Of a DNA stretch of 64,000 nt, positions 1 to 64,000 are shown in pieces. A program made the translations under genes and the position numbers. This DNA is from a virus. Position 1 is the first letter of the stretch. Every line of letters starts with the position of its first letter. The stretch covers positions 1 through 64,000 of IMG/VR virus record IMGVR_UViG_3300035158_000293; one strand, given 5' to 3'. The notes beneath the pieces are model-generated. The model worked only from the letters and a program-made list of their open reading frames with translations. It was not told the DNA's origin and searched no databases.

Positions 1-881
1 GACGCATCGATCCATAAGGAGTCGATACTTGTACAAACCAGCGTGGCGTTGCGGTAGACATATGCGTTGAGCTTGCTGTCGTTTGCCGCAAACGTACCAC
101 CGCCCGCCATAGCTGTTGCTGTCAAGGTTACAAAAGCCTGTGTCGAGGCTGTCACGGTGGCCAGCGTCTGGCCCGGTCCGATTAGGATGGCGCTATCTTC
201 AAACTCCCAATCGCAATTATTGTCCCGCATATCAATGAGTGGGGACGTAGCAGCGAAAAAAGAAAAGGTCACGTTCCTGAATTTAACATTAGAGCCGTGC
301 CACTTGTTGGTTACGGTTCCAAAGGAAAGACTTGGTCTGCCGGAATGTGTCAGTTCCCCTTCGAACAAGATGTTCGACACATCCTTGTCTGCCGTGTCAC
401 AATTGACAGTCATATCGTCGAGAATAAGGATGCGCCCACCCTTTGACCCCAAGGCGTCGATGGCGTCGTCGAAATTGTCGTAATCCGCTCCAGCAGGAGC
501 AAGCGTAACGGTGCGGTCCGGCACAGCTTCGGCTGCCAGAGTGTCCAGCGCTTCCGTCATTTTGGTGGGATTCGGGGTCGGCCAGTCGGCAGGCGTAGTG
601 GGGGTGTAAAGCACGTCGATAGGGCGAATGTGATCGCCGACAGTTCGAGAGAAGAAACTGGAGTTCAAGAAATCCGTAGTTCCGCCTGCACCAACCTTAA
701 CTTTTTCATCAGAACCGACATAGGGTGCGAACTCCAACCCATCCTCGGTCGCGTTGACACGGACAGCTAAACCGCTTGCTCCGGTGTAAGCCGCAGGAGT
801 GTCGTCCAACCCTATAAAGTCGGACGCACCAACTACAACACTTCCTGAACCTGCGTTTATAGGGTACCGTAAGATTCCCAT
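1..881 (-). CDS. Virion appendage (tail fibre/spike-like) protein, 3' part cut by window edge
   Basis: An open frame starts at ATG 881 and runs off the left edge after about 293 codons, so its C-terminus is not visible. The N-terminal 60 residues are Gly/Ala/Val-rich, with a motif reading DGLEFAPYVGSD that resembles the collar repeats of phage appendage proteins. A segment near residue 130 (GGRILILDDMTV, then NILFEGEL and VKFRNVTF) has the alternating hydrophobic pattern of a beta-helix. It lies 3 bases after the stop of the 121-aa gene at 885-1250, so the two are probably co-expressed. I infer a structural virion protein, most likely a tail fibre or spike. There is no visible enzymatic signature. 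The start is the only in-frame ATG close to the upstream stop. Confidence 0.6.
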   Translation of the reverse strand, partial: MGILRYPINAGSGSVVVGASDFIGLDDTPAAYTGASGLAVRVNATEDGLEFAPYVGSDEKVKVGAGGTTDFLNSSFFSRTVGDHIRPIDVLYTPTTPADWPTPNPTKMTEALDTLAAEAVPDRTVTLAPAGADYDNFDDAIDALGSKGGRILILDDMTVNCDTADKDVSNILFEGELTHSGRPSLSFGTVTNKWHGSNVKFRNVTFSFFAATSPLIDMRDNNCDWEFEDSAILIGPGQTLATVTASTQAFVTLTATAMAGGGTFAANDSKLNAYVYRNATLVCTSIDSLWIDA

Positions 882-884
882 GTG

Positions 885-1250
885 TTACACCTCAATCATG
901 ATTTCCACGTCAATGGCGGCATTACCTCCGAGAGGCGTAACCGCACAAAAAAGCAAGTGGTCGTCTGTTTTGCTGGCTGCACCCTTGTCATGATAAGCCT
1001 TGTCAATATCCGTTATATCCATGCGTTCAGGGGGTGTCGCTGTTGCGCCTTCCCATAAGAGTAGTGAATCCAAGTCTATCCCGCTGGTAATGGTGCGTAG
1101 TTCTAAATTGAAAGACGTCGCCGTGCCGCTGGTAACAACAGCGGTAACTTGTTTAATTTTACCCACACGAGGAGCCGAAAAAGACTGTTCAGCCTCTACA
1201 CCATCGACCAAACCCTCAAAGGTCAATTCGGTACGATACAATCCCGACAT
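885..1250 (-). CDS. Small probable structural protein (121 aa)
   Basis: The protein is short and beta-rich, opening MSGLYRTELTFEGLVDG, with alternating polar and hydrophobic strands throughout (KIKQVTAVV, FNLELRTI, AAIDVEIMIEV). It has no cysteine cluster, signal peptide or membrane segment. It sits 4 bases after the 1101-aa kinase-containing gene and 3 bases before the appendage gene, which suggests a virion or tail accessory role. I do not recognise the family. The Ser/Thr-rich middle (SGTATSFNLELRT) would suit a jelly-roll or Ig-like fold, but that is only an impression. Confidence 0.6.
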   Translation of the reverse strand: MSGLYRTELTFEGLVDGVEAEQSFSAPRVGKIKQVTAVVTSGTATSFNLELRTITSGIDLDSLLLWEGATATPPERMDITDIDKAYHDKGAASKTDDHLLFCAVTPLGGNAAIDVEIMIEV

Positions 1251-1254
1251 CGTG

Positions 1255-4200
1255 TTAGCTCCTCTTGGAAGCGTTCAAAGCTTTTTGAATCGCCTCATGA
1301 ACCTCTGGAAACTTTTTCTTGAAAGCCTTCGGTGCCGCCGCGTACAAAGCCAACTGCCGCTTGTCTATATTTGCTTCCTGCAACCCAGTATAGCACGCCA
1401 GCGCGAGGTCGGCAACACACTCCGCGAGAGTAATTATGGCTATCGGCAATTCAACACCCGCACGCGCCTCTTTGTAGCTGTATGTATTGGCGTTGTAAAG
1501 GCGTATGTCGCCCTCAACAATTTCCCCCGGAACCACCGTGTTGGGAACGTCCAAGAACTCCACCACTACGTCTGACAAACCCAACCGCTCGGAGAAGGCA
1601 GGGATTTGCTCCTTGATCTTGCAGACAAAGGGGGTGTCCTCTGTTTTTGACGTTGTGTCAAAATCCACCCGCACCGCGTCATCGGTTTTTCCCGTCAACT
1701 CCATGTATTCTGCCGCAACCGGCAACAAAACCTCACCTAGCGCAACCTCGTGCGCCTGTAACGCTTCTACCAAGCTTTTGTGACTCCCCGGAACTCCAAC
1801 CACAATCCTGTAATTCACACCGTCGCGGCGCAATACTGCGGATGTGTGTGCTTTACCGCCCTCGAACACCAACGTGTTCACTCGTGTAAACACCGGTGAA
1901 CCCTTCAAATCCATGTCAGTAGTCTGCCCCGCAACCAACGGTACAGAAGCTTCGGGTTTGTCTGTGATGTGCTCCAAAAGTGCTTGGACACGCTGGCACG
2001 CCAACGGCTCCAACGTGGTTAAGGCAGTCATGTGTTCTTCGATACTCTCCGTCAAGTACTCCTGTGCGTGCTCGGGCAAGACTACGGACGCAAGCGCCTC
2101 CAAATCCTCCTCGGACACATCCACAAGCCCAAAGAGATCAGAGTACACACGCTGTCGAATTTGTTCTTCGGTTTCCCCTTCTGTCAGGTTTTTGGCAATG
2201 TCTGCATCCAGACGCGGTGTTGCCTGTCCTGTGTTGGAAAACTTCCGACGCATTTTGAGCACTTGGTCTGCCGCGTAGTCGCTAAACCGAGCAGGGCCAT
2301 TGAAGCTGTTCCACTCCTCCTGCAAAAGCTCACGTTCATGTGCAAGTAACGCCTTTACACCAAGCGCTTTGGCCGCATCCTCACAAAAAGCATCGAAACC
2401 CTCGGAAAGCCAACGCATGAACACCGGGGATTTCATCTTGGTAGCCTCGGTCAGCGCGGCACGGTGCCTAACATTGTTCTGCAAAAACGCCGTTAGGCAC
2501 CTCTCCCGTACCTGCCGCGTCGCTTCTCGTTCCTGTTTCCTCACGGTAAATCGCGACCTTGCCTGTACACCACGTACAAAACGTGTCCACGCTGTGTGTA
2601 GTGGGGCTTCGTCTTCTGTAAGCACCTCGCACCGATTGGGGTGTACAGTCTTCACGTCAGCTACAAATTGCTGGAACCCTTGTTTGCTATCTTCGGGCGC
2701 GTTCGTATCGAGATGCTGCGCCCACCTGTTGCGGAAGGTGAAAGGGTGCTTTTCTGCGTAATCCAGCAAGCCTTCCACTACGGCATTCAATGGTATTGAG
2801 CACCCCTTCGTCGTGTGCAACCAATCAAGGTAACGCCCATATGCCCGCTCAAACTCGACGACGCTCTCTGCAAACGCGGTGCGCAAAGCACTTCGCAGGT
2901 TGCTTGGCAGGTCTTCATGTCGCTTGAATCCTTTCAAATAAGGCTTCAACTCGGGGACGTAGACCTCTATATGGGCATCGCGGCTCAAAGCGCGAGGGTG
3001 GAACAATACACTTTCACCAAAACAAGCATCATCGGAATAGAACACCAGTTTCAAACTACCAACCGACCCTCGAGCACTTTCCAATCTGCACATATTGAGT
3101 GGGTTTTTGAGCATGATGCCCCGGCGACGATACTTGCGATCTTTGTATAACTCAAAATCATCCACCGTGAGTTCTGACAAACGCCTCGACATGCTCTCAT
3201 GGACGGCTTCCGCTTCCCCACAATTGTCCCGCGCGATTATGTGACGTGTTATCTCGGTTGAAGGTAAGGCGTTTGATGTTGAAAGTGCTTCGTCGAGTAT
3301 TCGCTCTTCTTCGACTACGGACTTGTCCAGAGGGGATGTAACAAACAAGTCAACCAAAGAGCCCTCAGTCTCTTGAAGTCTCTTATGCGCCTGCGCCTTT
3401 GCTTTGGCCAACCATGCTTGTCCTTTTTTGTTCTTAATCGGCGCGTCCATAATTCGACGAGCGATGCGACTAACGGCGGGTGACAGAACGCTCTTCCATT
3501 GATGGGGCGTCAAGTCCTTTTCGTTGTCGATCACAAAGAAGTTTTTCTTCCCGAAAAGCTGTTTGTATTTATCTAAATTGCGATGGGCTCCGCGCCATGC
3601 GTCGTCAATATACGACGGAGGAACATCGCGGCCCCCGGCTTCCGCACGTTTTTTGTTGCGTTCGAGGGCCTTTTCCAGACTCGTAGTAACAAACACCATA
3701 TAGACGTCGTAACCGTTGGCCCGCAACCGCTGAACAGGCTTGAAAATTCGGTCGAAAGCCCACCCTGTGCTGTCAACAATAACCCCTCGACGCTGCTGGG
3801 CGTAGTACCGCAATTCCTTTTTCTTTAGATCACGGGCACGAGTAAACAAGTTGTAATGCCAACCAGCTTCCCCAAAAGGAATACCAGATTCTCGAAGGAA
3901 CTTTTCGAGGTGGCGATCTTGACTGATGACTTTGAACCCCGTACCAGCGAACATTTCCTCGCCTACAGCACTTTTACCAGAACCGCCAGCACCGGCCAAG
4001 AAAATAGCTTTGAGTTGTTGGGGGTCTCTGTAACCCTCTGTCAACCCTAAAGCCTCGGTGAGTGGACGCCCTAAAACCTTATCGAGGCTTTCATCCACAT
4101 CACTCGGGTCCACCAAAACCAAGCCGTCCATAAGGTCATCAGGCGTGTAAGGGTAGTCGCAGGTGTACAATGCTTCCACAATTGTACGTTTGCGGTGCCC

Positions 4201-4560
4201 AACGTCTTCACAGTAAGCAACCGCGGCTTTCACGACATCCAAACCATACACAGCCGCGAACTTCGTGAGGGCAGCATCATACTCGTCTTCATCAAGCGGG
4301 GGCGGTGGATCGTTGTCTTCTATCCAATTAGCCCGCAGATACAAAGCCTCACACAAACGCTTTGTCTCAACGGAAACTTCCACACGTTCCCGGTCTGCTG
4401 TAGTCAGGTTGCGTAAACGAAAAGACTCCCCGGTGGGAGTATGTACCGCGAACCACTTGCCGGATTCCGAATAAACGGGTAAAAACGCTCCGACAGGATC
4501 GGCGGTCGTGCTATCTTCAAGCACGACGTGACGATAACTGTAAGGATCGTAGACTTTCAC
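1255..4560 (-). CDS. Large protein with zeta-toxin-like P-loop kinase domain (1101 aa)
   Basis: A P-loop kinase of the zeta-toxin/polynucleotide-kinase type occupies roughly residues 185-355. It has the Walker A motif AGAGGSGKS, a downstream SQDRHLEKFLRESG segment, VIVDSTGWAF as a strand with acidic and hydroxyl residues, and VFVTTSLEKALERNKKR as a lid-like helix. Zeta toxins phosphorylate UDP-N-acetylglucosamine, but the substrate here is unknown. Just before the kinase come PLTE/ALGLTE/GYRD (slashes mark potential cut points), and further L-x-E-[AGS] motifs recur (LTEATK, LTEGET, LTESIEE). The remaining 750 residues are helical and not recognised. The start is GTG at 4560, overlapping the stop of the preceding gene by two bases, with a weak ribosome site. 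One copy of the 15-bp palindrome (1647-1661) lies in the C-terminal coding part, reading FDTTS. I infer a virion-associated protein. Confidence 0.7.
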   Translation of the reverse strand: MKVYDPYSYRHVVLEDSTTADPVGAFLPVYSESGKWFAVHTPTGESFRLRNLTTADRERVEVSVETKRLCEALYLRANWIEDNDPPPPLDEDEYDAALTKFAAVYGLDVVKAAVAYCEDVGHRKRTIVEALYTCDYPYTPDDLMDGLVLVDPSDVDESLDKVLGRPLTEALGLTEGYRDPQQLKAIFLAGAGGSGKSAVGEEMFAGTGFKVISQDRHLEKFLRESGIPFGEAGWHYNLFTRARDLKKKELRYYAQQRRGVIVDSTGWAFDRIFKPVQRLRANGYDVYMVFVTTSLEKALERNKKRAEAGGRDVPPSYIDDAWRGAHRNLDKYKQLFGKKNFFVIDNEKDLTPHQWKSVLSPAVSRIARRIMDAPIKNKKGQAWLAKAKAQAHKRLQETEGSLVDLFVTSPLDKSVVEEERILDEALSTSNALPSTEITRHIIARDNCGEAEAVHESMSRRLSELTVDDFELYKDRKYRRRGIMLKNPLNMCRLESARGSVGSLKLVFYSDDACFGESVLFHPRALSRDAHIEVYVPELKPYLKGFKRHEDLPSNLRSALRTAFAESVVEFERAYGRYLDWLHTTKGCSIPLNAVVEGLLDYAEKHPFTFRNRWAQHLDTNAPEDSKQGFQQFVADVKTVHPNRCEVLTEDEAPLHTAWTRFVRGVQARSRFTVRKQEREATRQVRERCLTAFLQNNVRHRAALTEATKMKSPVFMRWLSEGFDAFCEDAAKALGVKALLAHERELLQEEWNSFNGPARFSDYAADQVLKMRRKFSNTGQATPRLDADIAKNLTEGETEEQIRQRVYSDLFGLVDVSEEDLEALASVVLPEHAQEYLTESIEEHMTALTTLEPLACQRVQALLEHITDKPEASVPLVAGQTTDMDLKGSPVFTRVNTLVFEGGKAHTSAVLRRDGVNYRIVVGVPGSHKSLVEALQAHEVALGEVLLPVAAEYMELTGKTDDAVRVDFDTTSKTEDTPFVCKIKEQIPAFSERLGLSDVVVEFLDVPNTVVPGEIVEGDIRLYNANTYSYKEARAGVELPIAIITLAECVADLALACYTGLQEANIDKRQLALYAAAPKAFKKKFPEVHEAIQKALNASKRS
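1647..1661. repeat. 15-bp palindrome copy 1
   Basis: TTGACGTTGTGTCAA inside the 1101-aa gene, encoding FDTTS on the minus strand. It is one base from the TTGACATTGTGTCAA consensus. Confidence 0.85.
3272..3288. repeat. 17-base dispersed repeat copy A
   Basis: TTTGATGTTGAAAGTGC in the 1101-aa gene (minus-strand ALSTSN). Two other copies are in unrelated genes. Confidence 0.7.
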
Positions 4561-4967
4561 CGTTTTTCCATTCGTTTCAGAGCCCTGAAAGCTAACGAGG
4601 CTCCGCGGCGCGACTCGGACACCGTGGAAGCCTCTTCTTCGTATTCGTCGTCTTCAACCAAAATCACCCGGCTGTTCCGCGAGTTAATAAGGGGTGTAGC
4701 TGGAATACCTTCGTCGTCAACATCCGCAAAGTCCATGTCTTCGTCCACGTCGTCAATATCGTCTTCCTCTTGAAGGCGTTGACGTAGCTGCCCAAGAGTC
4801 AAATGCGTGGGCTGGTGTGTGTTGTTGTTTTTTCGTCTTGGGGATGTTGTATGTCGTGGCTTTTTACCTTTGCCCAAAGCTGCCAAGGTATTAACGGCGT
4901 TGTCGTCCGTTTGACTTTCTTGGAATGTCAAAGGCGCTGGTTGTCGTGGAACCGGTCGATTCCCCAC
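4557..4967 (-). CDS. Hypothetical acidic/low-complexity protein (136 aa)
   Basis: The N-terminal 55 residues are Pro/Thr/Asn-rich and basic. They are followed by an acidic run around residues 67-85 (EEDDIDDVDEDMDF) and a basic C-terminus ending KRMEKR. It is probably mostly disordered, apart from a short helix near LTLGQLRQRLQ. The start is GTG at 4967, preceded by AGGGGGCAACT, a good ribosome site. The stop TGA overlaps the GTG start of the kinase-containing gene, so the pair is translationally coupled. I do not recognise the family; a small scaffold or core protein would fit. Confidence 0.55.
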   Translation of the reverse strand: MGNRPVPRQPAPLTFQESQTDDNAVNTLAALGKGKKPRHTTSPRRKNNNTHQPTHLTLGQLRQRLQEEDDIDDVDEDMDFADVDDEGIPATPLINSRNSRVILVEDDEYEEEASTVSESRRGASLAFRALKRMEKR

Positions 4968-5008
4968 AGTTGCCCCCTATTCCTACTACAAAGTGAACGG
5001 TAGAAAGA

Positions 5009-5038
5009 ACGGGGGCACACTCTATGAGCGGCCCCCGT
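5009..5038 (-). terminator. Probable intrinsic terminator
   Basis: A perfect 8-bp inverted repeat (ACGGGGGC at 5009-5016, GCCCCCGT at 5031-5038) with a 14-base loop sits in the gap between the lysine-rich gene and the 136-aa gene. On the minus strand the stem is followed by TTCTTTCT, a moderate U-rich tract. It probably ends, or partly ends, the transcript of the lysine-rich gene. No clear promoter follows it, so read-through into the next genes is possible. Confidence 0.55.
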
Positions 5039-5072
5039 GTAATTGCGAGCGCGTTGATACTACCGTGCCGCT

Positions 5073-6023
5073 TTAACCGTCTTCTTCGTCCTTGGGACGG
5101 CTCTCTCCAAGGCTTTCGAGAATCTGACCGGCGAGTTTCGGGCCGGACGACGGGCTGTAATCGACGGAAGCCGCGAGGTTCTTCTTCTTGCCTTTCTTGG
5201 GCGATTTTTTCTTGCCTTTCTTCTTGCCCTTCTTCTTGCCTTTTGTGGCCTTGGCTTTCTTCTTGGTGGCTTTCTTAGCCTTGGCCTTGCCTTTGCCTTT
5301 CTTGCCTTTCTTGCCTTTCTTCCACGACTGGTGCTGCTTCTTGAGTTGCGCGGCGTGCTTCTGGACGTACTTTTTGTACATCTTAATCATGGTGGGGTTG
5401 CCACCCTGCTTGTAGAAGCTTGTCCGCGTGTAGTCACCACCCTTATAGCCGGTTCCGGGCTCTGTCTTTTCGATGAAGCCCTTGAACATCATAGCACCGA
5501 GCATGGCGTTGACCAGTTCAGCCCCTTTAGCGCGGGACTTGTGAATCTTCTTGAAGTCACCCTTCTTCCACTCGAAAACGCCATCGTCCTCTTCGTCGTC
5601 TTCGTCTTCACTCAGGAGGCTTGTAATAGCTGCAATGCGAGCCTTGTCCTGAAGCGAGTCATCGGGCATGATGTTCTCGACGTAGTAGCCGAACATGTCC
5701 ACGAGGTCGTCCTGATCGACATGCTCCCACACGTCTGTTCCTGCAAGGAGTCTGCGGACGTGTGTTTCTTCGTCCTCGTAGTCGTCCTCGTCGAGTTCTG
5801 CCTCGTCGATGAATTCAACTTCGTCCTCTTCGTCGATCCTGAAAGCGACGGTCTGGATGGCTTCCTCGAGGTCTTCATCCTCGAACAGATCGGAAAAGTC
5901 TACAAAGTCCAAGAACCCTTCGATGACTTCACCCTCAAAAGTAAGGGTGCCGTCTTCGTTGAACAGGATGCGTTCGACGTCCCCATCGAAGCTGCCCCGG
6001 TCATTTGTCAGTATGATAGGCAT
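5073..6023 (-). CDS. Bipartite acidic/lysine-rich histone-H1-like protein (316 aa)
   Basis: The first 100 residues are strongly acidic (many Glu/Asp, e.g. DEAELDEDDYEDEE). A middle part (about 155-225) looks folded and contains FKKIHKSRAKGAELVNAMLG and TRTSFYKQGG. A tail of about 60 residues (roughly 235-297) is almost pure Lys/Gly/Ala with repeated KKGKK and a KKSPKKGKK element, like the DNA-binding tail of histone H1 or bacterial H1-like proteins. A DNA-condensing or head-core role is likely, with the acidic half acting as a mimic or counter-charge. The start at 6023 has the strong site GAGGAGGCTAAA. The gene is bounded by its own promoter upstream and a terminator downstream, so it is probably expressed as a single unit. 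The C-terminus ends in a short acidic segment. Confidence 0.65.
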   Translation of the reverse strand: MPIILTNDRGSFDGDVERILFNEDGTLTFEGEVIEGFLDFVDFSDLFEDEDLEEAIQTVAFRIDEEDEVEFIDEAELDEDDYEDEETHVRRLLAGTDVWEHVDQDDLVDMFGYYVENIMPDDSLQDKARIAAITSLLSEDEDDEEDDGVFEWKKGDFKKIHKSRAKGAELVNAMLGAMMFKGFIEKTEPGTGYKGGDYTRTSFYKQGGNPTMIKMYKKYVQKHAAQLKKQHQSWKKGKKGKKGKGKAKAKKATKKKAKATKGKKKGKKKGKKKSPKKGKKKNLAASVDYSPSSGPKLAGQILESLGESRPKDEEDG

Positions 6024-6068
6024 TTTAGCCTCCTCGTAGTTACAAAGTCCTTTGGTTTTCCTTTTGGT

Positions 6069-6125
6069 ATTCTACCTGATGTTTGAAGCTTGTCCAACAC
6101 AAAAACAAGGTTTGCCGTTGGACAA
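6069..6125 (-). promoter_or_regulatory. Promoter with overlapping 9-bp inverted repeat upstream of the lysine-rich gene
   Basis: On the minus strand, TGGACA (6091-6096) and TAGAAT (6069-6074) are separated by 16 bases, a plausible sigma-70-type promoter about 45 bases before the start at 6023. The -35 box lies inside a perfect inverted repeat, TTGTCCAAC at 6090-6098 and GTTGGACAA at 6117-6125. This could be an operator, or the terminator hairpin of the upstream gene. A copy of the 15-bp palindrome begins 8 bases further on, at 6133. Confidence 0.5.
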
Positions 6126-6132
6126 ACGCGCT

Positions 6133-6147
6133 TTGACGTTGTGTCAA
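6133..6147. repeat. 15-bp palindrome copy 2
   Basis: TTGACGTTGTGTCAA spans the stop codon of the 1127-aa gene, next to the promoter region of the lysine-rich gene. Confidence 0.85.
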
Positions 6148-9100
6148 AACTGCTCGGCGATGTCTTGCGGAACCGAGAGAATGAGCTTACCGCCGGAGTA
6201 CCGCACAGGTGTATCATCCGGCAACCTCAAAAACTCGGCCCTCTGCATCACCTCTTGCGCCTTTGATCGGTCAAATTCAATCTCGACCAAACCGTCGGCG
6301 TCATCGTCGTCCTCGGACTCTGAAAGACCCACACCAATGAGCGCGGCGTCTTCCTCGGTCAGAGTTACTACCATATCACCAGATTCCGTGAACGTGACGT
6401 CTGCCTCTGAAGATACGCCGCGTTCATCGGCGTAGTTCGTAAACTTGGCAATGTCGGCTTTCGGAATCGTTATCCTGATTTCGTCTACTTCTTCTTCCAC
6501 GGACTCAGCAAACATGTCTTCAGCGTCGTCAGCCATTTCTTCTGCCGCAGCCTCGATTTCACGTTTGGGAGCCCCTTTGAATTCTTGTGTTAAAAGGTCA
6601 ACGTAAGCGCGTTCAAGCCTTCTACCACCACCGAACCGCTTATAGAGACGAACAGCTTCCAGATAGATAGGTTCGATATTCACTACCTGAAGCTGAATCT
6701 CGTCCGCGTCCATATCTTTTGGGTTGCCGAAGACTTCGTTGATGATCTCATCACCGTTTGTATGCTGGCTCCGCGCTTCGTCGGTTTGACGTTGTCTGAT
6801 CGCTTTCTGCACCTCTTTCGGGAGCCGCTTCACGCTGACCTTTTTCCCAAGGTGCTTACCAAGGTGAACGTGCTTGCCCACATCGCCTACAAACTGGTTG
6901 AAGCCTTGAGGACTGAATGGCCGATTACTCATACCATACGCCTCGGTCCCGATGATAACAGTATAACGGTCAAACGCATCCTCACCAGCGTCGTACACAA
7001 CGACCTTCTGCGCTTCATCCACGGACTCGCCGGTCATGTATTGACGCAAGCGCTTCCGAATACGTTGCTGTATCTTTTGCGGCAACCTATTCATGGGGAC
7101 TTTCTTCCACTTTGGATTTATTTGCAAATCCCAACTAGCGGGTCCGATTTCGCCTGCGTACATATCGACGCCGTACCCGATGTCGAAGACCGTTTTGCCA
7201 ATAACAACAATGTACTGGTCCTCATACCGACCGGAATCGTACACGGTTATCTTTGGCTTCTTAGCTTCATCCACCGTTTCCGCCATCCCCTCGTACTTCT
7301 TCATGATCCGCTTGGACGCCTGTGTAGCCCATTTCTTGTTCTTGTCGATCCTGCCCTTGATCAACTCTGAGGAAACCCACGCGAAATCTTTTGGGCGCAT
7401 CTTCACCTTGTAGGCAAACGTGAGCAACTTGTTCAAGCCTTTGAACACTTCCTGATCTTGACCCTTGAGGTCATAATTGTCACGCAACTCATAGAACATC
7501 GCCCGTGTGTTCGGTGTGGTTCCGAAGTCACCGTCGGGTTTGTAGTGCTTCATTATGGGATTGCTGGTCACACTATCCATGTGTGCCGTGAACTGTTTCT
7601 TTTCGGCCTCGTACACCGCTTCCTCCTTTGACCGCATCATGTTGATGACGATCTGAATGGCGTCCTCGGTATCTTTCGCGCCCTTGTTGATCGCGTTGGT
7701 AATCATGGAGTCGATGATGTCCTCGTCAGGCTCGTCGAAGATGTCCTCGGCGGCATCCATAGCGGCCTGTTTGACCGCTTCTCGGTCGATGTCCGCTTCG
7801 TAGAGCGATTCATTCATCTCTTGCACGAACTCTTTCACCGCTTCCTTGTAGAGGTCAACTATAAGCTGTGGAGCTTTCTTGACGTTCTTGACGTGAATTT
7901 CCTCGTCCGCCCATTCCTCCTCTTCCTCGTCCATGACGGTAACTCGGAGCTTCTTGTCGTCGTAGATAGCCCGAAGCTCGATGGTGAATTCCTCGTTGTT
8001 CGCTTTGGGTTCCTTACGGGTGAAGACCCAAGTGTAAGAGTCGTAGTCGGAGTCGGTTTTGTACTGAAAACCTGCACGCCGAGTTTCATCGACGAAGGTG
8101 TTTTCAATCATGTACTTGAACTGCTTGTGAGGCCGACGCGCTTCCTGATCCGCGTAATACTCGTACCAAGAGCCCCATGTCGTGAGGTAAATCTTGCCTG
8201 TTTCCCCATCGTACAGAAGCGTGGGCTTGTACGTGTCGCCCATGTTGATGTAGTAGGCCGGGTACTCCGCGGTGAAGTCATCTCCGCGGTCTTCGTCTGG
8301 TTGAAGGTACTCCACACCAAAGCCGTCTACGAGATCGTTGATTTGTTTCAGAGCATCCTCTCCACGACCACTTTTAAGGATGTTCTTGACCTCCTTCGCA
8401 GTATCCGTGTCCACTTTGAAAGCTTTGGCAAGGTCGCGGATAGCCGGGCGAGCATCACCGATGGAAAGCTTGCGAGCTTCGTCGAGAGCTTCACCGATCA
8501 TCATAGCACCACACTCGGGACATTCGGTTTCATTGCAGGGTGTGCCTCTTTCGTGACGCATCTCATGCCCACAAGCAGGGCAGACGCACATTTCAGCGCC
8601 ACCATCACCCTGATAAGGACCACCTTGACCCATTCCATCCCCTCGACCCTCGTCAACCTCTACCAGTTGACGCAGGCCCCATATTTTGCCTTCGTCGTCG
8701 AAGCGATTTTCGTTGATCTCTTCAAGCATTTCTCGGGTCTTGCCATACACCGGCTCCACACCCTCGGCTATCAGGATGTAGTTATAACCCTTGACAACCA
8801 TACGGTTGGCGACGCGAACTTCGGACTCCGTGAGCCTCATTGGTTGTGCCTCCGTTTCCTTTGTTTCCGACCGGCCCATAGTACCCAAACTGAGGTATAG
8901 CCCGGTTTCTTTTTCAATCCAAGGTTTTAGCTGGTCAGCATAAAGACCTTCTGCCTCGGCCTTGGTGGTACGACTACCTTTTCGGGTCGCACGAACCAAC
9001 TCGACATCATACAGGTCTTTGCCTCTGTCGTAATGTATGACAAGGTAATTCGCGCTGGTCTTATTGCGCCCAATGCGAATGTTGACTGTCTTGTTCTTTT

Positions 9101-9527
9101 CGGAATAGCTTACTTGCTTGCTACCCATCATGTAAAGCGCCTTGTTACCACCTATTTGCTGAAGGACTGTTTTCGCCCAAGGCGGTACCGCTTCTTCCAA
9201 ATTCTCTCTTACTGTTTTCTTGAGGTGTTTGACATGGCGATTGATCTGTGACTGCTTACACTCGAAACGACCACCAACACGATACCCATTCGTGCCTATG
9301 TAGTTATCAAGAGGAGCACGGTACAGATCACCGTCTGGCCCTTGGAAATACTCGAACTTGCCAAGGAACATCTTGTGACCTTTACTCTTCTCTTCGCCCT
9401 CCCCTATGTCCGGGCAACCCGAATCCCACGATCCGGGTCCGACATCTGCGGGTCGGCGTATAATCTCTACTTTGGCCTTTGTAAATCCCGGAACAGGGTT
9501 GCACTTCTTCTTCCGTTTTTTCGGCAT
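6144..9527 (-). CDS. Long modular virion-associated protein with zinc ribbon and duplicated domain (1127 aa)
   Basis: The start is set at ATG 9527 (MPKKRKKKC), with TTAGGAG nine bases upstream; the longer frame to 9623 has no support and would overlap the previous gene. A four-Cys zinc ribbon (CPACGHEM, later ECPECGAMM) lies at about residues 312-342. Residues about 753-915 hold two tandem copies of an 80-residue domain, each opening with V-D-E-A-[KQ]-K, a strand set ending in VVIG or VIIG, and a basic helix containing RLP. Further x-D-E-A or L-Y-E-A motifs occur near ALDEAR, SLYEAD and QTDEAR, matching the form of T4-like prohead-protease sites. The function of the domains is unknown; I infer a capsid-packaged polyprotein. 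The stop codon lies in a copy of the 15-bp palindrome. It follows the 758-aa gene, which shares the ESxDEA linkers. Confidence 0.65.
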   Translation of the reverse strand: MPKKRKKKCNPVPGFTKAKVEIIRRPADVGPGSWDSGCPDIGEGEEKSKGHKMFLGKFEYFQGPDGDLYRAPLDNYIGTNGYRVGGRFECKQSQINRHVKHLKKTVRENLEEAVPPWAKTVLQQIGGNKALYMMGSKQVSYSEKNKTVNIRIGRNKTSANYLVIHYDRGKDLYDVELVRATRKGSRTTKAEAEGLYADQLKPWIEKETGLYLSLGTMGRSETKETEAQPMRLTESEVRVANRMVVKGYNYILIAEGVEPVYGKTREMLEEINENRFDDEGKIWGLRQLVEVDEGRGDGMGQGGPYQGDGGAEMCVCPACGHEMRHERGTPCNETECPECGAMMIGEALDEARKLSIGDARPAIRDLAKAFKVDTDTAKEVKNILKSGRGEDALKQINDLVDGFGVEYLQPDEDRGDDFTAEYPAYYINMGDTYKPTLLYDGETGKIYLTTWGSWYEYYADQEARRPHKQFKYMIENTFVDETRRAGFQYKTDSDYDSYTWVFTRKEPKANNEEFTIELRAIYDDKKLRVTVMDEEEEEWADEEIHVKNVKKAPQLIVDLYKEAVKEFVQEMNESLYEADIDREAVKQAAMDAAEDIFDEPDEDIIDSMITNAINKGAKDTEDAIQIVINMMRSKEEAVYEAEKKQFTAHMDSVTSNPIMKHYKPDGDFGTTPNTRAMFYELRDNYDLKGQDQEVFKGLNKLLTFAYKVKMRPKDFAWVSSELIKGRIDKNKKWATQASKRIMKKYEGMAETVDEAKKPKITVYDSGRYEDQYIVVIGKTVFDIGYGVDMYAGEIGPASWDLQINPKWKKVPMNRLPQKIQQRIRKRLRQYMTGESVDEAQKVVVYDAGEDAFDRYTVIIGTEAYGMSNRPFSPQGFNQFVGDVGKHVHLGKHLGKKVSVKRLPKEVQKAIRQRQTDEARSQHTNGDEIINEVFGNPKDMDADEIQLQVVNIEPIYLEAVRLYKRFGGGRRLERAYVDLLTQEFKGAPKREIEAAAEEMADDAEDMFAESVEEEVDEIRITIPKADIAKFTNYADERGVSSEADVTFTESGDMVVTLTEEDAALIGVGLSESEDDDDADGLVEIEFDRSKAQEVMQRAEFLRLPDDTPVRYSGGKLILSVPQDIAEQF

Positions 9528-9565
9528 CGTTGTTGTGCTCCTAATGACTACGGAACTCGTTGTTT

Positions 9566-11842
9566 TCAAGCAAGCTGCGCTTTGAGGAACGCCTTGGTCT
9601 CTTTCGCACCATACCCGCGCCAACGCTTGAGTGCTTTGAGAAGCGTGGGAATGTATGCCTTAACTTTAGCATCTGAACCTTTCTCCACGCGACGCTCCAT
9701 CTCACGAATCGGGTCCATCGCTTCGATATTTCTACCACTCATGTCAGACGCCCAACCCCGCGCTAACCTCAACGCTTCTTGCATATCGGAAACCTTCACA
9801 GCTTCAAAAATGGATCGAACGCCCTCCGTACTTTCATACACGTCGGACGCTTTCACTTGCTTGTCGAAGTTGACTTTGGCCCCCTTCGCTGGGCCGGGGG
9901 TACCCTCCATCCGCCAAACAGTCTTGCCTTTGTACGTTCCAATGGGGAACAGCGTGCCGTGGACAGTAACCCACGAACCTTTGGAAGTTACAGCCGAGGG
10001 ACCAGCGATACCACCGGCTTCCATAGCCGAAAGCGTGCCATTGCGATTGAAGAGGTAGTCACCGTCCTTCACACGCCGGGCTTCGTCGAGTTCACTCTCG
10101 GGGAGTTTATCCACTTTAGCGATTGCCTGCTCGATGACCTGCAACGGGGACGCGGCCTGTATACGCTTGCCACCTACAGAAACCCACCATTGCGGTTTCC
10201 GAAGCGCCAAGTCGTTGCGGATGGTTACTTCCTTGGCCGTGTTTTGATTGACCAGTTTAATTTCACCACCCGTCGAACCCCCACTACCGTCGCTCTCCAC
10301 AGGTACATACTGTGTCACGACCCAATCGCCGAACTTCTGTCCTTGTTTGATGCGGGCTTCGTCAATGGATTCGTCTACTTCAAACTTGCGGAGTTTGTCT
10401 GCGTCAAGTTTTGCATGGAAAGCGCCGTAACCATACTTCTTGACCAAAGCCTTCCCATAGGGATCACGTAACGGTATCCGATACGTTACTTCATCGTCAA
10501 AACCGTACTCGTAAACTTCGATCTCCTTGTTACCAATCTCAAAGTCACAAGCTAGTTTACGGCCTTCGTCAATGGATTCTGGTATTACACGAGCACCAAC
10601 GCGCTTCGCGGCTTTCTTGATGTAATTGATGTATGTCTGGCTCACGTTGCCGTGCGGTTCCCCCAAACTGATCCGGTTGCCGCTACGTTGTGCGAGCGCG
10701 TTGCTGAACGTACTGTGGTACGAGGACATGAGGAAGGTATCCCCACCCTTCTCTTCCACCCACAAATTCTTGCCGGGCTTGACGTCTGTGTCACCGTCAA
10801 CAAACTTGTCTACTACGCGCTTGTCGCTCTTCTTCATTTTATACCCGGCGACTTCATCCACCATGACTTTCTCGTGCAGTTCTTCTTCGCTCAAGCCAAC
10901 GACTTCAGCAATCGCTTGTAGTGCCGCGGAAAGCTCCCAATCCGCTTTGGCATCTTCAACAGCTTGGAGTAACGCGGGACTTACTTGTGTGCTCGCGGCT
11001 ATGGCAGCGAGTTTTTTGTCGTCAATGTCCTCACGGCGCATCCGGGCGGCGCGTAGGCGCTTGGCCCGGTGCTTCTTTGCGGCTTTCTTCGCAATACGGC
11101 TCCGCTTGGGGTCCACCCGTTTACCGGAGCGTTTGCGCTTCTTACGCCAGAGTTTGCGTTTGCGTTTTTCTTTCGCGGTCATACGCCGCTCGTCGAGAGA
11201 CTCACCAAAAGTGTTCGCGCGATTGTCTGCCCACGCAACATAAGAGGTGAGAACAGGCTCTTCCCAATGCTCATCCCACACAACGGTGGTGGCGTTGGGT
11301 TCGTCCATGACGATGTAATAAGAGTTACCCTCTCTACCTATGCGCTTCCCTCTTCCGAGGTTTGCCCTTGCACCGTCTTCGTCCACCTCTTCGAGTATTG
11401 ATAGGACGTCTTCCAACAGACTCTTGGCCTTGCCTGCGTTCGCACCAACCATTTTCTTCAAAGGCTTGAGCAGTTTTTTCGCTACCTCTTTCTTCGTTTT
11501 TGCGTCGATCCGCCAAAAACGAAGAAGCCCCTTCTCCACACCTTGTTGGGTAAGGGGTGCGTAGTCCTCCAAGAACTCCTTGGTGTAATACGGATCGTCC
11601 TCTTCGTCGAGAGACTCACCCGTCTTCTTGCGCTTCTTCTTGAGATCAGCGAGGGTCTTTTTGTGCTTCTTCTTGCAACCCTCCTCCATCTTTTCGAGAA
11701 TCGTGTCCAGCAGGTAGTCAGCTTTATGGCTGTCGCCTTCCGACACGGCTTCATCGAAATCTCGGACCAACTCCTTGGGCACGTTGGTCTGAACTACGAG
11801 GTGAACAAACGCGGGTTCGGACGCGAATTCTCTGCAATTCAT
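9566..11842 (-). CDS. Modular protein with repeated E-S-x-D-E linkers and very basic segment (758 aa)
   Basis: Modules are separated by ESLDE, ESLDER, ESIDEG, ESIDEAR and ESELDEAR near residues 78, 216, 422, 492 and 582, with a final STEG...IFEA near 672. Each fits the [L/I]-x-E cleavage form of T4-type prohead proteases. Residues about 216-265 are extremely basic (KRKRKLWRKKRKRSGKR and a second Arg/Lys run), suggesting DNA contact inside the head. The other modules are beta-rich and unrecognised (GDWVVTQYVPV, GKTVWRMEG). The N-terminus contains REFASE at residues 4-9, which resembles the capsid-targeting leader of T4 internal proteins. The start at 11842 has GGAGACAACC in front. I infer a head-internal polyprotein. 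Confidence 0.65.
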   Translation of the reverse strand: MNCREFASEPAFVHLVVQTNVPKELVRDFDEAVSEGDSHKADYLLDTILEKMEEGCKKKHKKTLADLKKKRKKTGESLDEEDDPYYTKEFLEDYAPLTQQGVEKGLLRFWRIDAKTKKEVAKKLLKPLKKMVGANAGKAKSLLEDVLSILEEVDEDGARANLGRGKRIGREGNSYYIVMDEPNATTVVWDEHWEEPVLTSYVAWADNRANTFGESLDERRMTAKEKRKRKLWRKKRKRSGKRVDPKRSRIAKKAAKKHRAKRLRAARMRREDIDDKKLAAIAASTQVSPALLQAVEDAKADWELSAALQAIAEVVGLSEEELHEKVMVDEVAGYKMKKSDKRVVDKFVDGDTDVKPGKNLWVEEKGGDTFLMSSYHSTFSNALAQRSGNRISLGEPHGNVSQTYINYIKKAAKRVGARVIPESIDEGRKLACDFEIGNKEIEVYEYGFDDEVTYRIPLRDPYGKALVKKYGYGAFHAKLDADKLRKFEVDESIDEARIKQGQKFGDWVVTQYVPVESDGSGGSTGGEIKLVNQNTAKEVTIRNDLALRKPQWWVSVGGKRIQAASPLQVIEQAIAKVDKLPESELDEARRVKDGDYLFNRNGTLSAMEAGGIAGPSAVTSKGSWVTVHGTLFPIGTYKGKTVWRMEGTPGPAKGAKVNFDKQVKASDVYESTEGVRSIFEAVKVSDMQEALRLARGWASDMSGRNIEAMDPIREMERRVEKGSDAKVKAYIPTLLKALKRWRGYGAKETKAFLKAQLA

Positions 11843-11864
11843 GGTTGTCTCCGACGGTTCGGAC

Positions 11865-12239
11865 CTAGTCGAGACAACCCATGTGAGCGAACTGTCCCGA
11901 CGGCAAAACTTTTAGGTATCCGGGCATCTCGATCAGACACCCGCAAACGCAACACCTAATATAACGTGGTTCATGGTGTTGTCCAATAGTTTGCCCCGGT
12001 TTTTGACGCGAAGTCAAACGTCGGTACAGTTTGATGTGATATGCGAACCACCCGAAAACGGCAGGGTTGTTCTTATAACGTGTGTGTAAATCGCTAAACT
12101 CCTCAACACAAGCCGGACACACAGAAGCGTAGTTTTCACCCGTCTTAATTTTCGGAAGCGGCGGAACGGCAACTACTGTGTCACCGCAAATAGCACATTG
12201 AAACACGTAACACACTTGACTCTCGAGCAATGGCATCAT
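11865..12239 (-). CDS. Small zinc-binding protein with two Cys-pair units (124 aa)
   Basis: There are two treble-clef or ribbon-like units. One is near the N-terminus (FQCAICGDTVV, later SVCPACVEEF) and one near the C-terminus (IRCCVCGCLIE, later a Gly-Cys near the end). Family and partner are not recognised. Starts at 12239 or 12236 (tandem ATGATG) overlap the stop of the TPR/zinc protein, so the two are translationally coupled. A variant palindrome (TTGACGCGAAGTCAA, 12003-12017) lies inside the coding region, read in the L-T-S-R frame. Confidence 0.6.
   Translation of the reverse strand: MMPLLESQVCYVFQCAICGDTVVAVPPLPKIKTGENYASVCPACVEEFSDLHTRYKNNPAVFGWFAYHIKLYRRLTSRQKPGQTIGQHHEPRYIRCCVCGCLIEMPGYLKVLPSGQFAHMGCLD
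12003..12017. repeat. 15-bp palindrome copy 3 (variant)
   Basis: TTGACGCGAAGTCAA keeps the outer arms with a changed centre. It encodes LTSRQ in the 124-aa zinc gene, a different frame from copy 1. Confidence 0.6.
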
Positions 12240-14581
12240 CCTTTGCAAAGCTCTGTGTAACGGTCTTCAACATACTCGCGAGCCTCTTCACAGTCCGCGA
12301 AGAACTCCATATCCCCGGTCCTCTCCTCCTCGGGAAACGTCAAATTCTCGTGGTAGTACCCAATGTCGTGCCACGGCACCAACCTGCGGAAAACTTTGAC
12401 AACGTAAATAGTCCTGCCCCCGTAGGGAAGCTCCACCGTGAGGATGGTAAACTGCGCATCTGTGTTGCGCTTCACATCCACAATGGTACACGGTGGTGGA
12501 CCCTCACGCAAGAACAAGCTCACAGCATCCGATAAACGCGACGGGCCGTCCCCTTGCTTCACACGTTCTGCAAACGCGAGAATAATCTGTTTCAAAGCCA
12601 AACCGCTCGGTAAGCCGTAGTGATCCGAAACCTCATACAACTCTGTCTTGACCTCCTCAAGAGCCGCCTCCACAGCCTCCCATCGGCTTTCGTCCTGCGT
12701 CTTTTTCTTGGTCACTTTCGTTTTCTCCTGCCCCTCGGCTTTTGTATTTTCTGTTGTTGAAGTTTTTGTAGAAGCGACCTCTCCCGATAACTCGTAATAA
12801 GCCAACACAGCGGCCAACTCCTCTGCGGCCCACGTAGTATCAGGGGGGAAAGGTTTAGCATAGCCTTCCAAACCGTGTCTGATCCTATGACACAGGTGAC
12901 AAATTGCCTGTTTGACTTTTTTGCCTCTGATCCAACACAATGAATGGTGGCGTGTCTGTCCACAACAAGAACACACCTTCGTGGCAACATCTCCGTCTTT
13001 TATCTTCTGTGTGGCTATTATAACTTTTTTCTCCCAAGTGCTACGATATTGACAACTTGTGCATCGTACACCATGCGAACCCAACCTGCCGGATTTGTAC
13101 TTTAATGGGTATTCCTTAGCGCACTCTGTACACCAGAAGTAACCCTTTTTAGGCTTGCTCACCTTAGCCTCCTGTTTGATTTTTTGCGGCTCCTCAACCT
13201 TCTTGACACGGCGCTTGGCCCTGTGTTTTATGCGTTTTTTGTTTTTACTGGTTGCTCCGTTGAGAGGGTTTTGGTAACACCACTCATCCACATCCTTGCG
13301 AACAAGAGTATTTCGAGCAGTACCCCACTTCCGTAGTGCGGCCTCGCCTTCAGGCAAACCTAACGCTTTCGGTGTGTCCTTCGGGATAGCTTCGCGAGCC
13401 TTCCACATGCACACCCTGCAAACGATGTGAAAGCCATCAACAGAGCCACCTGTAAAATGTGAAAGAGGCCGTTCCACGCCACACTCCACACAGACCCTGA
13501 CCCCGCGATATTTCGGCGTATCCTCGTACTTCGCTTCATCCCGCGCCAGCGTTTCCGAAAGGACACAAACTTGACAAACGGGCGTGGACGACCGCAACTG
13601 TGACTTCCGGTAGTAAGCAGGTTTGTAAATGTACCCACAACGTGAACACTTGACATAACTGTATGTTACGTCTGTCTCCCTTTTAGCGGCCAAGAATAAC
13701 TGAGCCTTGCGCACGTTGGCACGAAAGACCCCGTCTGGACGTAAAGGTCGCACGGTCTTGCCTGTGGCTTTTACAAGGAGGCCATCATACGCCCGTTGGC
13801 ATAGCTTGCACCAATCTGTGTTTGCCGTGGTATAAAAAAGAGTCTGCGGTAGCGCGTCACCGCACAAAGGACAAACGCTCGTTGTGTCGTCCGCTTCATC
13901 GTAACCCTTTTTCAACGTCCCCCGTACAAAAACACAATCGGTGCAAACTTCCCCTTTGCCCCCCGACTTGTATGTGTTCTCTACTACGTCGCCACACACC
14001 TCACATCGAAAACACCCCTCCGATGGAGTTTGACTTTGTGTCAAAGGCGCGTCCAACACTTCTTCAGGACATTGTGTTTCCGTTTCTCCCAATCTCAAGC
14101 TTTCAGCCTGTTTGTAAGCCTTGTTCGCTCGTTCGACATCTCCAAGGGCTGTATAAAGATCGCCCACAAGGGCATAAAACTCTACATCGCGATCCTCACA
14201 AGACTCCTGCAAAGCGCTTTTCAAGCTCGTTTCTGCGCCGTCTGCTTCGTTCAAGTGGAGCAACACTCGCGCCTGTTGTAGATGCGCCCTCGCAAAGTTG
14301 GGTCGCTGTTCCACAACCCGTGCAAAGTTTTTTAGGGCCTCTTCCCAATCCCCCTTGGAAGCCCACACCAACCCTAAAAGGTAGAAAGTCCGGGGGTCTT
14401 TGGGTCTCGATCTCGCGGCTATCTCTGCATGATGGTATGCTCCCGGTCCATAGTTTAAGGCAACCAGAAGCTCCACAAGATCACACCGAGCCTCGAAATC
14501 GTTGGGGTCACGTTTTAAGCGTTGTTTCAAAAAATGTACCCGTAGGAACCTCTCCGTATCAGTCATTTCTCTCTTTGACAT
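12236..14581 (-). CDS. TPR protein with six zinc-ribbon/knuckle modules (781 aa)
   Basis: Residues about 15-175 form at least four tetratricopeptide-type helical hairpins (FYLLGLVWASKGDWEEAL, then NFARVVEQRPNFARAHLQQA). Six Cys-x2-Cys...Cys-x2-Cys units follow, near residues 190, 234, 310, 365, 480 and 537 (CEVCGDVV, CPLCGDAL, CSRCGYIY, CVECGVER, CTECAKEY, CSCCGQTR). The C-terminal 80 residues are a separate beta-rich domain (FTILTVELPYGG). TPRs bind proteins and the ribbons probably bind nucleic acid or protein, so a scaffold or recruitment role is an inference. The start is uncertain: ATG 14581 has AGGGG eight bases upstream, ATG 14566 overlaps the previous stop. A longer frame to 14707 is unlikely because it reads through the previous gene. 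A palindrome copy is at 14030-14044. Confidence 0.65.
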   Translation of the reverse strand: MSKREMTDTERFLRVHFLKQRLKRDPNDFEARCDLVELLVALNYGPGAYHHAEIAARSRPKDPRTFYLLGLVWASKGDWEEALKNFARVVEQRPNFARAHLQQARVLLHLNEADGAETSLKSALQESCEDRDVEFYALVGDLYTALGDVERANKAYKQAESLRLGETETQCPEEVLDAPLTQSQTPSEGCFRCEVCGDVVENTYKSGGKGEVCTDCVFVRGTLKKGYDEADDTTSVCPLCGDALPQTLFYTTANTDWCKLCQRAYDGLLVKATGKTVRPLRPDGVFRANVRKAQLFLAAKRETDVTYSYVKCSRCGYIYKPAYYRKSQLRSSTPVCQVCVLSETLARDEAKYEDTPKYRGVRVCVECGVERPLSHFTGGSVDGFHIVCRVCMWKAREAIPKDTPKALGLPEGEAALRKWGTARNTLVRKDVDEWCYQNPLNGATSKNKKRIKHRAKRRVKKVEEPQKIKQEAKVSKPKKGYFWCTECAKEYPLKYKSGRLGSHGVRCTSCQYRSTWEKKVIIATQKIKDGDVATKVCSCCGQTRHHSLCWIRGKKVKQAICHLCHRIRHGLEGYAKPFPPDTTWAAEELAAVLAYYELSGEVASTKTSTTENTKAEGQEKTKVTKKKTQDESRWEAVEAALEEVKTELYEVSDHYGLPSGLALKQIILAFAERVKQGDGPSRLSDAVSLFLREGPPPCTIVDVKRNTDAQFTILTVELPYGGRTIYVVKVFRRLVPWHDIGYYHENLTFPEEERTGDMEFFADCEEAREYVEDRYTELCKG
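14030..14044. repeat. 15-bp palindrome copy 4
   Basis: TTGACTTTGTGTCAA in the TPR/zinc gene, encoding LTQSQ between the TPR part and the first zinc module. Confidence 0.75.
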
Positions 14582-14846
14582 CTGCGTCGCCCCTGTTTGA
14601 TCTGTCGGCAATTCTATCGGCACACGCCTGTAACCATGTGGAATACTGCCGCTCTTTCGGTCGGTAGTAATTCGCCTGAACCCGAAGCCAGCGCACCAGC
14701 CCATCATCAGCCCCTCGCCCTGTGGTTATAATTTCCAGCCACCGCTTGGCCCGTTCCGCCGCCTCTGCAAGCTCAAAGCGGCGGGCATCCACACAATAAA
14801 GCCTGAGCACGTTGATCAAACGGTCGCGGAAGTCCTCATGTGACAT
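14559..14846 (-). CDS. Small helical hypothetical protein (95 aa)
   Basis: The start is taken at ATG 14846 (MSHEDFRDRL), two bases after the stop of the P-loop ATPase gene. The protein is almost all helix, rich in Arg and Ala (FELAEAAERAKRWLEII, WLQACADRIADR), with no cysteine cluster. It overlaps the start of the TPR/zinc gene by about 23 bases, consistent with coupled translation. The family is unknown. Its place in the cluster ATPase - helical - TPR suggests a regulatory or assembly complex, but no direct evidence shows this. Confidence 0.55.
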   Translation of the reverse strand: MSHEDFRDRLINVLRLYCVDARRFELAEAAERAKRWLEIITTGRGADDGLVRWLRVQANYYRPKERQYSTWLQACADRIADRSNRGDADVKERND

Positions 14847-14848
14847 GA

Positions 14849-15334
14849 CTAGTTTTTCTTCTCTGGCGAGGCCATTACTGTGACCCACAAACGTAGACCG
14901 AGTTCCTTTGCCCACTTTTTGAGCGCCTCGTGGAGCTTGTCACAGTTGGCTCCTGCGAGTGCGTACAACGGATCGATAATAACGACTTTCGGGGCAGACT
15001 CGGAGTAGACACCCCCCTTGAGAGTTTTGACGGACTCCGCGTATTTGCGCTTGATGTACCCCAATTTGGTCTCGCTGTGGTTGAAGTGGCAAATCCACAG
15101 AGTTGTGACTTGATTGAGGCTGAGGTGTTCCAACCGCCTCGTTAGGGACACCTGCCGCATGTCACCGTTGAAGAGCACCGTACTCTTTCCCTCGTCGGAA
15201 GCGCTTCTGACGACCTTGTCGAGAACCACCGTAGTCTTGCCGGTGCCTGCTGAACCTGCGAGAAAACCAACCTCACCCACATCAATGGAATCGTACCGCA
15301 GATCGGCGTCGTCTGTGTTGAAAACTTTGGACAT
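14849..15334 (-). CDS. Small RecA/KaiC-like P-loop ATPase (161 aa)
   Basis: There is a Walker A motif GSAGTGKTT at about residues 28-36 and a Walker B-like strand KVVIIDPLYAL near residue 118, with an FNGDM segment between. At 161 residues this is a minimal single-domain ATPase of the RecA/DnaB/KaiC superfamily type, shorter than the usual 230 residues or more. The start is ATG 15334 (MSKVF), with AAGGGGGCAGT upstream. It follows a helix-turn-helix gene by 46 bases and precedes a small helical gene by two. Possible roles are DNA recombination, packaging or a signalling switch, and I cannot choose among them. Confidence 0.65.
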   Translation of the reverse strand: MSKVFNTDDADLRYDSIDVGEVGFLAGSAGTGKTTVVLDKVVRSASDEGKSTVLFNGDMRQVSLTRRLEHLSLNQVTTLWICHFNHSETKLGYIKRKYAESVKTLKGGVYSESAPKVVIIDPLYALAGANCDKLHEALKKWAKELGLRLWVTVMASPEKKN

Positions 15335-15380
15335 ACTGCCCCCTTGGGAAAAGCTTGTCTGCAAAATAAAGTGTAGTTAC

Positions 15381-16073
15381 TCAGCCGCCCAAGAGCCCTT
15401 CAGCGGCCAACCAATCCATTATCTCCGCTCGTGCGGCTTGAAGCGTGGGGTGGTCCCCGTTGCCTGCGTGTAGTGCCAACGCAGTCAAAATAGCCTGCAC
15501 CGGAGGGGTCCGCTTTGCTTGACCGCGCCTTCCGGGAGGAGTGAACATTATCTTGTACTGAATGTCACCCCCCTGCGCGAGCGTCTGCCCAATCTCGTTC
15601 TCTGGCACGTTGCTCTCGCTGGTGTCATCCTCGGCATCTTCCTCGGGTGCGTTTTCCGCCTCTATGTCCCCCAAAGGCGGACGAAACTCGCCCAGCGCCT
15701 CTTTCGCGTGCGTTGCAAAATCAGGAGCATCCTCGTCCAACTCGTCAGGCTCGGGTTCCTCTACAAGGACCGCGGTGTCGTTGTCGTCGGTCTCGTCCTC
15801 GTCGGAACCCTGCAACGCCTCGGGAATGTCGTAGTCCCCGCTGGCGTATCTCTCCCGCAATTCGGGTGCAACCTCCTCCCGGTCATCGACCGAAAAGCCC
15901 ATCAATTCGTGGAGCATATAAGGCGTCCACGACGGGAACGCAGGAACGAAGCCCCGCTTGCCCTTTTTCTCTCCATCGCTCTCGATCCAACCCTTCTTGT
16001 GGGCTGAACGCACGGTGCTCGGGGAAACATCTGCAAGCTCCGCTACCTCATTGGCATCGAGTTTGTCACTCAT
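15381..16073 (-). CDS. MerR/excisionase-type helix-turn-helix protein with acidic middle (230 aa)
   Basis: Residues 4-32 (LDANEVAELADVSPSTVR, then HKKGWI) fit a MerR/excisionase-like winged helix-turn-helix. An acidic, disordered stretch follows (about 85-170, many Asp/Glu/Pro). The C-terminus is a helical domain (VQAILTALALHAGNG, AARAEIMDWLAAEGLL) that may mediate oligomerisation. The start at ATG 16073 has GGAGGGCATT directly upstream; the frame extends four codons further but without such a site. It is the first gene after the WDGH-like gene, then ATPase and TPR genes follow. It may be a DNA-binding regulator, possibly of the 15-bp palindrome, though that link is speculation. Confidence 0.6.
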   Translation of the reverse strand: MSDKLDANEVAELADVSPSTVRSAHKKGWIESDGEKKGKRGFVPAFPSWTPYMLHELMGFSVDDREEVAPELRERYASGDYDIPEALQGSDEDETDDNDTAVLVEEPEPDELDEDAPDFATHAKEALGEFRPPLGDIEAENAPEEDAEDDTSESNVPENEIGQTLAQGGDIQYKIMFTPPGRRGQAKRTPPVQAILTALALHAGNGDHPTLQAARAEIMDWLAAEGLLGG

Positions 16074-16102
16074 AATGCCCTCCACGTCTGTGAATGTGTA
16101 TA

Positions 16103-16468
16103 TTATTTGTTTTGCTTATGTGCTTGTTTTATCCACGCCGCCAAGCGATGTACGACGTCGTTGGACGTGTGCCCATCGAATTCAGGAGCACACTCCGTAG
16201 TGCGTATATCGCAATCGTCGAGCAAGCCCCAAAGAGCTTCAGGAAGATGATACGAGATGTCGCCGGTCGGAAGGTGCATACCGGCGATAAACCAACCCGG
16301 CGTCCTTTTACCGTCGTCGTGACACCGAGCACGCCACGCCTTTTTGGGGTGACTAAGCATGAGCGCTATCAAAAGGTGGTTCCGGTGCGCGTACAACTCA
16401 CCGAACGTATGATAGCCGTCTGACAAAGCTTCGGGGGCCTCCCCGCCAAACTCACGTCTGTTCTGCAC
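16103..16468 (-). CDS. WDGH-type phage protein (121 aa)
   Basis: The order of motifs matches a phage family often called WDGH-domain proteins: DGYHTFGELYAHRNHL, then WRARCHDDGK, GWFIAGMHLPTGDISYHLP, and FDGHTSNDVVHRL near the end. Phe replaces Trp in the name motif. The family is common in phages and its biochemical role is unknown to me. The length is typical for the family. The start at 16468 is followed by EFGGEAPEALSDGY. It has its own strong promoter at 16516-16544 and leads the cluster that continues into the helix-turn-helix and ATPase genes. Confidence 0.6.
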   Translation of the reverse strand: MQNRREFGGEAPEALSDGYHTFGELYAHRNHLLIALMLSHPKKAWRARCHDDGKRTPGWFIAGMHLPTGDISYHLPEALWGLLDDCDIRTTECAPEFDGHTSNDVVHRLAAWIKQAHKQNK

Positions 16469-16515
16469 GGTGCAATCCTCTCGTGCGGTGTCGTCAAAAC
16501 GTGTACCGCAAATAA

Positions 16516-16544
16516 AGCATATGTCACGATTCGCAGTCTGTCAA
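16516..16544 (-). promoter_or_regulatory. Strong sigma-70-like promoter
   Basis: On the minus strand TTGACA (16539-16544) and TATGCT (16516-16521) are exactly 17 bases apart. An AT-rich stretch (ATTATTTTTTGAAAAAT) sits directly upstream and could act as an UP element. It lies about 48 bases before the WDGH-type gene and probably drives the cluster from there down to the TPR gene. The 191-base gap that holds it also contains one copy of the 15-bp palindrome (16636-16650). Confidence 0.7.
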
Positions 16545-16635
16545 GGATTTTTCAAAAAATAATCCGGTGGAAGGAGATTTGAAAAAGATATGGCGTGTAA
16601 CGCACAACGCAACGTGTATGGATACAAATACGAGT

Positions 16636-16650
16636 TTGACACAACGTCAA
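16636..16650. repeat. 15-bp palindrome copy 5
   Basis: TTGACACAACGTCAA in the intergenic gap, 9 bases past the stop of the 89-aa gene. Confidence 0.85.
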
Positions 16651-16659
16651 GGCAATTTC

Positions 16660-16929
16660 TCACTTCCCGCGGGCACGTTCATGACGATCCACAAACGCCT
16701 GTAGTTCTTCCGCGGATACATCCTCCCCTATGAGCACGTCCGCCAAGTCCTCATGCTCTTCAAGTATCTTGGCCACGTCTTCATCTGAAAGGGGTTTGTC
16801 CGGCCCACCGTTTTCGTCTGCCACTTCTATGACCTTCAGAATGCCTTTGTACAACTTGGTAGACCGCAAGCTGTCACCACACGTTGACGTTGTGCGTTCC
16901 TGTGGCTCTCTAACTTTTGTGTCGGACAT
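16660..16929 (-). CDS. Small acidic hypothetical protein (89 aa)
   Basis: It has a basic/polar first 30 residues and then a helical acidic part (LSDEDVAKILEEHEDLADVL, AEELQAFVDRHERARGK). It has no cysteine motif or membrane segment and the family is not recognised. It starts 4 bases after the stop of the membrane-anchored 125-aa gene. Ten bases past its stop lies a 15-bp palindrome copy. It shares the promoter at 17359-17386 with the gene before it. Confidence 0.5.
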   Translation of the reverse strand: MSDTKVREPQERTTSTCGDSLRSTKLYKGILKVIEVADENGGPDKPLSDEDVAKILEEHEDLADVLIGEDVSAEELQAFVDRHERARGK

Positions 16930-16933
16930 GGAT

Positions 16934-17311
16934 TTAAGTCCCGAAAAGCCAATTCAACAGTTCTCTCACGAATATAATAAGCAGAGAGGCCGTACCAGTC
17001 ACTACCGCTGTAATTATTGCGGCGCGTTCCTTGCCTCCCATTTTGTGTTCGTTCATTTCGTGGATTTTCAACGGGGTACACTTGTATTCCATATCGCTTC
17101 TAGACTTGTCTATGGTGGCCAAAAGCTCCAAAGCACGCTCGATGTCTTCGGGGTCCAAAGCGTCACCGAAGACATCGAGTCTTTCCCTAAGCTCACCAAC
17201 GGCAGTATTCAAAGCCGCAATGTCATCTTGTGCTGTGGCGTGGTAGTGTTCGAAGAGTTCTCGAAGCAACTCCAACGCGGTCTTGTTTCCGTTCCCGCTG
17301 TTGTTGGTCAT
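16934..17311 (-). CDS. Small membrane-anchored coiled-coil protein (125 aa)
   Basis: The start is ATG 17311 (MTNNSG), preceded by GGTGGG; a GTG three codons earlier is possible. A helical, coiled-coil-like region (ALELLRELFEHYHATAQDDI, ELRERLDVFGDAL) is followed by one transmembrane helix near the C-terminus (about residues 100-118, AVVTGTASLLIIFV), with a short tail after it. The arrangement resembles small phage membrane proteins such as holin- or spanin-like factors or infection-membrane anchors, but no lysis gene is near. It has its own consensus promoter 48 bases upstream. Confidence 0.6.
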   Translation of the reverse strand: MTNNSGNGNKTALELLRELFEHYHATAQDDIAALNTAVGELRERLDVFGDALDPEDIERALELLATIDKSRSDMEYKCTPLKIHEMNEHKMGGKERAAIITAVVTGTASLLIIFVRELLNWLFGT

Positions 17312-17358
17312 GTTACCCACCGAGGCGTTGACGTTAATCGGAGCAATAAACCTTCCGT

Positions 17359-17386
17359 ATTATACCCCTCTTGGCCCTGTTGTCAA
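17359..17386 (-). promoter_or_regulatory. Consensus sigma-70 promoter
   Basis: On the minus strand both hexamers are perfect: TTGACA (17381-17386) and TATAAT (17359-17364), 16 bases apart. It sits between the stop of the 123-aa gene and the start of the membrane-anchored gene at 17311, giving a leader of about 40 bases. This is the best bacterial-type promoter in the window and implies host RNA polymerase can transcribe these genes early. Confidence 0.8.
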
Positions 17387-17754
17387 CTAGACCGAGGCAG
17401 CACACGACGTTTGAACCTGCGAACATGGGGCAAGGGCACGTAGACTTCATCCCCTTCAATCGTCGTAATGACGCACAACCCACGCTCAGGCTCAAAACTC
17501 ACCTGCCTCGCCATAAACTTCTCAACAACGGAGTCGAGGTAGTAAACCTCAAAGGTCATGGTCTCTCCACCACCCATCTCTTGCATAACCTCACGATTCT
17601 TTTGCCATATACCCTGCTGTAACGCCTTCGAAGATATGCCGAACTCCTCAGCCAAATCCTCTGTAAACGTAATGTCGTTGCGCCTGCCTTGCTGATACTC
17701 GTTTAGTCTCTGAAAGTAAGCATTTACCGCGGCTTCAATCTGAAATTCATTCAT
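17383..17754 (-). CDS. Hypothetical protein, possible helix-turn-helix (123 aa)
   Basis: The N-terminal half is helical and contains LAEEFGISSKALQQGIWQKN, which could be a helix-turn-helix. The C-terminal half is beta-rich (MTFEVYYLDSVVEKF, GLCVITTIEGDEVYV). It overlaps the ferredoxin stop by 8 bases and so belongs to the methyltransferase - Cys-rich - ferredoxin cluster. It has no cysteine ligands of its own. The family is unknown; a DNA-binding role is a weak inference. Confidence 0.5.
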   Translation of the reverse strand: MNEFQIEAAVNAYFQRLNEYQQGRRNDITFTEDLAEEFGISSKALQQGIWQKNREVMQEMGGGETMTFEVYYLDSVVEKFMARQVSFEPERGLCVITTIEGDEVYVPLPHVRRFKRRVLPRSS

Positions 17755-17944
17755 CGCTTTGCTTATCTCCTCTCTGCATGGTTATGGCTTTGACCGGACA
17801 CGTTTCTGCACATGTAGCACACCCTGTGCAACACGACAGCACGTTGCAAACACCTTCACGGTCAACAATAAGGGCTTCAGAGGGGCATACTTGGACACAT
17901 AAAGTACAGCCCACACAAACGGATTGGTCTACTACGGCCTTCAT
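17747..17944 (-). CDS. 2[4Fe-4S] ferredoxin (65 aa)
   Basis: Two complete cluster-binding motifs are present: CVGCTLCVQVCP near residues 9-20 and CTGCATCAETCP near 40-51. This is the layout of bacterial 2[4Fe-4S] ferredoxins, and 65 residues is close to the usual 55-60. The protein would carry electrons in the host cytoplasm. It starts in a 4-base ATGA overlap with the Cys-rich 64-aa gene, itself overlapped by a methyltransferase. No partner oxidoreductase is visible here. Clostridial-type ferredoxins are unusual phage cargo and may point to an anaerobic or nitrogen-related host process. Confidence 0.8.
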   Translation of the reverse strand: MKAVVDQSVCVGCTLCVQVCPSEALIVDREGVCNVLSCCTGCATCAETCPVKAITMQRGDKQSDE

Positions 17945-18135
17945 AACTTCATCCTTCGGTTATAGCAGGAGTACCCATGTTGGAAATACCTGACATCCGG
18001 GCCTGTAGGGTGTTTGCAGTATGCGGAATCCGAATACGTCCCCCGCACCCTGTATACGCAATCCTTGCACTTCAAACACCGCTGCCAAAACAACGGGATA
18101 ATCCGGCCCCAATACGATCTCATGAAGTCTGTCAT
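17941..18135 (-). CDS. Cys-rich small protein (64 aa)
   Basis: There are five or six cysteines in a CLKCKDCVYRV ... YCKHP ... YSCYNRR pattern, suggesting a metal site; a WGRIIPLFWQ segment sits before it. The start at ATG 18135 has AAGGTG upstream and overlaps the methyltransferase stop in ATGA. Its own stop overlaps the ferredoxin start, also in ATGA, so the three are tightly coupled. It could be a maturation or partner protein for the ferredoxin; the family is not recognised. Confidence 0.55.
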   Translation of the reverse strand: MTDFMRSYWGRIIPLFWQRCLKCKDCVYRVRGTYSDSAYCKHPTGPDVRYFQHGYSCYNRRMKL

Positions 18136-18743
18136 CTGCACCTTGTTTGGTCCTTAGTGTAAATGAACAGACAGCCTTGTTGACCTCCAATATACATGGT
18201 GTCCATCTGTAACACCAACGAAGGATCGACACCGCGCACCGCGTGGACTACCATACCTCTGTCCCAAGCGGATTTAGGAATGGTATAAGGGTTGTCTCCC
18301 ACCTGACCGTGCCCCAACCACGCCTCACCTATTGGCAGGAACAAACATAGCGCACTATGAAAGCGCGTAACAAGGGCCTTTAATGTTGAAAGTGCAGGCT
18401 CATAAGGCAGGTATTCAAGGATACCCAACGCAAGAATGACATCGTATTTGGAAAGCCGATGTATAATCTGTGACACATCGCCTATATGCAGTTCATCGTA
18501 GAGGTCTCGAATCCACGGCAACCGCGTTATTTGAGCTTCCCAAATCTCGACGCCTTCTATGTGTACGCGCCATTCTTCAGGGTAAACACGCCCTGCGGGG
18601 GCTTCAAGGTGTTCACGGAGCAACAAACCCCATTTGCCGTAACCAACCCCGAGGTCTAAAACAGAATTGGGGCGTACCGACTCGATTACAGACAGCACCT
18701 TCGAAACGTGGTAGTGTGGTGTACCGCCCATCGGTAAACACAT
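18132..18743 (-). CDS. SAM-dependent methyltransferase (203 aa)
   Basis: Motif I reads SVLDLGVGYGKWGLLLREHL near residue 27. It is followed by an acidic strand end (VHIEGVEIWE) and a motif IV-like segment (YDVILALGILEYLPYE) that gives an Asp-x-x-Leu-Ala arrangement. This is a class I Rossmann methyltransferase of the small-molecule/lipid/O-methyl type rather than a DNA methylase, as no NPPY is seen. The substrate is unknown. It leads the ferredoxin cluster with 4-base overlaps. The start is MCLP at 18743 or MGG at 18731. A 17-base repeat also seen in two unrelated genes lies at 18379-18395. Confidence 0.7.
   Translation of the reverse strand: MCLPMGGTPHYHVSKVLSVIESVRPNSVLDLGVGYGKWGLLLREHLEAPAGRVYPEEWRVHIEGVEIWEAQITRLPWIRDLYDELHIGDVSQIIHRLSKYDVILALGILEYLPYEPALSTLKALVTRFHSALCLFLPIGEAWLGHGQVGDNPYTIPKSAWDRGMVVHAVRGVDPSLVLQMDTMYIGGQQGCLFIYTKDQTRCR
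18379..18395. repeat. 17-base dispersed repeat copy B
   Basis: TTTAATGTTGAAAGTGC (one difference) in the methyltransferase gene (minus-strand ALSTLK). Confidence 0.65.
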
Positions 18744-18758
18744 CTTGAATATGGAGAC

Positions 18759-19052
18759 TTACGCCTCAATGTCAATCAATGTCCCCACACCAAGGAGCAT
18801 AGCCCGTAGGTTTCTACTGCTGTCCTGAAAAGCTCTTCGTCCCTTGTCTTGTGCGCGTTTCACGCCTTGTCGTACTTCCGCTGCCCTCTGGCGTGTGACG
18901 TCCATGTTCTTCTTGCCCTCAAGCCCTCGAACGGGCTTGGCTTTGGCATCGGCTTGCAATTCCGACGTGACATTCCGCAGAGCCTCAACCCCTATGGCAT
19001 TAGGCCCTGTATACACAGCGTGAATCTGCGCTGGTTGTATGTGAATCCCCAT
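18759..19052 (-). CDS. Small hypothetical protein (97 aa)
   Basis: It is Ala/Arg/Lys-rich, with a long basic helix (RQRAAEVRQGVKRAQDKGRRAF) in the second half and a short C-terminal hydrophobic strand (LLGVGTLIDIEA). It starts with AAAGGGACTCCCA in front and lies 18 bases after the ART-like gene. The pattern is typical of minor virion proteins (tail or head accessory), but the family is not recognised. Confidence 0.5.
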   Translation of the reverse strand: MGIHIQPAQIHAVYTGPNAIGVEALRNVTSELQADAKAKPVRGLEGKKNMDVTRQRAAEVRQGVKRAQDKGRRAFQDSSRNLRAMLLGVGTLIDIEA

Positions 19053-19070
19053 TGGGAGTCCCTTTCGTAG

Positions 19071-20621
19071 TTATGAAACGCTTTTGGCGAATTTAACGGC
19101 GGCATCACGACTTTTGAAGCCACTTATTGCTCGATGACTCCATCCATACCATTTACCGTCCTTACTGCTCTTGCCGACGGAGCAAACCGCGTTGTCCGGT
19201 TTTGCCAACTCCGGCTTGATCCCGTACTCCTGTGTGAGTTTTTCAGCGTCTTCAGGCGAGCCAATGTAGTGACCCTCCGGTGTGTACGCGCTGTCTATTT
19301 CAATAGCATCGTCACCACCTAATACGTAACGCTCTTTTCGCACCTCGTAACCGTCGTGCTTTTTAGTGCTTATGACCTTTTTGTCGTCGCCCCAGCCATC
19401 CTCCAAAAGCGCCACTTTTTTCAATGTCTGGTGCAACAGGTGCCATCCAGCTTCTTCAACAACATACCCGTGTTTTGACACAACGTCAAAGCTCGTGGCT
19501 ACCTCGAACGACTGTATACCATCCCCTTCATCAGAAAGGTCATCATGTATCGCTTCTTCGACCTCTTCTGTATCTTGGTCAGCTTCTCCATCCCCGGATA
19601 CTTCATCATCGGCACTACCCTTGCGACCAGAACCACTCTTGCTGGTTTTGTCCTTTTTCTCCCTTTGGTCAGGCTTTGGGCTATCAGCTTTTTTAACAGC
19701 TTGCTCTTTCTGTTTTTGTGCCGTTTTGTTTTTATCATCCGACCCCTCTTTATCAGTAGCCTTCTCGCTGTCAGATTGCCCTTTCTCGGCGTTTTCTTCC
19801 TCCCCGCCTTGCTCTATACCCTCAGCATCCTCTGGTTCATCCTCCGCCGCATCAGCATCATCATCCTCGTCATCTGAACGCAATCCCGGCTGTTCCAAAA
19901 CTTTGCCGACGGGATTGATCTTCAATTCGGGCAGATCGAAATGTTCCTTTGTAGCCTTGGCCGCGACAGGCGAGGGCATACCGGATGCAATCTTATCATC
20001 GTAATAATTCTGGACGTCTTCGAGATCGAAGGTGTATTCCGGCTCGTCCAAGGTCTCACTTTCCGGGTCGGATTCCGGGGCTTGTTCCTTCTTGGTTACT
20101 ACGGGGTTTTCCGGTTCTTCCTCTTCCGATTCTTCCTCTTCCGGCGGTATTTGGGGTCGAGGTTTTTTCTCGGCTTCACGCTCTTTCTCGGCTTCAATAA
20201 CTGAAGCTAACCACTCTGCAACGCTCTCTTTTACGGGGGGCACTTCCCACTCACCATTGATGAAAACCAAATAAGGTTCCACGGTGTCTTCAGGTAACGA
20301 CCGGGCATAAACTACACCCCCGGTCTCCACAAGAGAAGTTTCCCAATCCGATGCGGAAGCATCTTCATCAGGCCGTAGGTACGTGGGATCGAACGATGTA
20401 ACCCTCAAAATTAACGGGAGGCCGCCCGCGCGACTCGCGCATAGAGCGGCCTCCTTGAGCGTTGTATCGCACCACGTTGTGAGATGTACAACAGAAGGAT
20501 CACCCTCCACCACCTCATTCAGAAAAGGCTTTACACTCGTGGTGAAACGAGCGCGTAGACCCTTCCTGCAAATATCGGCAAAATGCCGTGTTGTCGTGGC
20601 GTGGTAAAGGACATCTGTCAT
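19071..20621 (-). CDS. ADP-ribosyltransferase-like protein with disordered middle and C-terminal WYGWSHRAI module (516 aa)
   Basis: Residues about 3-125 look like a divergent ART fold. They open LYHATTTRHFADICRKGLRA (His-x-Thr start typical of H-Y-E type ARTs and KptA/DarT relatives), then HLTTWCDTT, LILRVTSFD, and GGVVYARSLPED as a candidate catalytic strand region. Residues about 150-350 are highly acidic and disordered. The C-terminal 130 residues end with SKDGKWYGWSHRAISGF, a compact module I have seen in phage proteins of unknown role. A palindrome copy at 19475-19489 lies at the joint (SFDVVSKH). Catalytic activity is inferred only. It sits between the small virion-like genes and the tail fibre, so a virion-carried enzyme is plausible. 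Confidence 0.55.
   Translation of the reverse strand: MTDVLYHATTTRHFADICRKGLRARFTTSVKPFLNEVVEGDPSVVHLTTWCDTTLKEAALCASRAGGLPLILRVTSFDPTYLRPDEDASASDWETSLVETGGVVYARSLPEDTVEPYLVFINGEWEVPPVKESVAEWLASVIEAEKEREAEKKPRPQIPPEEEESEEEEPENPVVTKKEQAPESDPESETLDEPEYTFDLEDVQNYYDDKIASGMPSPVAAKATKEHFDLPELKINPVGKVLEQPGLRSDDEDDDADAAEDEPEDAEGIEQGGEEENAEKGQSDSEKATDKEGSDDKNKTAQKQKEQAVKKADSPKPDQREKKDKTSKSGSGRKGSADDEVSGDGEADQDTEEVEEAIHDDLSDEGDGIQSFEVATSFDVVSKHGYVVEEAGWHLLHQTLKKVALLEDGWGDDKKVISTKKHDGYEVRKERYVLGGDDAIEIDSAYTPEGHYIGSPEDAEKLTQEYGIKPELAKPDNAVCSVGKSSKDGKWYGWSHRAISGFKSRDAAVKFAKSVS
19475..19489. repeat. 15-bp palindrome copy 6
   Basis: TTGACACAACGTCAA at the joint before the C-terminal module of the ART-like 516-aa protein, encoding FDVVSK. 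Confidence 0.85.
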
Positions 20622-20648
20622 GGTGCTTACCTCTGTGTGTCAAAGCGA

Positions 20649-20882
20649 TTACGAAGCCTCTTCGCTGCTCACAATGATAGCACGGCAGGTGTAGTCCGTA
20701 CCACCCACGTCCGCCGTGATTGTGATCTCCCGAGGTATCGCCTGACCGTCACCGGGCTTGGTGACAGCGTCCAGCGCAAGATCACCAATAGCGAGGTGAG
20801 CATCGGCGCAATCTATCGCTTCCTGCTCTGTGTCGTAGACGTGCAAACAGACAGAACACTCGTACTTGGTTACTGCGGGCAT
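20649..20882 (-). CDS. Small C2H2-type zinc protein (77 aa)
   Basis: The N-terminus YECSVCLHVYDTEQEAIDCADAH gives a Cys-x2-Cys...Cys/His pattern, which would make one small zinc finger. The C-terminal half is beta-rich (REITITADVGGTDYTCRAIIV). The start at 20882 has AAAGGAGAAACAA upstream. It lies between the tail fibre and ART-like genes. No known family is recognised. Confidence 0.55.
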   Translation of the reverse strand: MPAVTKYECSVCLHVYDTEQEAIDCADAHLAIGDLALDAVTKPGDGQAIPREITITADVGGTDYTCRAIIVSSEEAS

Positions 20883-20900
20883 TTGTTTCTCCTTTGTTGT

Positions 20901-23900
20901 TTAAGACAGCGCTTCAACTTGGGCCCTCAAATCGTCAATTTGCTCTTGTTGCTCCTGAATGGCCCGCACCAACATGGCGACCATGTCCTGATGCTGACGG
21001 ACCTGCCAGACTTCCTCGTTCTCGTCTTCAGGCTCAATAACCATGCTGGGTAGGGCTTCGACCATCTCCTGAGCAACGAAGCCTGTTTTTTCCCACGCCT
21101 TTTCGCGGTCCAATTCCAACCCGTCCGGCCCGAAGGAATAAGCAAACTCGGTGTAACTACGAGGCTGGAGCGCCAGTACTTCCGCAAGGCCCACCTCGAT
21201 GTCCCGGATGTTCTCTTTAACCCGCTCGTCAGATGCTGCGGCACCCCATGAGAGGACGCTACCCGAATTCCAAGTAAGCTGCTGCCCAGCGGTCCCAGCC
21301 GCAGGAGGAAGCTCATAGGTGACACTCGCTGAACTGCTCGAGTTTGCCTTGATTCCGGTGGTCTGGCCGTTATCGCTCATCAAAAGGCCACCACCCTTGT
21401 CCACAGAGAACCACGGGGTCGTTGAAGTGCCGCTCGTCAGATAGAGGTAGTGTGTCGAGCCGCTCTTCGTTCCAGTAAGCTGAACTGTACCATACCCGGT
21501 GCCCTGATAATCCTGCAAGGTTAATGTGCCGGTTATCTGAACACCCCGGACAGAAGCGCTGTCGTTGTAGACAACCAATTCAGCGTCAGCTATGCTCGTG
21601 ACATCCCAGCCAACCACAAACCGATTCGTAGAATCCGTCGCGAGGCGTGTGCCGGTGCCCGTACCCTTTCCAAACACAAAAGAGTGCGAGTGGCCCACGT
21701 CCAAATACTGGCCTACGCCTAAACCCGCCGTGGTACCATCTACGTTGACGTAATTTCCGAACGCGACGTTGTACCCGCCACCAACGGTGTTATTTGCACC
21801 TGCAACGAGGTTCGAGCCGCCAGCGCTTATTGTGTTGGAGCCGCCCCCCAAAATCACACAACTGTTTGCACCCGATCCTGTGTGACTGATCGTGTTGTCG
21901 GAACCGCCAATGATAGCACAGTCGCTTGATCCGCTCCCGCTGATCGTGTTGTCATGACCTGCCAAGATACCGCTGTAACCACCTGTGGAGGAGACGACGT
22001 TCGTGTCACCGCCAAGCACAACGCTTCGCTCGGTAGTGGCGTCGTTGTTGTCGCCCACGAATACACCCGAACGAGTCGCGGTCGCGGTACAGTCGTCCCC
22101 GCCGATAACCGCCGAGTATGCTCCTATCGTTCCAACCCCGGAAGGTGCGTAATTCATGCGCACCGCACCGTAATTGGTCGTCACCTCATTGTAGAAGCGG
22201 CAATACAGGTCGTTCCCCGTGTCCTCAGCCTCAAAACCGTTCGAGCCGTCGGACAACTGGATTGCATACTGCGATCCGCTGGACGTGCCGCTCTGGTCAA
22301 CCCAACCGAGGTTCCCTGAACCGTCCGTCTTGAGCACTTGATCGGCAGAGCCGTCATTGGGGAATTTGTACGTCGTATCGCCTGACAGCGTGTCAGCCGT
22401 TTTGAACGCAATGTAGTCGGTGGCGTAACCACCACCAGAGTGCATCCGAATGCCGTCACCCGTCGAGCCCATCGAGAGTATCTCGAGAAGCCCTTGCTTG
22501 ACTTGGAGCCACCCTCCCAAACCGACCGTATTGGCATCCGACACATCCGTGTCCTGTCCAATCGCGGTACTTCCTGCACCCGAGCAGGTAGCTTCAAAGC
22601 CAATGGCGATTCCCTCAGCAGCCGTCACAGAGGTATCTCGACCAATTGCAATACCATCCTGCGCAGCGATTCCACACACGGCAGTCTCGCCAATCGCGAT
22701 GGCGTAGTCATCGCGAGCTTTTGCGTCGTGACCCAAGGAGATATTGTATGTTTTTGTGGAGTCGCCACTCCCATACCCGATGGCAATACCACTCAAACCA
22801 GCCGTCGAAAGATTACCTATGCTGATCCCGTTATTTCCGGTGACACTACCACCCTGAACACAGAAACCGTACTGCCCGTTTGAATTTCCATCCCCCAACA
22901 CGACACCCTTGTCTGTGCCTCCCAAAATTCTTAGGTCGTCTTCATCAGCTTCGAACACAAGCTCTTCGAACCCGTCAAGAACTCGCGTTACCCGGAACTG
23001 CGAATCCTGTGTCGAGGTGCTGCTCGTCCAACTCCCGTCGGTCCTGAAACCGATTTTACCTGCAAGTGCGGCTGCGGGACTGCCTGCATCGTAGTAATAC
23101 TGGTCAAAACGCAAAAGCGTGCCTGTGTTGCTCATCGACGCAGCATTCGCTTGGTTTTCGAGGGTCAGAATATCGTAATCAGCCGTGACCGTTCCTGTAC
23201 CGGAAATAGTATCGCCGCCGCTTACCCCGCCCGCGTCCTCCCATGAAAGTGTACCGTCGCCAGCGGTTGTTAAAACTTGACCGTTCGTACCATCGTCATC
23301 CGGCAAGACCCAAATCTGATCGGCTGTCAAAGCGGGGGCTTCGAACCCAACGTAGTTTGAAGAACCAGAGTCGTACCAACGGAATTCACCTGCGTTCCAA
23401 ACACAAGCGTAACCCGAGCCAACGGTGAAATCGGGCTTGTCACTAGCGCCCTTGTAAAAACCAACGGAGAAGGTGTTATCTGCTGGTGATGTGAGCCTGT
23501 CTGCGGCACCGTTGCCTTGGCCCCAAACAAACGTGTTTGTGTTGGCTCCCGTGTCGGTATAGAGGCCCCCAACAAACGAGTAGTCTTCCGACGCTGTTGT
23601 TTGATACCCACAAGCAAAAGCCGCCTCGCCGGAAGCCTCCGTATCGTAACCCGTTGCCACAGCGTACTGATCACTAGCCGTGGAACCGTCGCCCATTGCA
23701 AAACTGAAGTTTCCGCTGGACGTGGAGCCGTCGCCCATTGCAACGCTGTAATCGCCACCTGCCACGGAGTCACGCCCCATAGCAACACTATATATCCCGT
23801 TGGCCTGCGTGTCACCACCTGCGGCAAAACTCGTACCGCCAGCGGCGGTTGTGTCACGCCCTAATGCGACAGCGTAGTTGGCCGTTGCAGATACACCGTG

Positions 23901-24266
23901 ACCTATTGCGATACTGCAAAGGCTGCTTGCAACAGCATCCTCACCCAACCCTATGGAAGAAGCGCCAAGAGAACCGAGACCTCCCGGAAAGTACCCTACT
24001 CGGAAAGCTCCGTCGTTTGTTGTGTTGTTGTAGAAGCGGAAGTACAGATCGTTCGCGGAATCGGCTGCCTCTAATCCGCTGGACCCGTCGTTCATTTGAA
24101 CATCGTGGTCCACACCGCCGGGGCTTGCGCCAGACGCATCCAAGTTTTTCCAAACTGCGCCGTCGTAGCCTTGAAAATTAGTACCGTTGAAGCGCACCGT
24201 ACCTGCGACTTCTTGCGGGGTATCAGTAAAGACCCAAGGGCCAGCTTTACGAAGGGGTATTGACAT
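20901..24266 (-). CDS. Tail fibre/spike with YadA-like head repeats and S74 intramolecular chaperone (1121 aa)
   Basis: Long runs of S-I-A-I-G / A-V-A-L-G-type repeats about 14 residues apart (SIAIGHGVSATANYAVALGR, SVAMGDGST, GIAIGRDTS) fill about residues 85-270, 470-580 and 740-880. This is the left-handed parallel beta-roll seen in YadA heads and phage fibres. The last 110 residues are a peptidase-S74 (endosialidase-type) chaperone: SDERVKENIRDIEVGLAEV with the Ser/Lys pair that normally mediates self-cleavage, and a coiled-coil end (AIQEQQEQIDDLRAQVEAL). The chaperone trimerises the fibre and is then cut off. It binds the host surface. The start is ATG 24266, with GGAGGCCGAG directly upstream; the frame to 24284 lacks this site. 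It has its own promoter and a leader hairpin. Confidence 0.85.
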   Translation of the reverse strand: MSIPLRKAGPWVFTDTPQEVAGTVRFNGTNFQGYDGAVWKNLDASGASPGGVDHDVQMNDGSSGLEAADSANDLYFRFYNNTTNDGAFRVGYFPGGLGSLGASSIGLGEDAVASSLCSIAIGHGVSATANYAVALGRDTTAAGGTSFAAGGDTQANGIYSVAMGRDSVAGGDYSVAMGDGSTSSGNFSFAMGDGSTASDQYAVATGYDTEASGEAAFACGYQTTASEDYSFVGGLYTDTGANTNTFVWGQGNGAADRLTSPADNTFSVGFYKGASDKPDFTVGSGYACVWNAGEFRWYDSGSSNYVGFEAPALTADQIWVLPDDDGTNGQVLTTAGDGTLSWEDAGGVSGGDTISGTGTVTADYDILTLENQANAASMSNTGTLLRFDQYYYDAGSPAAALAGKIGFRTDGSWTSSTSTQDSQFRVTRVLDGFEELVFEADEDDLRILGGTDKGVVLGDGNSNGQYGFCVQGGSVTGNNGISIGNLSTAGLSGIAIGYGSGDSTKTYNISLGHDAKARDDYAIAIGETAVCGIAAQDGIAIGRDTSVTAAEGIAIGFEATCSGAGSTAIGQDTDVSDANTVGLGGWLQVKQGLLEILSMGSTGDGIRMHSGGGYATDYIAFKTADTLSGDTTYKFPNDGSADQVLKTDGSGNLGWVDQSGTSSGSQYAIQLSDGSNGFEAEDTGNDLYCRFYNEVTTNYGAVRMNYAPSGVGTIGAYSAVIGGDDCTATATRSGVFVGDNNDATTERSVVLGGDTNVVSSTGGYSGILAGHDNTISGSGSSDCAIIGGSDNTISHTGSGANSCVILGGGSNTISAGGSNLVAGANNTVGGGYNVAFGNYVNVDGTTAGLGVGQYLDVGHSHSFVFGKGTGTGTRLATDSTNRFVVGWDVTSIADAELVVYNDSASVRGVQITGTLTLQDYQGTGYGTVQLTGTKSGSTHYLYLTSGTSTTPWFSVDKGGGLLMSDNGQTTGIKANSSSSASVTYELPPAAGTAGQQLTWNSGSVLSWGAAASDERVKENIRDIEVGLAEVLALQPRSYTEFAYSFGPDGLELDREKAWEKTGFVAQEMVEALPSMVIEPEDENEEVWQVRQHQDMVAMLVRAIQEQQEQIDDLRAQVEALS

Positions 24267-24287
24267 CTCGGCCTCCATATACACAAA

Positions 24288-24303
24288 TCGGCGAAAGCGC
24301 CGA
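24288..24303 (-). promoter_or_regulatory. Leader hairpin of the tail-fibre mRNA
   Basis: TCGGCG-CTTT-CGCCGA forms a perfect 6-bp stem with a 4-base loop, between the promoter -10 box and the ribosome site of the fibre gene, followed by TTTGTG. It may stabilise the mRNA 5' end or act as a weak attenuator. Confidence 0.5.
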
Positions 24304-24319
24304 ACGTAGCGTTGAGTTT

Positions 24320-24347
24320 ATTATACCGCCTATTACATGTTCAGCAA
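24320..24347 (-). promoter_or_regulatory. Promoter of the tail-fibre gene
   Basis: A perfect TATAAT (24320-24325) on the minus strand is preceded, 16 bases upstream, by TTGCTG (24342-24347), a weak -35 box. It would give a leader of about 50 bases including the hairpin at 24288-24303. Late-gene promoters with a good -10 and a weak -35 often need an activator; here that is only a possibility. Confidence 0.55.
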
Positions 24348-24354
24348 GCCTCAC

Positions 24355-24609
24355 TTAAAAAAGCACCCTCAAAAGGTATTGCCACAACGCCAACCCCAAA
24401 CACGAGCCCAAAAGACCGCCAGTCACCGCACCAAAACGCACATACTGTTTTTCTGTCCGGGCCTTCAGGGACAGGGTAGCGTCAACCCACCAATCCCCAA
24501 CCCAAATCGCCATCAAAACCCCCACACAAGGTAAGAGTGTGCAGAGGACTAAAGAGACTAAGCATGCACCGTGCAAATATCGAGAAAAGCGTCCGTCGGG
24601 GCCATACAT
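24355..24609 (-). CDS. Small two-helix membrane protein (84 aa)
   Basis: There are two hydrophobic segments: LVSLVLCTLLPCVGVLMAIWV near residues 14-35 and FGAVTGGLLGSCLGLALWQYLL near the C-terminus, with a short polar loop between. This is holin-like in size and topology, but no endolysin is adjacent. The start at 24609 (MYGPDGRF) has GAGGTG five bases upstream. An ATG at 24624 overlaps the stop of the 3524-aa gene but has no ribosome site. Confidence 0.55.
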   Translation of the reverse strand: MYGPDGRFSRYLHGACLVSLVLCTLLPCVGVLMAIWVGDWWVDATLSLKARTEKQYVRFGAVTGGLLGSCLGLALWQYLLRVLF

Positions 24610-24623
24610 AGCACACCTCAACA

Positions 24624-27600
24624 TTATGCGTCGTCGGGCACCAAAAATGGTGTGAAGGCTTTAACGAGGCGTGTGCCTGTCCATCCATCAAAACCGTAGT
24701 CATAGAAGAAATTCTTGAAGTCGCCGCGGGCGCGTTCGATTTCCTCGGGGGAAGCTTTGCCCTTTCTCACCTTTCGACGAAGGCGGTCATACTTAGCAAT
24801 CTCGCGCTTCAATTGCCCGTCTTTGTAAACCTTGCGCAGTTTTTCACGCTCGCGCTTGGTGAGCCTCAGTTTCTTCATCACGTTGACCATGTGGACCTTC
24901 AAACTACGCCACATCTTGCCAACGTCGGGCACGAGCCCAAAACCCGGTTCGTCGATACCAGACCAGCCGGGGTGGTCCGCTCCGTAGACAGACTGCGTGT
25001 ATTCACGAGACGTTATTTTCTCTGCCACGTCTTTCGGGGGTGGCCCCTCGAACCCTGCAAGCGCTTTGATCCCCTCTTTAGCAGAGAATGTAATGGTGCG
25101 AATCCGGGGGAAGTCCTCGGGGTCAGCTTGCCGCAAGTGAATGTAGTCGGCATCGTCGGAACCTTTGTCCACGTCACCGTACTTGTACCCGTGATCCTTG
25201 GCCCACTTCTTGGCCTTTTTCACAGTCCACTTGTCTTTGGCAAACAGGAGAGATTGAATTTTGGAAGCTTCCGCCAACGCACGAACAGCATTCTCCGAAA
25301 GCTCCCCAACAGCCGTTGTCGGGGTCGAAGACTCTTCCAACGGCTTCGTGAGTAGTTGCGACGCGGTTAGGTAATCCATGCCGTACCCGTTCATAAGTAC
25401 AAACATGGCTTCCTGTTCCGTCAGGTGAGCTAACTTTTCAGGAAGTGTTTTTGACGCTGCATCAATCGACTCCCCCAAAAGCCCACGGCGGTCCTTCGAG
25501 CCCTTCTTACGCTTTGAATTTCGCGAACGTGGGCGAACCTTCGCATTACGACGGCTACGGTTGGATCGAGAAGGCAACCGCGACTTGCTCTTGAGCCTCC
25601 CGTAAAAACACCCTTCCTGTGTGGCGTCTGTAACAGATTCCCAATCTGTAAGCTCGGCGCTGTGTTCCGGTAGTACGAAACAGGCCACACCCGCAAGGGA
25701 TTTCTCAGGTACGACCACTCCGGTCGCCGTGTGAGGTAAAACCTGCTCCAACGAGCCCTTATCGAAGATAAGGAATCCGTCAACACCCGGCTTTGATGTT
25801 GAAAGTGCCGTGTTTTCACAAAGTTCGATACCCTCCGCATGAGGGCGTCCAACCACGGCTTCAGGAACGTGATACAGTAGTTTCGCGTTGACTTGTGCGC
25901 TGTACTTGTATGCGTTCCACCACCATTCAAACGGCAAAGACTGTAAAGGCAAGATGCCCGTATTGATGTTCGTGTCCTGCCACAACACCGTGCCGGGGCC
26001 ATCCCAACGGTATTTGCTGGGCACGCCTGTTACAACTACGTCCCGCACACCCTTGTCCTGCAAATACCTGTTCACGCTGTCCACGTCATGCGGGTATCCC
26101 GCACTCTTGTTTCCAAACGTATCGGTCTCAGGTGTCGGTTCCGTCCTATCTCGATTGGGTTGCACACCGTACTCGGTAAACCCTGTGAATTTTCTCATAC
26201 CTCCCGGTGCCTTGTCCACCTTGACGGCCATGTGCAGATCGCCCACCGCTACACACTCCAAAATAGACTCGCCAACCGGTATCATTTGATACGCCCCAAG
26301 CAACACTTCGCCCAAACGCTTGTAATAATCCTCAAGCTCCCAATCGAAGAATTCGTTTCCAACGGGCGCTGTCAATCTCTCCCCGTAAGCCTTGAGCATA
26401 TTTCGTAGACCCATCTCCTTGATCTCTTTCTTGAACATCGGAACAAGCTTCTGTTCCATCGGGTCTGGATCACCCGGAATCCAGAACATATCCTCGGGAT
26501 TCTCCATGTCGGGCGCTTCAATGTCGTACCACTCCGTGAACTCCTTTGTGGGTTCAGTAGCGCCTTCCTCGTCCCCCCAAACAAGAGACCACACGCCTTG
26601 GTCCACCTGCGGCGTTATGTAACTTGCAATCCGTGTCGCAACCGCAATCCAACGCGGTTTGACGTTGCCGGGAGCCGCCTGATCAATCGCTTTCGACAGC
26701 GAGTTGGCAAACGAAAGCGGTGAGAACCTGATTGCAGCCTCATACACCTTGGGATCGGGCTTGGTGCGTAGTTTCTTGCTCTTCTTGCTAGGCTCCCCAA
26801 ACGTGATAACCCCTTCCTCGTACATATCCACGAATTGATCGTCGTAAATCACGTTGATCGTCGCGGAACCCATACGCACGAAGAACACAGGGTCGCCGTC
26901 CTCGTCTTTCAACGCACCGATAACCTCAACACCGTTTCCGCTGTCGTCGTAAACAACGGAACCGTATTTGAGTGTGTGACCATCCTTCTTCAAAGCGGTG
27001 AAGAAGTCTGTTTTCTTAAGGTGTACCGGACGCGGACGCGGGAACTTCGAGTAGTCATACGTATCGTCTTTCCCTATAAAGACCAATTTGTCGAGTTGAT
27101 CCGGCTTGTGTTTGACAAACTCGAAGTACCGACCCATATCCTGCGGGATGCGCCCGCTACGCAAGTCCCCCAAAAGCCACTTGTAGATGTCCTGCTTTGC
27201 TGTCTTGTTCTTGAAAGCCGAACGATCTTTCGGGGTCCACTTCTTGGTGAGCGCTTTGAGTAATTTGCGCTTCTCAACAGGGTTGTGCTCCGAAGGGTGA
27301 AACTCCACGAGACTCTGGACGTCGTGCGCACTCTGCACATTGCCGGGTTCATGGCCGAGCGCTTCGAGAATCGTCGCGATGTCAAAATCTGCGGATTCTG
27401 GAAGCTCCGGCATCTCGATTTTGCCTTCGTCCATGAGGCTCACGAAATCGCTGTCGTATGCGTAACGCAGACTACCATTGTGGGTATAGAAAATCACCGG
27501 ATCGTCCGGGTCGCTAGATTCGATTACGCCCACAAGCTCGAACACATTGCCGTCTGTGTCCTTTATGAAGCCCCCAAGGGACAAGGGCTGACCAAAGGCT

Positions 27601-30600
27601 GAAAACACCGCGTAGAGGTCCGTCTCCTCAAACGGGTATCCGTCGATTACGTCCATCTCCCATTCTTCGTCGTCCTGTACAAGTTGACGAATCTGCTCTG
27701 CAATGGCTTCGTCTCTGAAGTACGCGGTGTTCTTCGCGTCTGTAGAAGAGAGCCGGACGCCTGCTGCTTTCTCCTCTGAATACGGACCTTCACCATATTC
27801 CTTCGCGGTTATGTTAATGTCAGCCTTCACCATACCCCAAGCCTCGTCCTTTGAAGCAAGGTGGTCCGCGTACCCGGACACCAACACCCAATGTGGTATG
27901 CCGATGTTGTGTGTACCCTTCTTATACACACTACCCATGTATATTGCATCTAGGTTAGCATCGCCTGCACCCACCGCGGCTGGATTAACGCGGGTGATGA
28001 CCCAAGGATACCCTCTGTGAACTCCAGAGGCCACATGTGTCCCACCGACGCTCTTAAGTTCCAACCACACCGGACCACTTAATGGCAGCAAGTCATCTGG
28101 CAGATTTGCGAGCGTGTCTTCGGGTTCTGTTTCGGGTTCTGTTTCGGGTTCTGTTTCGGGTTCTGTTTTCTTTTGTGTTGCGGTTACATCAGACACCACA
28201 ACCTGACCGGACACCGTTACTATCTGTTCAATGGTAGGTGCATTGGCACCAAAGTCTTCTGGAGAGATTTGCCAAAGATCGTCGGACATCAAAGCCTTCT
28301 CAGCGGTGTCGTGCATACCATAAGGAGCCCAAACACCATCCACAGGATCGTAAGCGTAGAGTATGAACAGCTTCCCCAAATCCTCACTCTGAGGTACAGC
28401 CGCACCCGCAATCTTTTTTGCGGTTATTATGTACTTGGCTTTGGGATTTTCAAATGCCGTGGCTGTGTTGATCGACGCAACATCGAGCGTAGGTTTGTCC
28501 ATAGTAATGACAGTACCTACTGGTTGCTGCTCGACCCAAACCTCGACTGCTTGCTGTGCAGCGGCCAACGTGAGAAACTCGCCGAAAACTTTGTCTTCAA
28601 AGTTTACATTTACCGTTGAGCCGTTTAGCGCGTATGCGCGAGAAACCCCTGCGTCATTCATAACATAAACTATGCCCCAACCGTTCACAACATCTGTCTT
28701 CACGATGTTGTAGTCGTCGCGGCTTATGGAGGTTTCTGTAAACACGGTATCAGGAGCTACATAACCGCTATGTGCGGTGTGCTGTTTTCCTTTGAGTCCC
28801 TTGTGTAATTCCGTGCTGTTGCCGGGGTCCAAATTCGAGGCATGTGCAATACCTTTTTCGATGGCTTTATTCAAGCTCCGAGCGTCGTCCACCACAGACC
28901 ATTTGGAAGCGAGCCAAACTAGGAATTTCGAACCCACAGCCGTCACCGCGACGCCGTGTCCGTTGACAATAGCGGAGAAGAAAAGTTCCCCTGAGTCCGC
29001 TGGAAGTGGTTCGGTAGTCGTCGCGGAAATTGGAGCGTGAAGGCTCAAATGATTGAACGTGCCGCCAACTATGTCATGCACAAACCCCACTTCCCCCGCC
29101 AATTCAAATTGTACCATCGGAACTACGTCTTCCGGGTTGTGCGAGGACGCTGCGGACACAACAGACCAAGTATCACCCCGCTTGTCCGTCACGGCGGCCA
29201 CGTATTTATCCTTGGTTTTCAATACCGCCACACCATAACCGTTCATGACATCCGCAAAAACGACTTCACCGGGAAGTGTTTCATACAACGGATTTGGTGC
29301 GGAGTAGGTAAACATAGCTTTCTGACTTGTCTGTGTGTAATCCTGCGCGGCCTCGTCCTTGAAAGCCGACATTAAACCTACCAAGTCATTCGCGACCAAA
29401 CTTGTAACGGTCATTTGGATCGATCCAGCAACAACAAGCCTCTTCTCGAGGAACGCCCAAGTACCCTTCTGCGTCAAGAACTTAGTTACTGCCCACCAAT
29501 CTCCTTTGTCGTCTTCCCTTCCCACAACAACTACGGGTGTACCACCGACAACCCCGGCGTACCAAAGCTCTTCTCCGGGTTCCAACGGATACTCTGGAGC
29601 GGTCTTTTGCGGCACCGTCTCCCCTGTGCTGGAATACGTTATGTCACCCTCGTTCGGAAGCACCGGTTTGTCGGTACCTTCCGGTTTTGAGGGTAGTGCA
29701 TCGAGACTATACGGGCCTTCGCCCTGCTCGGCCACCAAGTTTTGATCTATCACCGTCAACGCACCCACCTTGGCGTCTATTATGGTGTCAAATTCACCCA
29801 AATCAGTCCAACCGTCTGCATCCGTGTATACCCAAACATGAGGTGCTTCGAAAGCGTCTACCGAAACAACCCAAGGATAACCCCTGTAAACACCGGCCAA
29901 ATCTATAAGATCGGGATCAACATCCAACTCTTCGAGACTGACAGGTAATTTCAAGTGCCCTTCTTCACCTGAAGCGCCGTGTTCGTAGGTGTCTGCCAGA
30001 GTGTATTTCATGTTCTTAAATGGCCCGTCTTTGTCTTGATCTTCGACAACATCAGCAATTGCAACCTTTGCCCGATACGTCGCCGCACCATATGAATTCA
30101 CAAAATCACCTTCCCCAAAAACGGGATGCCATTTGGCGGATTCTGTAGATGTTACCCCCTTATGCGAAAGCGGCATGTAAGTGTGTGCTGTGAAACCTTT
30201 GCCGCTTACGTAAAGAACAACCCAAGGGTAGCCGGAAACGACGCCATAACACACAAGCTCCCCGTCCAACCCCCTTGTCGACGGGAATTCCAGTTTGTCG
30301 TCCTCTTCCGGTTTTTCAAACTCTGGTTCAGGTGTGTCGGTGTACGGGCCTTCCTGTGCGTAGGTAGCGTCTATTTTTGCCGACATGACACCGTATAACT
30401 CAAACGGCGTCTTGCTTGGTTTTTCATGTTCTATCCACTCAGCACTTCCATGATTGTAATGCCATCCCCAATAAGCACCCCCCATCTCCGCTATAACCCA
30501 AGGATACCCTTTGTAAACACCTTGCTTAACAACCGTACCCACGGTACCCTTTAGCGTCGGGTATTCTGGCTCTTCGCTATCCGAGGTGTCTGCCGCTTTG

Positions 30601-33600
30601 GGCTTCGTCACTTTGGGCAAGGTTAATTTGACGGGATTCTGCCCAACTACATTGAACATAAACTCGGCTCCCGCCTTCGCCGCCTGTGCGCTGTCATACT
30701 CTTTCGACAAAATAACCCAACCGTCTGCGTCACCTTCGGCTTCCATCTTGCTTGTGGTGTAGTAAGCGAATCTGTACTTGTTACCATACTTCAAAACCGC
30801 GCAAGGGAAACCCTTTACGCTGAAGTACTCAACCACCTCACCGCCGGGTTCAAACCCGCTCGTAACTGTTTCGGCAGTCACCTCCGGTACGGGTAGTGGC
30901 TTGCCTGTTACTTTCTGCTCTGCCGCCTGTGATTTGTCCTTCAAATCAGACTGTTTGATCTTCTGCATATCTGCGGGGTTGAGGTCCGCATACGGCCCCT
31001 CTTGCATACCGCTCACTTGCTTTTGAGCAGCTTCCTTTGCAGCCTCTTGCGTAGACTGAGGCAGTAATGTCTTGAGCCATGACCCCGTGGCGTCGGCATA
31101 ATTGACCCAGTACGTTTTCTTGTCCGCTGTCTGCGTAAAGCTCACCGCCACCGGCCAACCATTTACAACGTCCGCCCAAACAAGGATTTCCTCGGAATCT
31201 GAGGGCTTAAACGGGGGTGCGGTCTTGACGCCGACCGGATGTGTCCCGTAGTCCTGATCCACTTTCTCCCATTTGGTATCCCAAGCGACTGTTTTGATCA
31301 TGCCGCCGGACACTTTGATAGGCTGGTCCAGTTTAACGCGGGGTGCAGGGTGTGCGCTGATAATCGTACCCTCCACCGTCACCTTTTTGGCACCCTTCAA
31401 CCAGTCCACTATCATGACTTCGCGTCGAACCTTGTCCCCAATGTCGAAGCCATACTGCTCGAGCATCTCCCAAGCGTTGGCCGCGGTTACTTTCGCCGTT
31501 TTGTGGTAAGCCTTTTTCAAAACAGGCAACGCAGAATTGTATTCAGTAGACGCTGTGAAATCTTTTTTGGAGCCGTAAGCCTTGCTGCGCTCCTTGTACC
31601 ACTCACTTATTTCCTCGGCTGAAGCTGCGTCGGTAAACGGCAAAGGAGGAATCTCAAAACCACCTTGAGGTAGTTTTTGGAAGTGTCTCAACGCTTCTTT
31701 TCGAATGTCCTTGAGTACCGGCAACCAATTCGGGTGATACTCAACCGTCTTCCAAAGCTCCCACTTGGTAGCTTTCTTGTTCGTGGCATAAACACGCAAG
31801 ACCTGATCGGTACCTTTTCCATACACGCGGAATGCGAGCCGATACCCATTTATGACGAAGCTGTCGGGGGCGAGCTTTTTCTCACCTTTTTTCGTGCCTA
31901 GCTGTTTGTATTTTTCGGCTTCGTCCAAAGGCACTTTGATTTGTGACACAATGTCAAAAAAGCCCGCCTCGTCCAACGGCTCCAACCCGTTCTCCACACC
32001 GTAACGCTGTATGTCCGTTATCGGTTTTTGGAAGGTCTTCAAACCGGCCATGAAGGGTTCCAAGTAGTCCGCCGCCGCATCGAGGCCATAATGCAACGCA
32101 ATGTTCCGCGCCTCTGTAATCCGCACAGCGTGTAACCCAAAAGGTGTGCCTTCCACCGGTACACCTCTTGCAATGTCTCCTGCCAGTTTCTTTGGTGAAA
32201 TCGGTGCGTTCCCCCAATTCGCTTTGTCAAGCACACGTTTCACCACAAAACGAGGCACACCGTGCTCGGACGGAAGAGGTCCAACGGCAAGCATTGCCGC
32301 GCCTTTTTGTAGTAACACGACGCCTTTCTCTTTGTCCTTCTCCTCGTAACCCAGTTTTTTGATGTCTGAAACGATGGAGGCGAAGGTCGCCGCCTTGTTT
32401 GCAATCTCATACCCGGCAACACGCTGGTCAATGCCGGGTGCCTGATAAGCCCCACCAAACTCGGTGTCGAGGTACGCCTCCACGTCGTAAGGTAGTCGTG
32501 TTTGCTGTGCCTCCCGCAAAGCCCTGAATATGTCTTTCGGGTATGCGTTTTCGTCGATAGGCCCTCGAAGTAAAACTTGCGCGGATTTGCGGATGTTCGC
32601 AAAGTGCCCCTTCGTGTAATCGGACCTGTCGGAGGCTTTTTTGTAGTGGTCCAAGATGGCGATCAACTCGCGACCACATGCCCGCATACTCTCCGCGGCG
32701 GCTTCTTGCTCTTTCTCGGTTGTGGCTTCTTGATATGCTTTAAGGTGTTTTTTGAGGCGCTTGTCAACCTCGTCGACCTCGTCAAGGGCACGCTCAATAG
32801 AGCTTACCCACGCCTTGTCATCGCGAGGGTCATCCGCATCTCGAGCCTCCCGTAGTGCTTGTGAAAGGCTCACGCCCGTAACCTCGTAACACGCTTCCGA
32901 CCCCGTTATCACTCTGACACCCTTGCCTTGGTGCTTCTTGATGTGCTCGTACAACGCTTCGGCATCACCCCCTTCCAACAAACTACGGTCGAAGTGATAA
33001 AAGAACGCCTCTGCATCTGGACGTGTCCCGAAGAAAGCCTCCATGACACGTTGGCGATCTTCAAAAACAACGGCTGTATCGACAACACGCGCTTGCTGAA
33101 GCGGTTTTATGTATGTTTTGATACAACCCTCGGCCTTTCGAATCAAATTACGCAGAGAGCCGCCTGCGCCGCGCACGGACTCCTCTACGGACGTGGGGCT
33201 GACCAACAGTTTTCGTCTTTCGCGGTCATAATGGAGTTCACCCGCACCACCTGAAAGCGAAATACCCACCACACCCTCCACAAACAGATCGATGTCGGTA
33301 GTCGCGATCTGTTTGTTCGGGGTGCTCGCATGCGTCACGCGCCGGTCAATAGCGTCAAGCGCGTTCCTGATGCTTTGCTGTGTTACGTCCTTGGCGCGAC
33401 CGGTAACAGACCTAGCCACCTCGCCCAAGTTAAATTCCTGCTTGACTTTACCCTTCAGGTTTTTCTCGACGTAAGCCTTGAAAACCGCAAGCGTGTGTGT
33501 CGGGACTTTCTTCGCTTTGGCGGGTCTACGACGTCGCCGTAATTGTGAAAGCAAATCGTAAGGTGCCCACGACCCTGTCGGGAAATCCATGATAATACGG

Positions 33601-35198
33601 GTCTTGCCGTCATGGGAAATCAACGTGATCCGATTACGGGAACCGGTGTGGAGGATGGAAGCCTTTGTGTAAACCACATCACCGATCTCAATCTGTAGAT
33701 TGTCGTACTCGTCCGACTCGGTGAGGTTGGTAACAGGCTGGTCACTCACGCCTTCTTCAAATCCGTAGTCCGGGTTGTCTTCCGGCTCTCCGGGGGACGT
33801 GAAACAATCCACCCCGCCGTTGACTGGGTACACCCCGTGGAAAAGCTCCCATTTTTCTGATAGGCCGGGGCCGGTCGGAAGCTCCAAAGTACGGTTGGTG
33901 GCAACAAGCTCCACCTCGACGACATCCACACCACGGCGCTTGACTTTTGCGGTCGCCGTATTCCGAAGCGTAGTCCCTTCAGTTGGAGACAGGATGATAC
34001 TGGACCGCTCCATCGGCCAGTACGCCTGCACAACGTCGCCGGGTTTGACTGTTTTCAGCCAACCCAAATAACGGGCCTCGTCGAAACCCTCTGTAATCCG
34101 TTCCAGAGTCATGTCTTCGTCCTCACCACTTCCTACCCTTACATCTGTCAAATCGAACCAAGTGGTATTGTAGGACGATTCTGGCAAATGCAAACCGGAC
34201 AAGGCTTCCACGATGTGCGCTCGGTGTGTAACGCCTTGCGCGTTTTGTGGATCACTTTTTGTTTTTTTCTGATCCGTAGTCCCCAAAGTCTCAAAAGTCC
34301 CGTTTCTCTCTGTGCGGCGCACGTTTTTTGACATGACCTGCTCCAAAACACTCTCGTTTGTGGCTTTCAGACTTTCCCAATCGGCTTTCAGTTCTGTCCA
34401 CGCGGTATAAAGGCGTCCATCTACCCCGCGCTTCACCTTGTCCGTCATCAATTCGGTAAATTCCTGCGGCTGGAACACCTCCCAAAAGTCCTTGCGGAAC
34501 GCCCTAAATCCAGCGTTGCCCTGCTCGAACCACTCCTGCGCTTTACCGCGCTCCTTCTCATAACGCTCGTACAAGTCCACCAACGCTTGACGAAAACGGG
34601 CGTGTACCTCGATTGGTGAATTGACATATGCAACGTCGTCAGCGTCGGTGTAGTCACTCGAGGGTTTCTTTCGGGGAGACGCTTTGGCAACAGCGGAAGC
34701 CACCCTGTCGAATTTGTCGCGCCCAAGCTCCGCAGCTTGAACATTGTGTGTAAACTCGTGAGTGAACCACTTCAAGGTTTCACGGTCGCGCAGTAGTTTG
34801 CTGAACCATTCCTTCAACGCCGCTTCTTTTTCGGCCTTGGAATCGGCTTTACGGTGCTTGCGCAGGGCGTCGACCTCCCCCGGTGCTTTGAGCAATATGG
34901 CAGGGGGTCGAGTAGTGTATGACGAGTGCCCTTTGAAAATGTTTTCGTCGAGCAAGAGTAAGTACAGTTTGCCGTCCGGCAAGTGTTCAACCAACTCGGG
35001 GGCCTTCTTTTTGAGCAACCTGCCCACATTGATGACGAAACTGAACATGTTGCCCCAATCGCGAACGACCCGCTTGAACGGGCCGGGGCCGGGTTGTGCA
35101 ACGCTCTCTCCTGCGGTCGGGGCGTGGCGCATTATGGTTTCGTAGACGTCGCGAGCTATGCGCACAGCTTCGACGTCCTGCTTGCGTTCGTTCAGCAT
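24624..35198 (-). CDS. Giant modular protein with HEFTH metallopeptidase signature and tenfold GYPWV repeat (3524 aa)
   Basis: Residues 100-215 contain TLKWFTHEFTHNVQ (zinc HExxH, near 147) followed 50 residues on by NSPIEVHARF, whose Glu could be the third ligand; this fits phage-type gluzincin-like peptidases. From about 1340 to 2470 there are about ten copies of a 90-120 residue repeat with core [DG]-V-x-x-G-Y-P-W-V-V, many ending EGPY. Two copies of another module occur near 2590 and 2760 (FELVGVIESSD, VEVIGALKDED, each ending with an FVxxxxEG segment). A basic segment lies near 3210. Motifs of form [L/I]-T-E-G, L-R-E-A and L-D-E-A appear near residues 370, 800, 940, 1020 and 1085, suggesting protease-cut joints. 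One palindrome copy is at 31943 (FFDIVSQ). The start at 35198 follows AAAGGACCGCAAA. I infer a virion-packaged polyprotein or tape-measure-like giant, but no coiled-coil tape-measure character is seen. Confidence 0.7.
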   Translation of the reverse strand: MLNERKQDVEAVRIARDVYETIMRHAPTAGESVAQPGPGPFKRVVRDWGNMFSFVINVGRLLKKKAPELVEHLPDGKLYLLLLDENIFKGHSSYTTRPPAILLKAPGEVDALRKHRKADSKAEKEAALKEWFSKLLRDRETLKWFTHEFTHNVQAAELGRDKFDRVASAVAKASPRKKPSSDYTDADDVAYVNSPIEVHARFRQALVDLYERYEKERGKAQEWFEQGNAGFRAFRKDFWEVFQPQEFTELMTDKVKRGVDGRLYTAWTELKADWESLKATNESVLEQVMSKNVRRTERNGTFETLGTTDQKKTKSDPQNAQGVTHRAHIVEALSGLHLPESSYNTTWFDLTDVRVGSGEDEDMTLERITEGFDEARYLGWLKTVKPGDVVQAYWPMERSSIILSPTEGTTLRNTATAKVKRRGVDVVEVELVATNRTLELPTGPGLSEKWELFHGVYPVNGGVDCFTSPGEPEDNPDYGFEEGVSDQPVTNLTESDEYDNLQIEIGDVVYTKASILHTGSRNRITLISHDGKTRIIMDFPTGSWAPYDLLSQLRRRRRPAKAKKVPTHTLAVFKAYVEKNLKGKVKQEFNLGEVARSVTGRAKDVTQQSIRNALDAIDRRVTHASTPNKQIATTDIDLFVEGVVGISLSGGAGELHYDRERRKLLVSPTSVEESVRGAGGSLRNLIRKAEGCIKTYIKPLQQARVVDTAVVFEDRQRVMEAFFGTRPDAEAFFYHFDRSLLEGGDAEALYEHIKKHQGKGVRVITGSEACYEVTGVSLSQALREARDADDPRDDKAWVSSIERALDEVDEVDKRLKKHLKAYQEATTEKEQEAAAESMRACGRELIAILDHYKKASDRSDYTKGHFANIRKSAQVLLRGPIDENAYPKDIFRALREAQQTRLPYDVEAYLDTEFGGAYQAPGIDQRVAGYEIANKAATFASIVSDIKKLGYEEKDKEKGVVLLQKGAAMLAVGPLPSEHGVPRFVVKRVLDKANWGNAPISPKKLAGDIARGVPVEGTPFGLHAVRITEARNIALHYGLDAAADYLEPFMAGLKTFQKPITDIQRYGVENGLEPLDEAGFFDIVSQIKVPLDEAEKYKQLGTKKGEKKLAPDSFVINGYRLAFRVYGKGTDQVLRVYATNKKATKWELWKTVEYHPNWLPVLKDIRKEALRHFQKLPQGGFEIPPLPFTDAASAEEISEWYKERSKAYGSKKDFTASTEYNSALPVLKKAYHKTAKVTAANAWEMLEQYGFDIGDKVRREVMIVDWLKGAKKVTVEGTIISAHPAPRVKLDQPIKVSGGMIKTVAWDTKWEKVDQDYGTHPVGVKTAPPFKPSDSEEILVWADVVNGWPVAVSFTQTADKKTYWVNYADATGSWLKTLLPQSTQEAAKEAAQKQVSGMQEGPYADLNPADMQKIKQSDLKDKSQAAEQKVTGKPLPVPEVTAETVTSGFEPGGEVVEYFSVKGFPCAVLKYGNKYRFAYYTTSKMEAEGDADGWVILSKEYDSAQAAKAGAEFMFNVVGQNPVKLTLPKVTKPKAADTSDSEEPEYPTLKGTVGTVVKQGVYKGYPWVIAEMGGAYWGWHYNHGSAEWIEHEKPSKTPFELYGVMSAKIDATYAQEGPYTDTPEPEFEKPEEDDKLEFPSTRGLDGELVCYGVVSGYPWVVLYVSGKGFTAHTYMPLSHKGVTSTESAKWHPVFGEGDFVNSYGAATYRAKVAIADVVEDQDKDGPFKNMKYTLADTYEHGASGEEGHLKLPVSLEELDVDPDLIDLAGVYRGYPWVVSVDAFEAPHVWVYTDADGWTDLGEFDTIIDAKVGALTVIDQNLVAEQGEGPYSLDALPSKPEGTDKPVLPNEGDITYSSTGETVPQKTAPEYPLEPGEELWYAGVVGGTPVVVVGREDDKGDWWAVTKFLTQKGTWAFLEKRLVVAGSIQMTVTSLVANDLVGLMSAFKDEAAQDYTQTSQKAMFTYSAPNPLYETLPGEVVFADVMNGYGVAVLKTKDKYVAAVTDKRGDTWSVVSAASSHNPEDVVPMVQFELAGEVGFVHDIVGGTFNHLSLHAPISATTTEPLPADSGELFFSAIVNGHGVAVTAVGSKFLVWLASKWSVVDDARSLNKAIEKGIAHASNLDPGNSTELHKGLKGKQHTAHSGYVAPDTVFTETSISRDDYNIVKTDVVNGWGIVYVMNDAGVSRAYALNGSTVNVNFEDKVFGEFLTLAAAQQAVEVWVEQQPVGTVITMDKPTLDVASINTATAFENPKAKYIITAKKIAGAAVPQSEDLGKLFILYAYDPVDGVWAPYGMHDTAEKALMSDDLWQISPEDFGANAPTIEQIVTVSGQVVVSDVTATQKKTEPETEPETEPETEPEDTLANLPDDLLPLSGPVWLELKSVGGTHVASGVHRGYPWVITRVNPAAVGAGDANLDAIYMGSVYKKGTHNIGIPHWVLVSGYADHLASKDEAWGMVKADINITAKEYGEGPYSEEKAAGVRLSSTDAKNTAYFRDEAIAEQIRQLVQDDEEWEMDVIDGYPFEETDLYAVFSAFGQPLSLGGFIKDTDGNVFELVGVIESSDPDDPVIFYTHNGSLRYAYDSDFVSLMDEGKIEMPELPESADFDIATILEALGHEPGNVQSAHDVQSLVEFHPSEHNPVEKRKLLKALTKKWTPKDRSAFKNKTAKQDIYKWLLGDLRSGRIPQDMGRYFEFVKHKPDQLDKLVFIGKDDTYDYSKFPRPRPVHLKKTDFFTALKKDGHTLKYGSVVYDDSGNGVEVIGALKDEDGDPVFFVRMGSATINVIYDDQFVDMYEEGVITFGEPSKKSKKLRTKPDPKVYEAAIRFSPLSFANSLSKAIDQAAPGNVKPRWIAVATRIASYITPQVDQGVWSLVWGDEEGATEPTKEFTEWYDIEAPDMENPEDMFWIPGDPDPMEQKLVPMFKKEIKEMGLRNMLKAYGERLTAPVGNEFFDWELEDYYKRLGEVLLGAYQMIPVGESILECVAVGDLHMAVKVDKAPGGMRKFTGFTEYGVQPNRDRTEPTPETDTFGNKSAGYPHDVDSVNRYLQDKGVRDVVVTGVPSKYRWDGPGTVLWQDTNINTGILPLQSLPFEWWWNAYKYSAQVNAKLLYHVPEAVVGRPHAEGIELCENTALSTSKPGVDGFLIFDKGSLEQVLPHTATGVVVPEKSLAGVACFVLPEHSAELTDWESVTDATQEGCFYGRLKSKSRLPSRSNRSRRNAKVRPRSRNSKRKKGSKDRRGLLGESIDAASKTLPEKLAHLTEQEAMFVLMNGYGMDYLTASQLLTKPLEESSTPTTAVGELSENAVRALAEASKIQSLLFAKDKWTVKKAKKWAKDHGYKYGDVDKGSDDADYIHLRQADPEDFPRIRTITFSAKEGIKALAGFEGPPPKDVAEKITSREYTQSVYGADHPGWSGIDEPGFGLVPDVGKMWRSLKVHMVNVMKKLRLTKREREKLRKVYKDGQLKREIAKYDRLRRKVRKGKASPEEIERARGDFKNFFYDYGFDGWTGTRLVKAFTPFLVPDDA
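25792..25808. repeat. 17-base dispersed repeat copy C
   Basis: TTTGATGTTGAAAGTGC in the 3524-aa gene (minus-strand ALSTSK), identical to copy A. Confidence 0.7.
28119..28166 (-). repeat. 12-bp tandem repeat encoding PETE linker
   Basis: Four perfect copies of TTCGGGTTCTGT encode a Pro-Glu-Thr-Glu linker between two modules of the 3524-aa protein. It is a typical replication-slippage repeat and the copy number probably varies between relatives. Confidence 0.9.
31943..31957. repeat. 15-bp palindrome copy 7
   Basis: GTGACACAATGTCAA inside the 3524-aa gene, encoding FFDIVSQ between two L-D-E-A motifs. Confidence 0.75.
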
Positions 35199-35326
35199 TT
35201 TGCGGTCCTTTAGCGGCGCTCTGTTTTATGCGGCGCGACAGCGAACAGTATTGCCGCCGTCATATTGTACCATCAGAACACAGTCTATGAACCACAAAAG
35301 TCGCTTTTTTCGTCGCGGTAGTCTTT

Positions 35327-35341
35327 TTGACGCTGTGTCAA
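35327..35341. repeat. 15-bp palindrome copy 8
   Basis: TTGACGCTGTGTCAA in the gap upstream of the 3524-aa gene, 5 bases from the 22-bp direct repeats. Confidence 0.8.
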
Positions 35342-35346
35342 TGTTG

Positions 35347-35434
35347 CTTATGTGTGGAGTTCACCCCGCTTATGTGTGGAGTTCACCCCGCTTATGTGTG
35401 GAGTTCACCCCTCTTATGTGTGGAGTTCACTCAG
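35347..35434. repeat. Four 22-bp direct repeats (iteron-like) upstream of the 3524-aa gene
   Basis: Four head-to-tail copies start at 35347, 35369, 35391 and 35413, with core TATGTGTGGAGTTCACC; the first two are identical and the third and fourth differ at their last bases. They fill the 228-base gap between the 107-aa gene and the 3524-aa gene, next to a 15-bp palindrome at 35327-35341. The rest of the gap holds a weak TACAAT -10-like box near 35265 but no clear -35. Candidate roles are a replication-origin iteron array or an operator array for the giant gene. Confidence 0.75.
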
Positions 35435-35750
35435 GCTTAGCTTTGAAGTGTACACAGTAAGACCCTTTGTTTGGACCCTCTGCCCAATCACTTGCAGACC
35501 CTTCGCGAACGCTTGGACAAGCGGGTTTGCGTAGTGGTTCTGTTTTCCCCGTTACCTTGTTTACGCGCTCCGTTGGAAAACGTGGATGCCCACAGCGTTG
35601 TTCAGAAGCCGTGTTAGGGTATAAGGTCGAAGGCTCATAATACCTGCACTCTGAGCACGGGCGGTGCATCCTCCGGGTTATACCGCGTAACCAAAGAAAC
35701 ACACAGCAACAAACAGCTAAACTAAGAAGCACAATTGCCGTGGTGATCAT
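35427..35750 (-). CDS. Small membrane-anchored Cys-rich protein (107 aa)
   Basis: The start at ATG 35750 has AGGAGTGCG in front. An N-terminal transmembrane helix (ITTAIVLLSLAVCCCVFLWL) is followed by a soluble part with CSECRYYEP, RCGHPRF, ACPSVR and CVHF. The four Cys positions could bind zinc or form disulfides. The stop lies inside the last 22-bp direct repeat. It overlaps the 3' end of the 86-aa gene by 29 bases. The family is unknown. Confidence 0.55.
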   Translation of the reverse strand: MITTAIVLLSLAVCCCVFLWLRGITRRMHRPCSECRYYEPSTLYPNTASEQRCGHPRFPTERVNKVTGKTEPLRKPACPSVREGSASDWAEGPNKGSYCVHFKAKPE

Positions 35751-35982
35751 CGCACTCCTCCATCCACTCTTTAACTGCGGCATAGAATTTCGCGCCGGGG
35801 GGTCGCTCCCACGGCATAAGGTCGGACTTGCGCAAACGTAGTGGTGGACCTGTTCGAGGTAACGCGAAGATGTAACCCTTGTACTGCACGACGCGAGGAC
35901 CACATAAAAACCCGTTTTTGATGCGTATGCAAGGCATTGGAAACCCCTGTCTTAAAACGTCTGAATCAACCCACAGCCTCAT
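35722..35982 (-). CDS. Small hypothetical protein (86 aa)
   Basis: The start at ATG 35982 (MRLWVDSDVL) has GAAGAG upstream and overlaps the stop of the 106-aa gene by 17 bases. A beta-rich core (CIRIKNGFLCGPRVVQYKGYIFALP) is followed by a helical C-terminus ending in a His/Cys-containing tail. The family is not recognised. Confidence 0.5.
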   Translation of the reverse strand: MRLWVDSDVLRQGFPMPCIRIKNGFLCGPRVVQYKGYIFALPRTGPPLRLRKSDLMPWERPPGAKFYAAVKEWMEECDDHHGNCAS

Positions 35983-36286
35983 ACTCTTCAATGACAGCGG
36001 GAACCCAAACAGTCGCGTGAGACACGCTGAATCCATCGGGGTAGTGCCAGACGTAATCCACGGGTTCACCCGTTATGCGAAAGGTGATGGTACAAATGAG
36101 GCCCATACGCACAGTAACCTTGGAGCCGACATGCGGGACTACGCCACCGGGGAGGGTTATCTGTGGGTGAATGTCCAGCCGCTCATCGTCACAGTCGAGC
36201 ATCACCGCAATTTCAGTAAACTCAATGCGCATAGGGGAGGGAACAGCCTTTCGCCTTAGCTCTCTTATTAGCTTTTCTTCGTTCAT
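35966..36286 (-). CDS. Hypothetical beta-rich protein, paralogue of 36857-37129 (106 aa)
   Basis: The second half contains VVPHVGSKVTV, a WHYPDGF turn and TVWVPAVIEE. The gene at 36857-37129 has the matching order VIPVAGSEVSV, RHPDG and VVYVPAVVV, so the two are probably diverged duplicates flanking a zinc protein. The start at 36286 has AGAGGAATAAC. Its role is unknown. Confidence 0.55.
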   Translation of the reverse strand: MNEEKLIRELRRKAVPSPMRIEFTEIAVMLDCDDERLDIHPQITLPGGVVPHVGSKVTVRMGLICTITFRITGEPVDYVWHYPDGFSVSHATVWVPAVIEEYEAVG

Positions 36287-36287
36287 G

Positions 36288-36881
36288 TTATTCCTCTGTT
36301 TTTACGTGTCCAATTTGTTCATCAACCCAAGCCAGAATCCTCTTGGTAGCTGCAAGGGTTTCAGCGTGGTCGTAATCGTCGTCAAGAGGGTCTTTCGTTG
36401 CCAGCCTAAAATCCTTGGAGCTACATTTAGAGTAAGCACAACACCGCAAACAAAAAACACCTCGCGGGTGAGTCTTCTCTAAGAATTTACACAAAGCACA
36501 AGGCCCGTGCCAATCAGGGCTCCATTGGTCCACACCCTTTCCTTGAGCCTCTAGAATTCCAGCCCACTTCTCTCGGACCTTCTCCCACACCTCAAGCGGC
36601 ACGTCCTTAACCCCAACCATCCTTTCCTCGGACATGTTTGACTCCTTAACTGCCCTAACAGATTCACGAAGCAGCCTGTCGGCTTCTTCCTTCGCCTCCT
36701 TGTTATCGGGGTGGAGTAAACACCTTGCGCAAAGCCCCTCGTAAGGGCCATACATACGGTTAGCGCATGTACGGCACCAGCCCAATCCCGTGAACATAGA
36801 AGCGGGAGTGCCATCCAAGCGATAATCCTTGACGTAGTTGTTCTTGTGGCTTGGCTCTAAGGTGCCTCTGTCTCTTGACAT
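36288..36881 (-). CDS. Zinc-binding Cys-rich protein whose start codon lies in the 15-bp palindrome (197 aa)
   Basis: There are two Cys clusters, WCRTCANRMYGPYEGLCARC near residue 35 and CALCKFLEKTH with FCLRCCAYSKC near residue 130, separated by a helical stretch. The start ATG at 36881 is part of the palindrome GTGACACAATGTCAA (36875-36889), and AAAGGAG lies seven bases before it, so the palindrome overlaps the translation start region. A second ATG in the middle (MSEERMVG) could start a shorter product. Its role is unknown; zinc binding is inferred. Confidence 0.6.
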   Translation of the reverse strand: MSRDRGTLEPSHKNNYVKDYRLDGTPASMFTGLGWCRTCANRMYGPYEGLCARCLLHPDNKEAKEEADRLLRESVRAVKESNMSEERMVGVKDVPLEVWEKVREKWAGILEAQGKGVDQWSPDWHGPCALCKFLEKTHPRGVFCLRCCAYSKCSSKDFRLATKDPLDDDYDHAETLAATKRILAWVDEQIGHVKTEE

Positions 36882-37129
36882 TGTGTCACTCCTTTAGCTC
36901 GCTGATCCACGACAACAGCGGGAACGTAAACCACACAACATGCGTCGCCATTACCAAAGCGGTGGTACTCGTAACGCGGTGGACTATCGAGAATTTTGAG
37001 TTTTGTTGCAGGTCCATCCGGGTGGCGCATCACCGAAACCTCTGATCCAGCAACAGGGATTACGTCAACAGGCAGAGCAACACTACCCTCCTCGCACGCC
37101 AATATAACAGTAACACCCTGACGTACCAT
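36857..37129 (-). CDS. Hypothetical beta-rich protein, paralogue of 35966-36286 (90 aa)
   Basis: It is a short protein with VTVILACEEG, VIPVAGSEVSVMRHPDG and VVYVPAVVVDQ, matching the order of elements in the 106-aa gene on the far side of the zinc protein. It overlaps that gene's start by about 25 bases, and the palindrome at 36875 therefore lies in its last codons. The start at 37129 has GAGGGCTAA. Its role is unknown. Confidence 0.55.
   Translation of the reverse strand: MVRQGVTVILACEEGSVALPVDVIPVAGSEVSVMRHPDGPATKLKILDSPPRYEYHRFGNGDACCVVYVPAVVVDQRAKGVTQCQETEAP
36875..36889. repeat. 15-bp palindrome copy 9, over a start codon
   Basis: TTGACATTGTGTCAC contains the ATG of the 197-aa zinc gene on the minus strand (ATG at 36881). 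Confidence 0.8.
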
Positions 37130-37564
37130 TTAGCCCTCCACGCCGAAGGGTACATCGTATATCTGCCCCTGCTCTGGACGCCACGCGATAATGCGATAGC
37201 TCGCGTTTTCACGGTCACAAGCATAATACGCCGTACCTACCTTGTTCCACAGCACCCCTGCTACGTTGCGTCGCACAGAGAGTGTTTGCCCGCCTGCGGT
37301 CAGTATCTCGAGCGCCTTCTGGCTCTCTGGCGGTTCGCCTGTACGCCAACGGCTTTGCCATTCACACGCGGCCTCGCCTCCTATTTTATACAAGCCTGTA
37401 CCGTCGAGACACAGGTGCTTTTTGTCCGCCTTGGAACAGCGCACGTAGTAAAGCGGAACATCGGCTTCGATAACCGCCGCAACCAGAGCTTTCGCTCCAC
37501 AGGAACACGGCGCAAGGTTCTCCGCAATAAAACCGTGTGTGCCCTCTCTATGACGCTGATCCAT
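37130..37564 (-). CDS. Lar-like/zinc-ribbon hypothetical protein (144 aa)
   Basis: The start at ATG 37564 (MDQRHREGTHG) is chosen because the frame upstream overlaps the next gene. Cys residues in APCSCGAKALVAAV and YYVRCSKADKKHLCLDG, with a following AACEWQSRW, resemble the order in restriction-alleviation (Lar-type) proteins, where the ribbon ends in a W-N/W-Q-x-R. This match is partial. The C-terminal half is beta-rich. It lies between two small hypothetical genes. Confidence 0.45.
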   Translation of the reverse strand: MDQRHREGTHGFIAENLAPCSCGAKALVAAVIEADVPLYYVRCSKADKKHLCLDGTGLYKIGGEAACEWQSRWRTGEPPESQKALEILTAGGQTLSVRRNVAGVLWNKVGTAYYACDRENASYRIIAWRPEQGQIYDVPFGVEG

Positions 37565-37577
37565 AGCCGCTTCTTTC

Positions 37578-37946
37578 TCAGAAGTGCGTCTCGTAGTTTT
37601 CTTCGGGATCATAAGCCCACTCCCATTCCTCTGCACGAATCCAGAAAATGTAAAGGGTATCCACGGCGGACAATGCCATAGCCCCAGTCGATTCACGGAC
37701 ATCCACCAAACGAAAGAGCAAAGCGGCTGTCCCTTCTTCTTTTTTGCTCTTCTCGCGCCAATAATAGCGACGCCCACCGTGTACGGGCGGGATGCCATCA
37801 TACCACAAACCGGGGATACCGCTGTTCAATGCTTGCCGATACGTAGCGACTTTGTCGGCCACCAATTTGCACAGCTTTTGTATTTCTCTCACCGGATCGG
37901 AATACTCCACACCACACCCCCTGAAACGGCTGCCAACACCGCTCAC
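37578..37946 (-). CDS. Hypothetical protein (122 aa)
   Basis: It has a helical N-terminus (VREIQKLCKLVADKVATYRQAL) and a beta-rich second half with GTAALLFRLVDVRESTG and LYIFWIRAEEWEW. The C-terminal end is acidic. A GTG start at 37946 overlaps the stop of the two-helix zinc/membrane gene. The family is not recognised. Confidence 0.45.
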   Translation of the reverse strand: MSGVGSRFRGCGVEYSDPVREIQKLCKLVADKVATYRQALNSGIPGLWYDGIPPVHGGRRYYWREKSKKEEGTAALLFRLVDVRESTGAMALSAVDTLYIFWIRAEEWEWAYDPEENYETHF

Positions 37947-38374
37947 TCACACATATATTCTTCTGTTCTATACCGGTCAAGCAAAAAACACTCAATTAAA
38001 AAAACAAACAGCAAGACGCCCCCAATCGCGAACCCACGTAGCACACCACGAGGCAAGGCGAAGAAGAGCATCAAACTCGCCCCAAGTAACGCGCCGTACA
38101 CCACAAGGGTCAAAAACCAATTGCGGTCGGGTGGTGCATGTGTAAACGGGTCCGGCTTGGATCGGGCAATGTACGCCTCCGCGCTGTCGGGCATGTATTG
38201 TCCGTTGTAGTAAGCCACGCCGTGTTCACACGTCCGGCATCTTTCACGCTCTCCGCACGCCCCTGTAACGTAACGCGACCCGCCGCATACCGGACACCAA
38301 TTGTTGGTGATGTACCACGGCAGATGCTCGCGAGCCCAACTCCATGTAATACGTGGTTTTCGTGACACGGACAC
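37943..38374 (-). CDS. Zinc-knuckle and two-helix membrane protein (143 aa)
   Basis: The start is set at GTG 38374, which has AGGAGG eight bases upstream; longer frames lack a site and overlap the previous gene. CPVCGGSRYVTGACGERERCRTC is a possible zinc site near residues 30-50. The C-terminal half has two hydrophobic helices (LTLVVYGALLGASLMLFFAL and GFAIGGVLLFVFLIECFLL), so the zinc part is membrane-tethered. The family is unknown. Confidence 0.55.
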   Translation of the reverse strand: MSVSRKPRITWSWAREHLPWYITNNWCPVCGGSRYVTGACGERERCRTCEHGVAYYNGQYMPDSAEAYIARSKPDPFTHAPPDRNWFLTLVVYGALLGASLMLFFALPRGVLRGFAIGGVLLFVFLIECFLLDRYRTEEYMCE

Positions 38375-38424
38375 GATGTAACCCTCCTGTGTTGTGATAC
38401 CCTCGAGGTCCAAAGCTGTATCTC

Positions 38425-38991
38425 CTAAATAGGCGGCAAATCCTTCTCGTCCGCCCAATCCACTACCTTGTCCCGCTTGACTTCAATGGTTGGTGGGAGC
38501 GTGTACCAAGTGCCGTCATCGCGCCGGTGTAATTTGGCCGGTTGACATTGTGTCAAGTTAGAGCACGCATCAACACACGGAAGCCAGTCGGAGGGATTGC
38601 CGGTTTTGAATGAGCAACCACACGCCTCACCGTCGTTCCAATAAAGCCCGTCGTAGCCGTTGTCCTGAAGCCACCGCCTGACAAGGTCCGGCAGGATGTC
38701 GTCCATATCGCGGATGTGCCTGCATTCCTTGACATCCACACAATCCCGACCAAGCACTATGCCAAGCCCGCCGGGGCCGGAGTTCAAGCCCCGTATGGAT
38801 GCCATATCGGTCACAAGCACAGCCTCGCATTGCGGACACTCACAAACATGCGTCTTGTACTGAGCGTCACCGTGTTTGCACTCGTCGTAGTCCTTCCTCT
38901 GCATCACGTATCGCAAGTGTTTCCAAACAACCTCACCGTGATACCGACAAGCGGGACAAGATACAAGCTCCAACGTCACTTTTTCACTCAT
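38425..38991 (-). CDS. Zinc-ribbon protein with NGYDGL-Cys module (188 aa)
   Basis: The start at ATG 38991 has AAGGAG six bases upstream. An N-terminal zinc ribbon (SCPACRYHG then CECPQCEAVL) is followed by a helix and WLQDNGYDGLYWNDGEACGC with further Cys. The same module (YLRENGFDGL...CACG) stands alone in the gene at 42983-43261, a unit I know from short phage proteins of unknown role. A palindrome copy at 38542-38556 encodes LTQC here. It overlaps the preceding Lar-like gene by 8 bases. Confidence 0.55.
   Translation of the reverse strand: MSEKVTLELVSCPACRYHGEVVWKHLRYVMQRKDYDECKHGDAQYKTHVCECPQCEAVLVTDMASIRGLNSGPGGLGIVLGRDCVDVKECRHIRDMDDILPDLVRRWLQDNGYDGLYWNDGEACGCSFKTGNPSDWLPCVDACSNLTQCQPAKLHRRDDGTWYTLPPTIEVKRDKVVDWADEKDLPPI
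38542..38556. repeat. 15-bp palindrome copy 10
   Basis: TTGACATTGTGTCAA, a perfect 6-bp-arm palindrome, in the 188-aa gene, encoding LTQC. Confidence 0.85.
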
Positions 38992-39406
38992 CGTTTTCTC
39001 CTTGGTCGGAACCACGTAACGCATCCCATATTCTCACCGCTTCCTCCTCAGAATATCGCCAAGACCCGGCTGCCCCGCAGCTACGACATTTCACTTGATA
39101 CCGCTCCTTGTCATGCGTGACGTATGTTTCAGAAGACAGGTCAGAAGACAGGCAAAAAGGGCACGGACCCGGCGTGTGCGGAAACTGAGGCAGAATCAGG
39201 TAGTGTGTGAATTTCCCTGTAACATCGGGAGGCACTTTGTGCCGGAATTCGAGCACCAGCATAGTTCTATCGACGGGATCGCGATAACCCACAATCGCAG
39301 GCCGTGGCACTTTATCCCACTCCGTGATCTCGCGCCATATACCTACGACATTTGGGTTGAATTCCAAGCCCCGCTGAGGGTTGTTTGTTTTTCGTTCCTC
39401 TGTCAT
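38984..39406 (-). CDS. Restriction-alleviation (Lar)-like zinc-ribbon protein (140 aa)
   Basis: The C-terminal 55 residues read CPFCLSSDLSSETYV, then VKCRSCGAAGSWRYSEEEAVRIWDALRG, the order of Cys pairs, G-A-x-G and E-E-A-x-x-W seen in Lar/phage restriction-alleviation proteins. The N-terminal 75 residues are a separate beta-rich part (MLVLEFRHKVPPD). Lar modulates host type I restriction, and the fold assignment is stronger than the function. The start at 39406 follows GGAGACAGTTTG. A terminator hairpin lies just upstream of it. Confidence 0.5.
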   Translation of the reverse strand: MTEERKTNNPQRGLEFNPNVVGIWREITEWDKVPRPAIVGYRDPVDRTMLVLEFRHKVPPDVTGKFTHYLILPQFPHTPGPCPFCLSSDLSSETYVTHDKERYQVKCRSCGAAGSWRYSEEEAVRIWDALRGSDQGENDE

Positions 39407-39446
39407 CAAACTGTCTCCGCTTTGTGTGGTATACCAAGATAAACGA

Positions 39447-39476
39447 CGGGTGTGTCGTCAGTTTACAACACACCCG
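39447..39476 (-). terminator. Probable intrinsic terminator
   Basis: A perfect 9-bp inverted repeat, CGGGTGTGT (39447-39455) and ACACACCCG (39468-39476), has a 12-base loop and is followed on the minus strand by TCGTTTATCTT. It separates the zinc-ribbon gene at 39491-39733 from the Lar-like gene and probably ends the long operon running down from about 49.6 kb. Confidence 0.55.
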
Positions 39477-39490
39477 CCTGTCCTCTCGTA

Positions 39491-39733
39491 CTACCCTCGG
39501 GGAATGTGAGACCCTTTCGTGCCGTGCAACGGGCAATTGTCATCCACCGCCGGGTAGCCGCGAGCCGTCAAACCAGAGCAGGTACACTCTCTAGGCTTCT
39601 CGGCCTCCCGCTTCGCTTTCCGCGCCTCCCGCTGATCTCCTGCGGATGCGCCGCAACTCGGGCAACCCATAAACCATGCGTCACGCTCGAGTCCCATACC
39701 GTAGAGCTTTCCGCACTTTGAACACTTCGCCAT
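39491..39733 (-). CDS. Small zinc-ribbon protein, paralogue of 51398 and 51714 genes (80 aa)
   Basis: It opens MAKCSKCGKLYG and continues CPSCGAS, with a charged Arg/Lys/Glu helix and a second Cys pair CTCSGL...CPLHG. Genes at 51398-51631 and 51714-51983 share every element, so this is a three-member family. The Cys-x2-Cys pairs suggest one or two zinc sites. It is the last gene before a terminator. The function is not known. Confidence 0.6.
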   Translation of the reverse strand: MAKCSKCGKLYGMGLERDAWFMGCPSCGASAGDQREARKAKREAEKPRECTCSGLTARGYPAVDDNCPLHGTKGSHIPRG

Positions 39734-39784
39734 GTCAATCTCCTTCCAGCGCCCGCCAAGATTAAACCGTAGTCCCGCCCGTTC

Positions 39785-39964
39785 CTATTCTTCCTTCTCC
39801 TCTGTATCTTCCTCGCCTTCCTCGCCTTCCTCGCCCTGTTCCTGCATAAGGCGCGTGTAACAATAGGGGCAAAGCTGTGGAAACGCCGTATGCTTCCAAC
39901 CCTTCGGAACAATGCAGCCGAAACGCTTACCGCCTTCCAGACAATTCGGGTTTGCACAACGCAT
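39785..39964 (-). CDS. Small zinc-ribbon protein with acidic tail (59 aa)
   Basis: The start at ATG 39964 (MRCANPNCLEGG) has AAGGAGGGCAAC directly in front, which excludes an ATG six codons earlier. The Cys pairs CANPNC and CPYCYTRL can bind one zinc. The C-terminus is a run of Glu/Gly (EEGEEGEEDTEE). The family is unknown. Confidence 0.55.
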   Translation of the reverse strand: MRCANPNCLEGGKRFGCIVPKGWKHTAFPQLCPYCYTRLMQEQGEEGEEGEEDTEEKEE

Positions 39965-40023
39965 GTTGCCCTCCTTACTCATTTTCCGAATACACGTCTA
40001 CGCTATCTTGAATTGCGGCACAC

Positions 40024-40365
40024 TCACACCTCTTCCTGCCGCAAATCAAAAACCTTAAAATGGCCGCTGTCGGGCATCGGGCAGTCAAAAAGCACCTCGC
40101 ACCGGAAGCGATATTCGTCCATGATCCCAAACGAGGAAAAAACCTCACCCCGAACGTCCAAAACAAGGTGCTCTTCACTACGCTCGACCTCGTGTTTTGG
40201 CTTTAGCTCGCAGTAATCGTTTCCAGCCTGAAACTGTTCTTGCAACCACTTCCCGTACACGAAGTTAGCGGCCTCGTACACATCCGTGACGCCCTTCACG
40301 TAGTACAGATGGAAAGTGTCGTACTCACCGTATTGCCCCTCGCGCACTTTGAATAGACAGTTCAT
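40024..40365 (-). CDS. Hypothetical protein (113 aa)
   Basis: The start at ATG 40365 (MNCLFKVREGQYGEY) follows GGAGGAGTTGGA and overlaps the stop of the 52-aa zinc gene. It is a mixed alpha/beta protein (FHLYYVKGVTDVYEAANFVYGKW, LVLDVRGEVFSSFG, FDCPMPD). There is no known family match by eye. It is likely a cytoplasmic accessory protein. Confidence 0.5.
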   Translation of the reverse strand: MNCLFKVREGQYGEYDTFHLYYVKGVTDVYEAANFVYGKWLQEQFQAGNDYCELKPKHEVERSEEHLVLDVRGEVFSSFGIMDEYRFRCEVLFDCPMPDSGHFKVFDLRQEEV

Positions 40366-40520
40366 TCCAACTCCTCCGGTTTTAATTGTGGTCGCAAGGG
40401 AACCCATTTGGTTTGTTTGCAGGCGATACATTTCATCTGTATCTCTGCCCCTTGTTTTGTCGTCCTCACTTTCCCGTTACTTGCCATCACGTTGTGGCAC
40501 TTCGAGCATGTTAGCACCAT
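40362..40520 (-). CDS. Com-like mini zinc-ribbon protein (52 aa)
   Basis: A short frame opens MVLTCSKCHNVMASNG, with a second pair CIACKQTKW near residue 31, ending in PEELE. This is a single four-Cys zinc ribbon like phage Mu Com, which activates translation of the Mom DNA-modification gene, though the resemblance may be only structural. The start at ATG 40520 has GAGGAGGAGTAGTC in front, one of the strongest ribosome sites in the region. Its stop overlaps the next start by 4 bases (ATGA). Confidence 0.65.
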   Translation of the reverse strand: MVLTCSKCHNVMASNGKVRTTKQGAEIQMKCIACKQTKWVPLRPQLKPEELE

Positions 40521-40522
40521 GA

Positions 40523-40762
40523 CTACTCCTCCTCGGGTTTTGGGACACCTCGCGCTCTTCGCAACCGATCTGTCTGCGGGTTTGCAATTACAAAGTCGTC
40601 AGGCACTCTGTGGATTGTCACCTGTGTCTCGTCGGGGGAGGGTTGATTGGGGAGGCGTCTTTCTAAAATGCTCTCGTGGTCACTCGTAACGTAAACGAGC
40701 ATCCTTGGATTTAGGAACATGTGCCGCTTCCCTTTGCTGTCCTCAACTGCTACCATCTTCAT
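40523..40762 (-). CDS. Hypothetical protein (79 aa)
   Basis: The start at ATG 40762 (MKMVAVEDSKGKR) has GGAGGACGACAA upstream and overlaps the DUF4406-like gene stop in ATGA. A beta-rich N-half (HMFLNPRMLVYVTSDHES) is followed by a basic and acidic C-terminus (DRLRRARGVPKPEEE). The family is not known. Confidence 0.5.
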   Translation of the reverse strand: MKMVAVEDSKGKRHMFLNPRMLVYVTSDHESILERRLPNQPSPDETQVTIHRVPDDFVIANPQTDRLRRARGVPKPEEE

Positions 40763-41229
40763 TTGTCGTCCTCCATGTACGTAAAAGTCAAACCCAACTC
40801 TCTTGCCAATTTGATCTCCCGCACCATCTGTTCGGTCATGTACCGGCCTTCGAGAGGCACGGTGCAAGCGTCGGTGGGTTCGGTGGCGTGTCCGTAAATC
40901 CACACCGCCGGAGGGTTACAACTCTCGCGCCCAGCCAACGGGCACGCACTACACACCCCGTCGCAACCCTTGAAAACCTCACCCGCACATGCCACCATGC
41001 GGAGCAGGTGTTCACTTATGCGTAGGCCAGCTTCCCGGTCCCTCGGGACGGTGCTGTCAAGGCACTTCCCAAACGTAAACAATTGGGGAGCAACCGGTAT
41101 ACATCCGGCGTCGATGACTTCGCGCACGGCAGAGCTGAATACACTCAAATGCGTATAAAAGCGTGCAATCCGCTCAGGATTCGTGCATTCACCCTCTGAC
41201 ACCGGGCTTATTATGTAGACGTATCTCAT
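40759..41229 (-). CDS. DUF4406-like nucleoside deoxyribosyltransferase-fold protein (156 aa)
   Basis: It opens MRYVYIISPVS, then AVREVIDAGCIPVAPQLF and WIYGHATEPTD, ending REIKLARELG. This is the arrangement of DUF4406/nucleoside 2-deoxyribosyltransferase-like proteins, where a Rossmann-like fold binds a nucleotide or nucleoside. A Cys insertion (GCDGVCSACPLAGRESC) is not typical. The gene at 42203-42712 is a paralogue, and a remnant of the same family is at 47356-47436. Possible roles are nucleotide salvage or a signalling function. It overlaps its neighbours on both sides. Confidence 0.6.
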   Translation of the reverse strand: MRYVYIISPVSEGECTNPERIARFYTHLSVFSSAVREVIDAGCIPVAPQLFTFGKCLDSTVPRDREAGLRISEHLLRMVACAGEVFKGCDGVCSACPLAGRESCNPPAVWIYGHATEPTDACTVPLEGRYMTEQMVREIKLARELGLTFTYMEDDK

Positions 41230-42212
41230 ATGTCACCATCCCTTTCAATGGTCCACTTGCGGACTACTTGCCTCCGCCAATAAGGTTCATCCCTCTGGTC
41301 CTTAATCGTTATGGTGTCACTCTCCCGCTCAATGAGCCACTCGCGGAGTTTTTGTTGCTGCCACCGGAGTTCGTCTTCTTGGTTCGCGAGCGGCATAGCC
41401 ATCCGAGCGTAATCTGCGGCCTCAACAAGACAAGGGTGAGCAGCGGCGTAGTTACCAGACGAAGAACGACGTTCAACGCCTTTGGCCTCTTGGCAAGCCT
41501 GTGTTATAAACGGGTGATATACCCCAAAAAACAATGCCCTATCCGCAAAAGCCTCTGCCAGTTCGGTAAGTCTGTCAAGCCCGATTCTAAGCTCGCGGAT
41601 CATCCGAAGGGTATCCATAAAAGGCAACTCCGCAAGCACACGAAAATTGACTCGCTTGCGCCCTGCGAAGAGCTTGTCTACCCTCTCCTTGGGGTAATGA
41701 TCGAGTAGCGTTTCTCGTGTAACGCCCCTCCGTCGCCCTTCCCTCTTCATGAGCCACTCGCGAAGTTTTTGCTTCAACCACTCACGCTCTGCCGCCACAA
41801 CGTCTTCGACAGCGGGATTAGCAACGCTTAACTCGCGCCGCCTTCTAGGGCAATTAATCGCAGAAGCCACGACACGATTGGCGGACCTCATAACTATACG
41901 ACGCACATCGGATATTGATGCGTTGTGGGCGTCGTAGAGGCAGTCTTCTGCAATGGTGGGGCTGTACAGGCCCCCATCCCGCGTTGGACACCCGCGCTCT
42001 GCGATGTCCCTTACTAATTTCCACAGATGATCAAGGCCGATTCTGAGTTCGCAGATGAACCAGATGGCATCTTCAAAGGGCAGGTCTGCGAGCGTGCGCC
42101 AAGCTATTTTGGTGCGCCCTGCGAGAAACTTGTTTAGTTCCTCCGAAGTAAGGTTCCCCCGGTTTTCCATCAAAGTTTCACTACTAATGTACTTCACCCT
42201 TCTCACCTCCAT
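41226..42212 (-). CDS. Two-unit member of the helical FLAGRTR family (328 aa)
   Basis: Two tandem copies of a helical domain are visible. The first has LNKFLAGRTKIAWRTLADLPF with ELRIGLDHL, the second has LFAGRKRVNFRVLAELPF with ELRIGLDRL, and each is followed by a W-x-K-Q-x-L-R-E-W-L-[IM] helix. Single-copy relatives are at 45903-46469 and 47433-48086, which share the KY-I/V-start. It lies between two DUF4406-like genes and overlaps both. The family is unknown to me. The multiplication in this cluster suggests a role under diversifying selection, which is an inference. Confidence 0.6.
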   Translation of the reverse strand: MEVRRVKYISSETLMENRGNLTSEELNKFLAGRTKIAWRTLADLPFEDAIWFICELRIGLDHLWKLVRDIAERGCPTRDGGLYSPTIAEDCLYDAHNASISDVRRIVMRSANRVVASAINCPRRRRELSVANPAVEDVVAAEREWLKQKLREWLMKREGRRRGVTRETLLDHYPKERVDKLFAGRKRVNFRVLAELPFMDTLRMIRELRIGLDRLTELAEAFADRALFFGVYHPFITQACQEAKGVERRSSSGNYAAAHPCLVEAADYARMAMPLANQEDELRWQQQKLREWLIERESDTITIKDQRDEPYWRRQVVRKWTIERDGDI

Positions 42213-42712
42213 TCAACATGCAGGCCCAGCTCCCGAGCCAGCTTGATCTCCCGCGCCATGCCTTCGGAGACATAACGCCCGTCGACCTCGATGGTTCTAG
42301 TGTCGGTGGGCTCGGTGACGTAGCCGTAGACCCACGCTTGGGGAGGCTTAACGGGGTTTTTTAGTTCACCCGGCGGACACAAACGATACAACCCCAAACA
42401 TTTATCAGTAGCCGGGTTTGCGGAAGCCACCAACCGCAGCATTCTAATCCCGACGCGCATGCCCATCTCCCTTTCCTCGGGGCTGTTGTCGTCGAGGTAG
42501 AGGCCAAACGCGAGCCAATGTGGGGCGATGGGGGCGTGACCGGCCTCTATGACCTCTCGGACGGCATCGCGGAAAATGAGCCTCCGCTCTCTTCTTTTTT
42601 GGGCTTCCCCGGAAATGATCACGCAGGGTAGCTCACAATCGTTCCACGCACTAGCAACGCGCGGTGTGTTATCTCCCGCTGACACCGGGCTGATAATATA
42701 GATGTATCGCAT
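42203..42712 (-). CDS. DUF4406-like nucleoside deoxyribosyltransferase-fold protein (169 aa)
   Basis: It begins MRYIYIISPVSAGD and continues AVREVIEAGHAPIAPHWLAFGLYLDD, then AWVYGYVTEPTD and a GRYVSEGMAREIKLARELGL end, as in DUF4406 proteins. It is longer than the paralogue at 40759-41229 through an N-terminal insertion (NDCELPCVIISG). The catalytic Glu of the nucleoside deoxyribosyltransferases would lie in the SEGM segment here. It overlaps the start of the helical 328-aa gene by 10 bases. The enzyme activity is not proved. Confidence 0.6.
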   Translation of the reverse strand: MRYIYIISPVSAGDNTPRVASAWNDCELPCVIISGEAQKRRERRLIFRDAVREVIEAGHAPIAPHWLAFGLYLDDNSPEEREMGMRVGIRMLRLVASANPATDKCLGLYRLCPPGELKNPVKPPQAWVYGYVTEPTDTRTIEVDGRYVSEGMAREIKLARELGLHVEWR

Positions 42713-42735
42713 TTAGTCGCCCTCCTCATGTAGTT

Positions 42736-43005
42736 TCATGCGTCCCTCTCAGCTTCGTCTCGACAATCCAAAAAGCCACCGTCCGCTTCCACGCCTGTAA
42801 ACTCATAAATCGCATACAGGCTGGAGGGACCGTCCGGTCCCATCACCCGCCCACCATCCTCACCGCGACGCATTACGGACATTTGGCCGCTATCGGCCTG
42901 CACGAATAGCCAAAGATTTTTAGGCCATGAGCGTCGCAACCTCTCCAACGCCCTGATCACCTTTGCCTCTTCCGTAGACAAATCAGACTTCGGAATTAGG
43001 AGCAT
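42736..43005 (-). CDS. Small phage hypothetical protein (89 aa)
   Basis: The start at ATG 43005 (MLLIPKSDL) has AAGGAGGGCGACG upstream. A helical start with RALERLRRSWPKNLWLF is followed by a beta part (GQMSVMRRGEDG, YEFTGVEADGGFLDC). It overlaps the NGFDGL zinc gene by 23 bases. I have seen the WPK-LWLF pattern in small phage proteins of unknown role, so it is a conserved accessory gene. Confidence 0.5.
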   Translation of the reverse strand: MLLIPKSDLSTEEAKVIRALERLRRSWPKNLWLFVQADSGQMSVMRRGEDGGRVMGPDGPSSLYAIYEFTGVEADGGFLDCRDEAERDA

Positions 43006-43261
43006 CGTCGCCCTCCTTCTTCGGTTGTGGAACCGTTCGATAACAGGAACACACACCCTCCGCAACGCACGCAAGACATCTCCTCTGCCCCTCTGCGCAC
43101 TCCCAGCGGTATACAGGCACGCATTTAGAAATATCGGTGTAGCATCCCATGAGGGCGTCAATACCGCACGCGCACCCGGCCTCTTTATGCGCCAGCCCGT
43201 CGAATCCGTTCTCGCGCAGGTACTTCTTGACGATGTCTTTCACCGTAATGTCAGCGTTCAT
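42983..43261 (-). CDS. Small Cys-rich NGFDGL-module protein (92 aa)
   Basis: It consists of IVKKYLRENGFDGLAHKEAGCACG followed by Cys residues in CYTDISKCVPV and CLACVAEGVCSC. The same unit is part of the 188-aa gene at 38425-38991. The start is ATG 43261, with AGGAGG upstream; an in-frame GTG nine bases earlier is too close to the ribosome site. It overlaps the end of the 409-aa gene. The role is unknown; zinc or iron binding is possible. Confidence 0.55.
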   Translation of the reverse strand: MNADITVKDIVKKYLRENGFDGLAHKEAGCACGIDALMGCYTDISKCVPVYRWECAEGQRRCLACVAEGVCSCYRTVPQPKKEGDDAPNSEV

Positions 43262-44480
43262 CTTGTTCACCCTCCTTCGGGACGGGTTTGTAACGGACTA
43301 CGTCCTTTCTAAAGACACGGTACGTGAAAATATCAGCTTCTCCCGGCTTGCGATAACACCCATTCAGGGATTTCGCGTCGAGGTCATCGTCAAAGTAGGC
43401 CCGGATAACCCGCCCGTCGGTCAACTCAAAATCGACCCTCTCTTCTTCCTCGACGTCCTCCGGCCAGCCCTCGACCCAACCGTCAGCGTCGGCATCGCTG
43501 GTGTCGCCCTCCTTCTTCGAAACGAACTTATGGCGAACGACATCTTCCTCGTAGATGACCGGGCTGAAGGCTTTCATGTTGCTATATGGCCGACAATAGT
43601 AGCCACTTGTTGTCGGTACTGCATCGAGGGCTCCATCGTCTTCGTCTTCGTCTTCGTCTTCGGCAATAATGGTACACCGAAGAACTTGTCCGTTGGTTAG
43701 CTCAAAGTCGAAGGTAGCACCCTCTTCGATCTCTATCGGATAGCCTTCGACCCAGCCGCCCGTGTCGTCCTCGCTGGTGTCGGGTGTCGCGATGGGCCGG
43801 TAACGGACTACATCGCCTTGGTAAATGCCAGACCAATGGTTTCCCTCCTGATCGGGGCGCTGATAGCGTTTTGTCGCGTATGTGTATCCGTCCCGAGTTT
43901 GGCACCCTCGAATGATCTGCCCATCGGTCAACTCGAACTCATACCAATCTCTCTCGTCGCGCCAGTCCACCTTTTCAGGGCGTGCCGGGTATCCCTCGAC
44001 CCATCCGTCGTCCTCGCTGGTGTCGGGCATCGTGATGCCTCGGTAACGGTTTACGTCGGGCTCAAGAAAACTCCCGTCTATTATGCCATCATCTTGGACG
44101 GCTACTGGCCGGACACCGACATCGCCATCGTCCTCGGTGTCATCGGGTGTGTTGGCTTCATCTCCACCAAAGCCACATCTTTCGGTAGTCCCGACAGCGC
44201 ACCCGGCCAGTTCTTGGCAAGTGAACCTACGCACAACACCAGCCTTAACCACCACGCATCCGAAAAACCTGCTTAAAGGCTGAACGAAGTGTGCCTGATC
44301 GCGCATTTCGCGCACGCTTGCCAAGCCTTCGTATGGCCGGTAAACCACACACAGACCGTCACTTTCGTCAAGGCAGATTGCTACAATTTGGTAAACCCCT
44401 CCTTTGTAATGCACCATGACCCTATTCTGATACGTCTTGTGGAGCTTGTCGGCCACTTTGTAAGCTGATTCATCGCTCAT
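43251..44480 (-). CDS. DUF1653-like domain plus three WVEGYP-DVVRY modules (409 aa)
   Basis: Residues about 18-75 (VHYKGGVYQIVAICLDES, then VVYRPYEG) resemble DUF1653, a small beta domain found alone in bacteria and phages. Three units of about 75 residues follow. Each has W-V-E-G-[YW]-P, then F-E-L-T-[DN]-G-[QR]-[IV]-[IL]-R and DVVR[YH][RK]. Relatives of the unit stand alone at 46743-47018 and at the C-terminus of the gene at 49710-50624. An acidic Asp/Glu run (a GTCTTC microsatellite, about 43640-43666) lies in the middle unit. The start at 44480 has AAGGAGAAACACC. Confidence 0.6.
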   Translation of the reverse strand: MSDESAYKVADKLHKTYQNRVMVHYKGGVYQIVAICLDESDGLCVVYRPYEGLASVREMRDQAHFVQPLSRFFGCVVVKAGVVRRFTCQELAGCAVGTTERCGFGGDEANTPDDTEDDGDVGVRPVAVQDDGIIDGSFLEPDVNRYRGITMPDTSEDDGWVEGYPARPEKVDWRDERDWYEFELTDGQIIRGCQTRDGYTYATKRYQRPDQEGNHWSGIYQGDVVRYRPIATPDTSEDDTGGWVEGYPIEIEEGATFDFELTNGQVLRCTIIAEDEDEDEDDGALDAVPTTSGYYCRPYSNMKAFSPVIYEEDVVRHKFVSKKEGDTSDADADGWVEGWPEDVEEEERVDFELTDGRVIRAYFDDDLDAKSLNGCYRKPGEADIFTYRVFRKDVVRYKPVPKEGEQDER

Positions 44481-44697
44481 GGTGTTTCTCCTTTACCTTC
44501 TTACTGTACTTTTTTGAGGGTCGGGGGTGTATCACACAGAACTCAACACATGCGATGTCCAGAACTTCACTACTAGGCGACGTGCAACACCCCTCGCCGG
44601 TGCGTTCATGTCGCATGAACATAGGGCAGGCTTCACAGCCCAACTTTCGGATGCGCCACTCAGGTAAAACCTTCATGTATGGCAGGTCTTGTAACAT
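44470..44697 (-). CDS. Small Cys-rich hypothetical protein (75 aa)
   Basis: Six to seven cysteines are spread through LGCEACPMFMRH, GEGCCTSPS and DIACVEFCVIHP, which could hold a metal centre. The C-terminus is very basic (KKYSKKVKEKHHER). The start at 44697 follows GAGGACTAAGG and its stop overlaps the 409-aa gene start. The family is not recognised. Confidence 0.5.
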   Translation of the reverse strand: MLQDLPYMKVLPEWRIRKLGCEACPMFMRHERTGEGCCTSPSSEVLDIACVEFCVIHPRPSKKYSKKVKEKHHER

Positions 44698-44711
44698 CCT
44701 TAGTCCTCTTG

Positions 44712-45164
44712 CTATTCTATGTATATCGTTGGCTCTTTACAGTTTTCGAGCGCCCACCTTGCCCACCACCGCAACCAGTCGAGCCTAGCCTGATTGAATT
44801 TGTCTGTGGCTTTTGCCTCCTCGATACTACTAAGCAGTTCCTCGGTGATAATCACGCACTTGTCACCTCCATCGCACTCCAGAACCTCGATCCCGATGTC
44901 TCTGATAAAATTACCCCATGCGGGATACGATGGGTATATCTCATTGCTGTAGGTAGGCTCACAATTGAGGGGGTCGTGCTGCGAATGGGGAAACGCAGGG
45001 TGCTTCGTCGTGTCCATAGGGCAGGACGGGTCCAGCGTTCGCCCATCTTCTATGCGTTGAGCATGCCCCCAGCAAAGGCGTTGCTTGAAAACGGTATCTC
45101 CATCTCCTATAAGATCAGTGTCCTTCACGATTTCGTATTCTCCGACGGTTATTCTTGTTCCCAT
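44712..45164 (-). CDS. Hypothetical protein (150 aa)
   Basis: The start at ATG 45164 (MGTRITVGEYEIV) has AGGAGGACTAAG upstream. A beta-rich start is followed by Cys/His/Pro-rich parts (CWGHAQRIEDG, HSQHDPLNCEP) and a helical end with WLRWWARWALENC. The mix of Cys and His may bind metal. The family is unknown. Confidence 0.5.
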   Translation of the reverse strand: MGTRITVGEYEIVKDTDLIGDGDTVFKQRLCWGHAQRIEDGRTLDPSCPMDTTKHPAFPHSQHDPLNCEPTYSNEIYPSYPAWGNFIRDIGIEVLECDGGDKCVIITEELLSSIEEAKATDKFNQARLDWLRWWARWALENCKEPTIYIE

Positions 45165-45216
45165 CTTAGTCCTCCTGTTCAGCCACCCGGTTGGAGGGTA
45201 GCACGTTCTGTTGCCC

Positions 45217-45438
45217 CTAAATCGATCTGACCCAGTACCTGATCCCGGTCTGTTTTTTCCAACACTTCTCGCAGATTCGAGGTTTACACACAACCTTGGA
45301 AGTATCTGTTTCCTCCACTACTACGGTGAGGTGTGACTTAGGGGGGCTATCCGTTTGCTGGGCCTCCCCGCACATTTCACACACCCACAGATAATAGGTG
45401 CGTTTTGTTTGGCCCTTGCCCTTCTGCTCGGTACCCAT
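45217..45438 (-). CDS. Small zinc-ribbon protein (73 aa)
   Basis: The start is ATG 45438 (MGTEQKGKGQ), with GAGAGGGCAA in front; an apparent earlier TTG start at 45471 is part of the 15-bp palindrome and is rejected. Cys pairs CEMCGEAQ and CEKCWKKQ with VCKPR between form a likely zinc ribbon. The palindrome at 45457-45471 lies 19 bases upstream of the ATG, a position suited to control of this gene. Confidence 0.55.
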   Translation of the reverse strand: MGTEQKGKGQTKRTYYLWVCEMCGEAQQTDSPPKSHLTVVVEETDTSKVVCKPRICEKCWKKQTGIRYWVRSI

Positions 45439-45456
45439 TTGCCCTCTCGCGTTCAC

Positions 45457-45471
45457 TTGACACAACGTCAA
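45457..45471. repeat. 15-bp palindrome copy 11
   Basis: TTGACACAACGTCAA in the short gap upstream of the 73-aa zinc gene, 18 bases before its ATG. Confidence 0.85.
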
Positions 45472-45483
45472 AAACTGGTGTAG

Positions 45484-45858
45484 TCAATCGTCCTCACGAT
45501 TTCGATACACACGCAAAAGCTCCTCGCACACCGCTTCGCCGAGCACTTTGCACGCATCGGGAAAGCGGCGCATCAACTCGATAGGTACATCGTCAAGACA
45601 GTCTTGGCCCGTGAGAAGGCCAAAAAGCACACGAGCACCGTCTTTCGAGGCACTCCACCCGATGATTCCGATGCCTTCGTCGAGGGTGCCGTCCGTGTAG
45701 ACGCTGACTGTGGCATAGGTGGCCGTATCACCATAATCGGGAAAGGTACCTGACACCTCGACATCGCCGGTGATCCGCTTCCCATCGAGTTCGGAAAACT
45801 CGATGCTGTCCTTGTTTACGTCTACCCCGAGGTTTTCAATTAACATTTCGACGTGCAT
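45484..45858 (-). CDS. Hypothetical protein (124 aa)
   Basis: The start at ATG 45858 (MHVEMLIENL) has AAGGAGAACAAC upstream. A beta-rich region (KRITGDVEVSGTFPDYG, TYATVSVYTDGTLDEG) is followed by a helical C-terminus (LMRRFPDACKVLGEAVCEELLRVY). No motif identifies a family. Confidence 0.5.
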   Translation of the reverse strand: MHVEMLIENLGVDVNKDSIEFSELDGKRITGDVEVSGTFPDYGDTATYATVSVYTDGTLDEGIGIIGWSASKDGARVLFGLLTGQDCLDDVPIELMRRFPDACKVLGEAVCEELLRVYRNREDD

Positions 45859-45902
45859 GTTGTTCTCCTTATGTGTTGGCACTCGTAGTAGGCCGGTGCC
45901 TT

Positions 45903-46469
45903 TTAATCTTCCTCTCGCGCAATCAACCACTCGCGAAGGCGTTGCTTCTGCCACTCGAGTTCGGACTCGATTTCGGCTTCCTTAACAGCCTCTAAAGCAG
46001 CAAGAGAAGCGTGATACACGCAACTGGCTGTAGCGCGTGCCGTAACGATATTTGTCGTATCATCCCGGCACTCCACGAGAGCATCTGCGGCGTGCCGGGC
46101 AGCTACGCATACAGAGCCTTCTCCCTCTTTTGTATCAATGTTGTTGAGGGCATTTTGCGCTCGCGTGGCAGCAAAGTGAGCCTCGAAGCGGTCCTCCCCC
46201 CGTGCCGCCGCTACTGCCTCGTGAGGGGTGTTGTCATAGGGCCACAGGTGCAACACCCGCTCTGCGTAGTCGGCGGCCAAACCGGGCAGGTGCGCGACGC
46301 CGATTTTGAGATTGCCTATTAATCGCAGGGCTTCTGCCATCTGCAAGTCCGCCAACGACCGCAGAGCGATCCGGGTGCGTCCTGCAAGAAACTCGTCTAC
46401 AAGCTTCCTGACAAAATACCAGTACCCCTTGACTCCTGCCATCAACTGTTCTCGTGTGACGTACTTCAT
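45903..46469 (-). CDS. Single-unit member of the helical FLAGRTR family (188 aa)
   Basis: The opening MKYVTREQLMAGVKG is followed by VDEFLAGRTRIALRSLADLQM and NLKIGVAHLPGL. The C-terminal WQKQRLREWLIARE matches the relatives at 41226-42212 and 47433-48086. The middle is helical and Ala-rich (HAADALVECRDDTTNIV). The start at 46469 has GGAGGACAA in front and overlaps the previous stop. The family has no assigned role. Confidence 0.6.
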   Translation of the reverse strand: MKYVTREQLMAGVKGYWYFVRKLVDEFLAGRTRIALRSLADLQMAEALRLIGNLKIGVAHLPGLAADYAERVLHLWPYDNTPHEAVAAARGEDRFEAHFAATRAQNALNNIDTKEGEGSVCVAARHAADALVECRDDTTNIVTARATASCVYHASLAALEAVKEAEIESELEWQKQRLREWLIAREED

Positions 46470-46750
46470 TTGTCCTCCAATGCGGGCGCAGTAAAATGCT
46501 TGTCGTAACGCAACGGCTTGTAAAAGTAAACCTTGTCTGCGTCATAAGGCTCCAAACCACGCGGGGTCGCCGCAAACCACCCTTCCTGTAGTTTGTGGAT
46601 TGTTACGAGCGTCCGCACACCCTGTGACTCTTTAAGGACAAGACACGCCTGATGTGAGGGGTTTGGGTTTAGGGGCAAGCGGTCTATAATCCAGCTTCCG
46701 CCCAAAACATAGAGCAGCTTCTCTAGCGGCAACTCAAATTCACTACACAT
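46466..46750 (-). CDS. Hypothetical protein (94 aa)
   Basis: The start at ATG 46750 (MCSEFELPLEKLLYVLGG) overlaps the previous stop by 8 bases. A hydrophobic N-terminal segment is followed by beta elements (ACLVLKESQGVRTLVTIHKLQEG, GWFAATPRGLEPYDADKVYF). No family is recognised. It is probably an accessory cytoplasmic protein. Confidence 0.45.
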   Translation of the reverse strand: MCSEFELPLEKLLYVLGGSWIIDRLPLNPNPSHQACLVLKESQGVRTLVTIHKLQEGWFAATPRGLEPYDADKVYFYKPLRYDKHFTAPALEDK

Positions 46751-47018
46751 CGCCTTTCTTCTCCTCAACAAGACGCTCGATAAGGCGGTGGCGGACAATG
46801 TCGACCACGCACACCTGCTTATAAAATATGCTGGATACTGCGCAACTCATGGAGATGCTATATCTGTCGTCTAAATCAAGCTCTCCCTGCTCGTTTGTAG
46901 TAACTGTAACGAGGAGCCCGTTGCGCAAATTACATTCAAATCGATCCCCCGGCTGTCTTTTCTTGGGGTAGCCTTCAATCCACCTATTCGGGTCGGTGTT
47001 GGGCGTGTTGCTGTTCAT
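46743..47018 (-). CDS. Single WVEGYP-DVVRH module protein (91 aa)
   Basis: RWIEGYPKKRQPGDRFECNLRNG is followed by VCVVDIVRHRL, the same order as the three units of the 409-aa protein and the C-terminus of the MSMEG_6728-like gene. A standalone copy shows the unit is an independent domain of about 80 residues. The function is unknown. The start at 47018 has GAGAGACACATGAAC nearby, a fair ribosome site. Confidence 0.55.
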   Translation of the reverse strand: MNSNTPNTDPNRWIEGYPKKRQPGDRFECNLRNGLLVTVTTNEQGELDLDDRYSISMSCAVSSIFYKQVCVVDIVRHRLIERLVEEKKGDV

Positions 47019-47030
47019 GTGTCTCTCCTA

Positions 47031-47327
47031 CTAGTCTGGTACACCGAAGGGTTCTAGGTCTTCAATTTGCACGGAACAAAATCCGCAATCGGGAACGTGG
47101 ATACGCACATTCCCCTCTTCGTGAATATCAGGACCGCACACTTTCACTATCCTTCTCTGATACTCTTGCAAACACTTTGGGGGGTTCTTTGATTTCAATA
47201 CTGCGTAACCGGACGGATACGCTTCTCGTATTGCTTTCCCGGCTTCCTCCATCCACGCATTTCGCGCTTCAGACGACATGCGGTATATCACGTCGAACGG
47301 TGTGTTGACTGCCTCTTCAAGTGTCAC
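47031..47327 (-). CDS. Hypothetical protein with Cys/His-containing C-terminus (98 aa)
   Basis: Helical first half (DVIYRMSSEARNAWMEEAGKAI) then a tail with KVCGPDIHEEG and HVPDCGFCSVQ. The start is GTG at 47327, with AGGAGGGTAAGTC in front. It directly follows the DUF4406 remnant. The family is not known. Confidence 0.45.
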   Translation of the reverse strand: MTLEEAVNTPFDVIYRMSSEARNAWMEEAGKAIREAYPSGYAVLKSKNPPKCLQEYQRRIVKVCGPDIHEEGNVRIHVPDCGFCSVQIEDLEPFGVPD

Positions 47328-47355
47328 GACTTACCCTCCTTGTGCCCTGTTTTGA

Positions 47356-47436
47356 CTACTTTCTCCACTCAACATCCAATCCCCACTTTTTTGCCAGTTC
47401 AATCTCCTGCGCCATACCTTCGGAGACGTACTTCAT
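47356..47436 (-). pseudogene. Remnant of a DUF4406-like gene with chimeric start (26 aa)
   Basis: A 26-codon frame reads MKYVSEGMAQEIELAKKWG and ends LDVEWRK. Its residues from YVSEGM on match the last 22 residues of the DUF4406 protein at 42203-42712 (RYVSEGMAREIKLARELG...VEWR), so only the C-terminal end survives. The ATG and KYV are instead like the start of the helical FLAGRTR genes. The join lies at a shared TA[CT]GTC. The frame overlaps the stop of the helical gene at 47433-48086. It is probably not functional. Confidence 0.6.
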
Positions 47437-48086
47437 TTGTCCGTCTCCCTCTCAATCAACCACTCGCGAAGGTGTTGCTTCTGCCACTCACGCTCTTTGC
47501 CTAGATCGCTGGCGTCGGTATTGGCGTCTAAATCGTAGGCACAGATGGCAGCCTCGGCAGCATTGGCAGTATCAAGAGCAGCCCCAAGATCAAGAGCAGC
47601 CCCAAGAAACGGGGTATCTGATGAATAAACAGTCTCGGCAACTTTAAGTGCATGGTCAACCGCCAAAGCAACACGCCAGATAGCCCTCGCACGTAGAGAG
47701 GTGGGATCGACGGCAAAATAGGATACATGATCACCATAGGAATAGGAAAAATAGGTAAGCGGCGCAGGCTCCTCGAGATAAGCTGAATAGGCTACATATG
47801 CGGCCTTCCCTTCCCGTATCACCGCAATTGCCTTATGAGGGCTCCTATCTTTGGGGAATCTCGTCTTCCAAAGATACAACACGCGCTCCGCAAAGTCTGC
47901 GGCCAGCGTAGGCAGGTGTTCGATCCCAATCCCGAATTTCCCAATTAACCACATAACGTCTCGCATAGGCAGGTCTACCAACGAACGCAAAGCAACCCTT
48001 GTACGCCCTGCGAGAAACTTGTCAATTCGCTCATGGTCAGAAAGGCTCATATGGGGCATGATTTGTGCTCGTGTGATATATTTCAC
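47433..48086 (-). CDS. Single-unit member of the helical FLAGRTR family (217 aa)
   Basis: MKYITRAQIM, then IDKFLAGRTRVALRSLVDLPM, FGIGIEHLPTL and a C-terminal WQKQHLREWLIERE put it in the family of 45903-46469 and 41226-42212. The middle is longer and Ala-rich, with a short direct duplication GAALDLGAALD (about 47565-47600). The start is GTG at 48086, overlapping the previous stop. The function is unknown; co-location with DUF4406-like genes is constant. Confidence 0.6.
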   Translation of the reverse strand: MKYITRAQIMPHMSLSDHERIDKFLAGRTRVALRSLVDLPMRDVMWLIGKFGIGIEHLPTLAADFAERVLYLWKTRFPKDRSPHKAIAVIREGKAAYVAYSAYLEEPAPLTYFSYSYGDHVSYFAVDPTSLRARAIWRVALAVDHALKVAETVYSSDTPFLGAALDLGAALDTANAAEAAICAYDLDANTDASDLGKEREWQKQHLREWLIERETDK

Positions 48087-48331
48087 TAGTCTCCCTCCTT
48101 AACTTCCCGCCACCGGACAATCGTTTTCGCTGGAAGCCAACCCTCTTTCCCGAAAACGAAATAGCGACGTGGGGTATCTACAGAGACCCATACAAGAGGC
48201 ATCCAGTTACCTGCACGTCTCTCTAAAAAACAAGACTTAACCACGACACGCTCGCCGGTTTCGGTTTCTACTTCTATCAGGTCTTTGCGGCCCAATGGGG
48301 GCACTTCATACCATTCTGACTGATTACTCAT
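48086..48331 (-). CDS. Small hypothetical protein resembling the DVVRY module (81 aa)
   Basis: The order DLIEVETETGERVVVKSCF, then WLPAKTIVRWREV, loosely resembles the FELTDGRVIRA...DVVRYKPV unit of the 409-aa protein, so it may be a distant relative. It is beta-rich, without cysteine clusters. It overlaps the HNH gene stop in ATGA. The assignment is tentative. Confidence 0.45.
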   Translation of the reverse strand: MSNQSEWYEVPPLGRKDLIEVETETGERVVVKSCFLERRAGNWMPLVWVSVDTPRRYFVFGKEGWLPAKTIVRWREVKEGD

Positions 48332-48798
48332 GGTTGCCCTCCTTCGGATACTGCATCCACTCTCTGCCGTCGAGCGTCTGATTTCACAAAGCGCCCGGTT
48401 TTAGGATCGCGCTTGCGTTGTCTGTTGTGTAAGCGGTTGTGTTCGGAAATAGTCATTAGTTTAAGGTTGGATAATCGGTTGTCGCTCCTGTCTCCATTTA
48501 TGTGGTGTATTACGTGTCCTTTGGGCAGAACATTCCCGGCTGACAACCAAACAAGTATGTGCTCTCTGACATATCCGTTTGAATCGCCTATGGGGTGTGA
48601 CGCCCCGACACGAATAAGCACATACCCCATTTGGTCGCGCAATCTACCAGAGTTCCATCGGTAGTGTTTTGAGCCTTTGGGTTTTGGACTTTTACCCCTT
48701 CCGTCCGGTAAATCTTTTACCTCACAACCCAAAGCCTTTGCTTGTTTAGCACGCCTATGTTTAGTAGATTTGCTCACGGGGCCAGACTTTCTAGCCAC
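48328..48798 (-). CDS. HNH endonuclease (156 aa)
   Basis: The C-terminal half contains VREHILVWLSAG and KGHVIHHINGDRSDNRLSNLKL, followed by SEHNRLHNRQ, an HNH_3-type nuclease core with His-His-Asn-Asp and the last Asn/His. The N-terminal half is basic (STKHRRAKQAK, RKSPKPKGSKHYRW) and probably binds DNA. The start is set at GTG 48798, eight bases before the DUF5131 stop, because AGGAGG lies seven bases upstream; the longer frame would overlap DUF5131 by 125 bases. It is possibly a homing endonuclease, but its neighbours are intact. Confidence 0.8.
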   Translation of the reverse strand: MARKSGPVSKSTKHRRAKQAKALGCEVKDLPDGRGKSPKPKGSKHYRWNSGRLRDQMGYVLIRVGASHPIGDSNGYVREHILVWLSAGNVLPKGHVIHHINGDRSDNRLSNLKLMTISEHNRLHNRQRKRDPKTGRFVKSDARRQRVDAVSEGGQP

Positions 48799-49615
48799 AG
48801 GGAACCTCCTCCCATTTACGCCCGTCGAGTTCGGGCAGCTTGTGCATTTTCCTGTCGACCATGATCTGCTTGAAAAAGAATGGGGTGCTGGACTCGACGC
48901 ATTGATCGCGCACACTACGCACCCAATCGGGGTGCATGGGTCGCGCGTTCGGCCCTGACTCGCCGCCGACGATTACCCAGTCGATGCCGTCAATGTCAAC
49001 CGGGAATTCGGTGCCGCTCCAACATGCGAGACAATCACCACATCCCCCGCAACCTGTTTCGTGGATAGAGAGCCAGCGGCGCATATCCACCGGCCCCAAC
49101 ATCGGCTCAATACTGAGAAACCGCACCGCCGCCGGTGTCTGAATCAGGTAGCGAGCCCTCTTGTCGAAGGTACCCTGATTTTCAGCGGTTGCACCCAACC
49201 AAACATTGGGGAGTGGGGATTTGCCCAACCTCCTGAAAAACCGCAACATCCGATCAGCACGTTTCGTGAGTATCTGGTAGATGTGCTGTGGTGTTTTTGA
49301 CGCAACGTCAAGAATCCGCGTTATCCACGCATCGGGAACCCGAGGGTGAAAGAGATCGCCCATCGACGAAACAAATACCCGACGGGGTTTCGTCCATCGG
49401 AGTGGTTTCTCAAGCTGGGATTCCACAAAAGTCGTTTTTCCGTTCCAACGACCGTCCGTTATAACCTCAGAATACTGGGGTGTATTGGGGTTCACGGACA
49501 AACGCTTACCGTCCCGCTCCGCGTAACAATTCTCGCACCCCTCAGAAACCTTACTACACCCTATAACCACATTCCAAGTGGCGTCCGTCCACTCAATGCG
49601 CGATTTGTCTGCCAT
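48791..49615 (-). CDS. DUF5131 (phage Gp37/Gp68) family protein (274 aa)
   Basis: It opens SRIEWTDATWNVVIGCSKVSEGCENCYAE, the signature of the DUF5131 (Gp37Gp68) family, followed by FESQLEKPL-like, RRVFVSSMGDLFHP and QILTKRADRM segments, and LSIEPMLGPVD and WVIVGGESGPNARPM near the C-terminus. The three Cys in the opening (CSKVSEGCENC) are arranged like an iron-sulfur or metal ligand set in a radical-SAM-like barrel, though activity is unknown. Relatives are common in phages and mobile elements. A palindrome variant at 49297-49311 encodes LDVASK. The start has GGGGGCTGTTGT in front. Confidence 0.85.
   Translation of the reverse strand: MADKSRIEWTDATWNVVIGCSKVSEGCENCYAERDGKRLSVNPNTPQYSEVITDGRWNGKTTFVESQLEKPLRWTKPRRVFVSSMGDLFHPRVPDAWITRILDVASKTPQHIYQILTKRADRMLRFFRRLGKSPLPNVWLGATAENQGTFDKRARYLIQTPAAVRFLSIEPMLGPVDMRRWLSIHETGCGGCGDCLACWSGTEFPVDIDGIDWVIVGGESGPNARPMHPDWVRSVRDQCVESSTPFFFKQIMVDRKMHKLPELDGRKWEEVPCG
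49297..49311. repeat. 15-bp palindrome copy 12 (variant)
   Basis: TTGACGCAACGTCAA inside the DUF5131 gene, encoding LDVASK. Confidence 0.7.
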
Positions 49616-49701
49616 ACAACAGCCCCCTGCTCGTTCGGTTTGGTTGGCGTCTTGCGAGCACTACAACGGTCACTTGCCGCCCCCGCGCTCGCAAAACGGG
49701 C

Positions 49702-49727
49702 ACAACCAGTCAACACCCGCTGGTTGT
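49702..49727 (-). terminator. Hairpin over the stop of the MSMEG_6728-like gene, possible terminator
   Basis: An 8-bp perfect inverted repeat (ACAACCAG at 49702-49709 and CTGGTTGT at 49720-49727) with a 10-base loop covers the stop codon of the gene at 49710-50624. It is followed on the minus strand by GCCCGTTTTG, a short U-rich tract. Confidence 0.45.
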
Positions 49728-50624
49728 CTTCTCTATGATTACCCGGTGCCGGACGACATCGGCCTTGTACAAGTAGTAATCCTCGGGGAGACCTTTAGAA
49801 TTAGGTCGGCGGTATGGGCGGTCTGCAAGCACGCCTACACACGTTTGAACACCCTTAATGAGCCGCCCGTCAAGCAACTCACACTCAAGATGGACTCCCA
49901 ATTGGTGACGCGACAACCCATCTATCCAATCGGTGTACGTTTTGCCCTCCGCAAGCAGGGCTGCCAGTTTTTTGATGGCTAGCCGGTAAGCTTTGTGGCG
50001 CACGCGGTCGCTGTCGTACTCCTCCGTCACGGTGCGGCCCGTAGGTAGATGGATTGCACTGAGGCGACCTCCGGGGAGACAGTTTTCTGTGAAAGGCGTC
50101 TCGTGTCGGTAATCGGTGATGTACAAGTCAAGAGGGTCAATCGGTATCGCGGCCTCTTCCTTGGTCCAATCCCGCGCCAACCAAGCATCCCAATACGCCT
50201 TGTCCGCCTGCGCCTTTTTCCCTTTCGGCTCCACCGCCCACCAATAACCCTCATACGGGTCCACCTCGCCTCCCCAATACTCGGAGTAGTGGTCGGGGTC
50301 TTTACGCACCAGATTCGCACGATGCGAAATGTGGAGGCGCGGATCGCCCAACCAAATCGGAGGAGACGTTAATGGTGGCTTCGCATCTGTACACCACTCT
50401 TCTCTGCGCCGACTACCCTCGCAAAGGCAACAAGCCTTGTAAAAGTCCAACCAATCCTCATGCCCCCGCCACATCCTCACAATCGGATGCTGCCCCCACG
50501 GACCCTCTGGATTGGCGCAAGCTTCTCGAATTTGGTCACATTCCTTAACCTGATTCCGCAAACGCTTGTCATCGAGTACACGGGCGCACCTTGCGAAATC
50601 GCTATACGGTAGAAACGTCTGCAT
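49710..50624 (-). CDS. MSMEG_6728-like protein fused to a DVVRH module (304 aa)
   Basis: It opens MQTFLPYSDFARCARVLDDKRL, then HPIVRMWRGHEDWLDFY, the opening of the MSMEG_6728 family, which is distantly related to pyrimidine-dimer DNA glycosylases. From about residue 215 the protein continues into a helix and a unit reading GVHLECELLDGRLIKG, then YLYKADVVRHRV, the same DVVR[HY] unit as in the 409-aa and 91-aa genes. The fusion is not something I have seen. Repair activity is not proved. The start at 50624 has AAGGGGCAACGA. Confidence 0.65.
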   Translation of the reverse strand: MQTFLPYSDFARCARVLDDKRLRNQVKECDQIREACANPEGPWGQHPIVRMWRGHEDWLDFYKACCLCEGSRRREEWCTDAKPPLTSPPIWLGDPRLHISHRANLVRKDPDHYSEYWGGEVDPYEGYWWAVEPKGKKAQADKAYWDAWLARDWTKEEAAIPIDPLDLYITDYRHETPFTENCLPGGRLSAIHLPTGRTVTEEYDSDRVRHKAYRLAIKKLAALLAEGKTYTDWIDGLSRHQLGVHLECELLDGRLIKGVQTCVGVLADRPYRRPNSKGLPEDYYLYKADVVRHRVIIEKTTSGC

Positions 50625-50645
50625 TCGTTGCCCCTTCCTTGCGGT

Positions 50646-50996
50646 TCACTCCCCGCCGATCTCTATACGGCGTTTCAGGAGGCACAACCGCACCATGAAT
50701 GATTTAAGTAGCCGAAGAGCCTCTAAATAAGACCTGTTGTGGTGCTCATTTTCGGGGTGCGTGACGTATAGGTCGGCTTGTGCGCATCCTTTAAGGGTGG
50801 CAATAGCCTCTTCCAAAATCTCTATCCGACGTGTTACACGCGCCAATGCAGGCTCTCTCTCGCGTTTGGCCAACGCATCTTGTGCTTGTTTTGTTTCGTT
50901 GTGGAACGCTTCCACACATTCCAGACTACAAAAATTCCGGTACTCGGTGAAACCATCCTTTATGCAAGCCCCGCAATGTACACAGGTTGATTCCAT
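50646..50996 (-). CDS. Zinc-ribbon/MYM-like coiled-coil protein (116 aa)
   Basis: The start at ATG 50996 (MESTCVHCGACIKDGF) has AAGGGGCGTGCA upstream. Residues 5-40 have CVHCGACI and FCSLECVEAF, an arrangement like an MYM/TRASH metal-binding finger. The rest is a coiled coil (ALARVTRRIEILEEAIATL, YLEALRLLKSFMVRLCLLKRR). It is probably a small metal-dependent interaction protein. The family is not certain. Confidence 0.55.
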   Translation of the reverse strand: MESTCVHCGACIKDGFTEYRNFCSLECVEAFHNETKQAQDALAKREREPALARVTRRIEILEEAIATLKGCAQADLYVTHPENEHHNRSYLEALRLLKSFMVRLCLLKRRIEIGGE

Positions 50997-51007
50997 TGCA
51001 CGCCCCT

Positions 51008-51352
51008 TCAACGCCGTCGTTTGCGCCGGTACTTCCTCTGTCCGGCCACTTGTAGTTTGTCCCGGTAAGAGACTGACACCTCGTTCTCTTTGACTTTTTT
51101 GACGCGGAACGGAACGTCGGCTGTGCGGAGTGACCGTATGATCTTTTTGCCAACTTTCCTCCACCCCGCTTCTGTGAACCAGAAGAAGACCTTGTGAGTC
51201 ATCCCGTGCCCCGGCAAACGCAGACCCGCCGCTTGCATTATCTCACCGGGGGCCAAGGCACCCGCTTCACTACACTCCCAATTGACCCACATGGCGTCAC
51301 AGCCATGCCAACTCCTCATGTCCTCGTTATAAACTTCAATCCGCCGGAACAT
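51008..51352 (-). CDS. Hypothetical protein with basic C-terminus (114 aa)
   Basis: It has beta-rich WHGCDAMWVNWECSEAG, a helix near GEIMQAAGLRLPG, and HKVFFWFTEAGWRKVGKKII, and ends with a run of Arg/Lys (RKYRRKRRR) suggesting nucleic acid contact. The start at 51352 has GGGGGACACGAGG. The family is unknown. Confidence 0.5.
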   Translation of the reverse strand: MFRRIEVYNEDMRSWHGCDAMWVNWECSEAGALAPGEIMQAAGLRLPGHGMTHKVFFWFTEAGWRKVGKKIIRSLRTADVPFRVKKVKENEVSVSYRDKLQVAGQRKYRRKRRR

Positions 51353-51397
51353 CCTCGTGTCCCCCTAATTAGGATGTGATGGCCAGTCCTTCTGGAA

Positions 51398-51631
51398 CTA
51401 CGACCCCATGTACTCGCTGTCGTCTGTCTGCCAGTCGTGTACGGGGCAATTGCTGAAAAGTGTACCGTCTCGGCAGGTGCATTTCAAAGCCTCTGCCTCC
51501 TTTGCTTCCTTCCGACGTAAGTCCCGTTGCGCTTGCGCTGACATGCCGCACTCGGGGCAACTCTGAAAGATCGCGTTGCGGTTTGCCAGCGTCAACCCGT
51601 AGAGGAAACCGCAATTTGAACACTTTGCCAT
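51398..51631 (-). CDS. Small zinc-ribbon protein, tandem paralogue (77 aa)
   Basis: MAKCSNCGFLYG, then CPECGMS, an Arg/Lys/Glu helix and CTCRDGT...CPVHD match the genes at 39491-39733 and 51714-51983. Even the leader is alike (AAAGGTGCAGTC before ATG, compared with AAAGGTGTAGTC at the next copy), so the pair at 51.4-52.0 kb is a recent tandem duplication. The function is unknown. Confidence 0.6.
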   Translation of the reverse strand: MAKCSNCGFLYGLTLANRNAIFQSCPECGMSAQAQRDLRRKEAKEAEALKCTCRDGTLFSNCPVHDWQTDDSEYMGS

Positions 51632-51672
51632 GACTGCACCTTTCTGGACAGTTTACGGGAAGCGTGAAAAGG

Positions 51673-51703
51673 GCCGCACCACCCTTTTCAAGAGTGGTGC
51701 GGC
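51673..51703 (-). terminator. Probable intrinsic terminator between zinc-ribbon paralogues
   Basis: A perfect 10-bp stem, GCCGCACCAC (51673-51682) and GTGGTGCGGC (51694-51703), with an 11-base loop, is followed on the minus strand by CCTTTTC. It would end transcription from the giant gene and its downstream zinc-ribbon gene. Confidence 0.6.
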
Positions 51704-51713
51704 TTGCGTGATG

Positions 51714-51983
51714 TCAATAACTCCAGCGCGGGTAATCGTCGTCGTCACGGGACCAACCATGAATTGGACAGCTCGAGTCACGACTACGTTCGCCAGCGAA
51801 ACTTCCCGGTGGGCAAGTACAGCGCGGCCCCTTGTTTCTCTGCCGCGTTTCCCGCCGCGCCTCTCGACGTATTTCGCGCTGCTCCCGTGCCGATGTGCCG
51901 CACTTGGGGCAACCCTGAAGGATCGCGTTGCGATCCGCCTTTGTCGCCCCGTAAAGATGATCGCAATTTGAACACCTCGCCAT
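51714..51983 (-). CDS. Small zinc-ribbon protein, tandem paralogue (89 aa)
   Basis: The start at ATG 51983 (MARCSNCDHLYG) has AAAGGTGTAGTC upstream. It has the same elements as 51398-51631, with CPKCGTS, an Arg-rich helix and CTCPPGS...CPIHG. It is the first gene after the 3604-aa giant and may be coexpressed with it. The zinc role is inferred from the Cys pairs. Confidence 0.6.
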   Translation of the reverse strand: MARCSNCDHLYGATKADRNAILQGCPKCGTSAREQREIRREARRETRQRNKGPRCTCPPGSFAGERSRDSSCPIHGWSRDDDDYPRWSY

Positions 51984-52087
51984 GACTACACCTTTCCGTG
52001 CCCCAAATAGGTCCGCCAATTGGTAGTACTTCCCCGCTTTCTGCTGTCCACGCTGCCCGAGGTTGCGTTTTTAGGTCCACTTGGGGA

Positions 52088-55000
52088 CTATTCCGCGTCC
52101 GCCTCTTTTATGAGCGTCGTGAGGCCCTCTGGCGCGTTAAACGGGTTCGAGCCTTCGGCAGCTTGGAACCAGACTCTCGTAGTGGCCCCTTCCACGAATT
52201 CCCGCAGGGCTGCGTCACTCTCGAACCTCGCAATTATTATATCACCGATTTTTGCCTCATACAAGTTTTTTCTCGGAAAAGATTGCAAAACAAGCAAATC
52301 GTCGGGTCCGGGGCTCTCGATACCATAAGGCCCGAAGGCACACTCTGAAAGGGATTTCAGGGCGTTGACGAACTCCATACCCTTGACCGGGAAGTCCCAC
52401 GGATCGCGTCGGCCTGCAAGCCACCGCCCGAAATACCGGAAGAACGCATTGGGGTCGTCGAAGCCGCGCAGTTTGGCGACCCGCACAATCTCTCCCGCGT
52501 GTACGCTGTACAGCACGTCCAACGTCAGCTTCACTACCTTGTCAAGGGTGGCCTTGTCTGGATTGTAAAGCGGGTGAGGCTCTTCCTCGGGTTCATAGAA
52601 CGAAGCCAGCGTATCCGCCTCCATTTGGAGCTTGCGCTCGAGCTTTTTCAGAATGCTCTCCGCCGCCGTCTTCTGTTTTGGTGTACCTGCGGGAAAGCTT
52701 CTTTTGCTCCCCTCCTGTAGTATTCCGCGGCGCTCCTCTGCAAGCACCCCGTGATGTACCTGTTCAGGGTGCAAACGTGCCACGGCGTCGCTCTCCTGCA
52801 CCTTTTTCAGGTCCACGAAACCACCACGGTCCACAAGTAGTACCTTGTTGCCGGTAACGATGACATCGCCGATTGACATGGACGTGTGATCGATGCCCTT
52901 CTGTTTGAGCAGTTTTCGCGCTTCCCCGTGCGGGCTCCACAACCGCGCCTGCATCGCTCGGAACAGCTTCTCGGGGTCGCGTTCCTTCACCTTGCCAAGC
53001 AGGATATGGGTTTTCCGCAGGTTTTTGGGGTCGGGTAGTGCGTCGTGATCCTTCGCCCAATCGAAACCCATGCCAAGGTCGCGACTCACGCCGGTTTTCA
53101 TGTACCATATTTCGGTGTCACCCTCTGCCAAACCCGGAACGTACCGTGCCGCAACATTGAGGTTGCGATACTCGGTCACTTCGTTGACGGGACTACCCTC
53201 GGCAAGAGGCACCATAACGACACCGCCAATACCGAACACCGCCGGGTGGATGTCCTCCGTGAAATGTTTCGGGAGGCCCTTGACGGGTTTTATCTGCTTG
53301 CGTTTGGGGTACAAGTACTCCGCGTAGTCAAGAAGGGTCTTGCTCAAATCCTTCTCAACGAAGAACGAAGCGCCTTTCACAATCCGACGCCCTCCTCGAC
53401 CCCTCTTAACGCGCCAACCCGCTCGAACCAAACCGCGTATCAGGTCGCGCCCTTTGAGAGGCACGCGCTTGTTCGTTCCAATACCTACGGGTACGTTAAT
53501 CCGCGTGTGCAGGTGCTTCCGTACCCGTCCCGCACGCAGAGGAGGGAACTGTTCGGCAAACCCGTCGGTGTCTTCGTAGTCGGCTTGCTTCTTTTGCTGT
53601 TCTTCCTCTTTTTCCTTCGACGTCTGCGCTTTCGCTTTTGCCGCTTCTGCCTGCGCCCTGTTGAACGCTATCTCGCCCACAAGCTGATCGACGGGCAACA
53701 ACTCCATAAATTTTGCTGGTCGGTCTGATTGTGAGATGGCTACCATGCCCTTGTCTTCGTCGTAAGCCTCCACACGTCGTATAACGGTGGGTTCCTTTGC
53801 GTCTCGGCCTGCCGCGGTTTCCCACTCGGTGCCTACATAACCGGGTTTAACGAGCTTCTTCGCCGCCGCTATGTCCCGGCCTTCTGCAAGGTCATTTGAC
53901 ATTGTGTCACTCGACTCCGCTTTCAAACCGCGTATCATGCTGTCGAGATAGCGGTTGAGTTTTGTGATGCGTAGTCCACCCTCGCGTTTCGCCAAAGCGT
54001 CAAGGTCATCTTCGGTCCAACGCGCTTTTGTTTTCACACGCGCCACAAACGTGTCCAACTGCTCCGGGGCTTTGAATTTGTAGACCGGATTCATGTCACG
54101 ATTGTTCTGTGTGAGGTTTTTGAAGAGCGCACGGGGAACATTCGCACCCCGTGTGTCCTTTGTACCGGCATAACGGGGTTTTGCCGCTTTGCCGGGGGCT
54201 GTTTTCGGCAAATCGTAGTCGACATAAAGGGCAAACTCGTCAACCACCCCGCGCCCCGGCTGCTTCGACCACTCGATTTCGATGGGTTTCCGCGCTTCGA
54301 CAATATCACATCTATTACCTTCGGTAATAGTATGTGTATTTGTCGGCACCTCAGAATCGTCCGGTTTTGACGTTGTGTCAATCGAAACACCCCGCTCGAT
54401 ACGGTCGATAATGCGGAGAATCTCCTGCACGGTGTAGTCACAATCCTCCGCCTCGCCCACCGTAACCTGCTGGTTCACGTTGCGGGCGAGTGCGTTCAGC
54501 TTGTCGAGGGTCCAGTCACGCCCCTGTGCTACGTTGAACGCAAACGCGGACGCTGTAACCTGATCCGGGAACTTGTACGTGAACTCTCGGCTGTTCTCCA
54601 ACGTAATGCGCACAACGGCTTTATCGTTTTTAATCCGCAGGATGCGTGTGCCGTCCACCCGCGCCGTCCGGTAAACATAACGGTCGGGTGCGGAGTCCTC
54701 CACCGTGAGACTCACCTCTATGGTGTTTGCATCCGGTGCAACCGCTTCTGTTTTGGCGGCTATGCGGGAGCGCGGTAGTGTGACCAACGCTTCACCCTTC
54801 TCGAGCTTCGTCATGTCGGTCTGTTTCACCGCAGGCTCGTTGCGGCCCTTGCCGATGGGATACTTGTATGCGTCCCCGCCCTGCCACGGGTAAACCGAGA
54901 GGTCCGACACGGCGGCCTGCTTCCTCACTACCTCTTCCATAAATTCAGGCAGCACGCGCTCCACCGCCTGCGTCACAGCCACCGCGTCAACGTCGGGGGA

Positions 55001-58000
55001 ATCAATCTGCACGGAGTAAACCGACGCCGTCTGCCCATCGCCCACGGCAGCGGACGCACGAATAACGGAGCCAACGACCTGCTCGCCTCGACGTATCGTC
55101 ACACCGCTTTCGTCTCTGCGAAGTGTAACGCGCTTACCGTCTCCGTAGTGAACATCCCGAGTGATTATCGGCGCACGCCACTTGGATTCCCCAAACGTGC
55201 CGCGCGAAGTCTTCAAGGCTACTTCCGGGATGTCATACTTGTGAAGCGTGCTGTTGCCTCTCGGCATCTGCCCCACATGCGCCGCGGCGCTGGTCATCGC
55301 TTGTGCAAACGTGGGGAAGGTGCTCCACAAACGATATGCGTTCACATCGTTGCCCTCATTGACATACACACGGAACGGCCCGTCGGTGGAACCGCTCTCG
55401 GTAGTGAACATGACCGACCACCCGTTTACGAGGTCGGACCCGACGTACTGCTCCTGCGGCTCCAAAAATTCGACGATGCTCTCTTGGAACGGGTTCTTAT
55501 TCCGCGGGTAGTAAATGTCCGTATCCGGGTCGTAATAGCAACCCTCGCGGGGGTCGTAATAAACCACCTTGCCCGTGGGCGTCTGGAAAGGCCCCTCGAG
55601 TCCTTGGCGCTTCTTGTACCGTGTGCGGTCAATTGTGCCAAGGCGTTTCCAGCCCTCGCCCAAGAGCCCAACGCCGTCTGTCCTATCCCCACCGTGAATC
55701 AGGTTGTACCGCGCAAGACTGTCGAGATAAACGCGCCCGTTCAAAAGCATGAACGTCGGCTGTCCCGCGTCTCCCCGGTCAACGTACACCAAGTCATCGA
55801 GACGCTCGACGGGGTGCTTGACGCGCTCCCCGATGTCCCGCAGAGCCTGCTCGGTAGTCACCTTGCCTTTTTGAACCTGCGCCGCGATAACAGCGGCCAG
55901 CTCGGGTGAGATATTTGGGAAGGCGTTGTGTACGTCCACGGCATTCGTGGCGCTTTTAAGCATGTTGTCACCCGCCTCCGTAGTCTCCTGCGCCAAACCC
56001 GCGTTCTGGCCTTGGTCGAGTGCCGCAAACCCGCGGTCTGTTGCCGGTAACGTCACCGACGTGTCTGCGGTTTTGCCTTCTTCTGTTTCCTCTGGCGGCA
56101 CAAACGGTATTTGTGCGCCGAACAGCGGATGCAGGTCAGCCGGATCGGGAGCAAACGGGGCGCTTCCGGCACCCGCCTCAATGGTAGTCATGGGCGTGGA
56201 AGCCGCGTCCTGTAAGGGGTTCAGCAGGGCGTGGCGGTAGTCGGCTCTGTGCGCCAAAATACGCCCACGTTCAACAATTCCACCCCTGAAGAACGCTAAA
56301 CTCCCTTCCACCCGCGTGAATTTTGGAAAATGTGTACCCGCCACACTCTCACACACCTCCCGTTTACGCAACACGGGCATACCGCTCACAGTCTTACCCA
56401 CAACCTCATACGCACCTGCGGCTATCCCGTACCTTCCCCGACCCATTACGCTTTCTTTCAAGCCTTCCGTACCTTTTCCCTTTCTCCTTCCTTCCTCCTC
56501 CATTGACATTGTGTCAACATCGAAACCCTGCACGCCATTTTCCGTCTCGCTGACCTCTTCCGGTAGTGTCTGTCCGCCCTCTTCTCCCTCGACCTTCACT
56601 CCCGCCTTTTTAGCAACCGTCATGGTCCACGGCGTCCAGCTCACGTACATCTCCTTCGTCGTCGAACTTATGGACACCGAACCGTAATCTCCCGACACGT
56701 TGCAGGACAACCTTCTGCTTCCACTCACGGGTTCCCAATCTGGATGTGGCGTACCTTTCACCTTCGGGTCGTAGTGCATTGCGTTTTGCTCTTTCATCCA
56801 CCGGTCAATCCTCTTTACCTCCCTGCCTCTCACGTCCAGCCTCTTCAACTCCGCGTCTGCCCAGTCACTCGGGTCGCTGTTGGGATTCGCGAGTTCCTTC
56901 TCCACCCGCTTGATAGCATCCCGTATGTACGGCTGGAGTAACTTGGGTGCTTTACCCACGTTCTTCTTCGCTTCCGCTACGAGCTTCCTGTACTGCTCCC
57001 TTTGTTCCTCCTGCGTACCGGCTCCCTCTTCCAGCCTCAGAACCTTTCGTGCGAGTTTGCCCGTCTCTCCCTTTGCTTCATGCAGATTACCCATCCCGCT
57101 TTCCTCACTCTCTTTCGCGAGTGTCGGGTCCGCCGTAATGTGATCCTCGTTGTCATTCGTGAGCAACCCGAAGCCGAGTAGTCTTTCCCTTGCACCTTCC
57201 TCTTCCGGCTCTGCGGGTTCGGGGTTCGCTTGTTTCTGCACCTTCTGGCTCTCGGGGGTTTCGGTTCCCGCATCCCTCGTGTATTCCTCAAGAAACGCTT
57301 CAATCATGGCGTCGCACTCTTCCGGCAGGTCTTCGTACATCCCGTGTATTTCCTTGACCAGACTGTGTACCTCCTCGAACGTGTTCGGCACGTCGTAAGC
57401 TTTCCCTTTGAGCACTACGAGCGTACCCGCTTCCGTCTTCTTCACTCCCCACGTTCCGAAGCGGCTTGTGATCATACCCGCCTCAATCGTACCCTGATAC
57501 GTCTCTGCGATTTCCTCAAAGTACGGCTGTTGCTTCCTCCTATCCACGCAATCGAGGCACATCGTCCGTGCTTCCTCGTCCACCACGACGGGTTCATCTT
57601 CCGCAAGCACCGTGTTGCACGACGCACACCTCTCTATGTCGAGTGGAACGTAGTCCCATGTGATTTGCGCTTTTTGCCTTTGCTCTTCCAGCTTCAACTC
57701 ACCCACCGCACGGTCGAACGCTTGCCGGAACAAGTCTGTGAAATACTCCTCGTCCTCTATTTGCGGCATGTGCATCCACGCCGCTCTCGCAAGCTGTTTT
57801 GTGAGCGCCACACCCTCGTTGTTCCTTGCCGCGTAGTTCGTTGCTTCCCTTTGGAGCTTGGGGGACAGCTTCTCGGTTGTGTCCTTCCGATACAGCTTTG
57901 CTATTTCATCCCCGAAGCGTTTCTGTTTGCTCTCGGAAACTACTGTACTTTCGTTCGGTTCATTTATTGACATTGTGTCAAACTCCCTTCGGTGGGTTTG

Positions 58001-61000
58001 ATTGTGCTCGTTTTTACCCTCTGAGAACGCACATGCGCGTCCATGCGCGTTTTTCTTTCGTGGGTTGGTGCCTCGTGTCATGTCGATGTCGAAAATGCTT
58101 TCTCGCGCATCCTCGTTCGTTTTTCGTTTTTGGGTGGTTTGCGCCTCGATCTCCGTACCGAAAACGTGCTGTGTAAAGGCGGATTCACCTAAAACCTCGG
58201 CCTTTACACGCTCCACATTACGGAAGTTTGTCTTCTTGAGAACGTCTACCCCGCCATGTCCGAGGGCTTTTTCACACCCCGCGGCAATTGCTCGGGCATT
58301 GCCGTACACGGGAAGAACGTAGTCGTCGCGATCTTTACCGAAGATAACCGCCGCCCCGACAATCTTGTTTGCACCTCGGAATGTAATGGGCTCTGTCACT
58401 CTGACATTCGGGTACTGGCTCTGCAAGGCGGTTGTCGTTGGACGATTCAAAACAGGACCGAGCTTGTCCACAAGGGCCTCAAGCTCCTTCCTGATTTTCG
58501 GGTTGTGTTGGTCGGTACGTCCCGGCCCTTCGTAGTTACGAACCCACGCTTTGAGGAAGTCCTTTATCTCTTTCTCCGCGGTCCTCCTGATCTTGACAGG
58601 GTCCACGTTTTGTGACGCGGCCATGCGCTCTATGTACTTCGCCACAAAACCCTCAAACGTATCCCGCCTTTGTGCCAACGCTTTGTCACGTTCACCTTCG
58701 ATATACTCACGCTCCCAATCTGCAAGGTCCGGGTCTTGGTAGTTGTACCGGGCCTCGAACTCTTCGTCGGGTTCGGGGTCAAATTCCTTAACCGTGTACT
58801 TCGTAATCGCCATGCCTGCCGGTGCAGCCATTACTGCAACCGATCCGGGGTCGGGAAGCTGGTCTTCGTCGGTTTTTGCTGTGCGCGTTTCTATTTGCAC
58901 GGCGAAAAGCATAGGGTCTCCGCCGAATTTGTTTGTGGCGTCCCTCGCGGAACTCAATGCTGTGAGGAAGTTTTGTGTGAAGTAGTTACCATCAAGACTT
59001 GCGAGGGCTTGATTCTTCTGATCCCAAACTTTCTGCTTCTGATTGAGTTTGAAGCCTTGTTTTAGAATCGACCTCCCAAACTTGGTAGTGGTACCGTGGA
59101 AGTACAACGCCTTGGCTTCGGTTAGATTTGACGTTGTGTCAAAACCCTCCCAAAAGTCGTCATCGAACTCGATTTCGATCTCCATACCCGGAAGCTCAAT
59201 TTCAATCTCGTTGTCATCCTCGTCTTCGTCGCCGTCTTCTCCGTCGGGATTTGTACCCTCTGGACTCGTGTATTTCCCGGTCAACAGATAGCCGTCGGAC
59301 GATGGCATTGTCGATGAATCTCCCTTTACAATGGCGTCCTTTCCGGGATGCGTAGTTGTGATACTGTGCTCCGGGTGTTCGCCTGCGCAAGTCTCCTCCT
59401 CTTCGGCTGCTTCATCGGACTCCGTTACCGGTATCTTCGTTCGGGCCAACGCATCTGCAAACGTGGCAAACCTTGCCACCTCAACCTCGCCTTGCATCAC
59501 CACAAAAGGCTCGTCCCCGTACTCCTTTACGTCGATGCTGTACTCTGTCTGTTCCTTTTCTTTCTTAGTCTGGAACAGCCCTTTGTCGCGTTCTGAATCC
59601 TTGTCCGCAAAACGCTCGCGTTTTTGGTATGATCCTGTCCTTATGCTCCGCAATTTTGTACGAAGGTTCTGTAGCTTCTCCGCGAAGTCATCCAAAACAG
59701 AGTAAGTGTAATAGACAGTTTGTCCGGTTTTCCTGCCCGTCTCAACATTACGGCGTATGCTAGCCAAAGCCTCGCGAGCATACGCGCTGGTTTCAAAGGC
59801 CGTCACCACGTCATCTTCTTGGTCGTCGGAAACGAAGAACACCTTTACGGGACCATCCACGCCTGCGGGCATGATCGCTTTGTCATACTCGACACCAGCA
59901 ATCACGACCCCTGCGTCGAACACTTCGTAGTTGTCGAGGTCTTCGCCATATATGAACTCGTGTTTGCCGTAAACAGGGTAATACGGCAACGCTTCTTCTG
60001 TATCGTCGGCTTCTGTCACACTCTCGTTCATGCGGGCCTTGATCCAGCTCTTGAAGCGGCTGTTCTTATCCTTTGCGGACACGATCTCTATTGTGTAGTC
60101 GGACTCGAGCTTTTTGATCTCTTTGAGGAGGTCCGCCTTTTCATCCCAAGTATCTCCATCTAAAGCGTGTTTCATTCTCAAAATGTCGGGCCACTCTTCC
60201 GACGGTTTGTCTCGCCACTCCATGTAATTGGTTACGTCCTCAAGCTGACTGATCCCTATGAGCAATTCGGACCCTTTGGGAATCTTCAAATCCCGATCTT
60301 TTATAATCCACTCGCCCTCGTTCTTGTAAACCTGTCCAATGAGCTTCAATCCCTCTGTTATTTTGCGCTCAAGCTCTTTCATAGGGACTTCGTCCAAAGC
60401 ATCGGCGAAGCGCTTGTAAGTGTAGTCCTCCTCACGAAGCTTTGGAATGCCGACCTTCTTCAACCACTTTGCAATATCTCGCGGTCCTCGGATTTTCTTG
60501 GGCGGGTTTTTTCGGGCTACGTCCGCCAACTTGCTGTGGCCAGCTATGTGTCGATTTTCCATCACAAGTGTTTTGTATTTCGAATCACTCTTGAACGCCT
60601 CTATCATGTATTCGAACACGTTGCGGTAAACCTGTGTTAAACCTATCGGGGTCTTGCTCGCGTCAAACAAACGGTAGAGCGCGTCACAATTCTTGGCGGT
60701 GAGATACATGGGGTTATCGTACATAACGCGGCTAACGGCGTTCTCTTCAACAAACGCACGCCCCGGCATCTTCAACGCGGCTGACTTGTTGAACAAGTAT
60801 TGGATGTCCTCGGAGCTACTGACACCCGCAGCGCCTTCGAGCCGTCTCTTTTTCAATGACTCAAGGTGAGACGGCTTGTACACGTCGAACGACAGGTAGA
60901 AAAATTCCGGTATGTCCGCGTCGGTGTAAGACGCCTCGACCAATGGCCGACCTGCAAACGTGGCCGTGTGCTCGTTTGTATCACCGTTAGGTAAACCCTT

Positions 61001-62902
61001 CATGTTCGTCTCTCCCAATTTATTGGTGCCACTCTCCAAAAGACCACGCTCTTTCAGTTTGTTGTAAGCCTCGTCCCCCAGCTTGTTTGCGATACTGTAC
61101 GGCATGTTCTTGAACACGTCGTTAATTATGTAGCCGGGTTCGGCTGCACCCCGCGAACGTCGGAAGAATGGGAGAAGCTGATCCAGTATGCCGTCTACTG
61201 TGTGCCACTTATTACTGCTGGGTTTTTCTTTTTTGATCCGCTTGGCAAGCTCGGCAAGTGTGGCCTTGCGTACTTCCTGCGGCTCAAAGAACTGGTAGTC
61301 GAGAAGGCCCGTACCGGAACCCTCGCCGTACTCCTCTATGAACTCCTCACGAGTCATAGGTACAAACTGTCCGTAACGCTCACCTCTGACGTAAACCTTC
61401 GTGATCTGACGAGGTGACACCCGCCCAATGAACAACGCTTGAGGCTCCTGACCCTTGTCCAGTAGTCCGAACGAAACACTCGGTCGGAAAGACTTGGGGT
61501 ACGACTTCCTCCAAAGATCGTCCTCGCGTTCCTGTTCTGCCGGGTTTTGACTGAACAGGTCTTTACCCTGCACCGTGAACCGCAGGATAACGGGTCCGAA
61601 CTTTTCGGCTGTTTTGTAGTCCGGCGCGACAAACAACCCACGGTCAAGCCGCTTGCCTCCTGAATAGTGCGGGTAAAGACGGTGTGTTGGCTTGGTGGCG
61701 TCGACGCCTTTGCGGACAAACTCCAAGGCGGTTTTTTGGTCTGTGCCGTGGAACAGTTGGAGTTTGGTGTTGGGCCGTAGCCGTGCGATGCTTCCGCGCT
61801 TGCCTTCATGGAGAGCTTCGGATTCCTCCATCCGCTCCCGCGTTCCAACGCCCTCATTCACCAGCCGTAGTTCGCCATGAGGCACGTCAAACGGGTTGTC
61901 GTAACCTTTGTCAACCGTTCGGAACCAAACACGCCTGTCAGAGCCTTCGGCAAACCGTTTGATAGCCGCATCTGTCTTTGCCACGGCCACTACCTTGTCA
62001 CCTTCCCTGACGTTGTACAGGTATTTGCCACGGTGTGTCTGCGTAATAATGTAATCACCGGGTGCGGGTGACGACCACCCTTGTGTACTCTCAATTTTGA
62101 GGTTCCTCTGCGCAAGTTCCTTCATGTGTGCCTGCGTCAACTTTTTTCTGCGGGATCGGCGTTTGCGCGGTTTCATGCCGGGTCGCGCATGGCTCATAGG
62201 CACTACCTGCACGTCGGTGATACCGCTTTTCTTCAACCAATTCTTAACACGGGACACCATGTTCTGATCAAGCACCAGCACCTTGTCCAACCATTCAGGA
62301 CGAAACTTGAAATCCCCTCCCCGCAACCATTCGTCTTCTTCCGCGTACTGTTCCATGAAAGCGTCGAGCATCATACCGCGCTTGACGTCCCAAAAATCAC
62401 CGACGAGGTAGTCCTCATATTCTTCCTCTTCGAACGGCTCCCCATCTTCATCAAACACACCTCCCTGAGCAGCGGCGGACGCCAACTCGTCGGGGGTTTC
62501 AATAACCCCGCCCTCCGCGTCAAAAAACTCCTCATACGGGAAGGTATCCATAGCCATGCCGTATGCTTGCTCCGCAGCAACATCGGTCATTTCGGGAGAC
62601 TGTGCGAGGACGTATTCAACAGCCGTTGGGTTTTCGTCAAACCAGTCCTCGGTGTAGTGGACCTCTGTAAAGTGTGATTCGAGTGGTTTGCGATGGAACG
62701 CTAAAATCACATCGTGATGTGTCCCGAACATCCCACCTTCAAGCGGATAAGTCGAAAGGCTGACGAAAGCGGGTCCGCCCATGTATGATGCGTTGGCTTT
62801 CAACGTCCGGGATTTGAGGATGTCCCTGAGAGCTTTGTAGTGTGTGGTGTGAAAGAAGTGCTTGGTCTGCGCTTCGAACAGAGAAATTCCGCTGTTACCC
62901 AT
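52088..62902 (-). CDS. Giant polyprotein-like virion protein with three ART-like domains (3604 aa)
   Basis: The first ten residues end in SLFE followed by Ala, like the ten-residue capsid-targeting leader of T4 internal proteins. ART-like domains occur at about 12-120 (FFHTTHYKALRDIL, AFVSLST), 380-510 (LFHGTDQKTALEF, LFVAPDYKTAEKFG) and 1262-1370 (LYFHGTTTKFGRSIL, NYFTQNFLTALSSA). A zinc ribbon lies near 1755 (CASCNTVL, CLDCVDR). A GYPWV-like repeat is at about 2495. Two related 100-residue modules are near 2775 and 2940 (YKFPDQVTA and YKFKAPEQL). Modules with VWF...NPF[DN] lie near 330 and 3580. Motifs such as LTEAK, LYEAK, LHEAK, VTEAD and LVEAS sit at many joints. Four 15-bp palindromes cluster at linkers. 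An internal ATG at 57973 has AAGGGAG in front. Packaging and injection are inferred; enzymatic activity is not shown. Confidence 0.7.
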   Translation of the reverse strand: MGNSGISLFEAQTKHFFHTTHYKALRDILKSRTLKANASYMGGPAFVSLSTYPLEGGMFGTHHDVILAFHRKPLESHFTEVHYTEDWFDENPTAVEYVLAQSPEMTDVAAEQAYGMAMDTFPYEEFFDAEGGVIETPDELASAAAQGGVFDEDGEPFEEEEYEDYLVGDFWDVKRGMMLDAFMEQYAEEDEWLRGGDFKFRPEWLDKVLVLDQNMVSRVKNWLKKSGITDVQVVPMSHARPGMKPRKRRSRRKKLTQAHMKELAQRNLKIESTQGWSSPAPGDYIITQTHRGKYLYNVREGDKVVAVAKTDAAIKRFAEGSDRRVWFRTVDKGYDNPFDVPHGELRLVNEGVGTRERMEESEALHEGKRGSIARLRPNTKLQLFHGTDQKTALEFVRKGVDATKPTHRLYPHYSGGKRLDRGLFVAPDYKTAEKFGPVILRFTVQGKDLFSQNPAEQEREDDLWRKSYPKSFRPSVSFGLLDKGQEPQALFIGRVSPRQITKVYVRGERYGQFVPMTREEFIEEYGEGSGTGLLDYQFFEPQEVRKATLAELAKRIKKEKPSSNKWHTVDGILDQLLPFFRRSRGAAEPGYIINDVFKNMPYSIANKLGDEAYNKLKERGLLESGTNKLGETNMKGLPNGDTNEHTATFAGRPLVEASYTDADIPEFFYLSFDVYKPSHLESLKKRRLEGAAGVSSSEDIQYLFNKSAALKMPGRAFVEENAVSRVMYDNPMYLTAKNCDALYRLFDASKTPIGLTQVYRNVFEYMIEAFKSDSKYKTLVMENRHIAGHSKLADVARKNPPKKIRGPRDIAKWLKKVGIPKLREEDYTYKRFADALDEVPMKELERKITEGLKLIGQVYKNEGEWIIKDRDLKIPKGSELLIGISQLEDVTNYMEWRDKPSEEWPDILRMKHALDGDTWDEKADLLKEIKKLESDYTIEIVSAKDKNSRFKSWIKARMNESVTEADDTEEALPYYPVYGKHEFIYGEDLDNYEVFDAGVVIAGVEYDKAIMPAGVDGPVKVFFVSDDQEDDVVTAFETSAYAREALASIRRNVETGRKTGQTVYYTYSVLDDFAEKLQNLRTKLRSIRTGSYQKRERFADKDSERDKGLFQTKKEKEQTEYSIDVKEYGDEPFVVMQGEVEVARFATFADALARTKIPVTESDEAAEEEETCAGEHPEHSITTTHPGKDAIVKGDSSTMPSSDGYLLTGKYTSPEGTNPDGEDGDEDEDDNEIEIELPGMEIEIEFDDDFWEGFDTTSNLTEAKALYFHGTTTKFGRSILKQGFKLNQKQKVWDQKNQALASLDGNYFTQNFLTALSSARDATNKFGGDPMLFAVQIETRTAKTDEDQLPDPGSVAVMAAPAGMAITKYTVKEFDPEPDEEFEARYNYQDPDLADWEREYIEGERDKALAQRRDTFEGFVAKYIERMAASQNVDPVKIRRTAEKEIKDFLKAWVRNYEGPGRTDQHNPKIRKELEALVDKLGPVLNRPTTTALQSQYPNVRVTEPITFRGANKIVGAAVIFGKDRDDYVLPVYGNARAIAAGCEKALGHGGVDVLKKTNFRNVERVKAEVLGESAFTQHVFGTEIEAQTTQKRKTNEDARESIFDIDMTRGTNPRKKNAHGRACAFSEGKNEHNQTHRREFDTMSINEPNESTVVSESKQKRFGDEIAKLYRKDTTEKLSPKLQREATNYAARNNEGVALTKQLARAAWMHMPQIEDEEYFTDLFRQAFDRAVGELKLEEQRQKAQITWDYVPLDIERCASCNTVLAEDEPVVVDEEARTMCLDCVDRRKQQPYFEEIAETYQGTIEAGMITSRFGTWGVKKTEAGTLVVLKGKAYDVPNTFEEVHSLVKEIHGMYEDLPEECDAMIEAFLEEYTRDAGTETPESQKVQKQANPEPAEPEEEGARERLLGFGLLTNDNEDHITADPTLAKESEESGMGNLHEAKGETGKLARKVLRLEEGAGTQEEQREQYRKLVAEAKKNVGKAPKLLQPYIRDAIKRVEKELANPNSDPSDWADAELKRLDVRGREVKRIDRWMKEQNAMHYDPKVKGTPHPDWEPVSGSRRLSCNVSGDYGSVSISSTTKEMYVSWTPWTMTVAKKAGVKVEGEEGGQTLPEEVSETENGVQGFDVDTMSMEEEGRRKGKGTEGLKESVMGRGRYGIAAGAYEVVGKTVSGMPVLRKREVCESVAGTHFPKFTRVEGSLAFFRGGIVERGRILAHRADYRHALLNPLQDAASTPMTTIEAGAGSAPFAPDPADLHPLFGAQIPFVPPEETEEGKTADTSVTLPATDRGFAALDQGQNAGLAQETTEAGDNMLKSATNAVDVHNAFPNISPELAAVIAAQVQKGKVTTEQALRDIGERVKHPVERLDDLVYVDRGDAGQPTFMLLNGRVYLDSLARYNLIHGGDRTDGVGLLGEGWKRLGTIDRTRYKKRQGLEGPFQTPTGKVVYYDPREGCYYDPDTDIYYPRNKNPFQESIVEFLEPQEQYVGSDLVNGWSVMFTTESGSTDGPFRVYVNEGNDVNAYRLWSTFPTFAQAMTSAAAHVGQMPRGNSTLHKYDIPEVALKTSRGTFGESKWRAPIITRDVHYGDGKRVTLRRDESGVTIRRGEQVVGSVIRASAAVGDGQTASVYSVQIDSPDVDAVAVTQAVERVLPEFMEEVVRKQAAVSDLSVYPWQGGDAYKYPIGKGRNEPAVKQTDMTKLEKGEALVTLPRSRIAAKTEAVAPDANTIEVSLTVEDSAPDRYVYRTARVDGTRILRIKNDKAVVRITLENSREFTYKFPDQVTASAFAFNVAQGRDWTLDKLNALARNVNQQVTVGEAEDCDYTVQEILRIIDRIERGVSIDTTSKPDDSEVPTNTHTITEGNRCDIVEARKPIEIEWSKQPGRGVVDEFALYVDYDLPKTAPGKAAKPRYAGTKDTRGANVPRALFKNLTQNNRDMNPVYKFKAPEQLDTFVARVKTKARWTEDDLDALAKREGGLRITKLNRYLDSMIRGLKAESSDTMSNDLAEGRDIAAAKKLVKPGYVGTEWETAAGRDAKEPTVIRRVEAYDEDKGMVAISQSDRPAKFMELLPVDQLVGEIAFNRAQAEAAKAKAQTSKEKEEEQQKKQADYEDTDGFAEQFPPLRAGRVRKHLHTRINVPVGIGTNKRVPLKGRDLIRGLVRAGWRVKRGRGGRRIVKGASFFVEKDLSKTLLDYAEYLYPKRKQIKPVKGLPKHFTEDIHPAVFGIGGVVMVPLAEGSPVNEVTEYRNLNVAARYVPGLAEGDTEIWYMKTGVSRDLGMGFDWAKDHDALPDPKNLRKTHILLGKVKERDPEKLFRAMQARLWSPHGEARKLLKQKGIDHTSMSIGDVIVTGNKVLLVDRGGFVDLKKVQESDAVARLHPEQVHHGVLAEERRGILQEGSKRSFPAGTPKQKTAAESILKKLERKLQMEADTLASFYEPEEEPHPLYNPDKATLDKVVKLTLDVLYSVHAGEIVRVAKLRGFDDPNAFFRYFGRWLAGRRDPWDFPVKGMEFVNALKSLSECAFGPYGIESPGPDDLLVLQSFPRKNLYEAKIGDIIIARFESDAALREFVEGATTRVWFQAAEGSNPFNAPEGLTTLIKEADAE
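53896..53910. repeat. 15-bp palindrome copy 13
   Basis: TTGACATTGTGTCAC in the 3604-aa gene, encoding SDTMSN at a module joint before LAEG. Confidence 0.8.
54367..54381. repeat. 15-bp palindrome copy 14
   Basis: TTGACGTTGTGTCAA in the 3604-aa gene, encoding IDTTSK at a linker before ITEG. Confidence 0.85.
56513..56527. repeat. 15-bp palindrome copy 15
   Basis: TTGACATTGTGTCAA in the 3604-aa gene, encoding VDTMSM in a linker with a potential in-frame ATG. Confidence 0.85.
57967..57981. repeat. 15-bp palindrome copy 16
   Basis: TTGACATTGTGTCAA in the 3604-aa gene, containing in-frame ATG 57973 with AAGGGAG upstream. Confidence 0.85.
59128..59142. repeat. 15-bp palindrome copy 17
   Basis: TTGACGTTGTGTCAA in the 3604-aa gene, encoding FDTTSN directly before NLTEAK and the third ART-like domain. 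Confidence 0.85.
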
Positions 62903-62910
62903 TGTTTTGT

Positions 62911-62943
62911 CCTTCCGTAAAGTGCGGCGGCTTCACCGGAAGG
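62911..62943 (-). promoter_or_regulatory. Hairpin that could hide the ribosome site of the 3604-aa gene
   Basis: CCTTCCG (minus strand, from 62943) pairs with CGGAAGG (62917-62911) over a 19-base loop. The second arm includes GGAAGG, the apparent ribosome site eight bases before ATG 62902. Pairing would block it. A weak CCGT-GAA-ACGG hairpin with TCCTTTTTG follows the upstream gene (about 62950-62970). Confidence 0.4.
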
Positions 62944-63007
62944 GCCGTTCAAAAAGGACCGTTTCACGGAAGTTACGACCGCGTTCGTGGAATTCGTTTA
63001 CCGGTTG

Positions 63008-63997
63008 TTATGCGAGCATGCCGTAGCCGTCACCAACCTCCAAATCACCTTCAGCCGAAACCATCATGGTTCCGCATTTGGGGCACTCCATGCCCCGCGC
63101 GGTTGACTGTTTCGGTCCTGTGGAGTAACCACAGCCCGGACACCGCATGAGCCCCACAGACATCGCAAAACCACCGCTGGAGAAACCACCCGTGCTCGCA
63201 GTTGTAGTGACTTCCTTGAGCCTTTTTGCGGTCTTGCCTGTGAAGCCGCTCTCTTGATACTTCTTGTACGCCAACTTGTCGAACTTGCCTTTCTTGGCTT
63301 CCCTCTCAAACTGATCCCGCATCATCTCTGCGGCTCTCTGACGTATCTGTGGAGTAACGTCGAGATAAGGAATGCCTACAACCTTGGAGGCACCTTTGTA
63401 CGCCGCATTGGACAGAGTGAGAAACTTCTTCACCGCCTGCTCGCGGTCGTAGTCACCTTTGGCGACGTGGTTGATCATCGACCTGCAAGCTTGCTGCCAT
63501 GCGGGTTCCGCGGCCATTTGAATCGTTTTGACAATGAAGTCCGCCATCTTCTTACCATACGGCGTTTCTTCATCGCCTTCTCCTTCATCGAGGTGTTCCA
63601 CGCTCTCCATGAACATGCGGACCTTGCGCTGTATCTCCGCCAACCGTGCTGTTTTGTCTAATTTGAAATTGTCGTCCTCTTCATCCTCGTCGGGGTCGTA
63701 CTTAGGGCGCGTAGCCTTGATAACAGCCATTAAGTCAACCGCCTCGTTCAACGCTTCGGGAAACAACTCACGACGTCGTGCTTTGACCCGTTCTATCATA
63801 GGCTCCCATGAACCATATCCGGGATCAAGACGCTCACCATACTGACGCAACGTGTCGGGTGTCATGTACCTTTCTTGTCCGCGCTCTTCAAAGCGTAGTA
63901 ACACGCGGCAATCACTCCCGTCGCTCTCGTTTGGGCCGTTTACAAACAACAGACCGACACTCTCCAAATGCACCGACGATTCCCCGATGATTTGCAT
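63008..63997 (-). CDS. Zinc-ribbon virion-associated protein, possibly cut at window edge (329 aa visible)
   Basis: The frame opens at ATG 63997 only 3 bases from the window edge, so the true start may lie outside. The last 60 residues hold a four-Cys zinc ribbon (CPGCGYSTG and ECPKCGTMM), close in form to the ribbon in the 1127-aa gene. ALNEAV near residue 83 and HLDEGE near 138 match the protease-site form. The middle is helical (FIVKTIQMAAEPAWQQACRSM, VTPQIRQRAAEMMRDQF). It lies 105 bases upstream of the 3604-aa giant and may be a coexpressed virion protein. Confidence 0.6.
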   Translation of the reverse strand: MQIIGESSVHLESVGLLFVNGPNESDGSDCRVLLRFEERGQERYMTPDTLRQYGERLDPGYGSWEPMIERVKARRRELFPEALNEAVDLMAVIKATRPKYDPDEDEEDDNFKLDKTARLAEIQRKVRMFMESVEHLDEGEGDEETPYGKKMADFIVKTIQMAAEPAWQQACRSMINHVAKGDYDREQAVKKFLTLSNAAYKGASKVVGIPYLDVTPQIRQRAAEMMRDQFEREAKKGKFDKLAYKKYQESGFTGKTAKRLKEVTTTASTGGFSSGGFAMSVGLMRCPGCGYSTGPKQSTARGMECPKCGTMMVSAEGDLEVGDGYGMLA

Positions 63998-64000
63998 AGG

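What the first reader, a model, noticed from the sequence alone, without database searches (positions are those of the whole stretch)
1255..63997. Giant proteins carry repeated T4-type prohead-protease sites: a possible capsid-packaged effector polyprotein system
Seen: [L/I/V]-x-E followed by A, G or S recurs at module joints in the 1101-, 1127-, 758-, 3524- and 3604-aa proteins (LTEAK, LYEAK, LHEAK, SIDEAR, LDEAR, LREA, VTEAD). In several places it sits directly before a recognisable domain: ART-like, kinase, or the duplicated 80-residue domain. The 3604-aa protein starts with a ten-residue leader ending SLFE then Ala. Known: T4 gp21 cuts after Glu in (L/I)-x-E, and T4 internal proteins, packaged and injected, have a ten-residue leader cut this way. 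Inferred: these giants are packed into the prohead, cut to modules and delivered on infection.
Basis: partly seen in the sequence, partly recalled or inferred. Interest (0 to 1): 0.85.

Follow-up and report, generated by a model that had tools for sequence, protein, structure and literature searches.

The report
Phage polyproteins with capsid-protease cut sites
A large virus of bacteria related to phage T4 appears to string many small takeover and anti-defence proteins into giant chains with cut sites between them, probably so that one protease can free them inside the virus shell before they are delivered to the next host cell; the cut sites and their placement are well supported by sequence, but packaging and delivery are untested.

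Summary
The motif is real. [LIV]xE[AGS] occurs 102 times in six giant proteins against 42 expected from shuffles, and 237 against 87 in 19 giants of relatives. Shifted or residue-swapped control motifs mostly stay near 1x. A scan of 559 proteins ranks the giants, all four prohead proteases found and two scaffolds among the most enriched. The same test on T4 picks gp22, gp21 and gp23.

The record is a 123.8-kb fragment without the protease. Four relatives that span the head region encode a T4-type prohead protease (Peptidase_S77) with capsid gene. Giants sit directly upstream of the scaffold gene in four genomes.

Sites fall at module joints. A zeta-toxin-like kinase is preceded by [LIVF]xE|G at a fixed distance in window, relatives and 80 of 80 IMG/VR copies, either alone with a T4-style short leader or fused in giants. 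A probable ADP-ribosyltransferase and an anti-Thoeris (Tad6) domain fit an effector role.

Best reading: polyvalent effectors cut by the T4-type prohead protease. Packaging and injection are inferred. AlphaFold models failed, so the ADP-ribosyltransferase call stays weak. Site conservation between orthologues was not above control.

The parts
52088..62902 (-). 3604-aa polyprotein; leader MGNSGISLFE|A, 29 candidate sites; probable ART module behind E1262
   Evidence: (29 v 12.5 expected, p 0.0005)
62873..62902 (-). ten-residue N-terminal leader MGNSGISLFE, ends at candidate site E10|A11
   Evidence: resembles T4 internal-protein leaders
58298..59116 (-). probable ADP-ribosyltransferase-like module (aa 1263-1535), directly after NLTE|A
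   Evidence: aligns end to end with stand-alone phage proteins that carry a leader ending [LI]xE|A; weak PARP/KptA matches; AF2 not confident
24624..35198 (-). 3524-aa protein; candidate sites in aa 331-1093 and 2560-3310, none between; repeated GYPWVV-type modules; HEFTH zinc-peptidase-like motif near N-terminus
   Evidence: enrichment p 0.008
1255..4560 (-). 1101-aa polyprotein, 18 candidate sites
   Evidence: 18 v 4.1 expected, p 0.0005
3388..4035 (-). zeta-toxin/PNK-like kinase module (from aa 176), directly behind LTE|G175
   Evidence: PF06414 6.2e-15 at aa 177-347; same joint in relatives and 80 of 80 IMG/VR loci
6144..9527 (-). 1127-aa polyprotein, 12 candidate sites; duplicated ~80-aa domain behind E754 and E838
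   Evidence: p 0.001; duplication score 85 v max 42 in shuffles
9566..11842 (-). 758-aa polyprotein, joints PESIDE|GR, DESIDE|AR, SELDE|AR, RSIFE|AV
   Evidence: p 0.001; aa 330-426 matches an inner stretch of relative G7_111, both ending at a site
19071..20621 (-). 516-aa protein: YHAT ART-like start, C-terminal Tad6-like anti-Thoeris domain (aa 421-506)
   Evidence: PF25188 4.5e-27; site enrichment weak (p 0.036)
5073..6023 (-). 316-aa probable prohead scaffold/core protein
   Evidence: homologous to G3_007, G7_062, G10_042, G13_050, G15_012, which lie upstream of protease and capsid genes where the contig reaches them; 5 sites v 1.1
63008..64000 (-). C-terminal part of a 1609-aa clade-conserved protein (record 63008-67837), 13 candidate sites
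   Evidence: p 0.007

Best explanation
The giants are modular precursor proteins. [LIV]xE|[AGS] joints between modules (consensus E-S-[LIV]-D-E|[AGS]) are cut by a T4 gp21-type prohead protease while the giants sit in the prohead core with the scaffold. This releases separate small enzymes (a zeta-toxin/PNK-like kinase, probable ADP-ribosyltransferases, others unknown; in relatives also Tad6-like, SAM-lyase-like, NUDIX and AAA modules) that stay in the capsid and enter the next host with the DNA. Shown: motif, enrichment, fit to module boundaries, protease and capsid genes in relatives, gene adjacency to the scaffold. Inferred: packaging, cutting, delivery, function.
For: Enrichment specific to residue and spacing, replicated in relatives. 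Scan of 559 proteins puts giants, all four proteases and two scaffolds among the most enriched; T4 control flags gp22, gp21, gp23 and not gp17, gp18, gp20 or gp24. Peptidase_S77 in four portal-relatives with the T4 His and Ser segments kept; recognised Gp23 in G3. Same motif in capsid N-termini and invariant in nine of nine minor head proteins. Kinase module in at least six contexts with the joint at the same place, 80 of 80 loci (79 by script, one by eye). HSP boundaries fall within 4 aa of a site more than by chance (starts 15 v 8.2, p 0.011; ends 15 v 8.0, p 0.014). Motif-rich giants directly upstream of scaffold in G0, G3, G10, G13.
Against: Protease and full capsid gene are absent from this record. 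Boundary fit is not significant at 8 or 12 aa. Site residues are not better kept than control residues between orthologous giants. One site (E224) lies inside the kinase domain. The repeated-module stretch of the 3524-aa protein lacks sites. ART modules in four giant ORFs of other viruses lack a site directly in front. The giants of relatives were chosen partly by motif count. No proteomic data; both structure models have low confidence.
Confidence: 0.7

Rival explanations
1. The giants are internal head or core proteins cut by the prohead protease for capsid maturation (as T4 gp22 or the giant-phage inner-body proteins); the pieces are structural or discarded, not delivered effectors.
For: The scaffold and the protease show the same dense sites; the giants lie next to the scaffold; T4 core proteins are cut to fragments that mostly leave the head (PMC9026906).
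Against: Several modules are recognisable enzymes or anti-defence domains, and homologues occur alone with short CTS-like leaders.
Confidence: 0.17
2. They are ordinary polyvalent effectors that are packaged whole or processed by their own zincin-like peptidases, and the LxE[AGS] joints are linker composition.
For: Polyvalent proteins with disparate domains and proposed zincin self-processing are described (PMC5512222); HExxH-like motifs occur in the 3524-aa protein and in relatives G10_041 and G3_074.
Against: Enrichment depends on E at P1 and exact P3 spacing and matches the capsid, scaffold and protease sites.
Confidence: 0.09
3. The motif is chance or helix-forming composition without function.
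For: Background enrichment of 1.4x in the rest of the proteome; poor conservation between orthologues.
Against: 2.4-2.7x in giants, 8-16x for the extended motif, with most controls near 1; fixed joint in 80 of 80 kinase loci.
Confidence: 0.04

Closest known systems
Polyvalent proteins/effectors of phages and conjugative elements (PMC5512222, PMC9503650)
   Same: Giant virion-associated multidomain proteins that join unrelated enzymes, including ART domains, predicted to be injected.
   Different: There the proposed processing is by built-in zincin-like peptidases; here many joints carry sites for the T4-type prohead protease. The passages read do not propose this.
T4 Alt and internal proteins IPI-III with capsid targeting sequence, cut by gp21 (PMC9026906)
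   Same: L/I-x-E cleavage rule, roughly ten-residue leader, head-packaged ART; module homologues occur alone with such leaders.
   Different: T4 proteins are single units cut at the ends; here modules are concatenated up to 3604 aa with internal sites.
phiKZ/SPN3US head proteolysis (PMC10052503)
   Same: gp21-like protease cuts many head proteins, including ejected ones, after Glu.
   Different: SPN3US motif is AxE; apart from the protease itself all identified cuts yield N-terminal propeptides, not inter-domain cuts.
P1 Dar proteins (PMC9024508)
   Same: Very large anti-restriction proteins packed in the head through an N-terminal signal.
   Different: No array of inter-domain prohead-protease sites is described in the passages read.
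Agrobacterium phage Atu_ph07 ART-kinase protein
   Same: ART-like start after MKWNDLNE|A and kinase after VTE|G in one protein; S77 protease present.
   Different: Few sites; no giant with significant site enrichment in that genome.

Membership tests
T4 gp21 (Peptidase_S77) prohead-processing system | S77 protease encoded by the virus | tested here: inconclusive
   Absent from this 123.8-kb fragment; present in portal-relatives G3, G7, G13, G15 and in the remote contig G20
T4 gp21 (Peptidase_S77) prohead-processing system | scaffold, protease and capsid protein carry L/I-x-E sites | tested here: met
   T4 control; capsid and protease in relatives only
T4 gp21 (Peptidase_S77) prohead-processing system | substrates are cut in the virion | not testable with these tools
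   needs proteomics
Polyvalent effectors | several unrelated effector domains in one polypeptide | tested here: met
   Relatives: zeta kinase plus Tad6 in G7_059; SAM-lyase-like plus kinase in G3_068; NUDIX in G10_041. In the window only the kinase, Tad6 and weak ART matches are recognisable, in different proteins
Polyvalent effectors | virion-packaged and injected | not testable with these tools
   gene position next to scaffold only
T4 Alt / internal proteins | short N-terminal CTS leader ending L/I-x-E | tested here: met
   MGNSGISLFE|A; homologous stand-alone modules MKSFEQILSE|G and MKFSEWILRE|A; other window giants lack such a short leader
T4 Alt / internal proteins | ADP-ribosyltransferase domain | tested here: inconclusive
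   weak PARP/KptA matches; H...Y...E invariants in A4; low-confidence model

The most novel reading that the evidence does not exclude
A clade of large T4-like phages uses a true polyprotein strategy for its virion cargo: dozens of early anti-defence and host-takeover enzymes are made as giant chains, drawn into the prohead core, and cut into single effectors by the capsid-maturation protease, so that modules can be swapped between joints.
Probability: 0.55. Interest if true: 0.88.

Novelty: new variant of a known kind. Interest (0 to 1): 0.78.

Why it matters
If true, it would give a way for phages to load many different effectors into the capsid with little more than one targeting step, and would explain how polyvalent proteins are taken apart. 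The joints then mark module borders, giving a way to find new anti-defence domains in unannotated giant phage proteins.

Tried and rejected
AlphaFold on the ART module (pLDDT 46) and on 252 residues after the leader (pLDDT 41): too poor to search by fold. Relatives of the whole 3604-aa protein: none in IMG/VR by close search. Whole 1609-aa protein in named phages: none. Site conservation between orthologues: no signal, pairs too divergent. N-terminal enrichment of sites across all proteins: only slightly above inner windows (88 v 50 against 72 v 52 and 76 v 50 expected). Kinase-bearing giant ORFs of other viruses are not clearly site-rich (3-6 observed, similar to the shifted control). Rfam and tRNA scans of the window: nothing. 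G0_073 (record 78223-79209) aligns with the capsid N-terminus only and has no Pfam match, so it was not taken as the major capsid protein. The large G7_055/G15_017 pair is not significantly site-enriched. Library searches found no report of prohead-protease processing of polyvalent proteins, within an open-access library only.

Full report
What it is. The window is bases 1-64000 of a 123,798-base IMG/VR virus fragment. Genes run on the minus strand. The portal (record 98798-100609) is a distant gp20 relative (24-30% identity to portals annotated in T4-like and jumbo phages), followed by a minor head protein. The record has no recognisable prohead protease; G0_073 resembles only the capsid N-terminus.

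Observation. The quoted motifs are all there. In the six giants (1101, 1127, 758, 3524, 3604 and 1609 aa) [LIV]xE[AGS] occurs 102 times against 42 in shuffled proteins (z 9.8). D, K or R at P1, or one or two residues of shift, give 0.8-1.5x; Q gives 2.0x. The extended form [ED][ST][LIV]xE[AGS] is 8x in the window and 16x in relatives. The consensus is E-S-[LIV]-D-E|[AGS]. Because I chose the relatives' giants partly by motif, the scan of every protein of at least 150 aa in ten genomes is the fairer test: of 559 proteins, the 13 at the permutation floor (p 0.0005) are nine giants, three proteases and one scaffold; the fourth protease has p 0.0015 and the window's own scaffold p 0.002. The same test on T4 flags gp22, gp21 and gp23 (p below 0.001, 0.007 and 0.025) and not gp17, gp18, gp20 or gp24.

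Protease and known substrates. An alignment of portals found 26 IMG/VR relatives. Peptidase_S77 is present in G3, G7, G13 and G15, and in the remote contig G20; the T4 GELNHP and GVSSRG segments align with G-H-[LV]-E-H-P and GVSSRG. The capsid proteins carry [LIV][ND]E|[AVT] near the start of the mature region, not exactly at the T4 position, and the minor head protein carries [LIV]xE|GK in nine of nine genomes. A motif-rich giant lies directly upstream of the scaffold gene in the window record, G3, G10 and G13. In G3, G7, G13 and G15 the protease and capsid genes follow further downstream, so in this record they would lie beyond the left end.

Joints. The kinase of the 1101-aa protein starts at aa 177, two residues behind LTE|G175 (PF06414 6.2e-15). 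The same module starts G7_059 behind VSE|G and lies near the end of G3_068 behind VDE|G. In cultured phages it stands alone (HTVC008M MIPFILKE|G; Melnitz MKTFAELQE|G) or behind an ART-like domain (Atu_ph07, VTE|G); all three have the S77 protease. In 80 of 80 further IMG/VR loci the site is there, 14 residues before Walker A in the 79 that the script could measure. The ART-like module behind NLTE|A1262 aligns end to end with stand-alone phage proteins whose leaders end in [LI]xE|[AS], such as MKFSEWILRE|A. Across giants, HSP borders lie within 4 residues of a site about twice as often as expected, a modest effect that fades at wider windows.

Cargo. Recognisable modules are a zeta-toxin/PNK-like kinase, a Tad6-like anti-Thoeris domain in the 516-aa protein, and probable ARTs; relatives add NUDIX, AAA, SAM-lyase-like and kinase-Tad6 combinations. 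Most modules have no known relative.

Comparison. Polyvalent effectors are the closest known kind (PMC5512222, PMC9503650); the processing proposed there is by built-in zincin-like peptidases. T4 Alt and the internal proteins give the delivery precedent (PMC9026906). Joining the two, with many internal prohead-protease sites, was not found in the open-access papers searched.

Limits. No experiment shows packaging, cutting or delivery. Individual sites cannot be trusted given a 1.4x background. Relatives are too divergent for site conservation to be informative. Gene calls were made by a simple script, and G13 probably contains spurious ORFs.

Noticed in passing
L001:3969-7945 (record 67969-71945) and array L001:4922-5404: Virus-encoded type I-C CRISPR genes Cas7c, Cas8c and Cas5c with a nine-copy repeat array next to them; other cas genes were not searched for.
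   Followed up: partly
L002:16610-19489 (terminase, record 100610-103489): Terminase large subunit is interrupted at its Walker A motif by an intein-like insert; a similar insert is seen in the minor head protein of G5. Judged by eye only.
   Followed up: no
L001:14223-15209 (record 78223-79209): 328-aa protein resembling only the N-terminal part of the clade's major capsid protein, LQE|A included; no Pfam match.
   Followed up: partly
window 27521-31920: Middle of the 3524-aa protein: repeated GYPWVV-type modules without a single candidate site.
   Followed up: no
window 12236-14707: 823-aa protein with many CxxC zinc-ribbon-like pairs and a repeat-rich start.
   Followed up: no
window 20901-24266 and record 85319-87259: Two related long fibre-like proteins with similar ends.
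   Followed up: no
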